NCBI GenBank assembly: GCA_963930775.1
Contig: OZ005697.1
Coordinates: forward strand, 4,052,292-4,116,291
Reading direction: 5' to 3'
DNA from: Cliona cf. orientalis
Lineage: Eukaryota > Porifera > Demospongiae > Clionaida > Clionaidae
DNA length: 64,000 nucleotides
A model generated the notes under the pieces. That model ran no database searches and was not told the DNA's origin. It saw only the letters and a program-made list of their open reading frames with translations. Positions within the stretch are counted from its first letter, which is position 1. Each line of letters opens with the position of its first letter. The translations under genes and the position numbers were made by a program. Shown here one piece after another: positions 1 through 64,000 of this stretch.

Positions 1-131
1 CTCTAGCAGCCACACCCCTGAGATCTGGGCAATTAAAAGGGCGTGGTTACACAGCATGCACCTCACTTATGACTTTGATGTGGTTTAGGTGTCATATTCC
101 CCACCTCACGCCCACACAATTTAATGGTACC
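1..131 (+). mobile_element. TTAA-flanked TIR element, 3' end only (copy 1)
   Basis: This is the right end of an element whose left side lies before the window. It matches the ends of the copies at 19712-21097 and 25739-26751 almost base for base. The terminal GGTACC is followed by TTAA at 132-135, as in the other copies. TTAA target duplication suggests a piggyBac-like non-autonomous element. No transposase is seen. Confidence 0.75.
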
Positions 132-302
132 TTAACTTTATCTATATATTTTATTAATAATAATACTGCTAGCCCAGAGGAGGTAGACCTTTGACTAATA
201 AGCCACTAATTAAATTACTACTAATTATAGGCTTACTGAAATTAAGGTTCTTGGCACCTATAAACATCAAGTCGGTCCTATATACCTGGCTCCATTACTA
301 CG

Positions 303-765
303 GCCACACCAAATTGATTACCTGTTTCTCGGATCCGGCGGGTCCCTTTCTGTAGAATTCAGCAGAAAAATATAAATTAGTGGGTGTGGTCATATTTATG
401 GGCGGTGCGCATGCGCTATGTGGATTGTGGAATGCTCGTGGGCGTTAATTGGAATTACTGGTATTCTCCTCATGGTGAACTCAACTGATGGTGCAGAAAG
501 TATGGCTACCTTATCAGCCTGGCTAAGCATATTGGTTAAGCATGGCCTGGAAATCATTAAACCGCAAACAGTTGTCAAATGCCTGTGGGAAGATACATTT
601 GGAGAAGTTGGATGTGACAGATGTCAGTGTTGAGAAGGTGCAAATAGCTTCAAATAGTTGTGGTTAAAAATTTTTTTAATGAGATTCATTTATTTTATTT
701 CCGCCACCTGGGTCACTATTTCTGGCTGGTCTGTCCGAGAAACAGGTAATCAATTTGGTGTGGCC
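303..765. mobile_element. TIR element, 463 bp, with about 32-bp perfect ends
   Basis: The left end beginning GGCCACACCAAATTG at 303 is repeated in inverted orientation at 734-765. The interior holds a 71-codon open frame (418-633, plus) that I do not recognise and do not call as a gene. The flanks are TAC on the left and TAA on the right, so a 3-bp target duplication is possible but not exact. It is a non-autonomous MITE-type element of unassigned family. Confidence 0.7.
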
Positions 766-1034
766 TAATTCATGGTCTCAGGTTGCATCCGAGAGCCTGC
801 AAGATGATCAGTAGTAAGATATAACCTTTCCAATCAACGCCACCAGAATAATACCAACCCTATTGTTCTAATCCCTACGTATACCCTCTCAGTCTGCCTC
901 CTGCCAGTCCTCAATGTCATAAAATGCCACACCCTCCATACAAGGCACAGTGGGTGTGGTCTGTGGACTAGGCATGGCAACAAGCAACAGATCCAAACTT
1001 GAGAGATCCAATCATTTGCTATGAACACGACATC

Positions 1035-1261
1035 ATCGCTGACGATGAGTATCCTAGTGGCGATACGGATTCTAAATCTACGCCGGGTGCTCCAGAGGCT
1101 GGGCACGAGACTAGATACTCCCAGCTCCAGTCAGCTATAAACAGGACGACATTGCTCCTCACAGTTTCCTGGCGCTGGTGATCATTGTGGCCATCTTTTT
1201 CGGGTTCATATCCATTTTAACTCTGACGTGTTCTATTCCAGCTGTGATTCTCTCTTGCATG
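1035..1261 (+). pseudogene. CD225/dispanin-like gene unit A, exon 1 (broken)
   Basis: This is a degraded relative of the exons at 23765-24034 and 58062-58325. The ancestral start codon reads ATC here (1035-1037). Codons corresponding to MKVPLQ are missing after ADDE. An indel lies between the STPG segment and the PAPVS segment, so the front half is read in one frame (ADDEYPSGDTDSKSTPG) and the membrane half (APHSFLALVIIVAIFFGF to LSCM) in another. The donor GTACGTGAG at 1262 is kept. The two cysteines of the CC pair in the other copies read FF. Downstream exon 2 at 6259 is whole, so the unit is a pseudogene, or its exon 2 is used with another first exon. Confidence 0.75.
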
Positions 1262-1414
1262 GTACGTGAGTTTCTATACCAGGTATATGGGTTTTCAGTT
1301 TTTTTTACATACTTGTTAAGATGGAGTACGTATACCCTAGATCAAAATGCCTCTATACTGAAGGCACTTTTACCCCTAGCTACATGTACATTGTATAGCC
1401 CAGCACTAATCTTG

Positions 1415-1538
1415 AACCCAGACCCCTCCCTTTTCCTCAGTGCTGGATGTATTGCATGCAGAATTGGAAGGAAGGTGCCGGTGATGCAGTACATCCAGCA
1501 CTGCAGAAAGGGAGGGGTTTGGGTTCAAGACTACCCCA
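1415..1538. repeat. Short inverted repeat (hairpin), repeated in part near 51300
   Basis: CTTGAACCCAGACCCCTCCC near 1413-1432 is mirrored at about 1512-1535. The right half (a TGATGCAGTACATCCAGCACTG-like block followed by GGGTTCAAGACTA) has a relative at about 51300-51362 reading GGGTTCGAGACTAGCC. The GGTTCGAGAC block resembles a Pol III B box, so a SINE origin is possible but weak. Confidence 0.45.
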
Positions 1539-2898
1539 GCCACCATTCCAGTCTATTAAAATATGCCACAACACATGTATAAGGCTTCATAATGATGCAA
1601 ACTAAACAGATATTTTATGAGCACACCCAATAATTTTGCTTTATACGTGCTTGTTGCATGAAGCTGTGTAACATCAAAGGTGCCACTATGCTGATATATG
1701 CGATACTGGCACGGGTCACAGATATTGGCACAGTTCACGCAGAATATGGCACAGGTCATGATTAAAGTTCACGAAGCACACTCATGGTAAATCACGCTAC
1801 CTAGCGAGGCCTATCGTAGCTATACCTCGCCATCTGCCTGTTCATGGATCGGTAGTAACTCAGTCTTGGTCTCGGAGACAATCCAGCTCTGCCTTTGGTC
1901 CAAGTAAGATTTGAAATTGAGCAGCCCGTTCTTTTTAGAGCGCGGCCGGCCCGAGTAAACTCGCCGCGCGATAGGCTTTTCCGAGGATTCTAGTTTCTCT
2001 CTGGGGTACATAGCATGGAAGGAGGTCCTTCGCTAGTTGTTTCTGAATCAAATTAGTTACATGTATTTCACAGACTTCTCTCGTACCACACAGCAGATAT
2101 GCGGCCCTCGTGCTTTACGGAGCGGAGCTATGGTAGCTATGCCCACGAGATATAAACTACATGTATGCGCACTCGGGATGGATGGCATTTATTACCCTCA
2201 AACCTTGGTCGCTTTGCGCCCTCGTGCCTCGGTGCAATAAAATTAATGCCATACATCCCTCGCGCCATACACATAGAACACTAAAAAAGAAAGATAAGGC
2301 AAGGCTATCTTACTCAAAACAGACACACAAAGTCGCTTTCTGAGTCAAGTTTTCGAATGTCAATCGAACTTCTGAACGTCTCGTGATCGAGGGGTGTGGT
2401 CAAATCCACACAGCTTGCTACAGCCATCCGACTCTTGACGATGAACTACCATCGTTAGCATGACCTGCAACGTCGACCTCAGAAGCCAAGAAATGAAGCT
2501 CGAGCTGTTGACTATCCTAAAAACAAGGCTATGTTCCTACGTAGTAAGCTTACCTGAATGCGCGTACACTGTGTTGACTTGCAATCGATCGACCGACGAC
2601 TCCGCCCATTGCTTCGAACTGGCAATCTCCCGCTACCTTTCTCGTCATACATTCCATTTAGTCTCATGAGACACTCCATTGATAGGTTTACTTTTGTTGC
2701 TACCAACATGTTTATTGTTCAAGGCCTGCAGTATTTAATATTGCACAGTAAATTTACCTGAGGCTACTCGTATTGTACAGTTACCAGTGCAATATGGCTA
2801 ATATAGCACATAGCAACAAAATAGCAATGGGATATACCTAATACATTATTATAGCTTAGCATTAATTTCCTGCATGGCCAGGTGTAGCTTCAGTTACT

Positions 2899-3133
2899 TT
2901 AGGGTGACAATTATTTGCAGGTACATTTTTGTGTGCTTACAACACAATTTGCGAGTCACTAAGTTTTGCAATTTGTACGTGAAACGGTACAGGGTACATA
3001 ATATTCTGATGCTCTATAGTGCGTGCATGGTATATACCTGATATAGCCAATGTTAACAGGTACAAAATTTTGCGTTTATGGACCAATCCGCAGAAATATC
3101 AAACGTTGGTACCTGCAAAAAAAGTCACCCTAA
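2899..3133. mobile_element. Small TIR element (MITE), 235 bp
   Basis: The ends TTAGGGTGACAATTATTTGC (left) and the inverted GTCACCCTAA (right) pair over about 25 bp with a few mismatches. A related but diverged sequence starts at about 60265 (AAGGTGACAATTATTTATGG). No open frame of note is present. Confidence 0.65.
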
Positions 3134-3296
3134 GGTACGTGTAGCAAGCAATCAGCCAGTAGCATGGGTAAGCCTGAGCAAGCCCCACAGTACAGCGTAC
3201 TACAGAGATTCGATTTTCTCCTGTCCTATATCGATGCATACAGACGGTCTATCATGTGACAAGTCTGGGTCCTTATACGTACGATAATTGTTCATT

Positions 3297-3895
3297 GGGG
3301 CGAGCCTGAGTGAGCCCCACATAAACGGTACAGCCATGCGCAAATTTTATATTATATATTATTATTATTATTATGGTACGTCCGTCACGCAAAATTATAT
3401 ACCCAGTGATCTCTACGGACATAAACGCGAAACATTCTATTGCGCATTCTCATGCCTGGGATACGGGCCGTATATACGTCGTTCTGATTTAGTGAATTGC
3501 AAATTTAGACTCGTGCTTGTATTGCAGCAAGCTACTATCGTACGGAGCCATAGAAGGCTCCAACGGAGGAGAGAGCGAGACAGAGATCGTTATCAGCTCA
3601 ATAGCACAAGGATCAGCTATTAAGGAACGCGATAAAGATAGACTAGACGTGCTGCTCACTGATGACTGTGATAACAGAGGCAATTAAAAAATTTTTTGAC
3701 TGTCGGCACTGTAGGATGGAGGGAAATAGTCTATCATGCACTGAGCTACAGGCCTACACGGCACTATGAGACGGTCTGTCATTGTTTGCTTCGATCTGTA
3801 TCAGTGGTCTTCAAGATCTATCGTGCTATGGCTTTATTAAAGTTTTCGAGTCGCAGCTCAGCTAGACATTCAGAGGCTCAGCTCAGGCTCGCCCC
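3297..3895. mobile_element. GGGGCGAGCC-ended TIR element (copy 1)
   Basis: It begins GGGGCGAGCCTGAGTGAG and ends with the inverted form CTCAGGCTCGCCCC. The same ends bound 35799-36485. Inside, at about 3548-3618 on the plus strand, a short frame reads HRRLQRRRERDRDR. This is the same start as the STPR-like frame in the other copy, followed by decay. An AT-rich core with an ATT microsatellite lies at 3350-3375. Confidence 0.6.
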
Positions 3896-3899
3896 AAAC

Positions 3900-4755
3900 A
3901 GGCCCTGCATGACACTAGTTTTTAATTGTGATTACCACTTATTTCAGCCTGGTTGTTATGCTATATACAACGAAAATATTTTTCAGAGCAACAATTTTCT
4001 TATTATAGTCCGTGTCCTAACCTGGAGGGCACAAAAGATGCGCTCTGCTACAAGTTCAGAAGGCCCACGATTGGTCAGAATTGCAGTGCCGTGTGCACAA
4101 ACAAGGGTGGCCGTAAAGATGCATTCTCAAACGAATGGCACCGAAGCACTGTATGTTTCGAGAGGCCTGTTCAGCAGGCCACAGAAGCCTCAAGCGAAGC
4201 GAGAGACGAGGTCTATTCTTTGTCATAGTGTGGTGGTAGATTTGACGTTTGAGCACGTCGCCGTTGCAGTGGCGATTTTGAGCAGCTGCTGTCTACCTGC
4301 ATTGAGGGGTGTTGTCTACGAAGTAAAGTTCATGCTGCTGCATGTACACTGTACTAACAGTTGACATACAGCTAGGGATATGATACTGTTTAGATTTTCT
4401 CTGAGTATGTAAGCTTAATACTGTGAGTAACTCGTGCATATTAGCCACATTATCCCATGATTGTGACATCAAACATATTTGTTTGGTATTATTGCTTGCG
4501 TATTAAGTCTGGACTGATTTCACATGCTAGCTAGTTGCTATCATCAATGATTTTACGTGTCAGAAAACAGTTGCACACTTGACAATAAATGACAAAGATC
4601 TGACTCATATCACAATAATTATTTCTCTACCGATTTAAAATGTTTACACAGCACCCAAGCTTGCATAAATGTGCTGCATCCCTACATCATGCATGATTTA
4701 TGAAGTCAAGAAGTAAAGACTCAAAATTAATATCGGGTATACTATCTCATATAGT
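3900..4755. other. No gene seen
   Basis: This is intronic sequence of unit A between two TIR elements. I see no family signature, no long inverted repeat and no tRNA-like boxes. Confidence 0.5.
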
Positions 4756-4761
4756 ATAATA

Positions 4762-5230
4762 CAGTGGAACCCCTCTAAAGCGGACACCATTGGGACCAAA
4801 AATTTTGTCCACTGTAGCGAGGTGTCCTCATCTCAGGGGTTAGTGGTTGACCACGCCCCTCCTACAATCGCGGCCAGCTATGATAAAGCACTACTGTGGA
4901 CGATGAAAAAGATCGTATTGATGGGAGATCTGTCAACTGTCAGTGACAGCTCCTAAGCAAGAATATGAGACAAATTTAGGCTTTACTGTAGTTACTGGTC
5001 GCTGAAACCGATTAATTTTAATGGTGGGTATGGCCTAACTATCCGTTATGCGAAGTTGTTCACTATTGCACAGGCTCGAGCGGGACCAAATAAGTGTCCA
5101 TTATACGGAATAGTGGGGTGTCCGCTGTTGAGGGGGTTTGAATATTATATATATAATATTATTGAAATACAATCCGGACATTCAGAATTGTTTGTTATAT
5201 TGCAGGTGTCCACCGTTGAGGGTTCCACTG
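4762..5230. mobile_element. TA-flanked MITE, Tc1/mariner or pogo type
   Basis: The left end CAGTGGAACCCCTCTAAAG and right end GAGGGTTCCACTG are inverted repeats and are flanked by TA (4760-4761 and 5231-5232). The motif CAGTGGAACC.CTCTAA.GCGGACA is typical of pogo/Tigger-like MITEs in many animals. There is no transposase frame. Confidence 0.8.
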
Positions 5231-5393
5231 TAATAATAATATTATTATTAGTTTTCCATCCGTGATACCACTCTTGCTTTTTATTACTGCCATCCCTAGC
5301 TGACATTTTGCTTCAATTGTTCATTATTCTTATATAATATGCTGTTGATTACCAGCCTGCCACAGAGTATTCATAATAATTATTATGATGTAC

Positions 5394-6160
5394 TTGACCA
5401 CATGTACATCCCCAGTAGCTGCGTAGTTCTAATGGTGCACGGTAGAAGTGCATACACAGTCTAGATCTTCATGACAATGTATACCAGCACCTCAGTTGCA
5501 GAGATGGATGCAACTAACTCAAGCTCGACCTCGGTTATGATAAATTTTGATGCTTCACTGAATCACAGGAGACAAATTCGACAGCACAGTACAGCTTCCG
5601 GACTAATTTAAAGGATAGATCGCATTGTGACATGGCTCACTGCATATCATAATATCATGACAAACAATAGTTAGAGACCAAATCCAAGGTCTCTACGCAT
5701 TTTAAGAGACTTGAAGACCTGAGGCTGTTACAGTAGCATTCCGAGCGAAAGCGAGAGTGCTACTAAGGGTCTGAGAGTCTCTTAAAAGCATAGAGACCAT
5801 TGGACGAAGTCTTTAACTGATTAGAATATAGCAACTGTAACCATGGTAGTTGACCTGAGGACTAGGCTACTGTTGCATTGTGCATCTTTCTTTGCCATTG
5901 GCTATACTTGTAGGTCTCTATGAAACTTGTAGGTCTCTATGAAAACTTTCAGGTCTCTATGAGAAATTGAGACCTCTGAGTGACCAATTAGATCACAGTA
6001 TTTGTTACAACTATATTATTCTAATGTGTGCTCTAGGCTACATAATTATTTACGAGTTTCAGAAAGGCCATGAAGGCCTTGAATTTTTCTTCGTAATGAT
6101 TTCATAGATTGCATCATAACTATAATCGCAGAAAAGCAAATTGCTACTGGGGATGTAATT
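5394..6160 (-). repeat. Repeat family CCCCAGTAGC (copy 1, diverged, interrupted)
   Basis: The ends ATCCCCAGTAGCTGCGTAG (5408) and AAATTGCTACTGGGGATG (6139) match the ends of the copies at 51470, 48990, 39171 and 29246. The interior is interrupted by a block at 5672-5975 rich in the motif AGGTCTCTA, including an inverted repeat of about 28 bp (5683-5712 against 5782-5815). Confidence 0.55.
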
Positions 6161-6258
6161 GCATCGGGCCCTAGTAGCAATTTAGTTTTCTGAAATAGTA
6201 AGGGCATCAAATCGTAAGGGTATGTGGTAATCGTTTCATTATGATTACTTTTATACAG

Positions 6259-6444
6259 TCACATGTCCATTCCAAGAGCGGCAAGTTTCAATCGAGTAAA
6301 TCCTATAGCAAGGCATCTACAGTACTGTTAGTAGTGACCATTGTCATGGGATTTATCATAACCTTTATTGGATTGTTAGTTTGTGTGGTATATGCGGTAG
6401 CAGTTTCAAGATGTGGATTTAATCGTCTTGACAGGTGCTTTTAG
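6259..6444 (+). CDS. CD225/dispanin-like gene unit A, exon 2 (whole)
   Basis: This exon of 61 codons starts at TCA directly after an ATACAG acceptor and ends in TAG. The product segment runs SHVHSKSGKFQSSKSYSKAS, then a membrane segment (VLLVVTIVMGFIITFIGLLVCVVYAVAV), then SRCGF...CF. It corresponds to the conserved intracellular loop (the glycine of SGKF and the A/S residues before the helix) and second membrane helix of the CD225 domain. The frame is open although exon 1 of this unit is broken, so this copy may be recently dead or may be spliced to another first exon. The phase-0 junction matches units B and C. Confidence 0.7.
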   Translation, partial: SHVHSKSGKFQSSKSYSKASTVLLVVTIVMGFIITFIGLLVCVVYAVAVSRCGFNRLDRCF

Positions 6445-6603
6445 TTATATAGTGTAATGATCATTGTGCATTATACAATATTATACTATATGGTGGAGAT
6501 TATCTTTTTAATATGCTGAAGAATTTTTATACAATTATGAGTCTTCTTTTTAAGTCCTGCAGCTAGCCTAATCATAGAGTCAGTAGACTCAATAAGTAGG
6601 GAT

Positions 6604-7677
6604 CAGTCTGCACGAAGACCCCACGTTTTCCATACATTCTCTTACCCACACAGGAAGTTCGTGTTTAGTTCGCTACTATGACGGTGTTATGCCATGCGCC
6701 GGCGCGCGAGCGCTCGAGGCATGCACGTTAATTTTATCATGTTTGCGGGCATATCATATTCAGCATCTACTCTACTACTGCGCGTTTATATTGGTCAACC
6801 CTAATATCTGCGTATGGGGCGGGACCGCCAAAGGTCATCGGGCTAACAGAAGGTCATGGAGGTGAGCAACACATTTTTGCATAAATCAATATTTGAGAGA
6901 GAAATAACTCTCATAGATTATCTAGATAAGAGACATCTACAATATATATTGAACTACTAGTGGTAATGTCTTCAAATGCTAACTCTCGAGGGATTCAAGG
7001 GTTTCTTTCCCCGTGCACCATCTAAAATTCCAAAAACTCGCCAGACACTAATCTTCAAAAAATGGTGTTGCAGATTCAGGTATATCTCCAGAACTACAGA
7101 AAAATAGAGGACAGGGAATGATTAAATTACAACTAAAGTAGTGAAAGTATGAGTGCTCAGCCCCAGTATAAACTAAGTCTCTTTCCCAGTCGGGCTACAA
7201 CGTGCTGAACATAGTAAATATTTTTAGTTTTATACCTCGTATAGTTCTGATCTGGAGAGCGGTAGTCCCACTTGAACAATAAATGTTGAAGATCCTAAGG
7301 TACTGCACCCATAAACCAAGTTTCGAGATTATTACAGGTGATTTAGTGCGTGCACTAAAATTGTGAAGTTGGCTCAGACACTCGAACATGGAAGGTAGTG
7401 GCGGTAGTCTTCGAGCTCTTACGATGAAAATAAACGAGGAAACAAGTTTAGACTACGATATTAATTTTTAGCTAAAATACAATAACTTCATCTAGTTCTT
7501 GGTTCAAAAGCCTTCGCACTGGCTTTGTTGACACGTAGAGTCGACTGCAGTTGACCAGCTGTTTTGTCCGCCATGTTGGAATTCGCCTGTGCAAAATCCC
7601 CATAGTGTAAATGTAACTTCCGCATGCGTGATTCACTTTCGGGTGCGTAAGAGAATTGGGGGTCTTCGTGCAGACTG
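6604..7677. mobile_element. CAGTCTGCACGAAG-ended TIR element, 1.07 kb, 3-bp target duplication
   Basis: The left CAGTCTGCACGAAGACCCC and right GGGGTCTTCGTGCAGACTG are inverted repeats that extend imperfectly to about 55 bp. Both sides carry GAT (6601-6603 and 7678-7680). A related repeat at about 53240-53262 reads AAGTAGGGATGGCCCGG without the insert, which looks like the empty site. No transposase is recognised. Confidence 0.7.
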
Positions 7678-7680
7678 GAT

Positions 7681-8500
7681 GGCACGGACACTCCCAAACT
7701 GGTAACTTTATGAAATTTTTAAGTGTCAAAATCAGAATCTCCAGCAAATATTATCAAGACCAAGATCATTCATCAAAACAATCGTACTAGCTACATGCCA
7801 GAACCAAAAAATAGCCATTAATTTTGTCATCTTTCTTTTTCCAGGGCTACTGCCTTGACCTCTCATCTTAGTTTGAGTATGAATCCACTCCATTTTGTAG
7901 TGTGCAGGTCTGCCCTGGCACCCATTATCTCGACAGTTACGTAATGCAATGGTGCATCAGAATGCAAGGTAAAAAAATAATTAAAATTTTAAATTTTGCT
8001 CAATTTTTTGGTAAAGGTTGTCACGCACTCCACTAAGATACACTATGAAAGATATTTTCTTACGCTAAAGCAGCCTTCATTGTCAGCTTGCTTTATCATC
8101 TATGCATTGAAGTCAATGAGGGACGTGGCTAAGAAGTTGAGATTTGAATGAGCAAACCATGAGCTGGCACACTAATTATGTGGGTGGATATATCATCAAA
8201 TTGCCCCACTTACCCTTTGCTGAGCAATTTTAGCGTTCCAGAAGAAATGAATAACTCCGTTTGGTATGTCCCTTCTCAATTTTAAGGTCAAAGATCATGC
8301 TTTGTGTAGGATTATTATGAACTCAACTCCAGATATTATGCACATACAGAACATTATAATATAGCGCATGCACAATAAACAATGGAATGCAGGATATTAC
8401 AATTACGTAAGCATAATAATAATATATGACTGTTAATAATAATAGTTCAATAGTTCGTGCCACACTTTGAGCCCCACCCCTGCATGAATATGTGGGTTGA
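7681..8500. other. Old repeat remnant and AT-rich DNA, no gene
   Basis: 7850-7950 resembles 53857-53945 (CCACTC.ATTTTGTAG.GTGCAG). Together with 6570-6603 and 53219-53262 this suggests two copies of one old repeat. The rest of the interval shows no gene. Confidence 0.4.
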
Positions 8501-8851
8501 AACGTTATTCAACCTGAGGAGGGCGTGCCGACTAGGGGTGGGGCAGCTTGCACACTGCATACATGCTCGATGGTGTGTGCGCGTGCACAGGGTGAAGTGC
8601 GCCAAAATCGAATGCTAGTCAGATACTGCCAGCTTGTCTTTTCTCAGTCTCAGTCGACTATCAAGGCCTTGGCAGCAGCAAAACGTGACTCACTAACAAA
8701 AGCTGATCGAGAGTTCATCCCGTATTTACAGCAATTTTCATCGTACAGAGATGGAGCAACCAACTGGAAACCTTACCCCAGCTCTAGATCCGACAGTCGT
8801 CCTAGCTTCTGTCCTGCCCGGCCCGTCGAGTGCCACCACTGCAAGCTTGTC

Positions 8852-10207
8852 GGGCAAGTGGATTTAGCGGAAACGGACGAAAACGGAAACGAAAACGAAC
8901 GCGGAAACGAAAACGAAAAAGGAAATGGTCGTCAAGAAGGTTCCAAATGTGGTATAGGTCGACGATCTTGTAAGCCTACTTTATTATGCAAGATAGCGTG
9001 GTGCATTCAGAGACTTGTCACAGGCTCAAGGCAGGCTGCTCATGCTAGCTACATAAATTATATCAGGGCGTGGGCCAACATATTATTATGCTGAAAGTTT
9101 GCCTGTCTGGAGTCTGGCATGACCTAGCCTCGTTCCCAGGCCTTTCAAGAAGGGCCTGGGTACGAGGCTAGGCAGGACCTTTCTGGTCTTCGCATTTGGT
9201 AGCTATATGACAATGAATTGAATGTCTACATAATTTGTCAGATGTTTGATAATCATATTAATTGATAAGCCAGGGGTGGGTAAGTAGTAACATGCTGGTA
9301 GTGAACTCATGTAAGTTGTATCTTGAAACTGAAAATTAATGCATATTAGTGTAATTAGGGTTGTTACCGGTAGTTCATAAATATGGAAAGTCAGCATTTA
9401 CACACAAATTATGTAGTTAATAATATATAGCTATTGTTGTTGGTGCCTTAGGTGCCCTTGATGTCTCTGTTGCCCCCGGTGTCATTGGTGCCCTTGGTGC
9501 CCTCTGGTGTCGTTGGCCACTAGCTACCTAGCTTTAAGCTGAGCCTAGGGCCTGGGGATGAGGCTCAGGCTGGCATTGATGACCTACAGTCATCAGGGCC
9601 AGGGCCAGAGTTTGTAGATACCTTCAACTAAATACATGTAGCTAGCATAGATTAGTAGAGAACCACCAGATAGGTCAAATATAATATTATATCTTATGTA
9701 TCGGGTCAAGGTTCTGTAATAAGTAGCTGATCATGAATGACGACAGTACTACATGTGCTGTTTAGCCAATAGGGGTGATAATGGAATGCGAGACTAGGGT
9801 GAAAAGTGTATTGGCAACCATGCATGTGAGACTCCAAGTGCTCCACATCACACGGCCCCGTTTTAGGATAGCTGCATAGCCGAGTCATACTTTTTCAGCC
9901 CAATATTGGAAAGCATTTACATGAGCTAGCTACCTGTGGCTAAATGCAAAGACCAGAAAGGTCCTGCCAGACTCCAGACAGGCAAACTTTCAGCGTATGT
10001 TAGCCCACGATATTATATAGCTCGAATGAGCAGCCTGTCTTGAGCCTGTGACAAGTCTCTGGACTAATAAAACTGACAAGGTCGTCGACCTATACCACAG
10101 TTGTAACCTTCTTGACGACCATTTCCTTTTTCGTTTTCGTTTCCGTGTTCGTTTTCGCGTTCGTTTTCGTTTTCGTTTTCGTCCGTTTCCGCTAAATCCA
10201 CTTGCCC
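8852..10207. mobile_element. Long-TIR element with 9-bp target duplication, Mutator-like (M1)
   Basis: The ends are GGGCAAGTGGATTTAGCGG and its inverted form CTTGCCC. Inverted arms run roughly 8852-9115 and 9960-10207. The 9-bp direct repeat AAGCTTGTC lies at 8843-8851 and 10208-10216. A 9-bp duplication with long TIRs fits Mutator-like elements. The arms contain a minisatellite of AAACGAAAACG units. The interior (9120-9955) holds a hairpin at 9124-9176 and a GGTGCCCTTGGTG minisatellite at about 9440-9515. There is no transposase, so it is non-autonomous. Confidence 0.85.
9436..9515. repeat. Minisatellite, GGTGCC/GGTGTC-type units
   Basis: Imperfect tandem repeats of about 12-15 bp (TTGGTGCCCT variants) lie inside element M1. 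Confidence 0.7.
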
Positions 10208-10709
10208 AAGCTTGTCTACCGCTACGGTGCCAAACGCTCAGTCGCCTGTCGCCAATGCTCCTCTGAGTACTCAGCCATCCATCGCGACTTCAACCACAAC
10301 TGCCCGCAACACTCGGGCATCAACGCAACCACTTCACTGAGTGCTCAAGCCCCCACGTCGACTGCAACTACGGCAGCCGCTGGTGCCACCACTGCTGCGG
10401 GTGAGTGCGTTATTAGTTGTTTATTGTTATGGCCGTGTATACCTATGATTAGGGGTAGGGGCAAGCCGTAATCTGTTCTGTGCATCTCGGGCTAATATTA
10501 ATGGCTTTTTGGCATTTCTGCAATTTTTTCGCTCAGCATTGATAACCTGGGCACCAGGCATACCAGGGCAAATAGCCCGCACATGCTCCTACAAATTCCA
10601 AGTACCTAGCTAGCTAGTTGCATGCACGGTATGGTCGAGCTCATGCCAACCTCATACCGCTTAACAAGTCTGTGCTACATGCGCACTATCGATCTACATG
10701 GACACGGAC

Positions 10710-12974
10710 GGTTATGTAGACAATGGCGTATTTTAAGAAATATTGCCCTTAGGCCTAAAGGGAAGAATTTACGCCAGTGTTCCCCTTAGACCTAAAGGGG
10801 AGATTTTACGCCACGCTCGCCGTTTTGTACATAACGGGGACATTTCACGCAAGGTATTTTGGCGCATATCTGCCCTTGTGTTTGAACATTATTATAACAT
10901 TATAAAGGGAAGATTATACGCCAACCATTTGAGTGGCGTAAAATCTTCCCTTTATGATACTGAACAAACACAAGGGCGAGTTTATGCGCCGCGATCTCGG
11001 TCGTTCTTAGCGGGGCTGAGCATGCGCAAAGTATCCTACCGAGTGGCGTAAAAGCTTCTCTTTATGATACTGAACAAACACAAGGGCGAGTTTATGCGCC
11101 GCGATCTCGGCCGTTCTTAATAACCACAATAACACTATAGTCGCAATAACTGAAAAAAAATAGCTAATGGCCTCCTTTGTAGCTCAGCATTCCATGGGAT
11201 CAACTATAAATGTGAGTAGCAAAGTAATTGATGGCTGATAACATTGATAACCAATATAACTGGTTACTTAGTAAATTAAATGATACACAGTTTCCTATAT
11301 TGAGCCACAAGTGAATACCTTGCGTAAAATGTCCCCGTTATGTACAAAACGGCGAGCGTGGCGTAAAATCTCCCCTTTAGGTCTAAAATTTTCGAAAACA
11401 CTGACGTACAGATATCCACCAATGGCCAGAGACATCTGGGTGCTGCCATAGGGACAATCGAGTTTATGGAGGCCTATGCAACACAGAAAATTGCGAAATG
11501 GGTGAGCGAAATCGAAAATCTCACGGCAATTGCTCGCTCCCATCCCCATGCAGCCTATGCTGCTTTTGTTCATGGTGTCATTGGAAGATGGCTATATTTG
11601 ATGAGAACTCTCGATATAAGTAGCTCTATTTTCCAACCACTTGAGGATGCTATCCACCACCAATTTATTCCAACTTTAACAGGGCAAGCACCAAGCTCAC
11701 CAGAGGTGAGAAAGCTATTATCACTCCCTACTTGTCTCGGTGGGTTGAACATTGTTAACCCGGTTGAAATAGCAGGATACCAACTGAAGGCCTCAAGAGA
11801 AATCACCACACCATTGAAGAGAATGATTGTTGAACAGTGTACCTCGGATCATTTCATTGCACCCCAGCTACAGTCTGTCAAGTCTACCCTTCACCGGGAA
11901 AAATGTCAAATAGATGCTGCCAAGGTAGAGCAAGTGAAGAGCGAAATTTCAACAACTTTGCAAAGGGCAATGGATTTGGGTACTGAAAAAGGTGCATCCA
12001 CGTGGTTAACTGCCCTACCTCTAAAGGAACAGGGCTTTACTCTCAACAAGCAGGAATTTCAGGATGTATTGTATCTGAGGTATGGTTGGCAACTGAGGAA
12101 TCTACCCAGTCACTGTGTCTGTGGTTCTGTTTTTTCTACTGACCACTCAATGACCTGCTCGCACGGAGGCCTGACTATAACCAGGCACAATGACATCTGC
12201 GACATCACAGCAAATTGGCTAAGTGAAGTGTGTAGAAATGTTGAGAGAGAACCACCATTATTACCCCTCACGGGAGAGAACATCGTGCCCATCTCGGCTA
12301 ACAGACGTGATGACGCAAGAGCAGACATCCGTGCAACAGGCTTCTGGGGACGTCAGCAAAGTGCATTTTTTGATGTAAGGGTTTTCCACCCAAACGCACA
12401 GAGCTATCGTCACTCCAGCATCTCAAGCCTGTACCGGCGTCATGAGCAAGCAAAGAAGAGAGAGTATGGAGATAGAATCCGTGAGGTTGAAAATGGCTCT
12501 TTCACTCCACTTGTGTTTTCCACCACAGGCGGTATGGGTCGGGAAGCCACACTATTCTACAAGCGCCTGGCAGACAATTTGTCTGAGAAGAGGAACATCA
12601 AGTATAGCAAGACTATGGCTTGGATGAGATGCACCCTCTCCTTCTCCCTCCTGCGATCTGCAGTGATGTGCATTCGAGGCAGCTGCTCAAAATCTCACCG
12701 AGTACCTAATGCCAGCCTCGAACTAGGAATTGCAGAGAGTCGGCTCTCTGGCTAAATATAACACTGAAACTACACTTTTTGCAACTAACCCTGTATACGT
12801 ACACTGAAGTTTTTCTTTTTATTTTACTTTCACCAATACGTGTACACTGTGTATTTCTCTCTTTTAATATATTATTCTCTGTTCCCCTTTAGGTCTAAGG
12901 GGAACACTGGCGTAAAATCTTCCCTTTAGGCCTAAGGGCAATATTTCTTAAAATACGCCAATGTATGTACGACC
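10710..12974. mobile_element. Long-TIR element with 9-bp target duplication carrying an RT/endonuclease fragment, Mutator-like (M2)
   Basis: It is flanked by a perfect 9-bp direct repeat GACACGGAC (10701-10709 and 12975-12983). The ends read GGTTATGTAGACAATGGCGT and, inverted on the right, GGTCGTACATACATTGGCGT. Each arm holds several copies of the block GGCGTAAAATCTTCCCTTT. The left arm is complex: an inverted partner of 10760-10870 lies at 11305-11395, and an 80-bp direct repeat lies at 10930-11009 and 11040-11119. The payload at about 11400-12760 is a 5'-truncated retroelement coding end. No transposase is present. The captured gene and 9-bp duplication are what Pack-MULEs show. Confidence 0.85.
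11466..12755 (+). CDS. C-terminal part of a non-LTR-type retroelement protein (thumb, zinc knuckle, restriction-like nuclease), inside M2
   Basis: This open frame of 429 codons has no stop. Coding similarity starts further upstream at about 11404 (QRHLGAAIGTIEF precedes the first Met), so it is a 5'-truncated piece with its natural stop kept. Residues 1-130 look like the region after the RT palm (LPTCLGGLNIVNPV at 88-100). A zinc-knuckle-like CVCG..F..DHSM.C.HGG..I.RHN spans 217-242 (C217, C219, H227, C231). A PD-(D/E)XK-like nuclease follows, with DDARADI at 282-288, FFDVRV at 301-306 and PLVFSTTGG at 348-356. This layout resembles R2/NeSL-type C-termini and is common in cnidarian and sponge repeats, as I recall. 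The exact clade is uncertain. The frame is unusually clean for its decayed surroundings, so capture is probably recent. Confidence 0.7.
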   Translation: MEAYATQKIAKWVSEIENLTAIARSHPHAAYAAFVHGVIGRWLYLMRTLDISSSIFQPLEDAIHHQFIPTLTGQAPSSPEVRKLLSLPTCLGGLNIVNPVEIAGYQLKASREITTPLKRMIVEQCTSDHFIAPQLQSVKSTLHREKCQIDAAKVEQVKSEISTTLQRAMDLGTEKGASTWLTALPLKEQGFTLNKQEFQDVLYLRYGWQLRNLPSHCVCGSVFSTDHSMTCSHGGLTITRHNDICDITANWLSEVCRNVEREPPLLPLTGENIVPISANRRDDARADIRATGFWGRQQSAFFDVRVFHPNAQSYRHSSISSLYRRHEQAKKREYGDRIREVENGSFTPLVFSTTGGMGREATLFYKRLADNLSEKRNIKYSKTMAWMRCTLSFSLLRSAVMCIRGSCSKSHRVPNASLELGIAESRLSG

Positions 12975-14709
12975 GACACGGACATGTATGTGTGTATGCT
13001 GGATCTGAATGTTTGAATGCAGCGCCGGGCATCCTGCCAAGCGGCCTTCATGTATATGTACATGCTTTGTGGTACATGTGAGGCTCGTGCTGGTGCAGGC
13101 TCAAATGTGCATGTGCATGCTCCGCGCATGCTCAACGTCATTCAACAGTCCTATTGCTTAATGTTTGCATTCTCGGCTTGCTTCCCTTCAGGTCCAATAT
13201 GAATGGGAACCATGCCCTTACCAGTGCTACTACCAACAATCCAGCTCATGGATCAGCAGGCAGCGGGTCATCCTGTGGACCCACAACCGGCTCAAGCCCC
13301 TGCGGAAAATCCTCAACTCCCACCTCAGCCAGCTCCTCGCATGGCAATCCCTTTGCCACAACCATGGCCTGCTCCTCAGCCAGCCCAGCAGCCCCTCCCA
13401 CAAGAAGCTGCACCACTCCCTATGGTGACAGCCTACCCAACTACACTAGCTCAAGTCTTGGTACCAGCCAGCTTGTACCTTGGGTATGGAGTCATGCCAC
13501 TCCTATAGCCACTTTTCTCGAAAATCCTTAATCTCTAGTTTGTCGAGATGCAGGATCTCCTCCCGGAGGCGTGGCTCACCTTAACAGCCAAGACGATGAG
13601 ACAGTCAAGTGCTGCTTGACCTCTGCCGAGGGGGGGAAGAAAGAGGTCCCCCATCACCAACATAATACATGGCTTTAGGGCTTCGCATCCCTCACGAGTG
13701 CGCTGTCAACAAAGTACCCGAATTCATGGAGTACCAGAGCACCATCATCAAATGTTATAAAGACTATGACGGCTTGGGATGGGTCCAGTACGACAGAGCC
13801 TTTAGGAGGCAGGTGGCCATCACAAAGAATCTGAACTGGTCACACATTAATGGCACCTCGTATCACTCTTGTCCAAGTTTGCCATCGAAATCCTTTATCC
13901 ATTTTAGGACTCCCACATGTCCACTGTAGACACAAGGGAATCATTTGTACATCCCTTGTCCACCCTAGTGTAGCTACCATTTGCTAAAATTCTCATATAA
14001 TATAATAATCATCCTGACATTATGATAACGTTTATCATTATAAAGGTATTATAGTATTACATATACAGCCTCTGCTTCGCAGGCAAGGCGAAACGCAGTG
14101 CAATATGCACCTGAGCGACAACCATGCATCGGAGAAGTGCCCCGAAGCCCTGCCCACGGCCAAACGCCACCCCACATCAGCATCGTTCCCTTCGGAATTT
14201 ATTCAATACAAATGGAGGCTGGCTCATGTTGCCATTATACGCACAGTGCAGGTTTGCCCACAGGTGCTCTACTTGCGACCAGGACTACCCGCAGTCCGAT
14301 TCCTGGCCTACAAACACGCAGGGAGCAGAGGCCACAAAACGCCGTCATCCGGGTGAGCTGTGACTGGTGTTCATCATCGAGGACAACTTCCCAAAGCTGG
14401 CAGTGGGACTATCCCCAGCATCGGACAGTATTTATATGCTGAGCCATTTATTTTTATTATCATGGTCTACCCGTGGCCGCGGGCATAATAATGCTCACGC
14501 ATGCGCAGAAATGGCACTTAGGGCTCGTGCACAGCTTCCCACTCATCCAGCTAGGCACTAGCTGTGAACTATGGGGCTAATTAGCCCTCGTTTTCCGAAT
14601 AGGTGTAAGAGCTAGAATGGATTAAATACTCCACCCCCACACTAGGCATGGGAACTGCTACCATAATTTGGAGTGAACGTGTTGCAGTTGCCTTTCAGCT
14701 AGCTACATG

Positions 14710-15055
14710 TATGATGGAAACAAATATGCAGTGGTATTGATGCACTACTTGACGAAGTGGTGTGAAGCTTTTGCTCTAGCCAATCAAACTGCTGAGACTA
14801 TTGCCAAGTTGCTTATGGAAGAGGTGATCTACTGACACGGTGTGCCGGAATGACTTCTTCCGATCATGGGACTAACTTTCTGTCCAAGTTAATTCAGGAA
14901 ATTTGTCAACTTATGGTAGCCAAAAAAGTAAACACATCCGGTTATCATCCGCAAATGGACGAATTTGAAAAGTTTAATTCTACTTTGGTGAACATGTTGT
15001 CAAAAGTTGTCCAGGAACATGCTCGTGACTGGGGCAGATAATTGCAGCAGGCTGT
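14710..15055 (+). mobile_element. Ty3/Gypsy-type integrase fossil scrap
   Basis: Short stretches match the integrase core of Ty3/Gypsy LTR elements: YDGNKYAVVLMHYLTKWCEAF near the start, then the HGVPE-type and SDHGTNFLSKLIQEIC-type segments, and the GYHPQMD.FEKFN segment. It lies inside the DIRS fossil. It is short and broken in several places, with no LTRs seen. Confidence 0.7.
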
Positions 15056-16050
15056 CCTGCGTGGGTCCATTATTGCCCAGCAGAATATTAAGCACCTCGG
15101 GATACATATCAGCAAGTTTGCGATCATCCCTAAGAAGCATAACCCAGGGAAGTGGAGGTTGATTGTTGACCTATCGTCCCCAGAGAAGCGTATAGCGTGA
15201 ATGGCAGTAGCTATTGATCCAGCCCTGTGCTCCCTTTCCTATATATATAATAGGGCTGGCCAGTCATCTGGGTGGACAGGAATGACTCTGTACACACTCT
15301 TGATGTCGATCTTGGCCAACTGTGTCCCTGGTCCCAGCTCCAGAACCGCTTGAGCTACCTGCTCTACCCAGTTGTATATATCAGGTAGCTCAAGCGGTTC
15401 TGGAGCTGGGACCAGGGGCACAGTTGGCCAAGATCGACATCAAGAGTGCGTACAGAGTCATTCCTGTCCACCCAGATGACTGGCCATTATTAGGGATGGT
15501 CTGGGAATATCACGTCTATATTGATGTAGCCTTACCATTCGGATTACGCTCGGCTCCTAAGTTGTTCAACACAGTGGCAGATGCACTCGAGTGGATTGCC
15601 AAGCACCTTGCATGGCCATGGCATCGCCTCGGAATTCCTGTGGCACTATCTCGATGACTTTATCACTATCGGCCTCCCGCAGACAAACAAGTGCACCTTC
15701 TCCCTTCACTTGCTCAATGATCTACGCACTCATTTAGGCTTCCTGCTAGCAACAGAGAAAGTAGAGGGGCCTAGTACATGTTTGCCATTCCTGGGGATCG
15801 AAATCGATTCTATTTGCAGGAACTTAGGCTGCCAGCTGATAAGCTATATAAATGCGGCTACGACCGCTCCTGGGGGAATGGGAGAGGAAGATAAGGTGCA
15901 CTAAACAAGACCTGCAATCTCTGGCTGGCCACCTCCAACACGTGCCTCCAGTGGTCTGTGTGGGTTACTCATTCATCAGACGCATTTACAACCGGCAGTC
16001 AACAGTTTCCAAGCAGCACTATCATGTTTGACTCTCAGCAGGTATAAAAT

Positions 16051-18715
16051 ATCTTCGGCTGATCAGAGAGAAACAATTATGCAATGGGCAGTGTATACCA
16101 CTTGCTTCTTCGGATTCTTCCATCTAGGAGAGCTGGTTGCTAACACCGACAGGATGGTCAGAATACACTCCAATATTATTGCGACTTAGCAATCGACAGT
16201 ATCATATCTCCTATCAGGAGCACATGAAGAGAAGGAGCATATAAGTTGCATACATACAGTGGTAATATCGAAAAATAAAGTAACACTGGCAGATTCTCAT
16301 TCCTGCTAATGCATAGCAGGTAGAAACATCTTGACTAAAATTTCGTAATCCAAACGATATGACTAGTAATGGGTGTAGCAAAAATGACCACAATAATTAT
16401 GTTGTGGTTGGCAAGTTAGAAAACTTCCATATTATGGAAGTTTTTGAACATTTTACCAATAACTTGTCGTTACAGTGTTCATGGCACATTGCGTTATTCT
16501 TGGTATTGTATAGCACCCACTTAGTCTACAATTATCTCTAGGTGCAGTTAGATTTATTTGTTGAGGCTATCACAAGATATTCAATTTGATAAAATTTACT
16601 TTAGTTTTCGACATTTTCTAGATGTATGCTCCTTCTCTTCATGTGCTCTTGCTCCTATATACCATGCTGAAAAGACGCCTCTGTCACTCCAAGACACATT
16701 GCTTTCACTGGTTTACGCATGGTTCCGCGTTTGTGACGATAGCTATGTTGACCTCGATCTCTCTTGCTTCATATTGATATCTAACTCGTAGATCGGACGT
16801 TATTTCTAGATTTGTGTTTACACAATGTCATGCTTCTATGGAGATTTGTATGGGGTAAGAATGCCCACATATAATGGTGTACTGCACTAATTTTGTAACC
16901 TTCAATGTTAAGAGGTGTAGATTAGATTAATTTCAGATGCTGGTAACCTGCCCCTATTATGCCAATTATTATAAGTTTGAAGTCTTATGGCAGTTCCTTG
17001 TGGCATCACCTTAACTCATGACAAAGCTATATTATACTGTCAACAATCATTAACATAATATTATTATTCATCGACATTTTATTCATCCAGTTATAATACG
17101 ATAATATTATATCTATAGCATTATTAACTAATAATGATAAAGATAATGCAACATCAATCAATACTATAATTATTATTTTTGCATAATGTTGACACTGGAA
17201 TTATGTACATACAGATTGATCAGTTTTGTGTTAGCTATATACTCAATTATTAGTGTTGCACCACTTTTCGAGTATTTCCTGACTCTTGCTTATGACATCT
17301 TCTTGGGAATCAGCCATAAACCATCCAGCTTCAGTGCTCCTGTGATAGGCATAGCCAAATGCTTTACGCAGATCAAGTTCAGCTTTATGCATGCTTATCA
17401 CAGGCATTTCAAACAGTTGCTGAAGTCGCCTTCCTCTTGATCCTGTGCACCTTTCAGGCTGCACTTCAAATCTATAGTAGTCTGTGGGGTATCCTGCGTG
17501 ATCAAGCTTTCTAATAATGTAGATGAACCCTGAGGTATCTGCATAGCTGTCAGTGAAATCTTTACCGGTACCATCAACGTCATTTGCATCGCGTTCGATA
17601 TCTTCAACCGGGTCCTATGATTGGTCACTTTCACGTTCAGCCATCTTCAGTCGTGAGTATCTTGTGTTTTGCTTGTTACTATATTATTATTATATAATAA
17701 TATGTACATATAACTGCTTGTTTCCACTGCATTTATAGCTGCTGTGTGCATGTAATTATATGCTTACGATAATAATCATGTATTGTAGCATGTCATGAGA
17801 TTCAGCTGGGTTCTTAGAGTAATCATCATGCAGTGCATGTGATCATAAATCAGTAGCATTAATAATAATAATAATATTATTATAGGTACTAAGAAAAGGT
17901 GAATCTTGAATTGATATTATTATACGTATATTATACTGCATGGTTAGTATTCATGATTGGACATAATTAACTATCTGTTAAACGCAATGTAGTATTTCTG
18001 CTATAAAAAAAAATAATTCATCGGAAAATGCTGACACATTTAATTACATCATCGTTCTAAGAATTAACATCGATCTGCATGATGCCATACATTGCCATTG
18101 CGTGAATATTTCTTAAAGTCATTCATAGTTCACCATTAGCTATATAGCTATGTACATAATAGTAATAGTTGTTAACAGTGAACTGTGAATGACTGTTGCT
18201 TGGAATTCATGAAAGACCTGTATTCAGTATTATCTTATGCCATGCACATCCTGCATGGTTCACGGTCACAAACCATGCATGGCAATACTATGGTTCAATT
18301 GATTTTACAAACGTAGCTCGATAATAATAGGCTAAGCTAGCTATATAATATTATTGTCACGGAACCCCCCCCCCCCCCCCCCACCCCAACCTTCTGCTAT
18401 CAATAATACAATTAACATTCAATCACTGCAACAATAACGGTAATTTGCAGATTTTTAAGTGATAGCTAATACATTAATCAGTTAAATTGATATTGAAATA
18501 ATTATTATTTCCCTGCTCATGCAGCTTGTTATATATCACTTGGACTGAAAAACTGTGGGATTCGCAGTGCAGCTAGGATAAAAAAATTGCCTATAATTTA
18601 TTACCGGTATTATAATAATTATAAAAACCTGCACAAATCTAAATTATAAATTTTAGCTATTACAATGTCACTAGCTACAATGTGCTATGAACACCAAACT
18701 TTAGCTTGCACCACA
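16051..18715. repeat. Duplicated 2.7-kb unit, copy I (pair of 42966-45368)
   Basis: The sequence from ATCTTCGGCTGATCAGAG to TGCACCACA is collinear with 42966-45368 with small indels. It starts in the DIRS recombinase tail and contains the GIY-YIG-like gene copy (minus strand), AT-rich spacers and a poly-C run at 18365-18384. The inverted 23-mer GAGCACATGAAGAGAAGGAG.. is present at 16219 (plus) and about 16628 (inverted) in both copies. Including the DIRS tail means the duplication followed that insertion. Confidence 0.85.
17243..17644 (-). pseudogene. GIY-YIG/T5orf172-like small protein, copy I, nonsense mutation at codon 10
   Basis: This is a homologue of the open frames at 41598-41996, 43957-44355 and 47651-48052. 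ATG at 17644 starts MAERESDQS, then TAG (17615-17617) stands where the others have CAG. After that the frame stays open to the normal stop, with QPERCTGSRGRRLQQLFEM and AGWFMADSQEDVISKSQEI kept. A single stop in an otherwise intact copy suggests recent loss, translation from a later start, or a sequencing difference. The unit is duplicated with its flanks at 42966-45368. Confidence 0.7.
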
Positions 18716-19370
18716 CGTTTCAGCAAAGATAGCACTACGTATAGCTACATTGCAGTATCCAAAGTGCTAATTAGGTTAAAATCACTTCCAGTATTGCAGG
18801 GCTTTGAGGAAACTCCATAAAAATTTTAAAACAGGCATAATATAGCTAATTATCTCTGCACGCAACCAATGCATGGATTATTACAGAATAAACAATGACT
18901 ATATAAAAGGTATCTTTTTATAATTATGTGGGGCTAAAGAAGTGTAGAGAACAATCTAAAATAGTATATCTATTCCGCATAGCTAGCCTGTTGGAGCGCC
19001 ATAGTATAGCTATCTATAATTATCTTCAATGGTTAACTAACCTAGTTATTGAAATTTAATTAGCTACTGTAGGCTTTGGGAAAAATAATAATAATCAGTG
19101 GCGTATGAAGATGTTTTTGAACAGGGGGGCTGTAAATATAATTGTGTGCAAAGTGCGCAAAAAAAATTTTTGGATCACACGATACGCCTTCAAACCATGC
19201 CCATTATTATGCTAATTTGGCTGTAAAGTAGACTTATCAGAAGATATCATTGACAAGACCTAATATTATCTTCCTAGGTTTAGACCCACTTGGCTGGCAC
19301 GAGGCACGCAAGTCTGCACAATGCTCGGTTGTGCGCATGGGCAGAAAACTTAATTAAAAGTACATGGGTA
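18716..19370. other. No gene seen
   Basis: AT-rich DNA with TA-rich short repeats. I see no coding signature and no long inverted repeat. Confidence 0.5.
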
Positions 19371-19374
19371 CATC

Positions 19375-19490
19375 ACGTGATTGGGTCAAGGTACAAAATT
19401 ATCACTATTACACCATAGATAATAGAGGGGGAGGAGGGATTGGAAACGTTGTACAATACTATGGGCGCATGCTTGACACCGTCACGTGAC
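19375..19490 (-). promoter_or_regulatory. Inverted copy of the region upstream of dispanin-like exon 1
   Basis: Read on the minus strand, this stretch (AGCATGCGCC, then GTTTCCAATCCC.CCTCCCC, CTATTATCTATGGTG) matches 23636-23715, the DNA just upstream of the unit B start codon. Its far end, GGTCAAGGTACAAAATTA.CACTA, also matches 57935-57955 upstream of unit C. No exon follows it, so it looks like a detached 5' flank or promoter copy. Confidence 0.45.
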
Positions 19491-20152
19491 TCTATCAAAA
19501 GTTCGCGCGAGTCGCACAATTTCGTTACACCGCAAAGGCTGTATTTTTTTGCCTGAGAGAGAGTCTTTGTGCACTGTAGCCGAGTCGCCCGAGGTCCTGA
19601 AGTCAAAAGAAGCAAGAATCAGGCGACTTTCCTAAATAGACTTATAGGTGGGCTACCGTTCGGCCTTGTGGAATTTTCCTGGGACCTGCGAGAGGTGTAG
19701 GCCTTCGTTAAGGTACCATTAAATTGCGTGGGTGTGAGGTGGGGGATATGACACCTAAACCACATCAAAGTCATTAGTGAGGTGCATGTTGTGTAACCAC
19801 GCCCTTTTAATTGCACAGGTCTCAGGGGTGTGGCTGCTAGAGCCGGAAGTGTTCATTTAATATCCTCCATGGACCGGAAGCCGAGCCGGAAGGGAGGGGC
19901 CAGACCACGCCCAAAACAGCACCACCCTGTGCCTCAAGGACCACCATTCTCAATCAAGTGCCGACTGGCCACCGGATGTCCACCGGAAGCCCACAATCAA
20001 TCCCAATTAAAACACACAGCTTCCTCAAGGCCAAAACACACACAAACACTTGGAGGCCGTTCTGCCACACCGCCCACACAAGAGCTCAACTCATTTCCTG
20101 TGTGGGCGGAGTAACAACACGTCATCGCAACCACATCCGCTTCAAACCATCG

Positions 20153-20440
20153 TCAGCTTCCGTCCAGCCGTACGGTCCCCTCCATCGCACCGGCGTACAG
20201 TGCCTCATTAACAGACATGGCCTCACCTTTGACCTCCTTCCACGCCCCCAAAGCCTCCTCGCGGGGTTCAAAGGTCACCACCGCTTCCGGGACACGCCCA
20301 CCTATCGCCGAGGCCAAGTCCCAGGCGCCGATATCCAAGCACTGGCCCGTGAAGCCACGCCCAATCGGAAGCAATAAAACCTGCATTAACGCACACGCAC
20401 ACACTCCACACAGTACCAGGAACACGCCCACATGCTTAAT
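20153..20440 (-). other. Conserved open frame in TTAA element (unknown, may be non-coding)
   Basis: Both TTAA copies share a frame ending RGFTGQCLDIGAWDLASAI...RLDGS (here) or ...RPDGS (plus strand, 26032-26310). The start MGVFLALCGVCACALMQ in the other copy looks hydrophobic; here the aligned position reads VGVFLVLCGVCACALMQ. The two copies are so alike at DNA level that openness is weak evidence of coding. I recognise no family. Confidence 0.25.
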
Positions 20441-20469
20441 TAGGCCTAATAAGGCTTTTTTTTTTTCAA

Positions 20470-20850
20470 GGGGACCACACACTAAGCAGAAAAAAAATGG
20501 TCCGGAAACCACCACACAGTTGAGCTGGATACATAGTAGAGCCATACAATGCAAGCAGGCATCAAAATAGCCTTATGTACAATGTTTGGTAAAGGGTCGT
20601 CAACGTACCCCGCGCGCCCGTAAAATTTTTTCGCGTGCCCGTAAAATTTTTTTGGCAAACATTGCAAGTGAATGGCTTCCTATACAAACTTCAAAGAGCC
20701 ATAACTTTAATTCTAGGGCATGAATAAAAAGTCTCTCGATCAAAGTTCGTAATTTGAGCCATTCTGCGTGCCCATATAAAATTTATGGTCCCAACCGCTC
20801 CCCAGAGTCCCAATAATTAAAATCTTTTTTTTTTTTTCTTAGTGTGTAAT
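20470..20850 (-). mobile_element. CACTAAG-ended MITE (copy 1), inserted in TTAA element
   Basis: The sequence from CACTAAGCAGAAAA to CTTAGTG matches, in reverse, 31597-31960 and 33917-34245. The sister TTAA element at 25739-26751 lacks it and carries a plain poly-A at the same place, which gives an empty-site comparison. CACTA-like ends are visible but no clean target duplication is resolved in the homopolymer. Confidence 0.65.
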
Positions 20851-21280
20851 TAAGTCGTTGCGGTTAATAGTTAAGAAAGAATGCTTTGATCTTGCTTTGA
20901 AGTGGGCAATTACCGGTGTTTTCTTCAGGGGCCACTTCCGGTCGCTAATTACACGGGCATAATCATCCCTGGCCGATTCTAGACACGCCCACCTTCGACC
21001 AAAAGCACTCGTATGGCCTCTTCGGCCACGCCCCTTCACGATTCGCTAATTGAATTATCCAATCCTGACGCTCACGCCCACGCACTTTAATGCTACCTTA
21101 AACGCCTCGATGGATCCAGCGTCAGCCAACGAGTGCTAACGATGACCTGAAGTCTTTATAAAGCAAGCGCAACAAGGGCCAAACAAGCTCAGGTAAGTTC
21201 AATCTGAGCATGACTCGTGCTATTAATAAAGCTAGCATACCCGGGTGCTACCCCCAGAAAGCTCGCGGATGCTTCTAAAG

Positions 21281-23361
21281 GGTCATGCAGACAATGGCAT
21301 AAAATAGTAATTTTTGTCTTGCTGTACTAAGGGATATTTTTATGCCAATCCCTGCTTGCTGCATCAAGGGAAAATTTTATGCCAAGTCTGCCTTGCTGTA
21401 CAGCAAGGGAGGCCTTTATGCCAGTGATATTGGCATAAAATTACCTCATGTATATGACTTAGCTTATTCTATATTAAAGGGGAAATTTTATGCCAAGGTA
21501 ATAACTGTCATAATTAAAGGAGTATCCTCAACCTGGATGTAGATATGTAGCTATTTGGCATAAAATTTTATCACAGTGTTACTTCACGATGAAAATGCTT
21601 TATGCCAATATCCAAATTTGTAGCTAGCTATAGTACTCGGGCGTGTAATAATCAGGTATGAGCATTTGTTCTTATGACTCGGCCTTCTTCTTGGTATTCA
21701 GATAATTATCTCCAAATTTAATATTGATGCTATACAATAATATTATTATGCATGCACACACGGAGGCAAACAAAATGCTCAAGAACCACCCCCCCAAACA
21801 CTTTATGGCACTATATTATTATTGGCTGATCAATATTGTTTGCTGAAATGCAGAAAATTAGTGGTCCCCTCGGACCGTCCATGGTCCCCGGTCATTTACG
21901 AGAGGGGTCACGGGCTGGGTTTCAGGTATAAATTAATGATTAGCATGCAGGGTTAGTCTCAAGAGTCTGTATGGCAGGATTAGACTCCAGGGTCTGCATG
22001 GCAGGGTTAATCTCCAGGGTTTGTCCTGGGGGAACCATGCCAAATACAGCACAGTGGACAGTCTGGGGGACCACAATTAATTTTGGTTGGGGGGGAAGGG
22101 GGGTTGGGGCGGACTATCGACAGTGTGATAGGCTCTGCATGCAGGATGATAATTTAAAAGCTAATTCAGGCCTATATTGGGGTCTTCACTTTGTAATAAT
22201 AATATGGAAATGATCAGTATTAAATTTAATACACCTGGGCTGCTCGGATCACTGGCTTTACCTGCTGTAGCTATAGCTACTCACTTTTGTTATTAAGGGA
22301 TAGATGCACTGGTAGTTTAAACCTGTGTTATTGGAATATGAAGTACACTAAGTATGTGATTCACCTCAGGATCTTAATATACTGTCAGCTCTTATGATAT
22401 TATGTGCAGAAGATGCAAGTAATTTCAAATTCTAGCTCTTTATCCCCCTCCCCCCCCCCCCCCCCAACAATGATAAGCTTCATCCCCATGCTCTCCTTCT
22501 TCCTTCCGCTTTCTTCATTTTGCTTATTATTGTGTGATATCAACTTGTACATAAAGTGGGAGAGGGAGGGAGAGGGAAAGCATGGGGACAAGGCTGCAGA
22601 TAAAAATTAATATCAATATCTCTCACCCAATAGCTATCTCTCCCCCGCCTGTGCCCGCCTGATATACCCTGAATCAGAAATAGCTAGCTAGAGCTGCTTG
22701 GGTACGAGGCATGCACCTTCTAGCTAGCTTATCCTACTGCCTCAAAGGAGGGGCTGGGAACAAATCTAACTAGAGAAGGCTATAATATAATATAAATATT
22801 TAATATCATGACTTAGCCTTGTATCCTAGGTAACAGCCATGATATAACTCCCATATACCCCACCCCTCAGGCATTATAACTCCCTACCCCTGACAATAGT
22901 CCAATATTAAACAAAGTTGCACTGGCATACCAAATTTGTGTTGTAGCTACTAGCTTTTCACTAGCTATAGCCAGTAGCTCCCATCCTTCAATAGTAGCTA
23001 GCTATGCATGGGTCCTAAGGACCTTGCTGGTTTGGCATAAAGCATTTTCATTGTGAAGTAACACTATGGTAAAATTTTATGCCAAATAGCTACATACCTA
23101 CATCCAGGCTGAGGATAGTCCTTTAATTAAGACAGTTAATTACCTTGGCATAAAATTTCCCCTTTAATAGAATAAGCTAAGTCATATACATGAGGTAATT
23201 TATGCCAACATCGCTGGCATAAAGGCCTCCCTTGCTGTACAGCAAGGCAGACTTGGCATAAAAGTTTCCCTTGATGCAGCAAGCAGGGATTGGCATAAAA
23301 ATCTCCCTTAGTAGCTACAGCAAGAAAATTTCTTCAATTTTATGCTAAATTATGTACGACC
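21281..23361. mobile_element. Long-TIR element with 9-bp target duplication, Mutator-like (M4)
   Basis: A perfect 9-bp direct repeat CTTCTAAAG lies at 21272-21280 and 23362-23370. The arms are about 330 bp (21281-21606 and about 23029-23361) and highly similar. The ends are GGTCATGCAGACAATGGC and inverted GGTCGTACATAATTTAGC. Each arm carries six or so blocks of GGCATAAAATTTYCCCTT in both orientations. The interior (21607-23028) has GGTCCCC-rich and poly-C stretches and no recognised gene. It shares terminal and subterminal design with M2. Confidence 0.9.
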
Positions 23362-23764
23362 CTTCTAAAGCACATGGTAGACATCCATAGACACTGCCCA
23401 ATCGCTCTCACTTCGAGTTCTCTCGCCGATAGCGAAAGAAAATTCCTCCAAGTTTTATACGAGGTAAAACATAAAAAAGACGGTTCAAAATCGCGTTTCA
23501 ATTTCTCCCCACACTTGGTTTAGCCATAGATCTAGGTTTAGTCTAGCTATAAGGCCACATGATGCCATATAAGGCCCTAGTTGTATTGTAGTGTACTGTC
23601 TGTATTATCATCGCGAAGGGGGCGTGCCGTGGCGAGCATGCGCCGTCGCATCCCCATACTTTGTACACGCGTTTCCAATCCCACCTCCCCCTTCTATTAT
23701 CTATGATTACACCTATCGAGGTGACTGCTCAGTGGTGAGCGACTTTGAATTCGATCGGTGCAAT

Positions 23765-24034
23765 ATGGCTGACGATGAAATGAAAGTTCCTCTTCAGTAT
23801 CCTAGTGGCGATACGGATCCTAAATCTACGCCGGGTGATCCAGCAGGAACCGGAGTCACTGCTATTGTTAGTCAACCCCAGCCGATGACACTCCCAGCTC
23901 CAGTCAGCTGTAAAAAGGAAGACCTGGCCCCTCACAGCTTCCTGGCACTGGCGATCATTGTGGCCATCTGTTGTGGGCTCTTTCACTTCCCCTCTCTGTT
24001 GTGTTCTATTCTGGCCATATATTTTTCTTGCATA
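23765..24034 (+). CDS. CD225/dispanin-like protein unit B, exon 1
   Basis: Exon 1 is 90 codons from the ATG in CAATATGGCTGACGAT to the donor GTACGTGAG at 24035. The N-terminal 55 residues are polar and proline-rich (MADDEMKVPLQYPSGDTDPK...). Residues 57-88 form the first membrane segment (SFLALAIIVAICCGLF to LAIYFSCI), with a CC pair at 69-70 of the kind S-palmitoylated in IFITM proteins. The phase-0 junction joins exon 2 at 30568, giving 150 residues. The CD225 family includes the vertebrate IFITMs, which act in endosomal membranes. Function in this organism is not shown. I chose this Met because units B and C agree from it onward and diverge upstream. Confidence 0.75.
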
Positions 24035-24639
24035 GTACGTGAGTTTACCATATAGAGCCAGGTTATAAATAAGGATACACCCCTGTTGAGGACTATTGTG
24101 GTTCACCCGTGGACACTTTGGATCTAGTGGCAAAAACAGTAGGCTGCAAAAATTTTCAACCATAGCAGATACTGGTGACCTAAAATCCGATCACAATAGC
24201 AGGTTAAAATTTATAGGTGCTGTTTATGTCACTTGACCTGTCATGCTATGAACAGTCCCCCCTATGAGCAGTCCCCCCAGACTGTCCATGGAAGAATAGA
24301 TGGTCCTCCCGGACCATCGATAGTCACCATAGTTGGTTCCCCCTTGCCATAAACGTTCCCCACTATTTTCTGCATGGTGGGACCGTTGGTGGCAGAAACA
24401 TATGGTCCCCTCTATATAATATATAGCTCAGCCTGGGGATATTAGTAGTGTGTATGGACCGAGCCTATCTGACTATAGACTAGGTATAATTAATAGCGCT
24501 TCAAGTTTGACTGTGAAATAGTGATCATTTCTCTTAAAGTTTTAATAATAATATGGAAGAACATGATTTTTAAAGTCCTGAATGAAATTAGAAGAGGCAG
24601 TGATTACAAAAATAGCCTTGTTTATAGTCACAGTTAATT

Positions 24640-25035
24640 ACTAGAGCTCTGTAGAGCACATGCCCCGCGCGCTCTGTAGCCACTGTAGCGTAGTACTGCA
24701 ACACTCTGCGGCAGAGCTGTTTCATGACCTGACGACCCTTTCCAACACTGAGCTTGAGCATGCGCAGTCACATCAGCATGCTAAAAGAGTGGGTGTGGTC
24801 GATAAACCACAGGCATGTTGAACAGAAAATGCACGATTTGTAGCACTAGTAAGCCTTTTTGAGCAATTCGAAGCCCGTACAAACCAGTTTTTCATCGATA
24901 TCTATCGATTGGTTGTGCTTATAGCATGCACAGACGCCTAGAACTCGAGATCTGGCGATTTTTGTGCCGACGACAACAACAACGACAGACGGACAAACCG
25001 ATTGCTTTACTCCTTGCGCATGCGCGCGGGGTAAT
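24640..25035 (+). repeat. 390-bp dispersed repeat R (copy 1)
   Basis: The sequence from ACTAGAGCTCTGTAGAGC to GCGCATGCGCGCGGGGTAAT is shared with 52048-52451 (reverse) and 59484-59867 (forward). It includes GACGACAACAACAACGACAG-type microsatellite sequence near its end. The ends are not clear inverted repeats, so class (SINE or MITE) is open. Confidence 0.75.
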
Positions 25036-25158
25036 GACATCTGGAATCTGTTGGCAACTCTTGTGAAACCACTGCCTGTAGCCTTCACAGTACGCCATAG
25101 GTTCTTCACCATCCTCTGGCAAACGGCAGTCACAGTGGAGTTGTACTTTTTTCACAGC
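25036..25158 (-). pseudogene. PHD-finger exon remnant
   Basis: The minus-strand frame reads KKVQLHCDCRLPEDGEEPMAYCEGY, then RQWFHKSCQQIPD. This is the front of a PHD zinc finger (C.C...P.......M..C..C..WFH..C). The residue expected to be the fourth metal ligand is tyrosine (CEGY in place of CEGC), so metal binding would be impaired. Repeat R abuts its C-terminal side. It may be one exon of a larger decayed gene or a transposon-borne PHD finger. Confidence 0.55.
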
Positions 25159-25663
25159 GCTCTATGCTTTGATGCATTAACCTTCGAGTGAAAATGGCGG
25201 GCTTTCGTGCACATGCCATTAGCCTTTAGGGGGAATGACGGGCTTTCATGCACCTGCCCTTAGGGGGGACTGTCCATCGCTAGGGGGACCAGATATGACG
25301 GAAATTAACACTCCGGGGAGACCACTTAGCGCGGGGGACCAAATATTTCGTGACACTTCCGATACTTTCGACTACGTGCACATCTAAGGCTACGCAAACT
25401 GAATTTACAGATATTCGTCACTGCCCGCGTGGATTTTCTGATTTTCTCAAAATATTTCAGATTTCAGATTGAATACAGCAACTATAAGGCACTTTGGCTC
25501 CACCCCTCTCAAGCACTGCAAGTGAATAGCGTGGCCTCGGCAATCGCAAATTCGAACCTAGCGTTTCTCACACAACTTTACTACTTTGAAATCTGAATAA
25601 TGACTCCCTGCCTGCATGCAAAATTTGTGACAATAAACTGTGAATTTAGTTTTCCCTGCCTAA

Positions 25664-27174
25664 TACCGTACCCTCGCAAAAGAGGGCCCACTACGGAATG
25701 TCGGCCCACCCCCCACTTTGGGTTGAATTTCCTGTTAAGGTACCATTTAATTGCGTGGGCGTGAGCGTCAGGAATGGTTAATTCAATTAGCGAATCGTGA
25801 AGGGGCGTGGCCGAAGAGGCCATACGAGTGCTTTTGGTCGAAGGTGGGCGTGTCCAGAATCGGCCAGGGATGATTATGCGCGTGTAATTAGCGACCGGAA
25901 GTGGCCCCTGAAGAAAAGGCCGGTAATTGCCCACATCAAAGCAAGATCAAAGCATTCTTTCTTAACTATTAACCGCAACGACTTAAAAAAAAAAAAAAAA
26001 AAAAAAAAGCTTATTAGGCCTAATTAAGCATGTGGGCGTGTTCCTGGCACTGTGTGGAGTGTGTGCGTGTGCGTTAATGCAGGTTTTATTGCTTCCGATT
26101 GGGCGTGGCTTCACGGGCCAGTGCTTGGACATCGGCGCCTGGGACTTGGCCTCGGCGATAGGTGGGCGTGTCCCGGAAGCGGTGGTGACCTTTGAACCCC
26201 GCGAGGAGGCTTTGGGGGCGTGGCAGGAGGTCAAAGGTGAGGCCATGTCTGTTAATGAGGCACTGTACGGCGGTGCGATCGAGGGGCCTGTACGGCCGGA
26301 CGGAAGCTGACGATGGTTTGAAGCGGATGTGGTTGCGATGACGTGTTGTTACTCCGCCCACACAGGAAATGAGGTGAGCTCTTGCGTGGGCGGTGTGGCA
26401 GAACGGCCTCCAAGTGTTTGTGTGTGTTTTGGCCTTGAGGAAGCTGTGTGTTTTAATTGGGATTGATTGTGGGCTTCCGGTGGACATCCGGTGGTTAGTA
26501 GGCACTTGATTGAGAATGGTGGTCCTTGGGGAACAGGGTGGGGCTGTTTTGGGCGTGGCCTGGCCCCTCCCTTCCGGCTCGGCTTCCGGTCCATGGAGGA
26601 TATTAAATGAACACTTCCGGCTCTAGCAGCCACACCCCTGAGACCTGTGCAATTAAAAGGGCGTGGTTACACAACATGCACCTCACTAATGACTTTGATG
26701 TGGTTTAGGTGTCATATCCCCCACCTCACGCCCACGCAATTTAATGGTACCTTAAGGTCTAGTGTTTACTCGAATAGCTGCCCTTGAAAACGCAGCTCAA
26801 ATGGCTGGTTTATGAGGACTGAACTTCGAATAGTCTATGTAAGGTTGATAAGTAATGTGCTTAACAGTCATATAGCTAGCTTTATGCCACATTTCAGCAC
26901 AAATAAACGATCATACACGGCTAGTGATCATAGCCACGCCCACTTAATACAGCTGCACTCAACGACACACAGTGAAGTATCGTGGCTGCCCTTGCTCTGG
27001 ATTGGTAACCATGCTTGAATAAGACTGAAATCAATAGTAGCCGCTGCTACTATTCAAATTATGAAACTACCGTGGGTAACTTACCTGGGCGCTCTTTCGC
27101 ATATAAACGTGATACTGATACCTCGAATATCGGCCCATCCCCCAATATGGGTCCTCTTTCGCGAGGATACGGTA
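25664..27174. mobile_element. TACCGTA-ended MITE split by the TTAA element
   Basis: The left piece 25664-25734 (TACCGTACCCTCGCAAAAGAGG) and right piece ending at 27174 (CCTCTTTCGCGAGGATACGGTA) are inverted repeats. The TTAA element at 25739-26751 lies between them. Without it the MITE would be about 490 bp. The insertion order is therefore TACCGTA element first and TTAA element second. Confidence 0.65.
25739..26751. mobile_element. TTAA-flanked TIR element (copy 3)
   Basis: TTAA lies at 25735-25738 and 26752-26755. The ends are GGTACCATTTAATTGCGTGG and the inverted GGTACCATTAAATTGCGTGG. It is collinear in reverse with 19712-21097 apart from the MITE there. A poly-A of 24 lies at 25985-26008. 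The plus-strand frame 26032-26310 is discussed under copy 2. Confidence 0.85.
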
Positions 27175-27584
27175 TATCTATGGTTCACCCCAGTATAAGT
27201 AATTAGATAACCAAACATGAATAATTATCATTACAAAGGTCATGAACCGTACGAACAGCCACATATACACGGTTTGACACTCTCCCTCTCCCTCTTTATA
27301 TACTATTGCTACAAGAGGGTAGAGTTAAAGGGAGGTTATTTATTAAAAGAAAAATGTGATTGCCCGCTCAGTACCCGGTGTGTGGTCACAGTGTGGTATT
27401 TGCATCAGTGGCGGGAGGAGGGAAAGAACGAGAGTGCAAGTGTTTATGCGACATATTATACCACCATTTCTTTGTCAATGGTGATCGTTTTCATGCTCAG
27501 TGGAGAGTGAAAACCTTCACTTTAATAAAGGCTTAACAAGAGAGAACTCAATTCTAAGACCACACCCAACAGTATAAACATTGT

Positions 27585-27715
27585 GTAAATGTTGTCCAAT
27601 TAACTGCTAGCAATAATTTTATAAGTTTGGTGGGTCGCAGCTAAGCCACGGCAGCCAGCCACAGCCGAACGGCGGCCCTTGGTTGGCCCATAGGCGGCCA
27701 ACGGCACTATGGTGG
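27585..27715 (-). repeat. GC-rich repeat GGCGGCC (pair of 41095-41225)
   Basis: GTTGTCCA.TTAAC, followed by TGAGCCACGGC.GCCAGCC and GGCGGCC blocks, is shared with 41095-41225 at moderate identity. Confidence 0.55.
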
Positions 27716-28090
27716 TGTATACCTCTTGGCCACTGTAGTACAGGGATAATATGTGCATACCATAATTCTGGAAACTTTGGCTATAATGTTGTGAATATAT
27801 CTTAGTGGAAATGGTAAATGTGAGGCATAGTTGAGGGCTCCGGGTGATTTCAGCCAAATAATTATTGGTAGAGCGATTTTATAGGAAGGGGCTCATCCCC
27901 TCTACATTTTTGAACTAGGGTCAGCCCCCTTGGTTCTTATGCCAGTGCCACACCATCGTGCTACCCAGGCTGCACAGGGTGGTGTCCTCCCCCGAAAGTT
28001 TGCTCCATAGCAAACTGCTAAATTTATTACCTGGGATTCTTCCTGCCAATATCTATATAGCTATTACAACAATGACATTATCTTCCACAG

Positions 28091-28256
28091 TCACATTTTC
28101 ATTCCATGAATCGCAAATTTCAATTTAAATGTATGGCAATACTGTCAGTGGTAGCCATTATCTGATTCACTGGATTTATTGTAAACTTTATTGGATTGTG
28201 TGATATATGTCATGGCTGCTTATGGATGTAGAATTTCTCATATTGACATCTGTGGT
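28091..28256 (+). pseudogene. Dispanin-like spare exon 2, dead
   Basis: It follows a TTCCACAG acceptor and starts SHFHSMNRKFQF, then MAILSVVAII, then a TGA in the membrane segment. Readable similarity resumes with FTGFIVNFIGL. The Y-G-N-A-S stretch is deleted. It lies 2.3 kb upstream of the whole exon 2 of unit B, so exon 2 was duplicated within the intron and one copy decayed. Confidence 0.7.
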
Positions 28257-28408
28257 TAGCTAAACAAGTCCCTATAAATTTTAAATTTCAATCACAATTG
28301 TACAGGAGTTCAGACTTGGCATTCTTCAGTCTTAAGCATTACCATTATTTTGCCACTAAAAAATAGCTATAATTATTTATTAGTCTTCTTGTGGTAATAT
28401 ATATTTAA

Positions 28409-29069
28409 TACCGTATGGCGGGTAATTTTCATGGGGGCTAATTTTCATGGAAAGTCAAAAAATGCCCTCAAAATTAAATTTCGTGGTTTTAAATTTCATT
28501 GACAGCAACCAGTCCAGGGGCGTGGCACCGCAGCACAAGCAATGATGTAATTGATAGTATACAAGCGCTCTGGATCTTCTTTGTTACTATTAAACAGAGA
28601 CTTGGACAAATAGCATGAGATAAAAGAATATTAGTGTCGAAGACGCTATCAGCTGGATAATACCGTATAGCGGGAAACTTTCGAGGGAGAAAACTTTCAC
28701 GAATTTCGCGATTTTTCCGCCATCCGCGAAAGTTTTCTCCACGAAATTCTAGGCATGCCACACCCATTATGCGACCAATTAAGCATTCCGCGAAAGTTTT
28801 CTCCGCGAAATGCTCCTTTCCTACCGATCCGCGAAAGTTTTCTCCCTCGAAAATTTCCCGCTATACAGTAATAGCTACTGTTGCTTGCTAATATTACTGT
28901 GAAGTGTTGGCCGCACTGCCACGATGTTTGTGGCCACGCCCATCATCATGGACTCGTATATCACTGTAAGCATTAATTATTTTCATGGGTGGGAAAATTT
29001 CGTGACTGCCAAGTCAACCACGAAAATAACGAAAATTAGCACCCCACAAGAATTACCCGCCATACGGTA
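28409..29069. mobile_element. TACCGTATGGCGGG-ended MITE with a nested element
   Basis: The left TACCGTATGGCGGGTAATTT and right AATTACCCGCCATACGGTA are inverted. The arms repeat the motif TAATTTTCATGG. A second element occupies 28661-28870. No transposase is seen. Confidence 0.8.
28661..28870. mobile_element. TACCGTATAGCGGG-ended MITE, nested
   Basis: This 210-bp palindromic element has ends TACCGTATAGCGGGAAACTT and AAATTTCCCGCTATACAGTA. The motif GCGAAAGTTTTCTCC is repeated inside in both orientations. It lies within 28409-29069. Confidence 0.8.
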
Positions 29070-29245
29070 AGTTATCATGTGCATTAATTTGTACAGCATT
29101 CATGATCATTAGGTTAACACGTTAACTTATACTAGTATGACAATGAGGAATTTGAATAATAATATAATCTTATTAACTTTAATAGTGACCAGATGCCCAG
29201 TAGCTTATATATAGCCATGAATCAATGCTATAATTATTATTACGT

Positions 29246-30180
29246 CCAGAGTCCCAATTAACAAATCGATTCGGCCTCGCGATGAGGTAATTATGATGAA
29301 ATGATGATGAAACCTATGACGTAATTGCTATGAAACTGTTTCAAAATGTTTAGCGTGCATGAAAGGTTGTTGGGACCCAGAATTCAAACCTAGTGTAGAA
29401 GACATCGTGGACTATCCGATGATATCATTATGGCGTTTCTCTCAGTTCGCTTTCTCTAGCGAGCTCGCTTTCAGGGCAGGGGGATTTCCCTATTCAGTCG
29501 AGCACATGGCAGGTGAAGGTCAACCGGCTCAAGCCGCGCGCCCCAATATTGTACGCGTATACGGAGCATGCGTAGTCTGTCAATGTGTCCTCGTTCGAAT
29601 TTATGGTGGCGTATTCATGAGGGACTCTGGACGTAGTCTCTAAGTTTTTCATTATCTCACCAGTAGCAATTTACTTTTCTGTGCATGGTTATGAGGTAAT
29701 TGTGGTGTAATCTATGATGAAATTATGATGCAACCTATGAGGTAATTATGAACAAATCCAGGGCCTCGCTGGAGCCTTTCTGGGACTTGAAAATCGGTAA
29801 ATATGTAGAGTATCTTACACGTGTATCCAGTGAATACATTACAAGCTGAGCGCTACTTTCTCTGAGAAGTACTGTTGGTTGAACTTCACGTGTTTTCTTG
29901 GCTTACGTAATGCCATGGATAGCCTTGCCCACGCGAGACTGCAGCAGCGCGACCAACCTGAAGTTCGGAAGGAATACTATGCTGTCGAGTTCGTATTTGT
30001 AATTGAACCATCGAAACTTGTCGCTATCAAGGTTGAGAGTCGATCTTAGACACCATCTCCATGATTTCTGGGGCCATCGATCGATGTGTACGCATTCTAT
30101 TGACGACCTTTTACCACATGCACCATTACACTGTGCAGCTATAGACTGGGGAGATGGTCAAGTGTTCATAAAGGGTTGCA
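29246..30180 (+). repeat. Repeat family CCCCAGTAGC (copy 2, long form with kinase fragment)
   Basis: It starts TTACGTCCAGAGTCCCAATTA, as does 39171. The later part (CACCAGTAGCAATTTAC to GGTCAAGTGTTCATAA) is shared with 48990-49585 and, reversed, with 51470-52045. The first 400 bp carries a kinase-like frame. Confidence 0.75.
29359..29643 (+). pseudogene. Protein-kinase fragments captured in repeat (copy 1)
   Basis: This open frame of 94 codons begins MKGCWDPEFKPSVEDIV, which matches the tail of a tyrosine-kinase-like domain (subdomain XI, CW.P....RPS...IV). It then carries RPNIVRVYGACVVCQCVLV followed by YGGVFMRDS, which matches the N-lobe (subdomains IV-V, HPNIV..YGAC, then GGSLRD). The order is the reverse of a real kinase, so two pieces were joined or a tandem kinase was sampled across its junction. 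No catalytic loop is present. The copy at 39299-39631 is close. Confidence 0.55.
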
Positions 30181-30567
30181 GGGGTTTGATTTAAATATAG
30201 ATCTGGCCCAAAATTTTAGGGAGGGAAAAGGGAAGGTATAATTAATTTTATAGCTGCGCAAAAAGCACGGTAAGCTGAAGTGCAGTGGGAACTATCGAGT
30301 CACTAAATTAACTAGAGCTCTCTAGACCCCCAAACCCTTGGTGTGTTGCATGGCATTTCCTATAATATGAGGTATGGGTATGTAGTAGCTATAGCGTGGT
30401 AACAGACAGACACACACACACACAGAACGACTACTGTAACCCTCACGCATGCACAGCTCTGTAATCTAAACAGCCAAATTTGTTGTCTTGGATTAATAAT
30501 ACTTGAGTGAATTTATTTCTCTGCCAGTATCATTAATATTATTATAATAATTTTTTTACTCATGCAG

Positions 30568-30750
30568 TCACATGTTGAATCCAAGAATGGCCAGTTCAAA
30601 TCAAGTAAAATGTATGGCAATGCATCTGCAATACTATCAGTGGTGGTCATTATTGTTGGATTTATTGTGAACTTTTTTGGGTTGCTCTATTGTGTGGTAG
30701 TCGTGGCGGCTGCTTTAAGATGTGGACTTTCTAAACTTGACTGCCTTTAG
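30568..30750 (+). CDS. CD225/dispanin-like protein unit B, exon 2
   Basis: Sixty codons from the TCATGCAG acceptor to TAG. The sequence starts SHVESKNGQFKSSKMYGNAS, with the loop glycine and the G-N-A-S step before the helix as in CD225 proteins. Then comes the second membrane segment (AILSVVVIIVGFIVNFFGLLYCVVVVAAAL) and a short tail RCGLSKLDCL. With exon 1 at 23765 it gives 150 residues. The nearby copy at 45370-45552 differs by only about six residues. Confidence 0.75.
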   Translation, partial: SHVESKNGQFKSSKMYGNASAILSVVVIIVGFIVNFFGLLYCVVVVAAALRCGLSKLDCL

Positions 30751-30777
30751 CTAGTGCAATGAACATTAACCATCATA

Positions 30778-31456
30778 TGTGACCGTCCATGACAAAACCA
30801 ACCATATTGCGCTGGATATCAATCTGAGATACAGGCCTATTTAGTTGCCCAAGGTGATAATTATCATTTTTCACTTTTTGGCATAGATCGATAGAGGAAT
30901 CATTCCTCTACACAAAAATCTGCTTCGTAGCTTCTAGAACGCTATACTTACTGAGTTATGGCTCGAAGAAGTCGGCCGGGTAGCTAACATTGAACGTCCA
31001 TGATACGGAGCCGTTGCCATAGTTGCAGGTAGGCAAGTACGGCAGCTGCACAGAAAAAGCTCTCCAGGCACTTCTTTCTTCGATTTTGTGCACTAACGAT
31101 CTATGGACACGCTTATCTTTTCGTTCTTTTCCATCGAAACGCCAGCTGCTGCTTTCTTTCCAACGTTCTGGCCGCCATCTGGCTCTTTCACTTAGTGGGC
31201 GTGGCCACGTACTTTGTATAAACGGCGAGTATACGGACTTCCGCGTGCAACGTACGTAGCAATATTTCATTGTGCTTGCTGCACATTTTTATTACGGGCG
31301 ATCCGGGTACATTTTGGCTCATATCTCCATGACTACACGGGCTAGAGACTTCAAATTTGCAGGAGCAATAGTTCAAAGGTTGTACTTGGTAATGGTGGCC
31401 TTAACTAAAAATCGGTTGTCAGCGCAATATGGTTGGTTTTGTCATGGAAGGTCACA
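30778..31456. mobile_element. TA-flanked MITE, TGTGACC ends
   Basis: Inverted ends of about 36 bp, starting TGTGACCGTCCATGAC and ending GTCATGGAAGGTCACA, are flanked by TA on both sides. The interior has no recognised gene. TA duplication suggests a Tc1/mariner-like origin. Confidence 0.75.
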
Positions 31457-31596
31457 TATATTTATGTATTTTTTTTTTTTTAGTATAGTATATTATATAT
31501 AGGGCATGCACTTGATTAGCTGTGTCACTGCTATTGTATGTCCATTGCATTATGCATAAAGTATTATAGAGATTATACACTAAGTAGTAGAAGTAG

Positions 31597-31960
31597 TAGA
31601 AGTAGAAAAAAAAAAAGAATTTATATAATTAATTAATGTTTGGGGGAATTGGGAGCACTTGGGGAGATAATTTTTACATGGGCACGCAGAATGGGTCGAA
31701 ACTAGAGATTTGACGGCGGGGAATTTTGATTCACACCTTAGAATTAAAGTTACGGCCCTTTGAAGTTACTCCATATGTTTGTATAGGAAGCCATGCATTT
31801 GCAATGTTTTCCGCCCACGCGCTACGTGAGGGGCGGGGCCACGCGTGCACATTAACTTGACGACCATTACCCACTTTGGTCAAAATTGATGTATAGGCTG
31901 CCTGCTTGCATTGTATGGCTCTACTATGCATCCAGCTCAACTATGTGGTGGTTTTCGGAC
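31597..31960 (+). mobile_element. CACTAAG-ended MITE (copy 2)
   Basis: It matches 33917-34245 in the same orientation and 20470-20850 in reverse. A CACTAAG/CTTAGTG end pair lies at about 31579 and 31974. Together with copy 3 it brackets the tandem array at 32008-33906. Confidence 0.65.
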
Positions 31961-32263
31961 AATTTTTTTTCTGCTTAGTGTTCTGGTCGCCTTGTTATAC
32001 ACTAATTACAACCTAAGATAAAAGAATATGTGAGCGTGTAATATAATGTAATTAATGTAATGTAATGTAATGTAATGTAATGTAAATAATTCATTCGAAG
32101 CACAGGAAAAGGTATTGTGCAATAATTTTTATATCAGCATGTAGAGTGGATCAAAAATAATAATTGAATCGTCTCAGATTTTTGATTTTCACTTTCAGTT
32201 TTGAAATACGAGTCGTAGTAGTTTCTGACCACTTAAGTATGAAGGAAATGACTACTGTCCAGA

Positions 32264-32340
32264 TGGTGCAATGGTTAAGCTCAGTGTCTGCCAACCAGTG
32301 TCAAATGCGTGCACTGGTTCGAATCCTACCTGGGGCCAAT
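32264..32340 (+). ncRNA. tRNA-derived SINE-like head, unit 1
   Basis: A-box-like TGGTGCAATGG at 32264 and a perfect B box GGTTCGAATCC at 32316. Between them AACCAGTG and CACTGGTT form an 8-bp stem. No full cloverleaf folds by eye, so it is a tRNA-derived promoter rather than a tRNA gene. Confidence 0.55.
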
Positions 32341-32897
32341 TGTTTTCCATCTTTTTTTTTCACTGCCAGTGATGCTAGGAAGGCAGTCTACATACACCAA
32401 CAACATTCTATGGGCAATGCTCCTTACGTTGGAACTAGACTAGGGGATGATTACGTATACAAGCCCCAAGTCACTCTCAGATATGTTACGCATTAGTATT
32501 GACATTATAGTAATCAATGTTTGCAACTTGAGATTTTCTGCCCTACCACATACCTGACCTATTGTAGCAGACATGTATGATAGAAAATGGTGACATACCG
32601 TTAACTACTAATTACTGCTTGATAAAATTCTTTTATCTTAGGTTGTGGTTTAGCTTGTTACAACCTAAGATAAAAGAATATGTGAGCGTGTAATGTAATG
32701 TAATGTAATGTAATGTAAATAATTCATTCGAAGCACAGGAAAAGGTATTGTGCAATAATTTTTATATCAGCATGTAGAGTGGATCAAAAATAATAATCAG
32801 TGAATCGTCTCAGATTTTTGATTTTCACTTTCAGTTTTGAAATACGAGTCGTAGTAGTTTCTGACCACTAAAGTATGAAGGAAATGACTACTGTCCA

Positions 32898-32974
32898 GAT
32901 GGTGCAATGGTTAAGCTCAGTGTCTGCCAACCAGTGTCAAATGCGTGCACTGGTTCGAATCCCACCCGGGGCCA
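32898..32974 (+). ncRNA. tRNA-derived SINE-like head, unit 2
   Basis: Same A and B boxes as unit 1 (TGGTGCAATGG, then GGTTCGAATCC), followed by CACCCGGGGCCA, which looks like a degraded acceptor side. Confidence 0.55.
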
Positions 32975-33523
32975 ATTTTTTTCCATCACTGCCAGTGATG
33001 CTAGGAAGGCAGTCTACATACACCAACAACATTCTATGGGCAATGCTCCTTATGTTGGATCTAGACTAGGGGATGATTACGTATACAAGCCCCAAGTCAC
33101 TCTCAGATGCGTTACACATGACATTATAGTAATCAATGTTTGCAACTTGAGATTTTCTGCCTTACCACATACCTGACCTATTGTAGCAGACATGTATGAT
33201 AGAAAATGGTGACATACCGTTAACTAATTAGTGCTTGATAACATTCTTTTATCTTAGGTTGTGGTTTAGCTTGTTACAACCTAAGATAAAAGAATATGTG
33301 AGCGTGTAATGTAATGTAATTAATGTAATGTAATGTAATGTAATGTAAATAATTCATTCGAAGCACAGGAAAAGGTATTGTGCAATAATTTTTATATCAG
33401 CATGTAGAGTGGATCAAAATTAATAATTGAATCGTCTCAGATTTTTGATTTTCATTTTCAATTTTGAAATAAGAGTCGTAGTAGTTTCTGACCACTAAAA
33501 TATGAAGGAAATGACTACTGTCC

Positions 33524-33602
33524 AGATGGTGCAATGGTTAAGCTCAGTGTCTGCCAACCAGTGTCGAATGCGTGCACTGGTTCGAATCCCACCCGGGGCC
33601 AA
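33524..33602 (+). ncRNA. tRNA-derived SINE-like head, unit 3
   Basis: Same boxes and stem as unit 2. The loop between the stem halves differs by one base (TCGAATG in place of TCAAATG). Confidence 0.55.
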
Positions 33603-33916
33603 TTTTTTCCATCTTTTTTTTCACTGCCAGTGATGCTAGGAAGGCAGTCTACATACACCAACAACATTCCATGGGCAATGCTCCTTACGTTGGATCTAGA
33701 CTAGGGGATGATTACGTATACAAGCCCCAAATCACTCTCAGATATATTACGCATTAGTATTATGACATTATAGTAATCAATGTTTGCAACTTGAGATTTT
33801 CTGCCTTACCACATACCTGACCTATTGTAGCAGACATGTATGATAGAAAATGGTGACATACCGTTAATTAATTACTGCTTGATAAAATTCTTTTATCTTA
33901 GGTTGTGGTTTAGCTT

Positions 33917-34245
33917 GTAGAAAAAAAAAGATTTATATAATTAATTAATGTTTGGGGGGTTTGGGAGCACTTGGGGAGATAATTTTTACATGGGCACGCA
34001 GAATGGGTCGAAACTAGAGATTTGACCCTGGGGAATTTTGATTCACACCTTAGAATTAGTTACGGCCCTTTGAAGTTTTGTATAGGAAGCCATGCATTTG
34101 CAATGTTTTCCGCCCACGCGCTACGTGAGGGGCGGGGCCACGCGCGCACATTAACATGACGACCATTACCCACTTTGATCAAAATTGATGTATAAGCTGC
34201 CTGCTTGCATTGTATGGCTCTACTATGCATCCAGCTCAACTATGT
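33917..34245 (+). mobile_element. CACTAAG-type MITE (copy 3, truncated)
   Basis: Direct repeat of 31597-31945, from the oligo-A and GATTTATATAATTAATTAATG to CCAGCTCAACTATGTGG. It stops where the element at 34248 begins. Confidence 0.7.
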
Positions 34246-34247
34246 GG

Positions 34248-35592
34248 CAAAGACCAGAAGACAGAGCAACTCTTCTACTCTCTGCTCGTTCAAGTCCCAT
34301 AACCCTGAGACATTCATGAGCTCCACGGCAAGCGCTTCTGTGCATGCTATTTGCAAGCGCTCACAAAAGTGCCTCGCGCAAAAAGTGGGGCATCTAGGTT
34401 CCCTTGCATGGATTCCCATGATTCAAGTACCATTCAATAGCTCCTGTGTTGCTCTACTATATGAGACTGGAATGAAGTTTTTCCATCGAGCCATTCCAGA
34501 GTTACACGCTATTAAAAATAGTACAAAAATTGTTATTTCACCGTGTACGTTTACATACAACCAATGATATTACTACATAGTACAATAGCTATATAGCTGC
34601 TAACTATCAAAGGCCATCTTGAACTTTTGCTGAAGGTTGTTGGAGCTTTCACAATCAGTCTCCTATTCCATCATCACAGCATGGTTGACAGAAAGTACTC
34701 TCTTCCAACACTCGATAAATCTGATCACAGGAACATCACCTATTGTGTACATGTACGTGCATGGGGGTCAGGGTCTGAGGGGGGAGAGAAAGAGAGAGAG
34801 AGGGAGGGAGGGAGGGAGGGAGAGAGAGTGAGAGAGAGGGAGGAAAGGAAAGAGAGGGGGGGGGGGAAGGGGGTGAAGTACCAGAGCACTAGTGAAGTGT
34901 TGGCTATCTACAATCGTATGTATACGCTCGGGATTTCCAGCTTTGATGTAAGCTGCTTTACAACACAGACTCTTCCTCTGATGTATCTAGACTACACTGG
35001 TAAGGCTCACCCATCCCTGGACTTTTCTATGCTGATACACTCGCCTCACACACGCTTCTAGCCTCGTACCCAGCTGGGCCCGGCTGGGTACAAGGCTAAC
35101 ACGCTTCATATTATTTACCGTGGCCAACATTCATAATATTTACTAGACTACAGAGAAGGAATCCCTCCATCTGGATGACGATGCCTCCTCAGAAGAAACT
35201 TGGAAGTACACAAGGAATACTCGATTTCTTGTCATTTTTAATATACGACTTGTTCTTGGGCAGAAACCTTCGAGAAGATATGGAAAATACCACGCGGTTG
35301 TACTGAAAGTTTGTGATTTTCAATGCCGTGTAATTACCTCTGGAACGGCTCGATGGAAAAACTTCGTTCCAGTCTCATATTGTAGAGCAACACAAGAGCT
35401 ATTGAATGGTACTTGAATCATGGGAATCCATCCAAGGGAACCTAAATGCCCCACTTTTTGCGCGAGGCGCTTTTTGTGAGCGCTTACGAGTAGCATGCAC
35501 AGAAGCGCTTGCCGCGGAGCTCATGAATGTCTCCGGGTTATAGGACTTGAACGAGTAGAAAGTAGAAGAGTTGCTCTGTCTTCTGATCTTTG
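34248..35592. mobile_element. Long-TIR element, 265-bp arms
   Basis: The arms 34248-34515 and 35335-35592 are inverted copies of about 90% identity by eye, with ends CAAAGACCAGAAGACAGAGC and GCTCTGTCTTCTGATCTTTG. The interior has a GAGAGG/GGGA microsatellite (34780-34875) and a TAGCCTCGTACCCAGC hairpin (35058-35098). No exact target duplication is seen and no transposase. Confidence 0.75.
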
Positions 35593-35798
35593 TTTGGAGT
35601 CCTAGAAGTGAAAGATGGCCTAGATAGAACAAGTAAGAAGAATAGATAAAAAACGGCAAAAATTGCATGCATTGGAATGTGCCACCGGATGCACTTCCTG
35701 GATCTGCAACAATTGGACCGCTGGCTTAACGGCTGTACTGGAAAGTAGGTATAAGAAAACGATGCGAAGAATACTAGAGAAGATGTTTCAACATCAAT

Positions 35799-36485
35799 GG
35801 GGCGAGCCTCCGCGAACCCCACACAAGTGTTTAAATATATAATATGGTATAATAAAAGTGGAATTTTCAATAGGCTATTCCATCTTCAGATAATATTTCA
35901 CAGCTGTCTGTTATTCTATACAAAGTTGCTGAATTCATATGATTGTGCATATGTTCCTAAAGTGAGTGAACGCTCGTCCTGAGACTCTCTCGCCAATCTC
36001 TCCCTTTGGTTATTACTTAATCTAATCAATCTGACCCCTAGCTGTTCTTCAGTTTCTGATGAAAACTTTCGCTCTGCCTAGAGCGCTTTCTCTGACGTCT
36101 TGTCTGTCTCTGTTCTTGTGTTTCTGCAGCTCTCCTTTCCTGGTCTCTCTTTCTACGTTTTCTTAACCTTTCTTCTTTTTCGGCTGCAGTTTCAGCTGCT
36201 CGATGAGCTTGCTCCCTTTCTCTTCTACGTTGGAGTTTTCTTCTCTCGCAGCTGAAGACTCCATATTGATTCAGTTAATGAACGTTGAGTCAAAGTTGTG
36301 TGCAGTTACTTGTACGTAAGTTGTGTCATTACGCATGCGCATTAATTGAAAAATATTGAATGTATATTGTTGAAATAGAATATATATATATACGGTACGG
36401 AAGGACGTACGGCAGATATATAGACACATATAAACGGAAAATCTCGATTGGTATCACCTGTGTGGGGCTCGCTTCGGCTCGCCCC
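35799..36485. mobile_element. GGGGCGAGCC-ended TIR element (copy 2) with an STPR-like ORF
   Basis: The ends GGGGCGAGCCTCCGCGAAC and GGCTCGCTTCGGCTCGCCCC are inverted, as in 3297-3895. It holds the minus-strand frame at 36038-36255. An AT-dinucleotide run lies near 36380. Confidence 0.65.
36038..36255 (-). CDS. STPR-like repeat ORF fragment
   Basis: The minus-strand frame has no early Met. It reads RRKLQRRREREQAHRAAETA, then AEKEERLRKRRKRDQERRAAE, then TQEQRQTRRQRKRSRQSES and stops at TAG (36038-36040). The roughly 23-residue periodicity with RRAAET.E.R..R..R is that of STPR repeats, which bind DNA in insect FMBP-1 and occur in Helitron and other transposon proteins. It may start from a splice acceptor (TTCAG just upstream of the frame). 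A decayed relative lies in 3297-3895. Confidence 0.55.
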
Positions 36486-36489
36486 AATT

Positions 36490-37290
36490 AATTGGAAAGC
36501 GTGTGTCGTATGATCCATTTCATATCATCAAAGAAGTACTGGTAATGTATCTGAGAATTTGACCCCGTTTTGTGGGAAATTGCTCAAAAGTGTTTGGGAA
36601 AAGTATTGACACTATTCCAATCTTATAGGTGGGAAAGTGTCAGCATAAATTATGTTGGAATAGTATTGAATGTAGGTTTAGTATGGTAAAACTATTCAAT
36701 TGTGAATATCATAATAATATTAGAAAAATTGATGAATAAAACCAATCAACATGATAATTAAAATAATAAGAGTGAAACTAAAGATAAAAAATGATAAAAA
36801 TTAATGACAACAGAACACAATCAAACTTAGATGATGAGTAGTAATTATTATGAATACAGAATTTCAACAATACATTAAGTTTAGTACTTGAGGCTTACAC
36901 CAATTAGTACACAAGTCACAATATCTTCTAGAACCGTGGGTCATCATGACATTGTAGAACCTGTACAACAAAAAAATAATGCATATTATTATATCATGCT
37001 TTAGCATAGCCTTGAGCTTGTACCAGGGACATCCCATGTTATTCAACATTGCATGTTGAAAAATACGCCAGGATGGGCAGAGTACGACACTATTGTAGTT
37101 ACGAAATGTAAGATAGGGAGGGGATATACTGAATCATAATAATAATCTGTAGTCGGGATAAGAGTGCTTATCATAGAAGGTAAGGGCATCAGTGGGTTGA
37201 TGACATGTTCAGACAGCCCAAGGGGTTTATGTAGTGGCCGGCTATCTGGGTTGGGTGTATGGCACACAGCCAGATACAGTATTCACTTGA
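36490..37290. other. No gene seen
   Basis: AT-rich sequence. 36560-36690 has GTGGGAAATT and ATTCCAA blocks that recur, inverted and diverged, at about 40490-40620. This may be the ends of a very old element. Confidence 0.35.
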
Positions 37291-37293
37291 TCC

Positions 37294-37933
37294 TACCGTA
37301 TAGCTCCAACTTTTCGTGGCACAATATTTTCGTGAATTTCGTGATTTGAGTTCTGATCACGAAAATTTTCTTCACGAAAATTTAGTATCATTGTGAGTGT
37401 GGCTACATTCTGTGTGCACATGCGCATCGCAAGCGCGATTGTGCGTACGTGTACGCATGCGATACTAGTCGGCTAATGAACGCCTGAACTGTGAAATGAA
37501 GCATTGAATCGCTGTTAACGATGTACAGACTCTGTACGCTTACTTTCAGAAAATGAGCAAAAGATACCTACCAAATCTGTAAGGATCTTTGTCCAAACAA
37601 CATCCTTCATCTTGTATCGAATCCGCCAACAACCACGTTGAAGAAATAGCCAAACAGACAAGGTACTAAAGGCAGAAAGAGAGGCCAGTATAAGTCTCGT
37701 CTAGTTTCTTTTCTCTTCACGTCCACACTAGCATACTAGCCTAACGCTGAGCCACGTGCAATTGTGGGCAGAGCGACTAGGTAAATAATATTGTCCGCAC
37801 CGATGTTGCGGTGCGGTGGTAATCATGAAAAAATCTGGCGATCACGAAATTTTTATCACGAAAATTTTCAATCATGGGATTTTCAGCAATTTCACAAAAA
37901 TTTTGAACCATGAAAATTTGGAGCTATACGGTA
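37294..37933. mobile_element. TACCGTATAGCTCCAA-ended MITE, 640 bp
   Basis: The left TACCGTATAGCTCCAACTTTTC and right AAATTTGGAGCTATACGGTA are inverted. The arms repeat TTTTCGTGA / TCACGAAAA. No transposase is seen. Confidence 0.8.
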
Positions 37934-38841
37934 TTTATTTCGTTACCCAAGTTTGTGTGGTATTTATTCGAAAGTGATGACTTCTATATTAGAGCGGTGT
38001 TTATTAATACCAATAGCTGCCAGAGAGGCAATCCATAGAGCACCACTGATTCGGACCCCTTTGCCGATGTAGAAGGCTACAGCTTGTTTTAGAAGACTGC
38101 TAAGTATTTAGTTACTTAGAATGAGTCATGAGGCATGTTTAAATGTACTTCTCAAATAGTAGGTGTGGTACGGCTAGCTACTATTCAAGAGCAGCAGCTA
38201 TTAATTTTCGTTCAATACTTCCGGAGATGTGGCGACTATTCGAGAGTCAGAGGCATCTGTTTGAGTGAATATGGTAGTTAGAGAACCAACGAGTGCTACC
38301 AAACATTAAATTAATAGAGCCACTATCAGAAACTCCAGCATATTAATTTTAGTGTCATGGGTCATGGTTCATGGTTGGCAAGCAACAATAATATATTTAG
38401 TAGCTATATCAAAGGCTTAAAAGGTGTCTAATGTGTTTTGTCAGTAATACCTCAATGATGCCCTTGTGTCCTTGATATGCATGTAGGGGATCAGAATAGC
38501 TTATAGGCGTGTGGCTATATACTCTATTAAATATTCTTTGGCTTGTACGTAACTAGCTATCTTAAATAATATTGCTTACCAGAAGGCTGGTGCAATCCTT
38601 TGATTAACCAGTGAGCTGAGTCAGAAGAGATGGAGTAAACATCAGTATGGCTGTGCCAGCTGCAGGGACACAAAATTTAGATATCACTTGATCAGCAACT
38701 TGAAAAGCAGGCATGCCAAACTTACTTCCAGAAGTCGTTATTAGGTTGTCATGAGCACCATCCTTTTGGTCCTTTCTTTTGAGATCAGCTATACAAACTT
38801 GCATGCTTGAACTTGTTTTTTTGAATTTTTATCATATGTAA
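37934..38841. other. No recognised gene
   Basis: The 66-codon minus frame at 38604-38804 (starting MQVCIADLKRKDQKD) has ordinary composition but no family signature and no supporting splice context. I leave it uncalled. Confidence 0.4.
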
Positions 38842-39170
38842 GGGGCCTTATTCAAAGTCCTTGTGGAAAAATTAACGTCATTATGACGTTAACATTTACC
38901 CCCCTCCCCCCCCCCTCTCTTAACGTCACAGTATTTCAACATAGATTCAATACTGAAACTCTGATTCTGCTCCATTCAATATTTACTTGTATTCTACAGT
39001 GCTAGCTATGTCTTCATGGATTCATTGCATACCTGTGCTTCTTTAGCAGTTTCTTGCTTGCCTGTAGCTACGTGCACACTTTTAGCTAGGTAGTGCTTGA
39101 TACAGCTATCACAAAAATGCAAATTTTGACACTGCTGGAGGTGTCTAGACTTGTTCAACCACAAGGATGC

Positions 39171-40090
39171 ATAATTACGTCCAGAGTCCCAATTAGAAAA
39201 AAAACTATTCGGCCGACCGATGAGGTAATTGTGATGTAAAATATGATGTAAAATATGACGAAAATGCGGTTAAGACTGTTTCAAAATGTTTAGCACGCAT
39301 GAAAGCTTGTTGGGGCCCAGAAATCGAGCCTAGCGTAGAAGACATCGTGGACTATCCGATGATATCCTTATGGCGTTTCTCTCAGTTCGCTTTCTCTAGC
39401 GAGCTCGCTTTCAGGGCAGGGGGATTTCCCTATTCAGTCGAGCACGTGGCAGGTGAAGGTCAACCGGCTCAAGCCGCGCGCCCCAATATTGTACTCGTAT
39501 ACGGAGCATGCGCGGTTTGTCAATGTGTCCTAGTTCGAATTTATGGCGGCTTATTCATGAGGGACTCTGGACGTAGTCTCCAAGTTGTTCATTATATCCC
39601 CAGTATAAATTTACTTTTTTGCGGTTATTAGGTAATTATGTTGTAATTATGATGTAACCTATGCCGTCATAGCGCAAAAATTCAGAGCCTTTACAGAACA
39701 CTTCTGAGACCTGAAAATCCACAGAATCATATATTAACTTACATACATATCCAGCGAATACATTAAAAGCTGAGTGCTACTTTCTCCGACAAGTAATGCC
39801 AGCCGAACATCACGCGTTCTCTTGGCTGACGTAATCCTGTGGATAAATAAAGCTAGCCTTGCGCTATTTATAGCACGCGTCATGCCACGACCGATCTGAA
39901 GTTCGGAAGCTGTACTGTGCTGTCGAGTTCATCTCCTTTGATTGAAGCATCGAAACTCGAAGTCGAAAGTTGATCTTAGACTCCATCTCTGCGATTGAGG
40001 CCCCGGCATAGATGTGTGTATTGACGACCTTTACCACAGGCACCATTAGAACTATGCAGCCACTGGGGATGTGGTCAAGGGTTCATTACA
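39171..40090 (+). repeat. Repeat family CCCCAGTAGC (copy 3, long form with kinase fragment)
   Basis: Collinear with 29246-30180 from TTACGTCCAGAGTCCCAATTA to GGTCAAGGGTTCATTA. It lies inside the TIR element 38842-40209. Confidence 0.75.
39299..39631 (+). pseudogene. Protein-kinase fragments captured in repeat (copy 2)
   Basis: The same permuted pair of kinase pieces as at 29359: MKACWGPEIEPSVEDIV first, then RPNIVLVYGACAVCQCVLV. The frame is open in both copies, and the two differ by about a dozen residues. A catalytic HRD loop and DFG motif are absent, so it cannot be an active kinase. Confidence 0.55.
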
Positions 40091-40212
40091 ACTAAAGCTA
40101 AAATCTGCATGTTGACAATGCAGTTGTAAAACGTCATGGGGCAAGACCCCCTCCCCCCCTAACGTCATAATGACGTTAATTTTTCCACAAGGACTTTGGA
40201 CAAGCCCCCTAA

Positions 40213-41090
40213 GTCATGTGACCATAGTAATATCAGATATTTTTCTGATAGTCTGGATTTAATACATATAATTCCAACATAAGCTTAATTATTCATATAC
40301 ATCTGAAAATCATGAATTTATTCGGATACTTTACATAGCCTTGGAATTTTGTACAAAAAAATTAACACACCTTTCAAACACCATCTGTAGATTACAATAC
40401 TATTTGTAAATGTTGGAAAACTATTGCACATTTATTTCGATGTTTTACAAATACTTTAGAATTGTGTATGAAAAATTTCCAATATAATAACAACACATCA
40501 AAAAGTATTATACTTTTTATAGACCACTTAGAAAAAGTTTCCAATATTTATCACATATACTCCAAGTGATAATATATTATTCCAACACTATGAAATAATT
40601 TCCCACAGTTACACACCAAGAAATTGGGCTCTGGGCCCCAATTGCCAAGACTAGCTATTCCAGCTCTAAGAGCTCAGCACATATGATTTTCTCATACTTT
40701 CATTACACTTTTCATAGAATTGGCTTCCAGTAGTGACAGTGGGTTATAACGGCGATCAAATACAACAAAGAAACGGACTCGGCTTCGATCGATACCGGGT
40801 ACAGGGGCTAAAATGTTTGTCGGTCACTCCTATCAACCGCGTGCTTTCTGCCCATGCGCACGCAGTACTAACTTACCAGACCACGCCCACCGCAGCGTTT
40901 AAGCGCACGCTCGATATCTGCTAAGCACGAGAACGATCACCACCGATAAAGAAAGGGTGGTATACATCACATAAACCTTTCCCTCTCGATTACCCCCACC
41001 GCAGCGTTTAGTTATTATCTAATACATTTTTTTCTGACAAACACGCGGAGGGCTGAATTCCCGAGTAAACGCAATGATCTAGACCACACC
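40213..41090. other. No gene seen
   Basis: AT-rich to 40700, then mixed composition with CACGCCCACCGCAGCG repeated at about 40885 and 40990. No family recognised. Confidence 0.4.
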
Positions 41091-41094
41091 TAAC

Positions 41095-41225
41095 GTTGTC
41101 CAGTTAACCATTCGTGAACTGAATATAGATTTTAAATTTTTGGCGGGCGCGACTGAGCCACGGCGGCCAGCCGCAGCCGATGGGCGGCCCCAACGCGGCT
41201 TGGGCCGCCGCGGCAGTGTCCTCGG
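41095..41225 (-). repeat. GC-rich repeat GGCGGCC (pair of 27585-27715)
   Basis: Shares the CGTTGTCCAGTTAAC, GAGCCACGGCGGCCAGCC and GGGCGGCCC blocks with 27585-27715. Confidence 0.55.
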
Positions 41226-41231
41226 CCACCG

Positions 41232-42117
41232 TAATAATCTGATCAATTAATGGCTGTGCATACAATGTCAGTATAGCATGATATACTATTTCAGATGCTG
41301 GTAACCTGTCCCTCTCTGCGCCAATTAATTATAAATTTGAAGTTTTATGGCAAATTGAATCTGTTCGTGCCATCGCCTTAGCTCATGACCAACCTATTGT
41401 CAACAATATTATTATTATTATTATTATTCATTGATATTCTATTCATCCAGTTATAATAATAATAATTAATAAGCATTAGCTAAAAACTAATAATAATAAT
41501 GCAACATTAATCAATGCTATTATAAACATATTTAATTTGCATAATAATGTTAACACTGGAATCATGTATACAGATCGATCAGTTTTGAGTTAGCTACTCA
41601 ATTAGTATTGTACCACTTTTCGAGTATTTCCTGACTCTTGCTTATGACGTCTTCTTGGGAATCAGCCATAAACCATCCAGCTTCAGTGCTCCTGTGATAG
41701 GCATAGTTAAATGCTTTACGCAGATCAAGTTCAGCTTTACGCATGCTTGTCACAGGCATTTCAAACAGCTGCTGAAGTCGTCTTCCTCTTGATCCTGTGC
41801 ACTTTTCAGGCTGCACTTCAATTCTATAGTAGTCTGTGGGGTATCCTGCGTGATCAAGCTTTCTAATAATGTAGATGAACCCAGAGGTATCTGCATAGCT
41901 GTCAGTGAAATCTTTACCGGTACCATCAACGTCATTTGCATCGCGTTCGATATCTTCAACTGGGTCCTGTGATTGGTCACTTTCATGTTCAGCCATCTTC
42001 AGTCGTGATTATCTTGTGTTTTATAGCTTGTTACTATAATAATATTATGTAACTGCTTGTTTCCACTGCATTTATAGCTGCTGTGTGCATGTGCTTATAA
42101 TTATGCTTACGATAATT
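41232..42117. repeat. GIY-YIG-like gene unit, copy II (pair of 47284-48190)
   Basis: The sequence from AATAATCTGATCAAT to GCTTACGATAATTATCA is collinear with 47284-48190. Copies I and III share the part from ATTTCAGATGCTGGTAACC onward with lower identity. It ends abruptly against a DIRS fragment. Confidence 0.8.
41598..41996 (-). CDS. GIY-YIG/T5orf172-like small protein, copy II
   Basis: 132 codons, single open frame. Residues 1-38 are acidic (MAEHESDQSQDPVEDIERDA...). Residues 39-120 show the spacing of the T5orf172 branch of the GIY-YIG fold: FIYII at 40-44, YYRIEV at 56-61 (position of Y-K-I-G), RGRRLQQL at 70-77, an acidic AELDL helix near 89 and GWF at 107-109. Such domains act as nucleases or nucleic-acid binders in other settings. 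The usual glycine of KIG is glutamate here, so catalysis is doubtful. The function is unknown and the assignment rests on pattern only. Repeated four times in the window, always with its flanks. Confidence 0.55.
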   Translation of the reverse strand: MAEHESDQSQDPVEDIERDANDVDGTGKDFTDSYADTSGFIYIIRKLDHAGYPTDYYRIEVQPEKCTGSRGRRLQQLFEMPVTSMRKAELDLRKAFNYAYHRSTEAGWFMADSQEDVISKSQEILEKWYNTN

Positions 42118-42349
42118 ATCAGAATCAGATGCCTTCGGCAGTTGGGGAGCTGGAGCAGTATGGCAACGCCACTGGTTCCAACTACAGTGGAGAGATGAGC
42201 TCGAGCAGCAGCACAACAATGCCACCCTGGAGCTGCCCCCTTAAGTTTCTATCGTTGCAGCCGCAGCAGTATGGGGCAAATGTTGGAAGGGGCAGACAAT
42301 TCTGTGCAGATGCGATAATCAGGCAATCTTTTTTGCCCTCCTCAGCAGA

Positions 42350-43145
42350 TCTTGCAGAGACCCCAACCTGATCCACCTTCTACGCATGCTCTTCTTCTTT
42401 GAACTCATTTCAATTTTTCGGGCCTTGCATATGGAGTACATAGCGAGGAAAGATAATCTGTTAGCAGATGATTTATCATGAAACAATCTCCCCTCCTTCA
42501 TGCAGTGATGCCATGGGAACCGTGCAAGACACCCGGCCACCACCATTCCGAGCCCTCTGAGAGACATGCTCCTCATCAGCACACCAGATTGGAACTCGTC
42601 AACCTGGACTCAGTTGTTCAGGGCTACCTTGAGGCAGGTCTAGCATTCACTAGACGAACTTATCAATCTGGAATCAACCGTTTCATTATATACCTTCTGC
42701 AGTACATATTGTATCCCTACCCAATCTAGCTACTTTATGTTATTTTATTTCAACACTATAGCACAAGCTTACAGCACCATTAAGTGTTATTTATCTGCAG
42801 TACGACACTTGCATATCCTCCATAATCTATAGCTACCACAACCTAGGTCTGTTCCAATGCCAAAGTATCCCTCGTAGAGCATGGTATTCGTAAAGCCTCT
42901 CACACCAGACCTCCACCCCTCCCGATTGGCCCTGCCATCCTGTGTCAGATTAGAGTGTTCTGGTCATCTTCGGCTGATCAGAGAGAAACAATTATGCTAT
43001 GGGCAGTGTATACCACTTGCTTCTTCGGATTCTTTCATCTAGGAGAGCTGGTTGCTAACACCCGACAGGATGGTCAGAATACGCTCCAATATTATCGTGA
43101 CTTAGCAATCGACAGTATCATATCTCCTATCAGGAGCACATGAAG
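42350..43145 (+). mobile_element. DIRS-type tyrosine-recombinase fossil fragment (second locus)
   Basis: Short stretches match the end of the RNase H-like region (NLLADDLS-type) and the tyrosine recombinase of DIRS elements: VVQGYLEAGLAFTRRTYQSG with INRFIIYLL (about 42610-42710), an APSTIK-like ST-IKCYLSAVRHLHI segment near 42770, and TIMLWAVYTTCFFGFFHLGE (about 42985-43045). It is old, with several breaks. The tail from 42966 is shared with 16051 onward. Confidence 0.65.
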
Positions 43146-45368
43146 AGAAGGAGCATATAAGTTGCATACATACAGTGGTAATATCGAAAAATAAAGTAAC
43201 ACTGCTGGTATTGTATAGCACCCACTACAATTATCTCTAGGTGCAGTTAGATTTATTTGTTGAGGCTATCACAAGATATTCAATTTGATAAAATTTACTT
43301 TAGTTTTCGACATTTTTTAGATGTATGCTCCTTCTCTTCATGTGCTCCTGCTCCTATATACCATGCTGAAAAGACGCCTCTGTCACTCCAAGACACATTG
43401 CTTTCACTGGTTTACGCATGGTTCCGCGTTTGTGACGATAGCTATGTTGACCTCGATCTCTCTTGCTTCATATTGATATCTAACTTGTGGATTGGGCGTT
43501 ATTTCTAGATTTGTGTTTACATAATGTCATGCTTCTATGGAGATTTGTATGGGGTAAGAATGCCCACATAATGGTGTACTGCACTAATTTTGTAACCTTC
43601 AATGTTAAGAGGTGTAGATTAGATTAATTTCAGATGCTGGTAACCTGCCGGCCTGTAACAGTTATGCCAATTATTATAAATTTGAAGTCTTATGGCAGTT
43701 TCCTTGTGGCATCACCTTAACTCATGACAAAGCTATATTATACTGTCAACAATCATTAACATAATATTATTATTCATCGACATTAATTTTTATTCATCCA
43801 GTTATAATACTATAATATTATATCTATAGCATTATTAACTAATAATGATAAAGATAATGCAACATCAATCAATACTATAATTATTATTTTTGCATAATAA
43901 TGTTGACACTGGAATTATATACATACAGATTGATCAGTTTTGTGTTAGCTATATACTCAATTATTAGTGTTGCACCACTTTTCGAGTATTTCCTTACTCT
44001 TGCTTATGACATCTTCTTGGGAATTGGCCATAAACCATCCAGCTTCAGTACTCCTGTGATAGGCATAGCCAAATGCTTTACGCAGATCAAGTTCAGCTTT
44101 ACGCATGCTTATCACAGGCATTTCAAACAGTTGCTGAAGTCGCCTTCCTCTTGATCCTGTGCACCTTTCAGGCTGCACTTCAAATCTGTAGTAGTCTGTG
44201 GGGTATCCTGTGTGATCAAGCTTTCTAATAATGTAGATGAACCCTGAGGTATCTGCATAGCTGTCAGTGAAATCTCCGGTACCATCAACGTCATTTGCAT
44301 CGCGTTCGATATCTTCAACCGGGTCCTGTGATTGGTCACTTTCACGTTCAGCCATCTTCAGTCGTGAGTATCTTGTGTTTTGCTTGTTACTATATGTATA
44401 ACTGCTTGTTTCCACTGCATTTATAGCTGCTGTGTGCACGTAATTATAATATATATTATGCTTATGATAATAATCATGTATTGTAGCATGTCATGAGATT
44501 CAGCTGGGTTCTTAGAGTAATCATCATGCAGTGCATGTGATCATTAATCAGTATAGCATTAATAATATTAAGAAAAGGTGAATCTTGAATTGATATTATT
44601 ATACATAATATATTATTATACTGCATGGCTAGTATCCATGATTGGACATAATTAACTATCTGTGAAACGCAACGTAGTATTTCTGCTATAAAGCACAAAT
44701 AATTCATCGGAAAGTGCTGACACATTTAATTACATCATCGTTCTAAGAATTAACATCGATCTGCATGATGCCATACATTGCCATTGCATGAATATTTCTT
44801 AAAGTCATTCATAGTTCACCATTAGCTATTATGTACATAATAGTAATAGTTGTTAACAGTGAACTATGAATGACTGTTGCTTGGAATTCATGAAAGACCT
44901 GTATTCAGTATTATCTTATGCCATGCACATCCTACATGGTTCACGGTCACAAACCATGGCAATACTATGGTTGAATTGATTTTATAAACGTAGCTCGATA
45001 ATAATAGGCTAAGCTAGCTATATAATATTATTGTCACGGAACCCCCCCCCCCCCCACCCCAACCTTCTGCTATAATAATACAATTAACATTCAATCACTG
45101 CAACAATAACGGTAATTTGCAGATTTTTAAGTGATAATACATGAATCAGTTAAATTGATATTATTATTTCCCTGCTCATGCAGCTTGTTATATATCACTT
45201 GGACTGAAAAACTGTGGGATTCACAGTGCAGCTAGGATAAAAAAATTGCCTATAATTTATTACCGGTATTATAATAATTATAAAAACCTGCACAAATCTA
45301 AACAATAAATTTTAGCTATTACAATGTCACTAGTTACAATGTGCTATGAACACCAAACTTGCACCACA
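42966..45368. repeat. Duplicated 2.4-kb unit, copy III (pair of 16051-18715)
   Basis: Collinear with 16051-18715 including the poly-C run (here 45041-45055). It ends within TGCACCACA, where the exon-like sequence at 45370 begins. Confidence 0.85.
43957..44355 (-). CDS. GIY-YIG/T5orf172-like small protein, copy III
   Basis: 132 codons starting MAERESDQSQDPVEDIERD. Compared with copy II it lacks one residue (GTGDFTD in place of GTGKDFTD) and has changes such as HTGYPTDYYRFEV and KAFGYAYHRS. The frame continues open 28 codons upstream to 44439 (MHTAAINAVETSS...). I choose the inner ATG because all four copies agree from it. The key positions FIYII, YYRFEV, RGRRLQQL and GWF are kept. Confidence 0.55.
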   Translation of the reverse strand: MAERESDQSQDPVEDIERDANDVDGTGDFTDSYADTSGFIYIIRKLDHTGYPTDYYRFEVQPERCTGSRGRRLQQLFEMPVISMRKAELDLRKAFGYAYHRSTEAGWFMANSQEDVISKSKEILEKWCNTNN

Positions 45369-45369
45369 T

Positions 45370-45552
45370 ACACATGTTGAATACAAGAATGGCCAGTTCA
45401 AATCAAGTAAAATGTATGGCAATGCATCTGCAATACTATCAGTGGTGGTCATTATTGTTGGATTTGTTGCGAACTTTTTTGGGTTGCTCTATTGTGTGGT
45501 AGTCCTGGCGGCTGCTTTAAGATGTGGATTTTCTAAACTTGACTGCCTTTAG
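45370..45552 (+). pseudogene. Dispanin-like exon 2, detached copy without acceptor
   Basis: 60 codons nearly identical to exon 2 of unit B (THVEYKNGQFKSSKMYGNAS, then AILSVVVIIVGFVANFFGLL, then RCGFSKLDCL and TAG). The base pair before the exon body reads CACCACAT instead of a pyrimidine tract with CAG, and no exon 1 lies within reach upstream on the plus strand in the window. It abuts the end of duplicated copy III, so it was probably moved here with a rearrangement. The open frame argues for recent origin. Confidence 0.7.
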
Positions 45553-45608
45553 CTAGTGCAATGAACATTGTGCACTAATTATGGTGTTTACATGTTACAG
45601 TATTATCC

Positions 45609-47114
45609 TATGGAGCTTATTTTGTGTCAAAAATCATGAATTTGATTCTTAGAGTGAAATACAATGTGATCAGGCAATATCAACTTCAAATTTGATATTC
45701 AATTTGATTTTCTGTTCAATTTTCAATTTGATTTTCAATACGATCTTCAGTTTGATTTTTCATTTGATTTTCTGTTCAATTTTCGTTTTGATTTTCGATT
45801 GTTCACATTCCATTGTTCTATAACCCAGATCAGGTTCCAATGCTCATTTTTTTGTTTTGATTTTCGATTGTTCACATTCCATTGTTCTATAACCCAGATC
45901 AGGTTCCAATGCTCATTTTTATGACTGTAACGCTGTCACTCAACAGTAATTTACTTGCCTGGTGACCTTTATTAGTTTTTATTAGCAAGAATTAACCACT
46001 GTGAGGTTCCTATCATTCGACTTGAGAGCAATATTTCACTTCGGTTTGAATGACATTGTAATAATGTCTATAACAATTTCTGTAGATAGTATACAGTGGT
46101 TACATGAATAGCTGAGTAGCTAAAGTGAACATGAAACCAAAAAATTAGTGTAAGTACAAAGTTAATATAAATTTTATTATTATCATGGTAAACGAGAGAT
46201 ATATGAAGAGAGTGTAGGTGAGGAGACAGTTGAGTGGGGTAGCGAGTTCCACAATGGGATAGTTCCAGGAAAAAAAGAGTTTTGGAATTGATTAGATCTC
46301 GCAAATATATTTCTGAACTGCAGGGGATGGGAGAAACGATTGCTGTAGTGGATGACCCTCAACTCCAGCGGGGACTCCGGCATAATTGTGAGATTGTTTA
46401 CAATCTTGTACATGTGGTATAACCTAGCACGAGATCGCCTCTCTGCAAGAGCAAGAACACCACTCTGAGTGTACAAGTGGTCCCTGTCACAGGTCCAATT
46501 TTTGAGGCAGACCCGAAGAGCAAAACGCTGCACCTTCTCAAGGGATTCAATATCCCCGAGGAGATAGGGACTCCAAACGACTGAGCAATACTCTAGATGG
46601 GGACGAATAAAAGACTTGTAAAGCTGGAGGAGAGTGGCCGAGTCAGCATGTTTACCAAACCGTCGGTATAGAAGGCCGATGAGTCTCCTGGCTTTAATAC
46701 ACAAATTGGCCACATGGGTGGACCATGACAAAGGTCGCCATGCAAGTTAAATGTAATTATTGTTGAGAGAGGATTGCACTCTAATGAAAATGACCAATGG
46801 AACCTGTTCTGGGTTATAGAATAATGGAATATGAAATGATTGAAAAACAAAGAAAAAATTGAACAGAGAATCAAGTGAAAAATCAAAATTAATTGAAGAT
46901 CACATTGTGAAAATCAAATCAAAAATCGAATGGAAAATCAAATTGAAAATTAAATCAAAAATCGAATTGAAAATCAAATTGAAAATTGAATGAAAAGTCA
47001 AATTTAAACTACAATCAAAATGAAAACTTTATTTCACAGTTGATATTGCCCGATCACATTGTATTTCACTCTACAAATCAAATTCATTATTTTTGACACA
47101 AAATAAGCTCCATA
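45609..47114. mobile_element. TATGGAGCTTATTTTG-ended TIR element with LINE insertion
   Basis: The left TATGGAGCTTATTTTGTGTC and right GACACAAAATAAGCTCCATA are inverted. The arms hold many AATTTGATTTTC / GAAAATCAAATT units in opposite orientation. A 65-bp block (GTTCTATAACCCAGATCAGG..) is tandemly doubled at about 45790-45920. The LINE tail at 46183-46735 lies between the arms. Confidence 0.75.
46183..46731 (-). CDS. 3' end of a LINE reverse transcriptase (5'-truncated)
   Basis: The open frame of 182 codons ends in a natural stop. It matches the C-terminal part of Jockey/CR1-like RT proteins: WSTHVANLCIKARRLIGLLYRRF, LLQLYKSFIRPHLEYCSVVWSP, DIESLEKVQRFALRVC, and ending TIPLWNSLPHSTVSSPTL. The catalytic palm motifs lie upstream and are missing. 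Past the stop, an ATAATAATAAAATTT tail follows. It is a typical truncated insertion and is not autonomous. Confidence 0.8.
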   Translation of the reverse strand: MSWSTHVANLCIKARRLIGLLYRRFGKHADSATLLQLYKSFIRPHLEYCSVVWSPYLLGDIESLEKVQRFALRVCLKNWTCDRDHLYTQSGVLALAERRSRARLYHMYKIVNNLTIMPESPLELRVIHYSNRFSHPLQFRNIFARSNQFQNSFFPGTIPLWNSLPHSTVSSPTLSSYISRLP

Positions 47115-47283
47115 CTAATCTGTACAGTAGTTCAGTCATTCATGGCATTCATCAGTCAATTATTTTTGTCACTCGTAATAGTTATGATAACCCTTGAAAC
47201 AGATTGCTTAATAACATAATTAACTTGACCAATAATGATCGTGGCTGTTTAGCTATTCATGACAAATCATTGACAATGTCATA

Positions 47284-48960
47284 TCTTTCATCAATAATCT
47301 GATCAATGGCTGTGCATACAATGTCAGTATAGCATGATATACTATTTCAGATGCTGGTAACCTGTCCCTCTTGCGCCAATTAATTATAAGTTTGAAGTTT
47401 TATGGCAAATTGAATCTGTTCGTGGCATCGCCTTAGCTCATGATCAACCTATTGTCAACAATAATAATATTATTATTATTCATTAATATTCTATTCATCC
47501 AGTTTTAATAATTATTTAATTTAATAAGCATTAGCTAAAATAATAATAATGCAACATCAATCAATGCTATCATAAAAATTAATATTTAATTTGCATAATA
47601 ATGTTAACACTGGAATCATGTATACAGATCGATCAGTTTTGAGTTAGCTACTACTTATTAGTGTTGTACCACTTTTCGAGTATTTCCTGACTCTTGCTTA
47701 TGACGTCTTCTTGGGAATCAGCCATAAACCATCCTGCTTCATTGCTCCTGTGATAGGCATAGTTAAATGCTTTACGCAGATCAAGTTCAGCTTTACGCAT
47801 GCTTGTCACAGGCATTTCAAACAGCTGCTGAAGTCGTCTTCCTCTTGATCCTGTGCACTTTTCAGGCTGCACTTCAATTCTATAGTAGTCTGTGGGGTAT
47901 CCTGCGTGATCAAGCTTTCTAATAATGTAGATGAACCCAGAGGTATCTGCATAGCTGTCAGTGAAATCTTCACCGGTACCATCAACATCATTTGCATCGC
48001 GTTCGATATCTTCAACCGGGTCCTGTGATTGGTCACTTTCATGTTCAGCCATCTTCAGTCGTGAGTATCTTGTGTTTTATAGCTTGTTACTATAGTATAA
48101 TAATATTATGTACGTAACTGCTTGTTTCCACTGCATTTATAGCTGCTGTGTGCATGTGCTTATAATTATTATACTTACGATAATTATCATGCAGTATTGT
48201 AGCATATTATGTCATGAGATTCAGCTGGGTTCTTAGAATAATCATCATGCATGCAGTATGCATGATCATAAATCAGTAGCATTAATAATAATTATTATTA
48301 TTAGCTATATAATATTATTATACTAAGAAAAGGATGAATAATATTATACATGTAACTATGCTGTATACACTGGCTAGTATCCACGATTGGATACAATTAA
48401 CTATATCTGATTCTGTGAAACGCAACGTAGTATTTCTGCTATAAAGCACAAATAATTCATTGGAAAGTGCTGATACATTAATTTTAGTTAGCTACATCAT
48501 GATTCTAAGAATTAACATTGATGTGCATGATGCCATAGCTACATTACCATTGCGTGAATATGATATTTTTCTTAAAGTAATTCATAATTCACCATTAGCT
48601 ATGTACATAATAGTTAACAGTGAACTGTGAATGATTGTTGCTTGGAATTCATGAAAGTCCTGTATTCAGTATTATCTTATGCCATGCACATGCTGAGCTG
48701 CATAGTCCATGGTCACCACCCTTGCTCACAAACCATGCATGGCAATACAGTAACAGACTGTTACTATGGTTTGATTTTACCAATGTAGCTCGATAATAAT
48801 AGCTAGCTATAGACTGTCACGGCAAATTCACCCCACCCCCAACCTTCTGCTAAAATTAATAATAATACAATTAGCTAACATTCAATCTCTGCAACAATAA
48901 TGGTAATTGTAGATTTTTAAGTGATAATACATGAATCCGTTAAATTGATATTGTAATAAT
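47284..48960. repeat. GIY-YIG-like gene unit, copy IV
   Basis: Collinear with copy II to about 48190 and with the distal parts of copies I and III further on (ATGTCATGAGATTCAGCTGGG to TTAAATTGATATT), with more divergence than between I and III. Confidence 0.8.
47651..48052 (-). CDS. GIY-YIG/T5orf172-like small protein, copy IV
   Basis: 133 codons, open, starting MAEHESDQSQDPVEDIERD and ending EILEKWYNTNK. It differs from copy II by a handful of residues (GEDFTD, RSNEAGWF, extra terminal K). The neighbouring plus-strand sequence gives no partner gene. Copies II and IV form one subgroup and I and III another. Confidence 0.55.
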   Translation of the reverse strand: MAEHESDQSQDPVEDIERDANDVDGTGEDFTDSYADTSGFIYIIRKLDHAGYPTDYYRIEVQPEKCTGSRGRRLQQLFEMPVTSMRKAELDLRKAFNYAYHRSNEAGWFMADSQEDVISKSQEILEKWYNTNK

Positions 48961-48989
48961 ATTATGTGACCCGCCATGAGAAAAGGGAC

Positions 48990-49585
48990 CATTTGGGATA
49001 TTCTAATTATTATCTCCCCAGTAGCAATTTACTTTTCTGTGGTTATGAGGTAATTATGGTGTAATTATGATGAAACCTATGGTGTAATCTCTTAGGTAAT
49101 CTATGAGGTAATTATGAGAAAATTCAGGGCCTCGCTGGAGCCTTTCTGGGACTTGAAAATCAGTAAATATGTAGAGTATCTTACGCGTGTATCCAGCGTA
49201 TACATTACAAGCTGAGCGCTACTTTCTCTGAGAAGTACTGTTGGTTGAACTTCACGTGTTTTCTTGGCTTACGTAATGCCGTGGATAAATAAAGCTAGCC
49301 TTGCGCTATATAGCACTCATTGTCACAAGGGGCTGTCCCGCGCGCGACTGCAGCAGCGTGACCAACCTGAAGTTCGGAAGGAATACTGTACTGTCGAGTT
49401 CGTCTCTGTGATTGAAGCATCGAAACTTGTCGCTGTCAAGGCTGAGAGTCGATCTTAGACGCCATCTCTATGATTTCTGGGGCGAGCATCGATCGATGTT
49501 TACGCATTCTATTGACGACCATTTACCACATGCACCATTACACTATGCAGCTACTGGGGAGATGGTCAAGGGTTCATAATAATTA
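48990..49585 (+). repeat. Repeat family CCCCAGTAGC (copy 4, short form)
   Basis: From TATCTCCCCAGTAGCAATTTAC to GGTCAAGGGTTCATAA. It matches the second half of 29246-30180 and lacks the kinase part. Direct GGTAATTATG repeats lie near its start. Confidence 0.75.
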
Positions 49586-50282
49586 CTAAAATGTGTGGAA
49601 GCATAGCTATTATTTTTCACTTTAATTTTTTTTGGTCTATTAGAAAATTTAGATTTTTGGCTTCATATTGATATGTTAGGCCAAACAAACTTAATTACTA
49701 GTTTCTCAGGCTTTCAAATTTCAAAACCCATGCGGGAGGCGGCTTTTTATTTTATTTTTTAATGAAAAATGGGCGTGGCGATAGTGACCACGCCCATTTT
49801 CGCTAGTGCTGCACGTGGTTGATACACAAGCTATTGCTGAAATACAAGTATTGAAGTCCAACCAGAGAGAATATATAGCCTAACAATCAAGTTTAGCTTT
49901 CTATTTAGTAGAGAAAAGTTTTATCAGTCGTACTAACCTTGTAAGATGACAACATTAGCCTGCACCAGATGACGTCATCATCTTTGAAGAAAATAGCTAG
50001 CTAGCTGCTGGCTAAATACCACTTTCACGGAGACTTCAGTTGTGAGATGTCAACCAAACTGTCCCGAGATGCCAGAAAACAGTTAGTTTTATGAACTCTT
50101 TACTGTATGTTCCAATTTTTGTCTGTTAATTAAATTAATTAGCACGTGACTGCTCACGTGAAAAATAAATAAAAAAAGTCTTGCTTTCTCAAAATTTGAT
50201 GCGGGCGGGCCTGAGAAACTATTAATTAACTTTGCTTGGCCTTATGTTCATAGAGTTGCAACATGTAAACTATAGTTATGGG
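49586..50282. other. No gene seen
   Basis: AT-rich with short inverted CTTTTTATTTTAT / GGGCGTGGCG stretches. A diverged inverted pair, GCTTGGCC..A / TAGGCCAAACAA, lies at about 50235 and 49676 together with GTTTCTCAGGC (49700) and GCCTGAGAAACTA (50208). This suggests an old TIR element spanning about 49675-50245. Confidence 0.45.
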
Positions 50283-51469
50283 GGTCCTACATATTTTAGT
50301 GTAAAATAGAGTTTTATACCTAGAGTAACTCATGGGACGATTTTACACCAATACAACCTAGAGTAACTCATGGGACAATTTTACACCAGCAAAATTAGTG
50401 TGAAATCCTGAGTATTTATTGTATGCCAAGCATATTAGCTATAAGGGAGGATTTTACACCACCACATCAAAATTAAGGGGCTTACTCATGTAAAATTATC
50501 CTATATAACTTACCTCCGCTATATATAAGGGACAATTTACACCAGTTGCCACCACAGGTACTGAAGTGGTGTAAAATCATGCCATAATAATACTGATGGC
50601 TAACAGTAACTGGAGCAAATATTTACATGTGACCTCACTTAAAATTCTCCCATAATAATAAGAATGCACATCCATACTCTGCTAAAACTTTAAGTGTGGA
50701 CTTTGACCTGGTGTGAAATGCTCCCTTGTATATAGCCACTGAATCCAGACTCAGGTGGGTTTTTAAGTGCGTTCTGAATCCTCGCTTGCTGTGGGTGTGG
50801 CTGTAGTGCACGCACTCGGTGGGTGGGGCTATCCTGCAGCCGCAACAGCTTTGCACTCGTGCTAATAGAATATTATGGTAGGTGGGGCTCACTATATATG
50901 TTCACGAGTTAGAGTTCCTCATCAGGACATCTCTGCTTCGCGCTCACGCTAATAGAGTATTTTATGTGCCACTAGCAGTGGGGTTTTTTTTTAAGCTCAG
51001 ACTGCCTATGGTTCCTAACACACGGATTATAAAATTAATAGCTATAAATAATTCATTAGTATATTATAGGACGCCTGTCCCTATTATGAGACACCACATG
51101 AGGTGTTTTATTTATTGATGTCCTATATAGCCATGTGCAATTAGCATAGCTACTTCGAGTGAGATTTGGGTGTTAGCTAATGACAAAAAAATAGGTAAGT
51201 AGCTATGTGCCAAACAAGCAAAGTTGCAAAGTTGATACACCAAAAACCGTGTTTACTATAAAAACTCATAAAAATAAGGTAGATAGCTAACAAATCCAAC
51301 GTGCTGGTGATACAATACATCCAATGCTGCGGAAATAGAAGGGGTCCGGGTTCGAGACTAGCCATGAATGATTCCTGATAGCAGCTAGCTACTATAGTGA
51401 TTTAGCTATATCTCTTTTTAATGTGATAGCTAATTCTCTTTGAGTGAAATGTGATTTAGCTATAATTAT

Positions 51470-52045
51470 GAACCCTTGACCATATCCCCAGTAGCTGCAT
51501 AGTTTAATGGTGCATGTGGTAAAAGGTCGTCAATAGAATGCGTACACATCGATCGATGCTGGCCCCAGAAATCACAGAGATGGCGTCCAAGATCGACTCT
51601 CAACCTTGATAGCGAAAAGTTTCGATGCTTCAATCACAGAGATGAACTCGACAGCACAGCATTCCTTCCGAACTTCAGGTTGGTCGCGCTGCTGCGGTCT
51701 CGCGCGGGCCAGCCCTTTGTGACGATGCGTGCTATATATAGCGCAAGGCTAGCTTTATTTATCCACGGCATTACGTAAGCCAAGAAAACACATGAAGTTC
51801 AACCAACAGTACTTATCAGAGAAAGTAGCGCTCAGCTTGTAATCTATTCGCTGGATACACGCGTAAGATACTCTACATATTTACTGATTTTCAAGTCTCA
51901 GAAAGGCTTCCAGTGAGGCCCTGAATTTTCTCATAATTACCTCATAGATTACCTAAGAGATTACACCATAGGTTTCATCATAATTACACCATAATTACCT
52001 CATAACCACAGAAAAGTAAATTGCTACTGGGGATATAACGGGACG
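51470..52045 (-). repeat. Repeat family CCCCAGTAGC (copy 5)
   Basis: Reverse match of 48990-49585. The end reads ATATCCCCAGTAGCTGCATAG on the left and GCTACTGGGGATATAACGGG on the right. Confidence 0.75.
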
Positions 52046-52047
52046 TA

Positions 52048-52451
52048 ATTACCCCGCGCGCATGCGCAAGGGGTAAAGCAATCGGTTTGTCCGTCTGTTG
52101 TTGTCGTCGTCGTCGGCGGCACGAAAATCGCCAGATCTCGCGTTCTAGATATCTGTGCGTGCTATAAGCATAACCAATCGGTAGATATCGGTGAAAAACT
52201 GGTTTGTACGCGCTTCGAATTGCTCAAAAAGGCTTACTAGTGCTACAAATCGTGCATTTTCTGTTCAGCATGCCTGTGGTTTATCGACCACACCCTGCTT
52301 TTAGCATAATAGCGACTGCGCATGCTCAAGCTCTGTGTTGGAAAGGGTCGTCAAGTCATATAACAGCTATATATGCCGCAGAGTGTTGCAATACTGTGCT
52401 ATTATTAGTGGCTACAGAACGCGCGTTTTATGTGCTCTATAGAGCTCTAGT
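52048..52451 (-). repeat. 390-bp dispersed repeat R (copy 2)
   Basis: Reverse match of 24640-25035, starting ATTACCCCGCGCGCATGC directly after the CCCCAGTAGC repeat and ending AGAGCTCTAGT. Contains a TTGTTGTCGTCGTCGTC microsatellite. Confidence 0.75.
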
Positions 52452-53220
52452 TATAGCTATATTATCTATGTATTCATAAAACACTACCAAATAAAATTAT
52501 AGGGTGCGATTGAGTGAGTTCACTCCCATGTAGCTATATGGTATCTAGCTACTCTCCTTCAGATGGACAAACTGAAGAGGCATCTTTTGATGATGAAGAC
52601 ATAGAAAGTATAAATTAGCTATAATAGCATCCAAGTGAGAGAATGTACCAGTATCTATAGTCACAGAGTCATGAATATTATCAACAACTCTAAAACAGTA
52701 AAATTAATATTAGCTAGCTATATCTATAAGTCAGTAGTGATCATAATATAATATAATAGCTATAATTACCATTTCTACCCTTATCACTCTGAACACAAGG
52801 TTGTACTGCAGAAATTATCCTGACATGCTTTACAAAGAACTCTAACTCGTGCACATAGTGAGCCCCTGGCCTACCATTCTATTAGCACAAGCCCAAAGTA
52901 GCTGTCGCGGCTGCAGGATAGCCCCATGCACCCAGCACTACAGCCACACCCACAGCAAGCGAGGATTCAGAACGCACTTAAAAACCCACCTGAGTCTGGA
53001 TTCAGTGGCTATATACAAGAGAGCATTTCACACCAGGTCAAAGTTCACACTTAAAGTTTAGCAGAGTATGGATGTGCATTCTTATTATTATGGGAGAATT
53101 TTAAGTGAGGTCAAAGGTCACATGTAAATCTTTGCTCCAGTTAGCCATCAGTATTACATGGCATGATTTTACACCACTTCAGTACCTGTGGTGGCAACTG
53201 GTGTAAAATCGTCCCTTATC

Positions 53221-54590
53221 ACAGAGTCGACGGTAGACTCTATAAGTAGGGATGGCCCGGATATTGCCATATAGCTATGTAATACATTACAAACACATAA
53301 ATAACTCAGAGCAACTAAAATTTTAAGATTTCTAACTCTCATATTCGTGATCTACTCCAGAATACCTATCTATCAAGCCCCCACACATCCATGGAAATTA
53401 TCAGGTATGCCTGAACCAGCTGTGTAAAAAATAGCCAGTTGTCAATCTTTCTTTCTTTTTCATTACCAGGGGTAACTCAAGACTCTCTGGACCGCTCACC
53501 TTACAGGGGCGTAGCCAGGATTTTAGAAAAGAAGGGGCAAGATTGCGTGCGAAGCGCACGAAAAATTTTAGACCGGAAACCACACCCACTAATTAAATCA
53601 CGCGCTCCGTTTTGTGCCCTTCGAACTCATCTAACGTTCGAGATTCCAGACCAGACACTGCTCGATCGAGGCATAGCTCGAAAGTTTGTTTACAGATAGC
53701 TTTATAGTCAGCTTTTCTGTGATGATTTTTGACTCTGAAGACTGCTGTAACAACTTGGTGCTGGCATTTATACGGTAAAAAGTGATAAATATTACATGAC
53801 TCTGGGAAAAAAGGGGGGGCAAATGCCCCCTGTGCTCCCCCCTGGCTACGCCCCTGCCTTAGTTCTCATATAAATCCACTCTATTTTGTAGCGTGCAGTG
53901 CAGTGTCACACTAGTTTTGTGTTATCATGATAGCTACGTAATGGTGGGTTTGGTAAGCGCATATATATTGTACGATTGGGTGTGTCTTATACGCCATTTT
54001 GTCATATAATGCGCATGCTCATAATGTGTTACCATGGTGAAGTCATGTGACAGGAGTTGGCGCTGGCGCCACGAGCCACCACATTGATCACGCGTGCGGG
54101 CCAGAGGCTCGAGGCAGACTAGACCGATGACCTGATAGAAGCCTGAGAATGCGCTAGTCCGTGAAAAACTAGCTACTGTTTAGGGAGCAACTCTAGGCCT
54201 TAAAAACGAGTAAGTTTAATGTTGGTAGCAGCTTCTCTGGGCTGGGAACGAGGCTAGTCACTGAGCTGACTGTTTATATGCCGAGCCTGATCTATAGCTC
54301 GCCTTTGCGGTGCGATCTAGTGAGGGGCGTGGCTACGACTCGCGCGCGAGCAATTACGGCCTGTTATCCTGGACAAGTAGACTATTATTATACCACTACA
54401 CCATTGAAATGAAGTTAAGAGTTAATGAGAAATCATAATAGATAGCATTGATGAATTACACTAAAGAGGAACAAAAAAGAACAGAAACAAGTAGCTATAA
54501 AAAACAATGAAATTGAAGGGTGAAGTAGGGAGGGGAGGGCTAAAAAGTATACTAACAAGATTTGTAGGGATAATCATGTCTTATACTTGT
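53221..54590. mobile_element. Insertion splitting M3, composite
   Basis: The M3 arm is broken exactly here and resumes at about 54590. The insertion begins CACAGAGTCGACGGTAGACTC, like 6567. It includes a nested element at 53514-53856 and a region related to 7850-7950. Its right limit is approximate. Confidence 0.45.
53514..53856. mobile_element. CAGGGGCGTAGCCAGG-ended MITE, 343 bp
   Basis: The left CAGGGGCGTAGCCAGGATTT and right CCCCCTGGCTACGCCCCTG are inverted. CCTTA flanks both sides (53509-53513, 53857-53861). These ends are widespread among animal MITEs. A 5-bp duplication is unusual for the hAT-type ends they resemble, so family assignment is open. Confidence 0.75.
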
Positions 54591-54654
54591 ATAATATTAT
54601 AGCAGAGGTAAGTTATATGGGAGAATTTTACATGAGTAAGCCCCTTAATTTTGA

Positions 54655-54840
54655 TGTGGTGTACCCCTACACTCTTTCTTTCCCGTTATACTGGCAGGAA
54701 AGAGTGTACCCCTACACTGTTTCCTCCCAGTAATACGCGGGCATTGACCTTTGTGTACCCCCACACTATTTTACCCCCCAATTTCCCGAGTAACACTGGC
54801 AGGAAAGAGTGTACCCCTACACTCTTTCCTGCCAGTTAAC
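54655..54840. repeat. Cluster of GTGTACCCCTACACTCTTTCC units
   Basis: Four or more copies of GTGTACCCCTACACT, some followed by CTTTCCTGCCAGT in alternating orientation. The design is like the subterminal blocks of the M elements but the sequence differs. It may be a short fourth member with lost ends. Confidence 0.5.
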
Positions 54841-55077
54841 GCTGGAGTAAATCTTTGAATAGTGTAATATTGTACAGATCCCTGTCATCAAAGAGTTCAA
54901 CATGGCTCCTGATAACTGCTAGCGGTAGGTTAGTCTCGTGCCCAGACCCCACCCCCAAAAAGAGGGAAAGGGTCTGGCGCATTTCGAGCCATTTCTTGTA
55001 TTTGCTGACTCTGCAGATCAGGTGATTTTGGAATGTCGATCACGTGCGCAAAGCGGAATTCCAATTAAAAAAAGCCG

Positions 55078-55272
55078 CTAAACAGGTGGGAAATTGTCGA
55101 ATACTAAAGAAACACAGGTAAAACACAGAGTCTGACTTTTGCCACTCCCGGTGGGCAGAGATATGAATACATCGCGACCACTTACAAACTTCTGAAGAAT
55201 CTCTGCTTGATCATCAGTCGGTTGATCGTATCCAAGATCTTTAACGCTCTGGGTAATTATTAGCTTGCTGAA
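55078..55272 (-). pseudogene. RecQ-like helicase fragment, exon 2 (captured in M5)
   Basis: Starting after the TTGTTTCAG acceptor (exon begins at 55272), the frame reads FSKLIITQSVKDLGYDQPTDD, then QAEILQKFVSGRDVFISLPT and GSGKSQTLCF. The Q-motif-like DDQ and a complete Walker A (PTGSGKS) are those of RecQ helicases. After about 64 codons it runs to a stop beyond FDNFPPV, with no later helicase motifs. It is far too short to be a helicase (RecQ cores exceed 300 residues). Together with 55324-55350 it keeps an intron, so capture was from DNA and not from mRNA. Confidence 0.75.
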
Positions 55273-55323
55273 CTGAAACAAGGGTCACAGTGAAGCTTCA
55301 AACGACAACGAGGAACAACTTAC

Positions 55324-55350
55324 AGTCGCGACGTCCTGCACCTGGTTCAT
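55324..55350 (-). pseudogene. RecQ-like helicase fragment, exon 1 (captured in M5)
   Basis: ATG at 55350 gives MNQVQDVAT, followed by a GTAAGT donor at 55318-55323. The intron of about 51 bp ends TTTCAG at 55273, and both junctions are phase 0. Very short first exons and introns of this size fit sponge-like gene structure. Confidence 0.6.
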
Positions 55351-55715
55351 CTCCGCTAGCCGCGCTACACGCAAGTGCTCTATCTACTAGTATCTAGTCT
55401 GGGTGCCAGCCCCTTCACAGCCCCTTCAGCCCCTTCTTGTGAAGGGGCTGGCACCCAGACTAACTAGTATCTTCGTGCACACGCCTATCATGTTATTTGT
55501 CATTAAAATTATTATTATTATTATTTAATAATAATTATTATATACGTGTACGTACGTTAGTCTACAAGTCACATGATAAAATCACATGCCTGTAATCTGA
55601 TTGGTAGTCCAGGATCCTGCACTGTCAAGTCAGCAAATACAAGAAATGGCTCGAAGTGCGCCAGCCCTTTCCCTCTTTTTGTGGGTGGGGTCTGGGCACG
55701 AGACTAGCGGTAGGT

Positions 55716-56960
55716 AAGTGCAGCTACGCTTATTGTGTTCTGTGTATTATTTTTAAAGTACACTAAAACCTGCATGAACTAAATTCGCTCAGTTTCAACT
55801 ATAATTTAGCACAGCCATGAGTCTGGCTGCATGTCAATCATAGGTCACAGTGGGGATTAAATAGAATGCCTCGAGCTATGTACTAGACTAGGCTGTATAG
55901 TGTTCAATCAGGGCTAGGCCTGACACTTAGGTGACTCAGCATGACAATACCTATGTGTGGCTCACAGTATATAGAATCCTGTGGATAGGCTGGCTAGCTA
56001 CCAAGAAAATGATAAGCTAGGCTATGATAATACTGATCAGCATAGGTGCACAAGGGCAATGTCCCCCCGTGACCCTTTGGTGAGCCACACATGCTATATA
56101 ACCATAAGAGAAGCACAGAATCTAAGGCTACCAATTGTATAACTATTGTAGAATTATCTAGCTACAAACCCGGGCCCTGAGCAGTCGTTATCACGTGTCA
56201 ACTAGCATAATTTGGACAACCCGAACCCGACCATTAATTAAGGGGTGTGGCCAATAGTTAGGAGGCGTGGTTGAAAAATTAAGTGCTGTGTGGTACACGT
56301 AGTATAATATTATTATTGCAACTATATATAGAGGTAATTATATTTAGGTAACCCACAGGTTGTATGCATGTCATGTCTTGTACAGTAGAGTTCTGTACCT
56401 AAATTTGGGTAACCCACAGCAGTATAGAGTACCTAAATTTAGCGGTTATGTTATGTATGACTGTTTTTCTCTTTGATATCCAGCAGCTAAACCAAGATGC
56501 TTTCAAATCTAAGACTTTATGCTGTTAACTTTAGAAGATACTGTGATTTAAGGTGAAACTGACTGGAGTTTGCAGCATCTCCTTTTTGCTGCTAGCAATT
56601 TAGCTAATTTCATGTGATCATTTTTGTTAAAATGATTTTTGTTATCAAAATTGCCGGATCTCTTAGCAATTGGCTGCTAAAGAAATAGATCAAATTATTT
56701 GTAATCATGCAAAAGAGAATTGGATGAAATAAAAGAGAATGTGTTACCAGTATATTCTCGCAAGCCACACCCTTGGCAGAGATTGAAGGGTGTGGCTTGC
56801 AGCCACCTTCCATGCAAAATTTCTGGATCAGCACCTGAAGTGATCATGACGTAAATCAATCCCGTGAGTCACTCGGGTTTGGTGACATAAATCCTTCCCA
56901 TATGCATGAGTCACTCATGGGATTTTCTTCCATTTTACGTAATTTTCACCATGACATAAA
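55716..56960. other. No gene seen
   Basis: Only short direct repeats stand out, such as GGTAACCCACAG at about 56348 and 56407 and a GTGTGGCTTGC hairpin near 56760-56805. Confidence 0.45.
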
Positions 56961-56968
56961 ATCTGGAG

Positions 56969-57836
56969 TCATGGACTGGACTGTGGACTGACATTTGGAT
57001 TCGATTTTGGACTGATGCTCGGTGGAATGACGACCATTTCCAACCAAAAAACTCGCCATGGACTTTGGATGGAATGTACTAAGGAGCTGCTTGTAAGCAT
57101 GTAGAGGTAGAGCTGATTATTTCCCTTGGAAATTGGTGAGGGGTGCATCTCCTCAGGACATTGGGCATGAAATTATGACTCGGATGCAGCCAAAGAGGTC
57201 TCGTCCCCAGCCTCCTTTCAAGCACACAGGGATGGGGACAAGACTAAACCAAAAGATTATCAAAGATTTAATGAACATAGGTTTATAACTGAGAGATTAG
57301 GCCAGTGTAGCTTCGAACGCAGGCTCACTTTCGAGGAGGAGCCTGGATTGGAGGCTATTGAAGGCTAAGGTAAATTAGCCGCCTGTCCCATGATCTAGAT
57401 CACGTTCCTACATGCAGACCATTTCAGTGTCCTATAGACTTATCCCGCGTCTCCACATAACTTTAATTTTAATAAACGTGAGGGTATGGTATTAGCTATC
57501 AGCCATAGACTCCGTAGGTGTCTTGGTGATATTGAAATTCATTCCTGAGGAGATGCAGTTGGTCACATCCCTCACCGATTTTTAAGGGAAATGTTCACTT
57601 CTACTTCTAGATGCTTACAAGTAGCCTCCAGGCCAGCTCCTTGTGACTATATAGCTTGCATAGGGGCCGGGCCGGGGCGGAGACTTTGAACTTCTTGGGT
57701 GACAAATCCCCACCCTCGCCCCTATGGGGGGGAGGGGGGGGGGGGTGGCTTGATATTGATAGGTGCTCTCAGTCTCTTGGAAATGGTTGTCATTGAACTG
57801 AGCATCAGTCCAAAATCGTCAGTCCACAGTCCATGA
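56969..57836. mobile_element. TIR element, TCATGGACT ends, 870 bp
   Basis: The left TCATGGACTGGACTGTGG and right CCACAGTCCATGA are inverted, with further inverted blocks (ATTTTGGACTGATGCTC; CATCTCCTCAGG; GCTTGTAAGCAT) at matching depth on both sides. Poly-G lies at 57722-57745. No transposase is seen. Confidence 0.65.
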
Positions 57837-58061
57837 ATAAAAGTACCGGTACGTACATGTGTACATCACGTACACACGTAGCTACATGTACGTTAATAAA
57901 ATTTTTATACCTTGCGGTACTTTTGTACTCCAGGTCAAGGTACAAAATTAACACTAGGCGGCGGCACGCGGTGTAAACATACATAGTAAACCAAGGCTCA
58001 CAATTCTCCCGCTCTGACTGCTCGGTCGAATTCGTAGCTGTTGAAGCTTGATCGGTGCAAC

Positions 58062-58325
58062 ATGGCTGACGATGAAATAAAAGTTCCTCTTCAGTATCCT
58101 AGTGGCGGTACGGATCCTAAATCTACGCCGGGTGGTCCAGTAGGAGTCACTGCTATTGTCAGTCAACCCCAGCTGATGACACTCCCAGCTCCAGTCAGCT
58201 ATAAAAAGGATTCCCTTGCCCCTCACAGTTTTCTGGCGCTGGCGATCATTGTGGCCATCTGTTGTGGGTTCTTTCACATTCTCTCTCTGACATGTACTAT
58301 TCCAGCTATAATTCTCTCTTGCATA
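58062..58325 (+). CDS. CD225/dispanin-like protein unit C, exon 1
   Basis: 88 codons from the ATG in CAACATGGCTGACGAT. The N-terminal part is MADDEIKVPLQYPSGGTDPK..., with two residues fewer than unit B in the PVGVTAIVSQ stretch. The membrane segment SFLALAIIVAICCGFF to IPAIILSCI includes the CC pair. The donor GTACGTGAG follows directly. It joins exon 2 at 62867 in phase 0 to give 149 residues. Of the three units this one is complete on both exons, with no alternative exon 2 in its intron. The TATA-like AT-rich stretch at 57895-57910 and GGTCAAGGTACAAAATTA at 57934 are shared upstream features. Confidence 0.75.
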
Positions 58326-58629
58326 GTACGTGAGTCTTAATAATACAAAATCGTTGAACGGACCATTGGGCCCGGCCAATAGATCCTGGGGATCAAGTGG
58401 CAAGAACGGCACCGCAAAAATTTTCAATCATAGAAGATAACGGAGACCTAAAACCCTGTCACAGTAGCACACTAAAATTTGGGTGCCGTTTATGCCACTT
58501 GTTCATCCATAGATATCTATGGTTCACCCCCGTCCAAGTATTTGGGTAAGACATTTACCGCTAAGATATTTTAAAATATCCTATGTCTTCATTTAACACC
58601 AAATCCCCCCCCCCCCCCCCAAAAGGATA

Positions 58630-59137
58630 TACCATACTCGCTCTAATTATTCGAACATTCTAATAGCCCGAACGGCAAGTTTAAGTAATTTATTTCCTTC
58701 CTAATTCGTCGAACATCTTGAATTTCAAGTTTTCTCATCCGCTCTAAATCAACCAAACGGCCACGCGGTACGGCATGGCAGGAGCTCGAGACAACTCTTC
58801 CACGTTCATCGAAGAGTGTGGCTACCACATCTTGGACAGCATATAAGAGCGGATTCGGAAAGGTATCACAGACACAGATACAGACGGCGATCATTTTGCG
58901 ATCGCTCCTGAGAGCACAGCGATACTGAGAACTCTAGAGCTGACAACGATAAACCTATAGTTGGACATCGACTGCTGTTTCTTCGTCGCTATAATAGTGC
59001 TTTCTCCATTTGCACCGGATCCGTTCTATTTACACTCGAATAAACCATTGCCCGAATTTATTTAGTTTCTATTTAGCACCGAACGGCGATATTAATAATT
59101 ATTTTTGGCCGTTTGGATAATTAGAGCAAGTACGGTA
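58630..59137 (-). mobile_element. TACCGTACTCGCTC-ended MITE (copy 1)
   Basis: The ends TACCATACTCGCTCTAATTA and AATTAGAGCAAGTACGGTA are inverted. It is collinear in reverse with 61736-62233. It contains a minus-strand frame (58643-58894) with YAVQDVVATLFDERGRVV, shared with the other copy. Confidence 0.8.
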
Positions 59138-59483
59138 ACTAGGAAGATGATATCATCAGGCGGGGCAAGCCTTCGCTCATGGTATCAGCCTGTACTCCAA
59201 GTTTTATTTTATGTTGTAATAGCCGAGGATAAGTCATCAATAGTCGACCACCTTTTATTGTCGACCGATATCTACTATACGGTGATCTTGGGTGTGGTTG
59301 CGTTTTGCCATGCACTATGAATGTATGGCAGTGGTTTTAATTTTGTGCATCCTGCATATATAAAAGTTTCACTCGATATAAAAACTTGATATTTATGATA
59401 ATAGTCACGATTTTAAGTATCTACTACTTGCATGCACATTTATTATAAAAATCGGCGATCGGTCAACATTAGCGCTATTACAA

Positions 59484-59867
59484 ACTAGAGCTCTATAGAG
59501 CACATACCCTGCGCGCTCTGTAGCCACTGTAGCGTAGTATCTGAGGCATAGCTGTTTCATGACTTGACGACCCTTTCCAACACAGAGCTTGAGCATGCGC
59601 AGTCGCATCAGTTATGCTAAAGGAATGGGTGTGGTCGGTAAACCACAGGCATACCGAACAGAAAATGCACGATTTGTAGCACTAGTAAGCCTTTTTGAGC
59701 AATTCGAAGCGCGTATAACCAGTTTATCACCGATACCTACCGATTGGCTGTGCTTACAGCACGCATAAATGCCTAGAATGCGAGATCTGGCGATTTTCGT
59801 GCCGACAACGACGACGACAGACATACAAACCGATTGCTTTACCCCTTGCGCATGCGCGCGGGGTAAT
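59484..59867 (+). repeat. 390-bp dispersed repeat R (copy 3)
   Basis: Forward match of 24640-25035, from ACTAGAGCTCTATAGAGC to GCATGCGCGCGGGGTAAT. Confidence 0.75.
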
Positions 59868-60264
59868 TACTGGGCGGTCGACAACAGGTGGAAACGGTCG
59901 CCAATTCATAAAATCATGGGTCTAGCATACTCGCTCATAGTGACCTACAGAAATGAGATTAAGTGATAGTTTAATAGACAAATGAATTATCTACCAAATG
60001 GAGTTTGTTCGAGGTTCATAGCATATACAGAGCCCGGTTACAGTCCCGAACGTCTTAGGCGGTCGAGAGTTGATGACTTACGTTATTAATACTTTAAATT
60101 CATTTTCAGTAACCATTAATACCATACCGTGGCAGGTAAATGTATGTCACCAGTGGTTTCTCGCGTATTCGGGACTTGCTCAGGCTCACCCGAATTATCA
60201 TTCCTCAAAATTATACACTTATAGCCCATTGCTTGCTCTAAATATGGCTGTGGGAGCCATTTTA

Positions 60265-60400
60265 AGGTGACAATTATTTATGGTAACTTTTCTTTAAAAG
60301 TACATAATTTCTGCGAGTACTAGAATGTGAATTTTGTACACGGAATGGTTCAGGGTCACCAAATTCTAATACTCTTATACTATAGTGTGTATAACTAATG
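60265..60400 (+). repeat. Diverged relative of the 2899-3133 MITE
   Basis: Shares AAGGTGACAATTATTT, GCGAGTACTA.A.TGT.A and ATACTATAGTGTGTAT-like stretches with 2901-3035. No closing inverted end is found. Confidence 0.4.
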
Positions 60401-61735
60401 CAGTGGTTTTGATCGAAGACTTTGCCCATTTTTATGTAAATGAGGTTGCTGGCTACAGTTTCTCAATGAAGAGTTAGTCAAGCAGGGGCCCTGGGCTTAG
60501 CTATTTTATTATGTTGTGAGATAATTTGTGATCAGGCCTGGCCAAGATGGAGAGGCACCAGCCATGGAGGCACTACCTCCTATGCCACTGTATGAGCCTT
60601 GGTGTTTTTTTATACGGATGCACTATTACCCGGTGCACCTGTGGTTCCTATGAATATGCCATGGTAATGCTGCAGGGCTCAGAATTTTGCTTTTTTTATC
60701 AACCCACAGAAAGTTTAATATCAAAAAGTATAATTATTTTAGTAACCACTAAGGTAGAGTTCAGAGTGATGCTCTAACACGTACATACATAAGGCACTTT
60801 CGGAATTTTATCTAAATTTCCAATTAAAGTTACATGTAGGTAATGAGCATTCCTGTGGTTTACAAGTACTTTAGTAGCCTTAAATAAAACAATGTCCTAT
60901 TATGACCATACTATCAATGCCTTAGGGCTCCTGTATACGAAGTTCAACCACCTGTCGGGACAGTTGGTCTTTCCCTAGCACTTCAACATTTTACTGCCAA
61001 TCATGCAGGAGGGTAGGGGTGTACCCGTGGGTGGGGGTTATCCCACACCCATTAAGTGACTGCACCTGCATTCACATCACCCTTCATGGTGAATACCATT
61101 GGGTGAGAATGTGGTTGCCCCATCCATAGTTATCTGATCCAAAATTTGGAAGGAAAAAGGTATAGCTACGTAAAGTGTGGTAAGCTAAAATTATTAACCC
61201 TCAGCGCATGTGCGAGAGGTACGGTAGTCATTCTGTGTGTGTGTGTGTGTGTGTCACTGCGCTATATAACTGCTACATACCTGTTTTGTACGTTGAAAAC
61301 AAGATGCCATTAGGCTTTTCGTGGTAGTTTCAAGACATGAGTTATGTGGATTTCGTTGAAAACGCTTTGTTTAAAAGTTCTGGCGACATTAAATTTTGCT
61401 GACCACCGCTGCCTTCTTCGCTTGTTGTTGAGCTATGAAAGTGACAGCAACCGCTTCATTTCAAGAAGATTAGTGTGTAGGTCTAGCAATCATAGTTCTT
61501 ATAACTCGACAGACTCATCACTAGTCACTGTAGGCTTTCAACTACGCTTCTTGGCTTTACTTTGTACTAGATCTGCTGATCTGGCACGCACGTGGTACTA
61601 TTATGTAATGCTGTGCAATCAGTATTAGTGCATTCTTGTGGTTACTCTCCACAATACCAACAGTTTTTCTAGCTGACAAATTTGCAACAAGCTATACTAA
61701 TTAACCCTGCTTAACATTGCACTGTTTTACGTGCG

Positions 61736-62233
61736 TACCGTACTCGCTCTAATTATCCGAACGGCCAAAAATAATTATTAATATCGCCGTTCGGTGTTAA
61801 ATAGAAAGTAAATAAATTTGGGCAATGATTTGTTCGAGTGTAAATAGAACGGATCCGGTGCAAATGGAGAAAGCACTATTATAGCGACGAAGAAACAGCA
61901 GTCGATGTCCAACTATAGGTTTATCGTTGTCAGCTCTAAAGTTCTCAGTATCGCTGTGCTCTCAGGAGCCGCATCACAAAATGATCGCCGTCTGTGTTTG
62001 TGTTACCTTTCTGCTCTTATATGCTGTCCAAGATGTGGTAGCCACACTCTTCGATGAACGTGGAAGAGTTGTCTCGAGCTCCTGCCATGCCGTACCGTGT
62101 GGCCGTTCGGTTGATTTAGAGCAGACGAGAAAACTTAAAATTCAAGATGTTTGACGAATTAGGAAGGAAATAAATTACTTAAACTTGCCGTTCGGGCTAT
62201 TAGAATGTTCGAATAATTAGAGCGAGTACGGTA
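61736..62233 (+). mobile_element. TACCGTACTCGCTC-ended MITE (copy 2)
   Basis: The ends TACCGTACTCGCTCTAATTA and TAATTAGAGCGAGTACGGTA are inverted. It is the inverted sister of 58630-59137. The plus frame 61981-62153 begins MIAVCVCVTFLLLYAVQDVV, with a hydrophobic start, and ends at a TGA earlier than in the sister. Confidence 0.8.
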
Positions 62234-62356
62234 AGTTCAAACCAGCTTACGCACATAAAAATAATAGTACAATAAATCTCATAGCGTCGAGGGTCTTGCA
62301 CCAGTGGTATTTATTCAAAATTAGCATTCTATTTCGAAAACGTTAACATTTGCAGG

Positions 62357-62398
62357 TGGGGGGGGGGGGGGGCTTTTGCCCCCCCCCCCCCCCCCCCG
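62357..62398. repeat. Poly-G / poly-C hairpin
   Basis: A run of about 15 G is followed by CTTTTG and a run of about 17 C. It would fold as a near-perfect hairpin or as G-quadruplex-prone DNA. Run lengths may be assembly-sensitive. Confidence 0.8.
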
Positions 62399-62866
62399 AA
62401 ATGTGTTTGTTGGTCCTTAGCTGCATATTATTATTATAACGAAGTGGTAGCTAAATGGTTGCTATCATCATCATCATATATGCTCTCAGAAGCTACCAGA
62501 AGCAATCTCAGGGGTTGTAAAATTAAAATTTTCCTGGGGGAGCATGCCCTCAGACCCCCATAGATGGGCATGGTTATGCATGCACTATGCTGATTCTTTC
62601 CACTCCCCCCCCCCCCCCCGAGCAAAATCCTGAAATAAATCCTGTTGAAGCTTATTATTTGGCACGCCAGTATTTGTATATCACCTTGAAGCTGTAGGAA
62701 ATTGTGGCCATGGAGTACTACTTAGTCTATCAAGTCACTAAATTTATTAGCAGTAGTCCTATAATCCAAACCGCAAAGTTTATTGTCTTGGATTTAGCAA
62801 CAGTGAACTGTGAACTTGCTAGTATCAATAGCTTTAACAATAATAATATTATTTTTACACATGCAG

Positions 62867-63052
62867 TCACATGTTCAGTCCAAGAATGGCAAGTTCCAAT
62901 CAAGTAAAATATATGGTAATGCATCTGCAATACTGTCAGTGGTAGCCATTATTGCTGGATTTATTGTGAACTTTATTGGATTGCTCATTTGTGTGATATA
63001 CGTGGTGGCTGCTTCAAGATGTGGACTTTCTCATGTTGACAGTTGCCTTTAG
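62867..63052 (+). CDS. CD225/dispanin-like protein unit C, exon 2
   Basis: 61 codons following the ACACATGCAG acceptor. SHVQSKNGKFQSSKIYGNAS is the CD225 loop, then the membrane segment AILSVVAIIAGFIVNFIGLLICVIYVVAAS, then RCGLSHVDSCL and TAG. All exon 2 copies end with a cysteine near the C-terminus after RCG. With exon 1 at 58062 the gene is whole. Confidence 0.75.
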   Translation, partial: SHVQSKNGKFQSSKIYGNASAILSVVAIIAGFIVNFIGLLICVIYVVAASRCGLSHVDSCL

Positions 63053-63141
63053 CACAGTGAACATTGTTACAGCTAGTACATTGTTACTTTTATGAAATCT
63101 GTACGTACAGTAGTTCAATCATGGCATTCTTTAATCTATTA

Positions 63142-63370
63142 TACCGTATTAATTTTCTTCTATAAATTCGGCCCTTCTAATTATTCGGCACCCTTTACCG
63201 AATGATTGAATATAGTCTCTAATTTTTCGGCAAAGGTCGTCATGCGTATATGCTATAAACGGGAATGGAATGCGCACGCAGACAGAATGATGAATATTAA
63301 CCTCTAAAAATTCGGCGAAGCTAAAGCAATATTATTATTTCCATGCCGAATTTTTAGAAGAAATACGGTA
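63142..63370. mobile_element. TACCGTATT-ended MITE, 229 bp
   Basis: The left TACCGTATTAATTTTCTTCT and right AGAAGAAATACGGTA are inverted. The arms repeat AAATTCGGC / GCCGAATTTTT. It lies 90 bp after the end of unit C. Confidence 0.75.
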
Positions 63371-64000
63371 ATATTATTTCCTGAGCCAGGAACACATGCA
63401 GCCATACAGTAAAATTTAATGTTAGGAATGTAATATAAAAATATCAGTATTGAAGGTAAAATTGTTCCACATGCATGCCTGCTAGTATAACACTTTTTGT
63501 AGTTGTTCTACATGGCACTGCCTGGTAGTAAAAACAGTAACAGTTACTGTTATTAGTGGTAGGTACCGGGTAATTATTATTATTGAGAAGCAAACTAACC
63601 AGTGGTCATGTACTAATGGAATCAGTAATGCTAGCTATAGCATAACAATTCTGCCTATAATAATATAGTCAAGTCTATTCAAATATGTAAGGTCAGGTCA
63701 GTCTAATGTGTGTGCTGCATTCCTACATCATGCATGATTTATGAAGACTCAAAATTTAGTGATAATGTAATTTCAGATGTACCATCTCCTAGTATAATGA
63801 ACACCACTGGTGCTAAACCCTCGACGCAGTCAGATTTATAGTAATGATATTATACTACGCAGGTAGCTATAAAGATGATTGTATAATATTAGGCTGTATC
63901 TAAAATTTAGCACTTTGAGTACCGGCAAACTAGCCCACCAAAAAAGCTTAGAAAATTTTCGAAAGTGGAAGAAAAAAAAAAATCAAAGATCAAGCGGAAT
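63371..64000. other. No gene seen
   Basis: AT-rich DNA to the window end. TGCTGCATTCCTACATCATGCATGATTTATGAAG at about 63714 recurs at about 4671 with small changes, downstream context of unit A's intron, so the flanks of the units may share ancestry. Confidence 0.4.

Follow-up and report, generated by a model that had tools for sequence, protein, structure and literature searches.

The 64-kb stretch of DNA analysed here, hereafter the window, contains four elements (F1 to F4) with inverted terminal repeats, each flanked by a perfect 9-bp direct repeat. Its features are the following.

8843..8851, plus strand: left 9-bp duplication of F1, AAGCTTGTC; right copy at 10208-10216
8852..10207, no strand assigned: F1 element, 1356 bp, ends GGGCAAGTGGATTTAGCGG; terminal inverted repeats (TIRs) that are about 250-270 bp long, are 78% alike and include subterminal repeats of the GGAAACGAAAACG type
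9125..9170, no strand assigned: micro-element of 46 bp with F4-like ends, within F1; flanks GGCATGACC/GGCAGGACC, one mismatch
10701..10709, plus strand: left 9-bp duplication of F2, GACACGGAC; right copy at 12975-12983
10710..12974, no strand assigned: F2 element, 2265 bp
11466..12755, plus strand: 429-aa open reading frame within F2, without a Pfam match at E 0.1
21272..21280, plus strand: left 9-bp duplication of F3, CTTCTAAAG; right copy at 23362-23370
21281..23361, no strand assigned: F3 element, 2081 bp, F2-type ends
54922..54930, plus strand: left 9-bp duplication of F4, GCGGTAGGT; right copy at 55707-55715
54931..55706, no strand assigned: F4 element, 776 bp, ends TAGTCTCGTGCCCAGACCCC
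55081..55350, minus strand: N-terminal fragment of a DEAD-type helicase in F4, probably RecQ-like, including GSGKS

Each of the four 9-mers has exactly two occurrences in the window, which bears out the perfect repeats that a sequence-only reading of this DNA had reported, and the long TIRs were found as well. The coordinates by which that reading located the repeats delimit the elements themselves; the 9-bp repeats sit immediately outside. Its description of the four as unrelated-looking does not hold for F2 and F3, which have the same kind of termini, GGTYATGYAGACAATGGC and GGTCGTACATA. The flanks of the micro-element match exactly in two other F1 copies (L001 and L004). The 429-aa frame resembles the end of a retrotransposon protein, and part of it recurs in the F2 copy L056. 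As had been claimed, the window appears to hold no transposase: its interval of contig C9 gave no match to PF10551 (MULE; 150 of 153 candidates scored), to PF12762 (77 of 77) or to the DDE-like domain of F2 described below (105 of 109).

The duplications were examined in copies from the same 217-Mb genome, 50 in all for which both termini were located (14 F1, 14 F2, 7 F3 and 15 F4). An exact 9-bp duplication is present at the element boundaries in 30 of the 50, versus a total of three exact 9-mer matches in 120 registers displaced by 1-60 bases; the chance expectation is 50 x 4^-9, or about 0.0002. The 9-bp duplications thus exceed chance. A uniform length of 9 bp, implied by the earlier reading, is seen in F1 (13/14 copies) and largely in F4 (12/15, and also in two copies of 6.3 kb, C1:32118016-32124284 and C1:27808811-27815121), but not in F2, where duplications of 8 bp (4/14) stand beside those of 9 bp (3/14). 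Two of the seven F3 copies carry 9 bp. At the boundaries used, neither an 8- nor a 9-bp exact duplication was found in 7/14 F2 and 5/7 F3 copies, and none was present in the two full-length F2 copies checked (L055 and a copy on contig C11).

The F2 family has a coding member. Copy L055 (9256 bp) has F2 ends, its terminal sequences being 98-99% identical to those of the window F2 over the first 410 bp and the last 92 bp, and it carries a 921-aa frame for a RecQ helicase (E 1.4e-21 with DEAD and 5.7e-14 with Helicase_C; TIGR00614, 298.9 bits against a cut-off of 219.8). Downstream in the same frame, separated by one stop, lies a 392-aa DDE-like domain. Pieces of this domain occur in seven of the 13 other F2 copies (L054, L056, L069 and L071-L074). 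Matches to RecQ and to the DDE-like domain adjoin in a single open frame of 1310-1358 aa at at least five places in the genome, three of them alike; the search with the DDE-like domain scored 105 of 109 candidates, and the RecQ searches 49 of 325 and 26 of 528. A full-length relative of one of the four families, F2, therefore encodes a RecQ helicase together with a transposase-like domain, and the other families are linked to this combination less directly. We infer that the DDE-like domain is the putative transposase moving these elements.

The sequence-only reading had assigned the elements to the Mutator-like transposons (MULEs). The 9-bp duplications and long TIRs agree with this, but the coding F2 copy does not: it combines RecQ with a DDE-like domain that matches PF10551 only below threshold (E 0.12). 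Against a MULE profile taken from this genome the domain does align, with both D residues (first and second) and the CxxH in register, at E 0.002 and a score of 33.0. Lower scores came from 20 shuffles (17.7 at best), the reversed version (17.2), a hAT-like control (16.5) and a RecQ control (14.0), but the hhalign probability of the MULE alignment is just 13.8. No relative of the domain was found among solved structures up to E 10, nor among viral contigs. These comparisons suggest that the domain is weakly related to MULE transposases and, judged by its predicted proteins, the coding F2 copy is not a classical MULE. The expectation that no non-MULE partner would appear is thus partly contradicted by L055, with the reservation that some MULE similarity persists. 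At least one of the families has a relative with a helicase behind it, so a 9-bp duplication together with long TIRs is insufficient to call an element a MULE.

All four elements might nevertheless be ordinary MULE (MuDR) derivatives in which the helicase pieces were captured or nested, a reading that we consider unlikely, while granting it a substantial chance. The duplications and TIRs fit MULEs, for which 8-11 bp are given (PMC6446971), the F2 domain shares the D, D and CxxH positions, and the genome carries at least 58 PF10551 matches (150 of 153 candidates scored), so MULEs could mobilise F1 or F4. However, that search placed no PF10551 match within any of the three long F1 pairs or either of the 6.3-kb F4 pairs, and the recurrence of RecQ with the F2-type domain in one frame at five places speaks against this reading. 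One MULE gene was found between the expected ends: the interval C3:10883277-10891072 has both F4 ends, an exact 9-bp duplication (GCGACTTTC) and a MULE gene inside. This gene was rejected as the F4 transposase because both junctions, when read, showed it to belong to a nested element, M, which has its own inverted ends (ACGCAGTGTCTACTGAGCCGG...), and because copy L085 keeps the uninterrupted site. Element M is a MULE with SWIM and PHD-like frames, and its two copies, the second in L061, are 99.9% alike over 5.5 kb, another point in favour of MULEs in this genome. A MULE gene between F4 ends was met with in this single case, a nested insertion.

Merlin (IS1016-type) transposons are a very improbable source of mobility for F1 or F4. 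The genome has 71 PF12762 (DDE_Tnp_IS1595) matches (77 of 77 candidates scored), and the 8-bp duplications of Merlin (PMC10045372) are close to 9, but the three long F1 pairs and both 6.3-kb F4 pairs lack any PF12762 match, and the exact 9 bp of nearly all F1 copies speaks against it. For F3, a hAT origin was set aside. Copy L057 contains frames that we take to be hAT-like (Pfam gives only DUF4371, E 0.018), and these lie mostly in a stretch that did not align to the window F3 or to L058, L059 and L060.

Helicase traces extend to F4. The fragment in the window copy is interrupted by one stop and is open in L083 and L084; with PF00270 the window piece falls just over the cut-off (E 7.1e-6) and the L083 piece under it (E 5.8e-5). 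Weak matches to the RecQ of L055 were found in 11 of 15 F4 copies (E 0.003-0.15), and by its sequence the piece is probably RecQ-like. It may be a captured fragment, and either internal deletion or capture may have produced it. In 221 bp inside one 6.3-kb F4 copy, inspected by eye, no RecQ-like stretch was seen. An F1 copy of 7.6 kb (C9:7581296-7588907) has an exact duplication, GGTAAAAAC, and encloses a RecQ match (E 3.7e-28); this match may belong to a nested element, as the MULE gene inside F4 does. A search with the DDE-like domain of F2 (105 of 109 candidates scored) gave no hit in the three long F1 pairs, and no RecQ or DDE-like pieces at E <0.1 occur in the seven F3 and 14 F1 copies.

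The explanation that we favour, with confidence slightly above even, is that F1 to F4 are non-autonomous derivatives of AcademH-type transposons. AcademH has been described in print as combining a helicase with duplications of 9-10 bp (PMC10045372, PMC3627910). By family, the case for such a derivation is good for F2, fair for F3 on account of its ends, and tentative for F4 and F1. We infer every biochemical step of their movement: the transposase would bind the long terminal repeats, excise the element and join it to the target strands with a stagger of 9 bp (8 or 9 bp for F2), and gap repair would then leave the target duplication. The helicase might unwind the element ends or the target DNA, or assist gap repair, and the same transposase class would serve F1, F3 and F4. 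Some observations sit awkwardly with AcademH: 8-bp duplications are as frequent in F2 as those of 9 bp, versus the published 9-10; both full-length F2 copies lack a duplication; and a MULE alignment exists at the low hhalign probability noted above.

Two further readings keep the MULE resemblance of the F2 domain. RecQ upstream of a MULE-clan transposase could mark a lineage bridging MULE and Academ-type elements; it would move F1 to F4 and mobilise derivatives as small as 44-46 bp, which consist of about two terminal repeats and little else, still with 9-bp duplications. This seems doubtful, with a modest chance. It is rather less probable that F2 belongs to a MULE-clan lineage equipped with a helicase and distinct from AcademH, with F1 and F4 separate. 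In favour of this, RecQ comes first in a frame shared with a DDE-like domain that has MULE-like D, D and CxxH, the Background section of PMC9587614 does not list Academ with the C/DxxH superfamilies, and no RecQ-MuDR fusion appears in the titles or abstract openings of the literature matches listed. On the other hand, Academ has already been described with a RecQ helicase (PMC3627910) and, for AcademH, with duplications of 9 or 10 bp (PMC10045372), and the domain resembles MULEs weakly. Under the favoured AcademH-type derivation, one genome of large contigs offers single frames of RecQ and DDE-like domain (at least five places) alongside shorter and very small derivatives. As such material can be compared in one genome, a role of the helicase in cut-and-paste transposition becomes testable.

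Gene-capturing (Pack-MULE-like) elements carry pieces of coding genes, as do F4 and F2 copies. Unlike them, L069 retains positions 1-2129 of oriented L055 and parts of 7778-9256; what remains is the outer portions of a single coding element, as internal deletion would leave them and capture would not. KolobokH resembles the present elements in having a RecQ helicase adjoining a transposase of a C/DxxH superfamily, but it is described from fungi only, with 4-bp TTAA duplications and the helicase downstream (PMC9587614); here the duplications are of 8-9 bp and varied sequence, TTAA duplications were not found in the copy census, and the helicase lies upstream. With MULE/MuDR elements (Phantom and Rehavkus types in animals) the families share 9-bp duplications and long TIRs that contain subterminal repeats, to which the F2 domain adds a weak catalytic-core similarity. 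Duplications within the 8-11 bp of MULEs and long TIRs were found, with half of the F2 copies and five of seven F3 copies lacking a duplication. The RecQ helicase of F2 and its subthreshold PF10551 match differ from MULEs; the words helicase and RecQ are absent from an arthropod MULE survey (PMC13359780), and helicase from a MULE review (PMC6446971). AcademH counts animals among its hosts, judging by the title under which its paper is cited in PMC10045372. Compared by description, F2 and AcademH are alike in carrying a helicase with a transposase, putative in F2, and in duplicating about 9 bp. They differ in that AcademH has duplications of 9-10 rather than 8-9 bp, and in that a single F2 frame holds the helicase first and then the DDE-like domain, which has a MULE-like CxxH.

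The window, C9:4052292-4116291, contains four elements with terminal inverted repeats:
F1, 8852-10207
F2, 10710-12974
F3, 21281-23361
F4, 54931-55706

Inverted ends are present in all four, and the flanking 9-bp direct repeats are perfect, as the sequence-only reading had it. Each 9-mer was found exactly twice within the 64-kb window. The description of the elements as unrelated-looking fits the bodies of F2 and F3, for which blastn gave no match above 80 bp, but not their termini: both start with GGTYATGYAGACAATGGC and end with the complement of GGTCGTACATA.

Searches of the full genome (216.8 Mb, 149 contigs) with the terminal stretches scored 40 of 82, 150, 75 and 477 candidates. By pattern, F1 ends occurred at 70 sites with at most two mismatches (reversed-pattern control, 3) and F4-type ends at 1489 with at most one (control, 0). 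The copy set comprised 50 two-ended copies among the retrieved loci, window copies included; single-ended loci, repeat retrievals of one place and the F4 relatives in loci L061 and L062, both with an exact 9-bp duplication, were left out. The proposed 9-bp target duplication held across copies of F1 (exact in 13 of 14, with one mismatch in the remaining copy) and F4 (exact in 12 of 15; one further copy was exact at 8 bp, L028 and L092 at neither length), but much less so for F2 and F3. Exact 9-bp duplications flank 3/14 F2 copies and exact 8-bp duplications 4/14 (L069, L075, L076, L077), and the other seven gave no exact 8- or 9-bp match at the boundaries used; of these, L070 shows a 9-bp repeat with a single mismatch, and shifting the boundary gives an 8-bp fit in L074. 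Two of seven F3 copies have an exact 9-bp duplication, and five have neither an 8- nor a 9-bp one. Over the 50 copies, in-register exact 9-mers numbered 30, versus 3 summed over 120 registers with one end displaced 1-60 bases either way.

Beyond this set, four of five long copies checked carry an exact 9-bp duplication:
C9:7581296-7588907, long F1 copy, GGTAAAAAC
C1:32118016-32124284, long F4 copy, GGAAGGGTC
C1:27808811-27815121, long F4 copy, TGAGAGACC
C3:10883277-10891072, long F4 copy, GCGACTTTC

The fifth, an F2 copy on C11, showed no duplication with either of two right ends tried, and F2-ended locus L055 likewise lacked one. L055 lies on C5 and spans 9256 bp from one F2 end to the other. 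Its coding content is a B-box-like piece and a 921-aa frame followed, past one stop in the same frame, by a 392-aa DDE-like domain (the F2 domain). The 921-aa frame matches DEAD and Helicase_C, with RecQ_Zn and RQC below threshold, and reaches 298.9 bits against RecQ family TIGR00614 (cut-off 219.8). Read by eye, the motifs TDTTY, VDWSDTE, GCNVH and NTNGVERAN of the F2 domain seem to follow the order of DDE transposases with CxxH. With PF10551 the domain gave a match at E 0.12 only. Using hhalign, the domain aligned with a Mutator-like element (MULE) profile of 13 proteins of the same genome (6 of 19 were dropped as duplicate or short) at E 0.002, score 33.0 and probability 13.8, pairing both aspartates and CxxH. 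Since controls on this profile scored at most 17.7 (20 shuffles, maximum 17.7; reversed, 17.2; hAT-like protein, 16.5; part of the RecQ frame, 14.0) and the probability is only 13.8, the relation to MULEs is specific but weak. This resemblance leaves room for a helicase-MULE lineage; no RecQ-MuDR fusion was found among the titles and abstract starts listed in the literature searches.

Of L055 (oriented), L069 carries positions 1-2129 together with parts of 7778-9256, and tblastn detected F2-domain pieces in 7 of the 13 other F2 copies (L054, L056, L069, L071-L074) and none in the window's own F2. Loci L010 and L015 lie at the places of L055 and L069. Genome-wide there are 109 F2-domain matches, and at five places RecQ and F2-domain matches adjoin within a single open frame:
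C4:3097648-3101250, RecQ and DDE-like frame, 1329 aa
C6:5101294-5104896, RecQ and DDE-like frame, 1329 aa
C10:1851237-1854839, RecQ and DDE-like frame, 1329 aa
C1, RecQ and domain frame, 1310 aa
C7, RecQ and domain frame, 1358 aa

The nearly equal scores of the 1329-aa frames on different contigs suggest that these may be recently mobile full-length copies of an F2-partner relative. The window elements F2 and F4 contain the following pieces:
11466-12755, plus strand, 429-aa open frame in F2, part also in another F2 copy (L056 762-1556, minus strand)
55081-55350, minus strand, helicase start with GSGKS in F4, a single stop here, none in L083 and L084

The 429-aa frame, which we take to resemble the end of a retrotransposon protein, had no Pfam match at E 0.1. 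PF00270 (DEAD) matched the F4 piece of the window (E 7.1e-6, 26.3 bits, cut-off 26) and, under the cut-off, that of L083 (E 5.8e-5). The L055 RecQ frame matched weakly in 11/15 F4 copies (E 0.003-0.15); these matches and motif reading hint that this helicase start is RecQ-like. It may be either a remnant of internal deletion or a captured piece. In one 6.3-kb F4 copy, 221 bp read 544 bp inside looked exon-like by eye, with no RecQ-like stretch seen in them.

A MULE gene is present within the 7.8-kb F4 copy; it belongs to a nested element, M, bounded by inverted ends separate from those of F4, and thus does not identify F4's own transposase. M also begins in L061, there without F4 ends, and L085 keeps an uninterrupted F4 body; the gene was rejected as F4's own. 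M has ZSWIM-like, SWIM and PHD-finger frames, and its two copies, one inside an F4 copy, match at 99.9% over 5.5 kb and lie in opposite orientations with about 94 kb between them:
C3:10885000-10892500, L053
C3:10978500-10986500, L061

MULE matches of equal score in 1022-aa open frames (C2:11402029, C8:9710000, C19:1052913) suggest possible recent movement of another MULE family.

The three long F1 pairs showed no overlap with PF10551, PF12762 or F2-domain matches. In one of them, C9:7581296-7588907, RecQ matched at C9:7586297-7586725 (42% identity, E 3.7e-28). With 528 first-look candidates genome-wide, the chance of a RecQ-like candidate in a 7.6-kb stretch is about 0.02, and higher over three such pairs; like M in F4, this match could be a nested insertion.

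Micro-elements of 44-46 bp, hardly more than paired F4-like ends, were also seen:
window 9125-9170, in F1, 9-bp duplication with one mismatch
L001 1754-1799, F1 copy, exact 9-bp duplication
L004 1332-1377, F1 copy, exact 9-bp duplication
L074 306-349, exact 9-bp duplication

A single inherited insertion probably accounts for the three found in F1 copies. Two further short end pairs, of 61 and 76 bp, lacked a duplication. Places were given for the first 100 of the 1489 F4-type ends, and among these at least six facing pairs span 42-65 bp; judging from six such pairs, further micro-elements likely exist.

The Mutator-like label originally given to the elements is not established. MULEs are described with long TIRs and 8-11-bp duplications, and many animal groups appear among their listed hosts (PMC6446971). 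The best-supported reading is that the elements are non-autonomous derivatives of AcademH-type, helicase-carrying transposons, AcademH being compared by its published description; F2 would be tied to it directly, F3 via its ends, F4 via the helicase fragment and F1 via one RecQ match. KolobokH shares RecQ with the F2 partner, but its duplications are described as TTAA (PMC9587614). A RecQ helicase is reported for Academ (PMC3627910), and AcademH is described as encoding a helicase and generating 9 or 10 bp duplications (PMC10045372).
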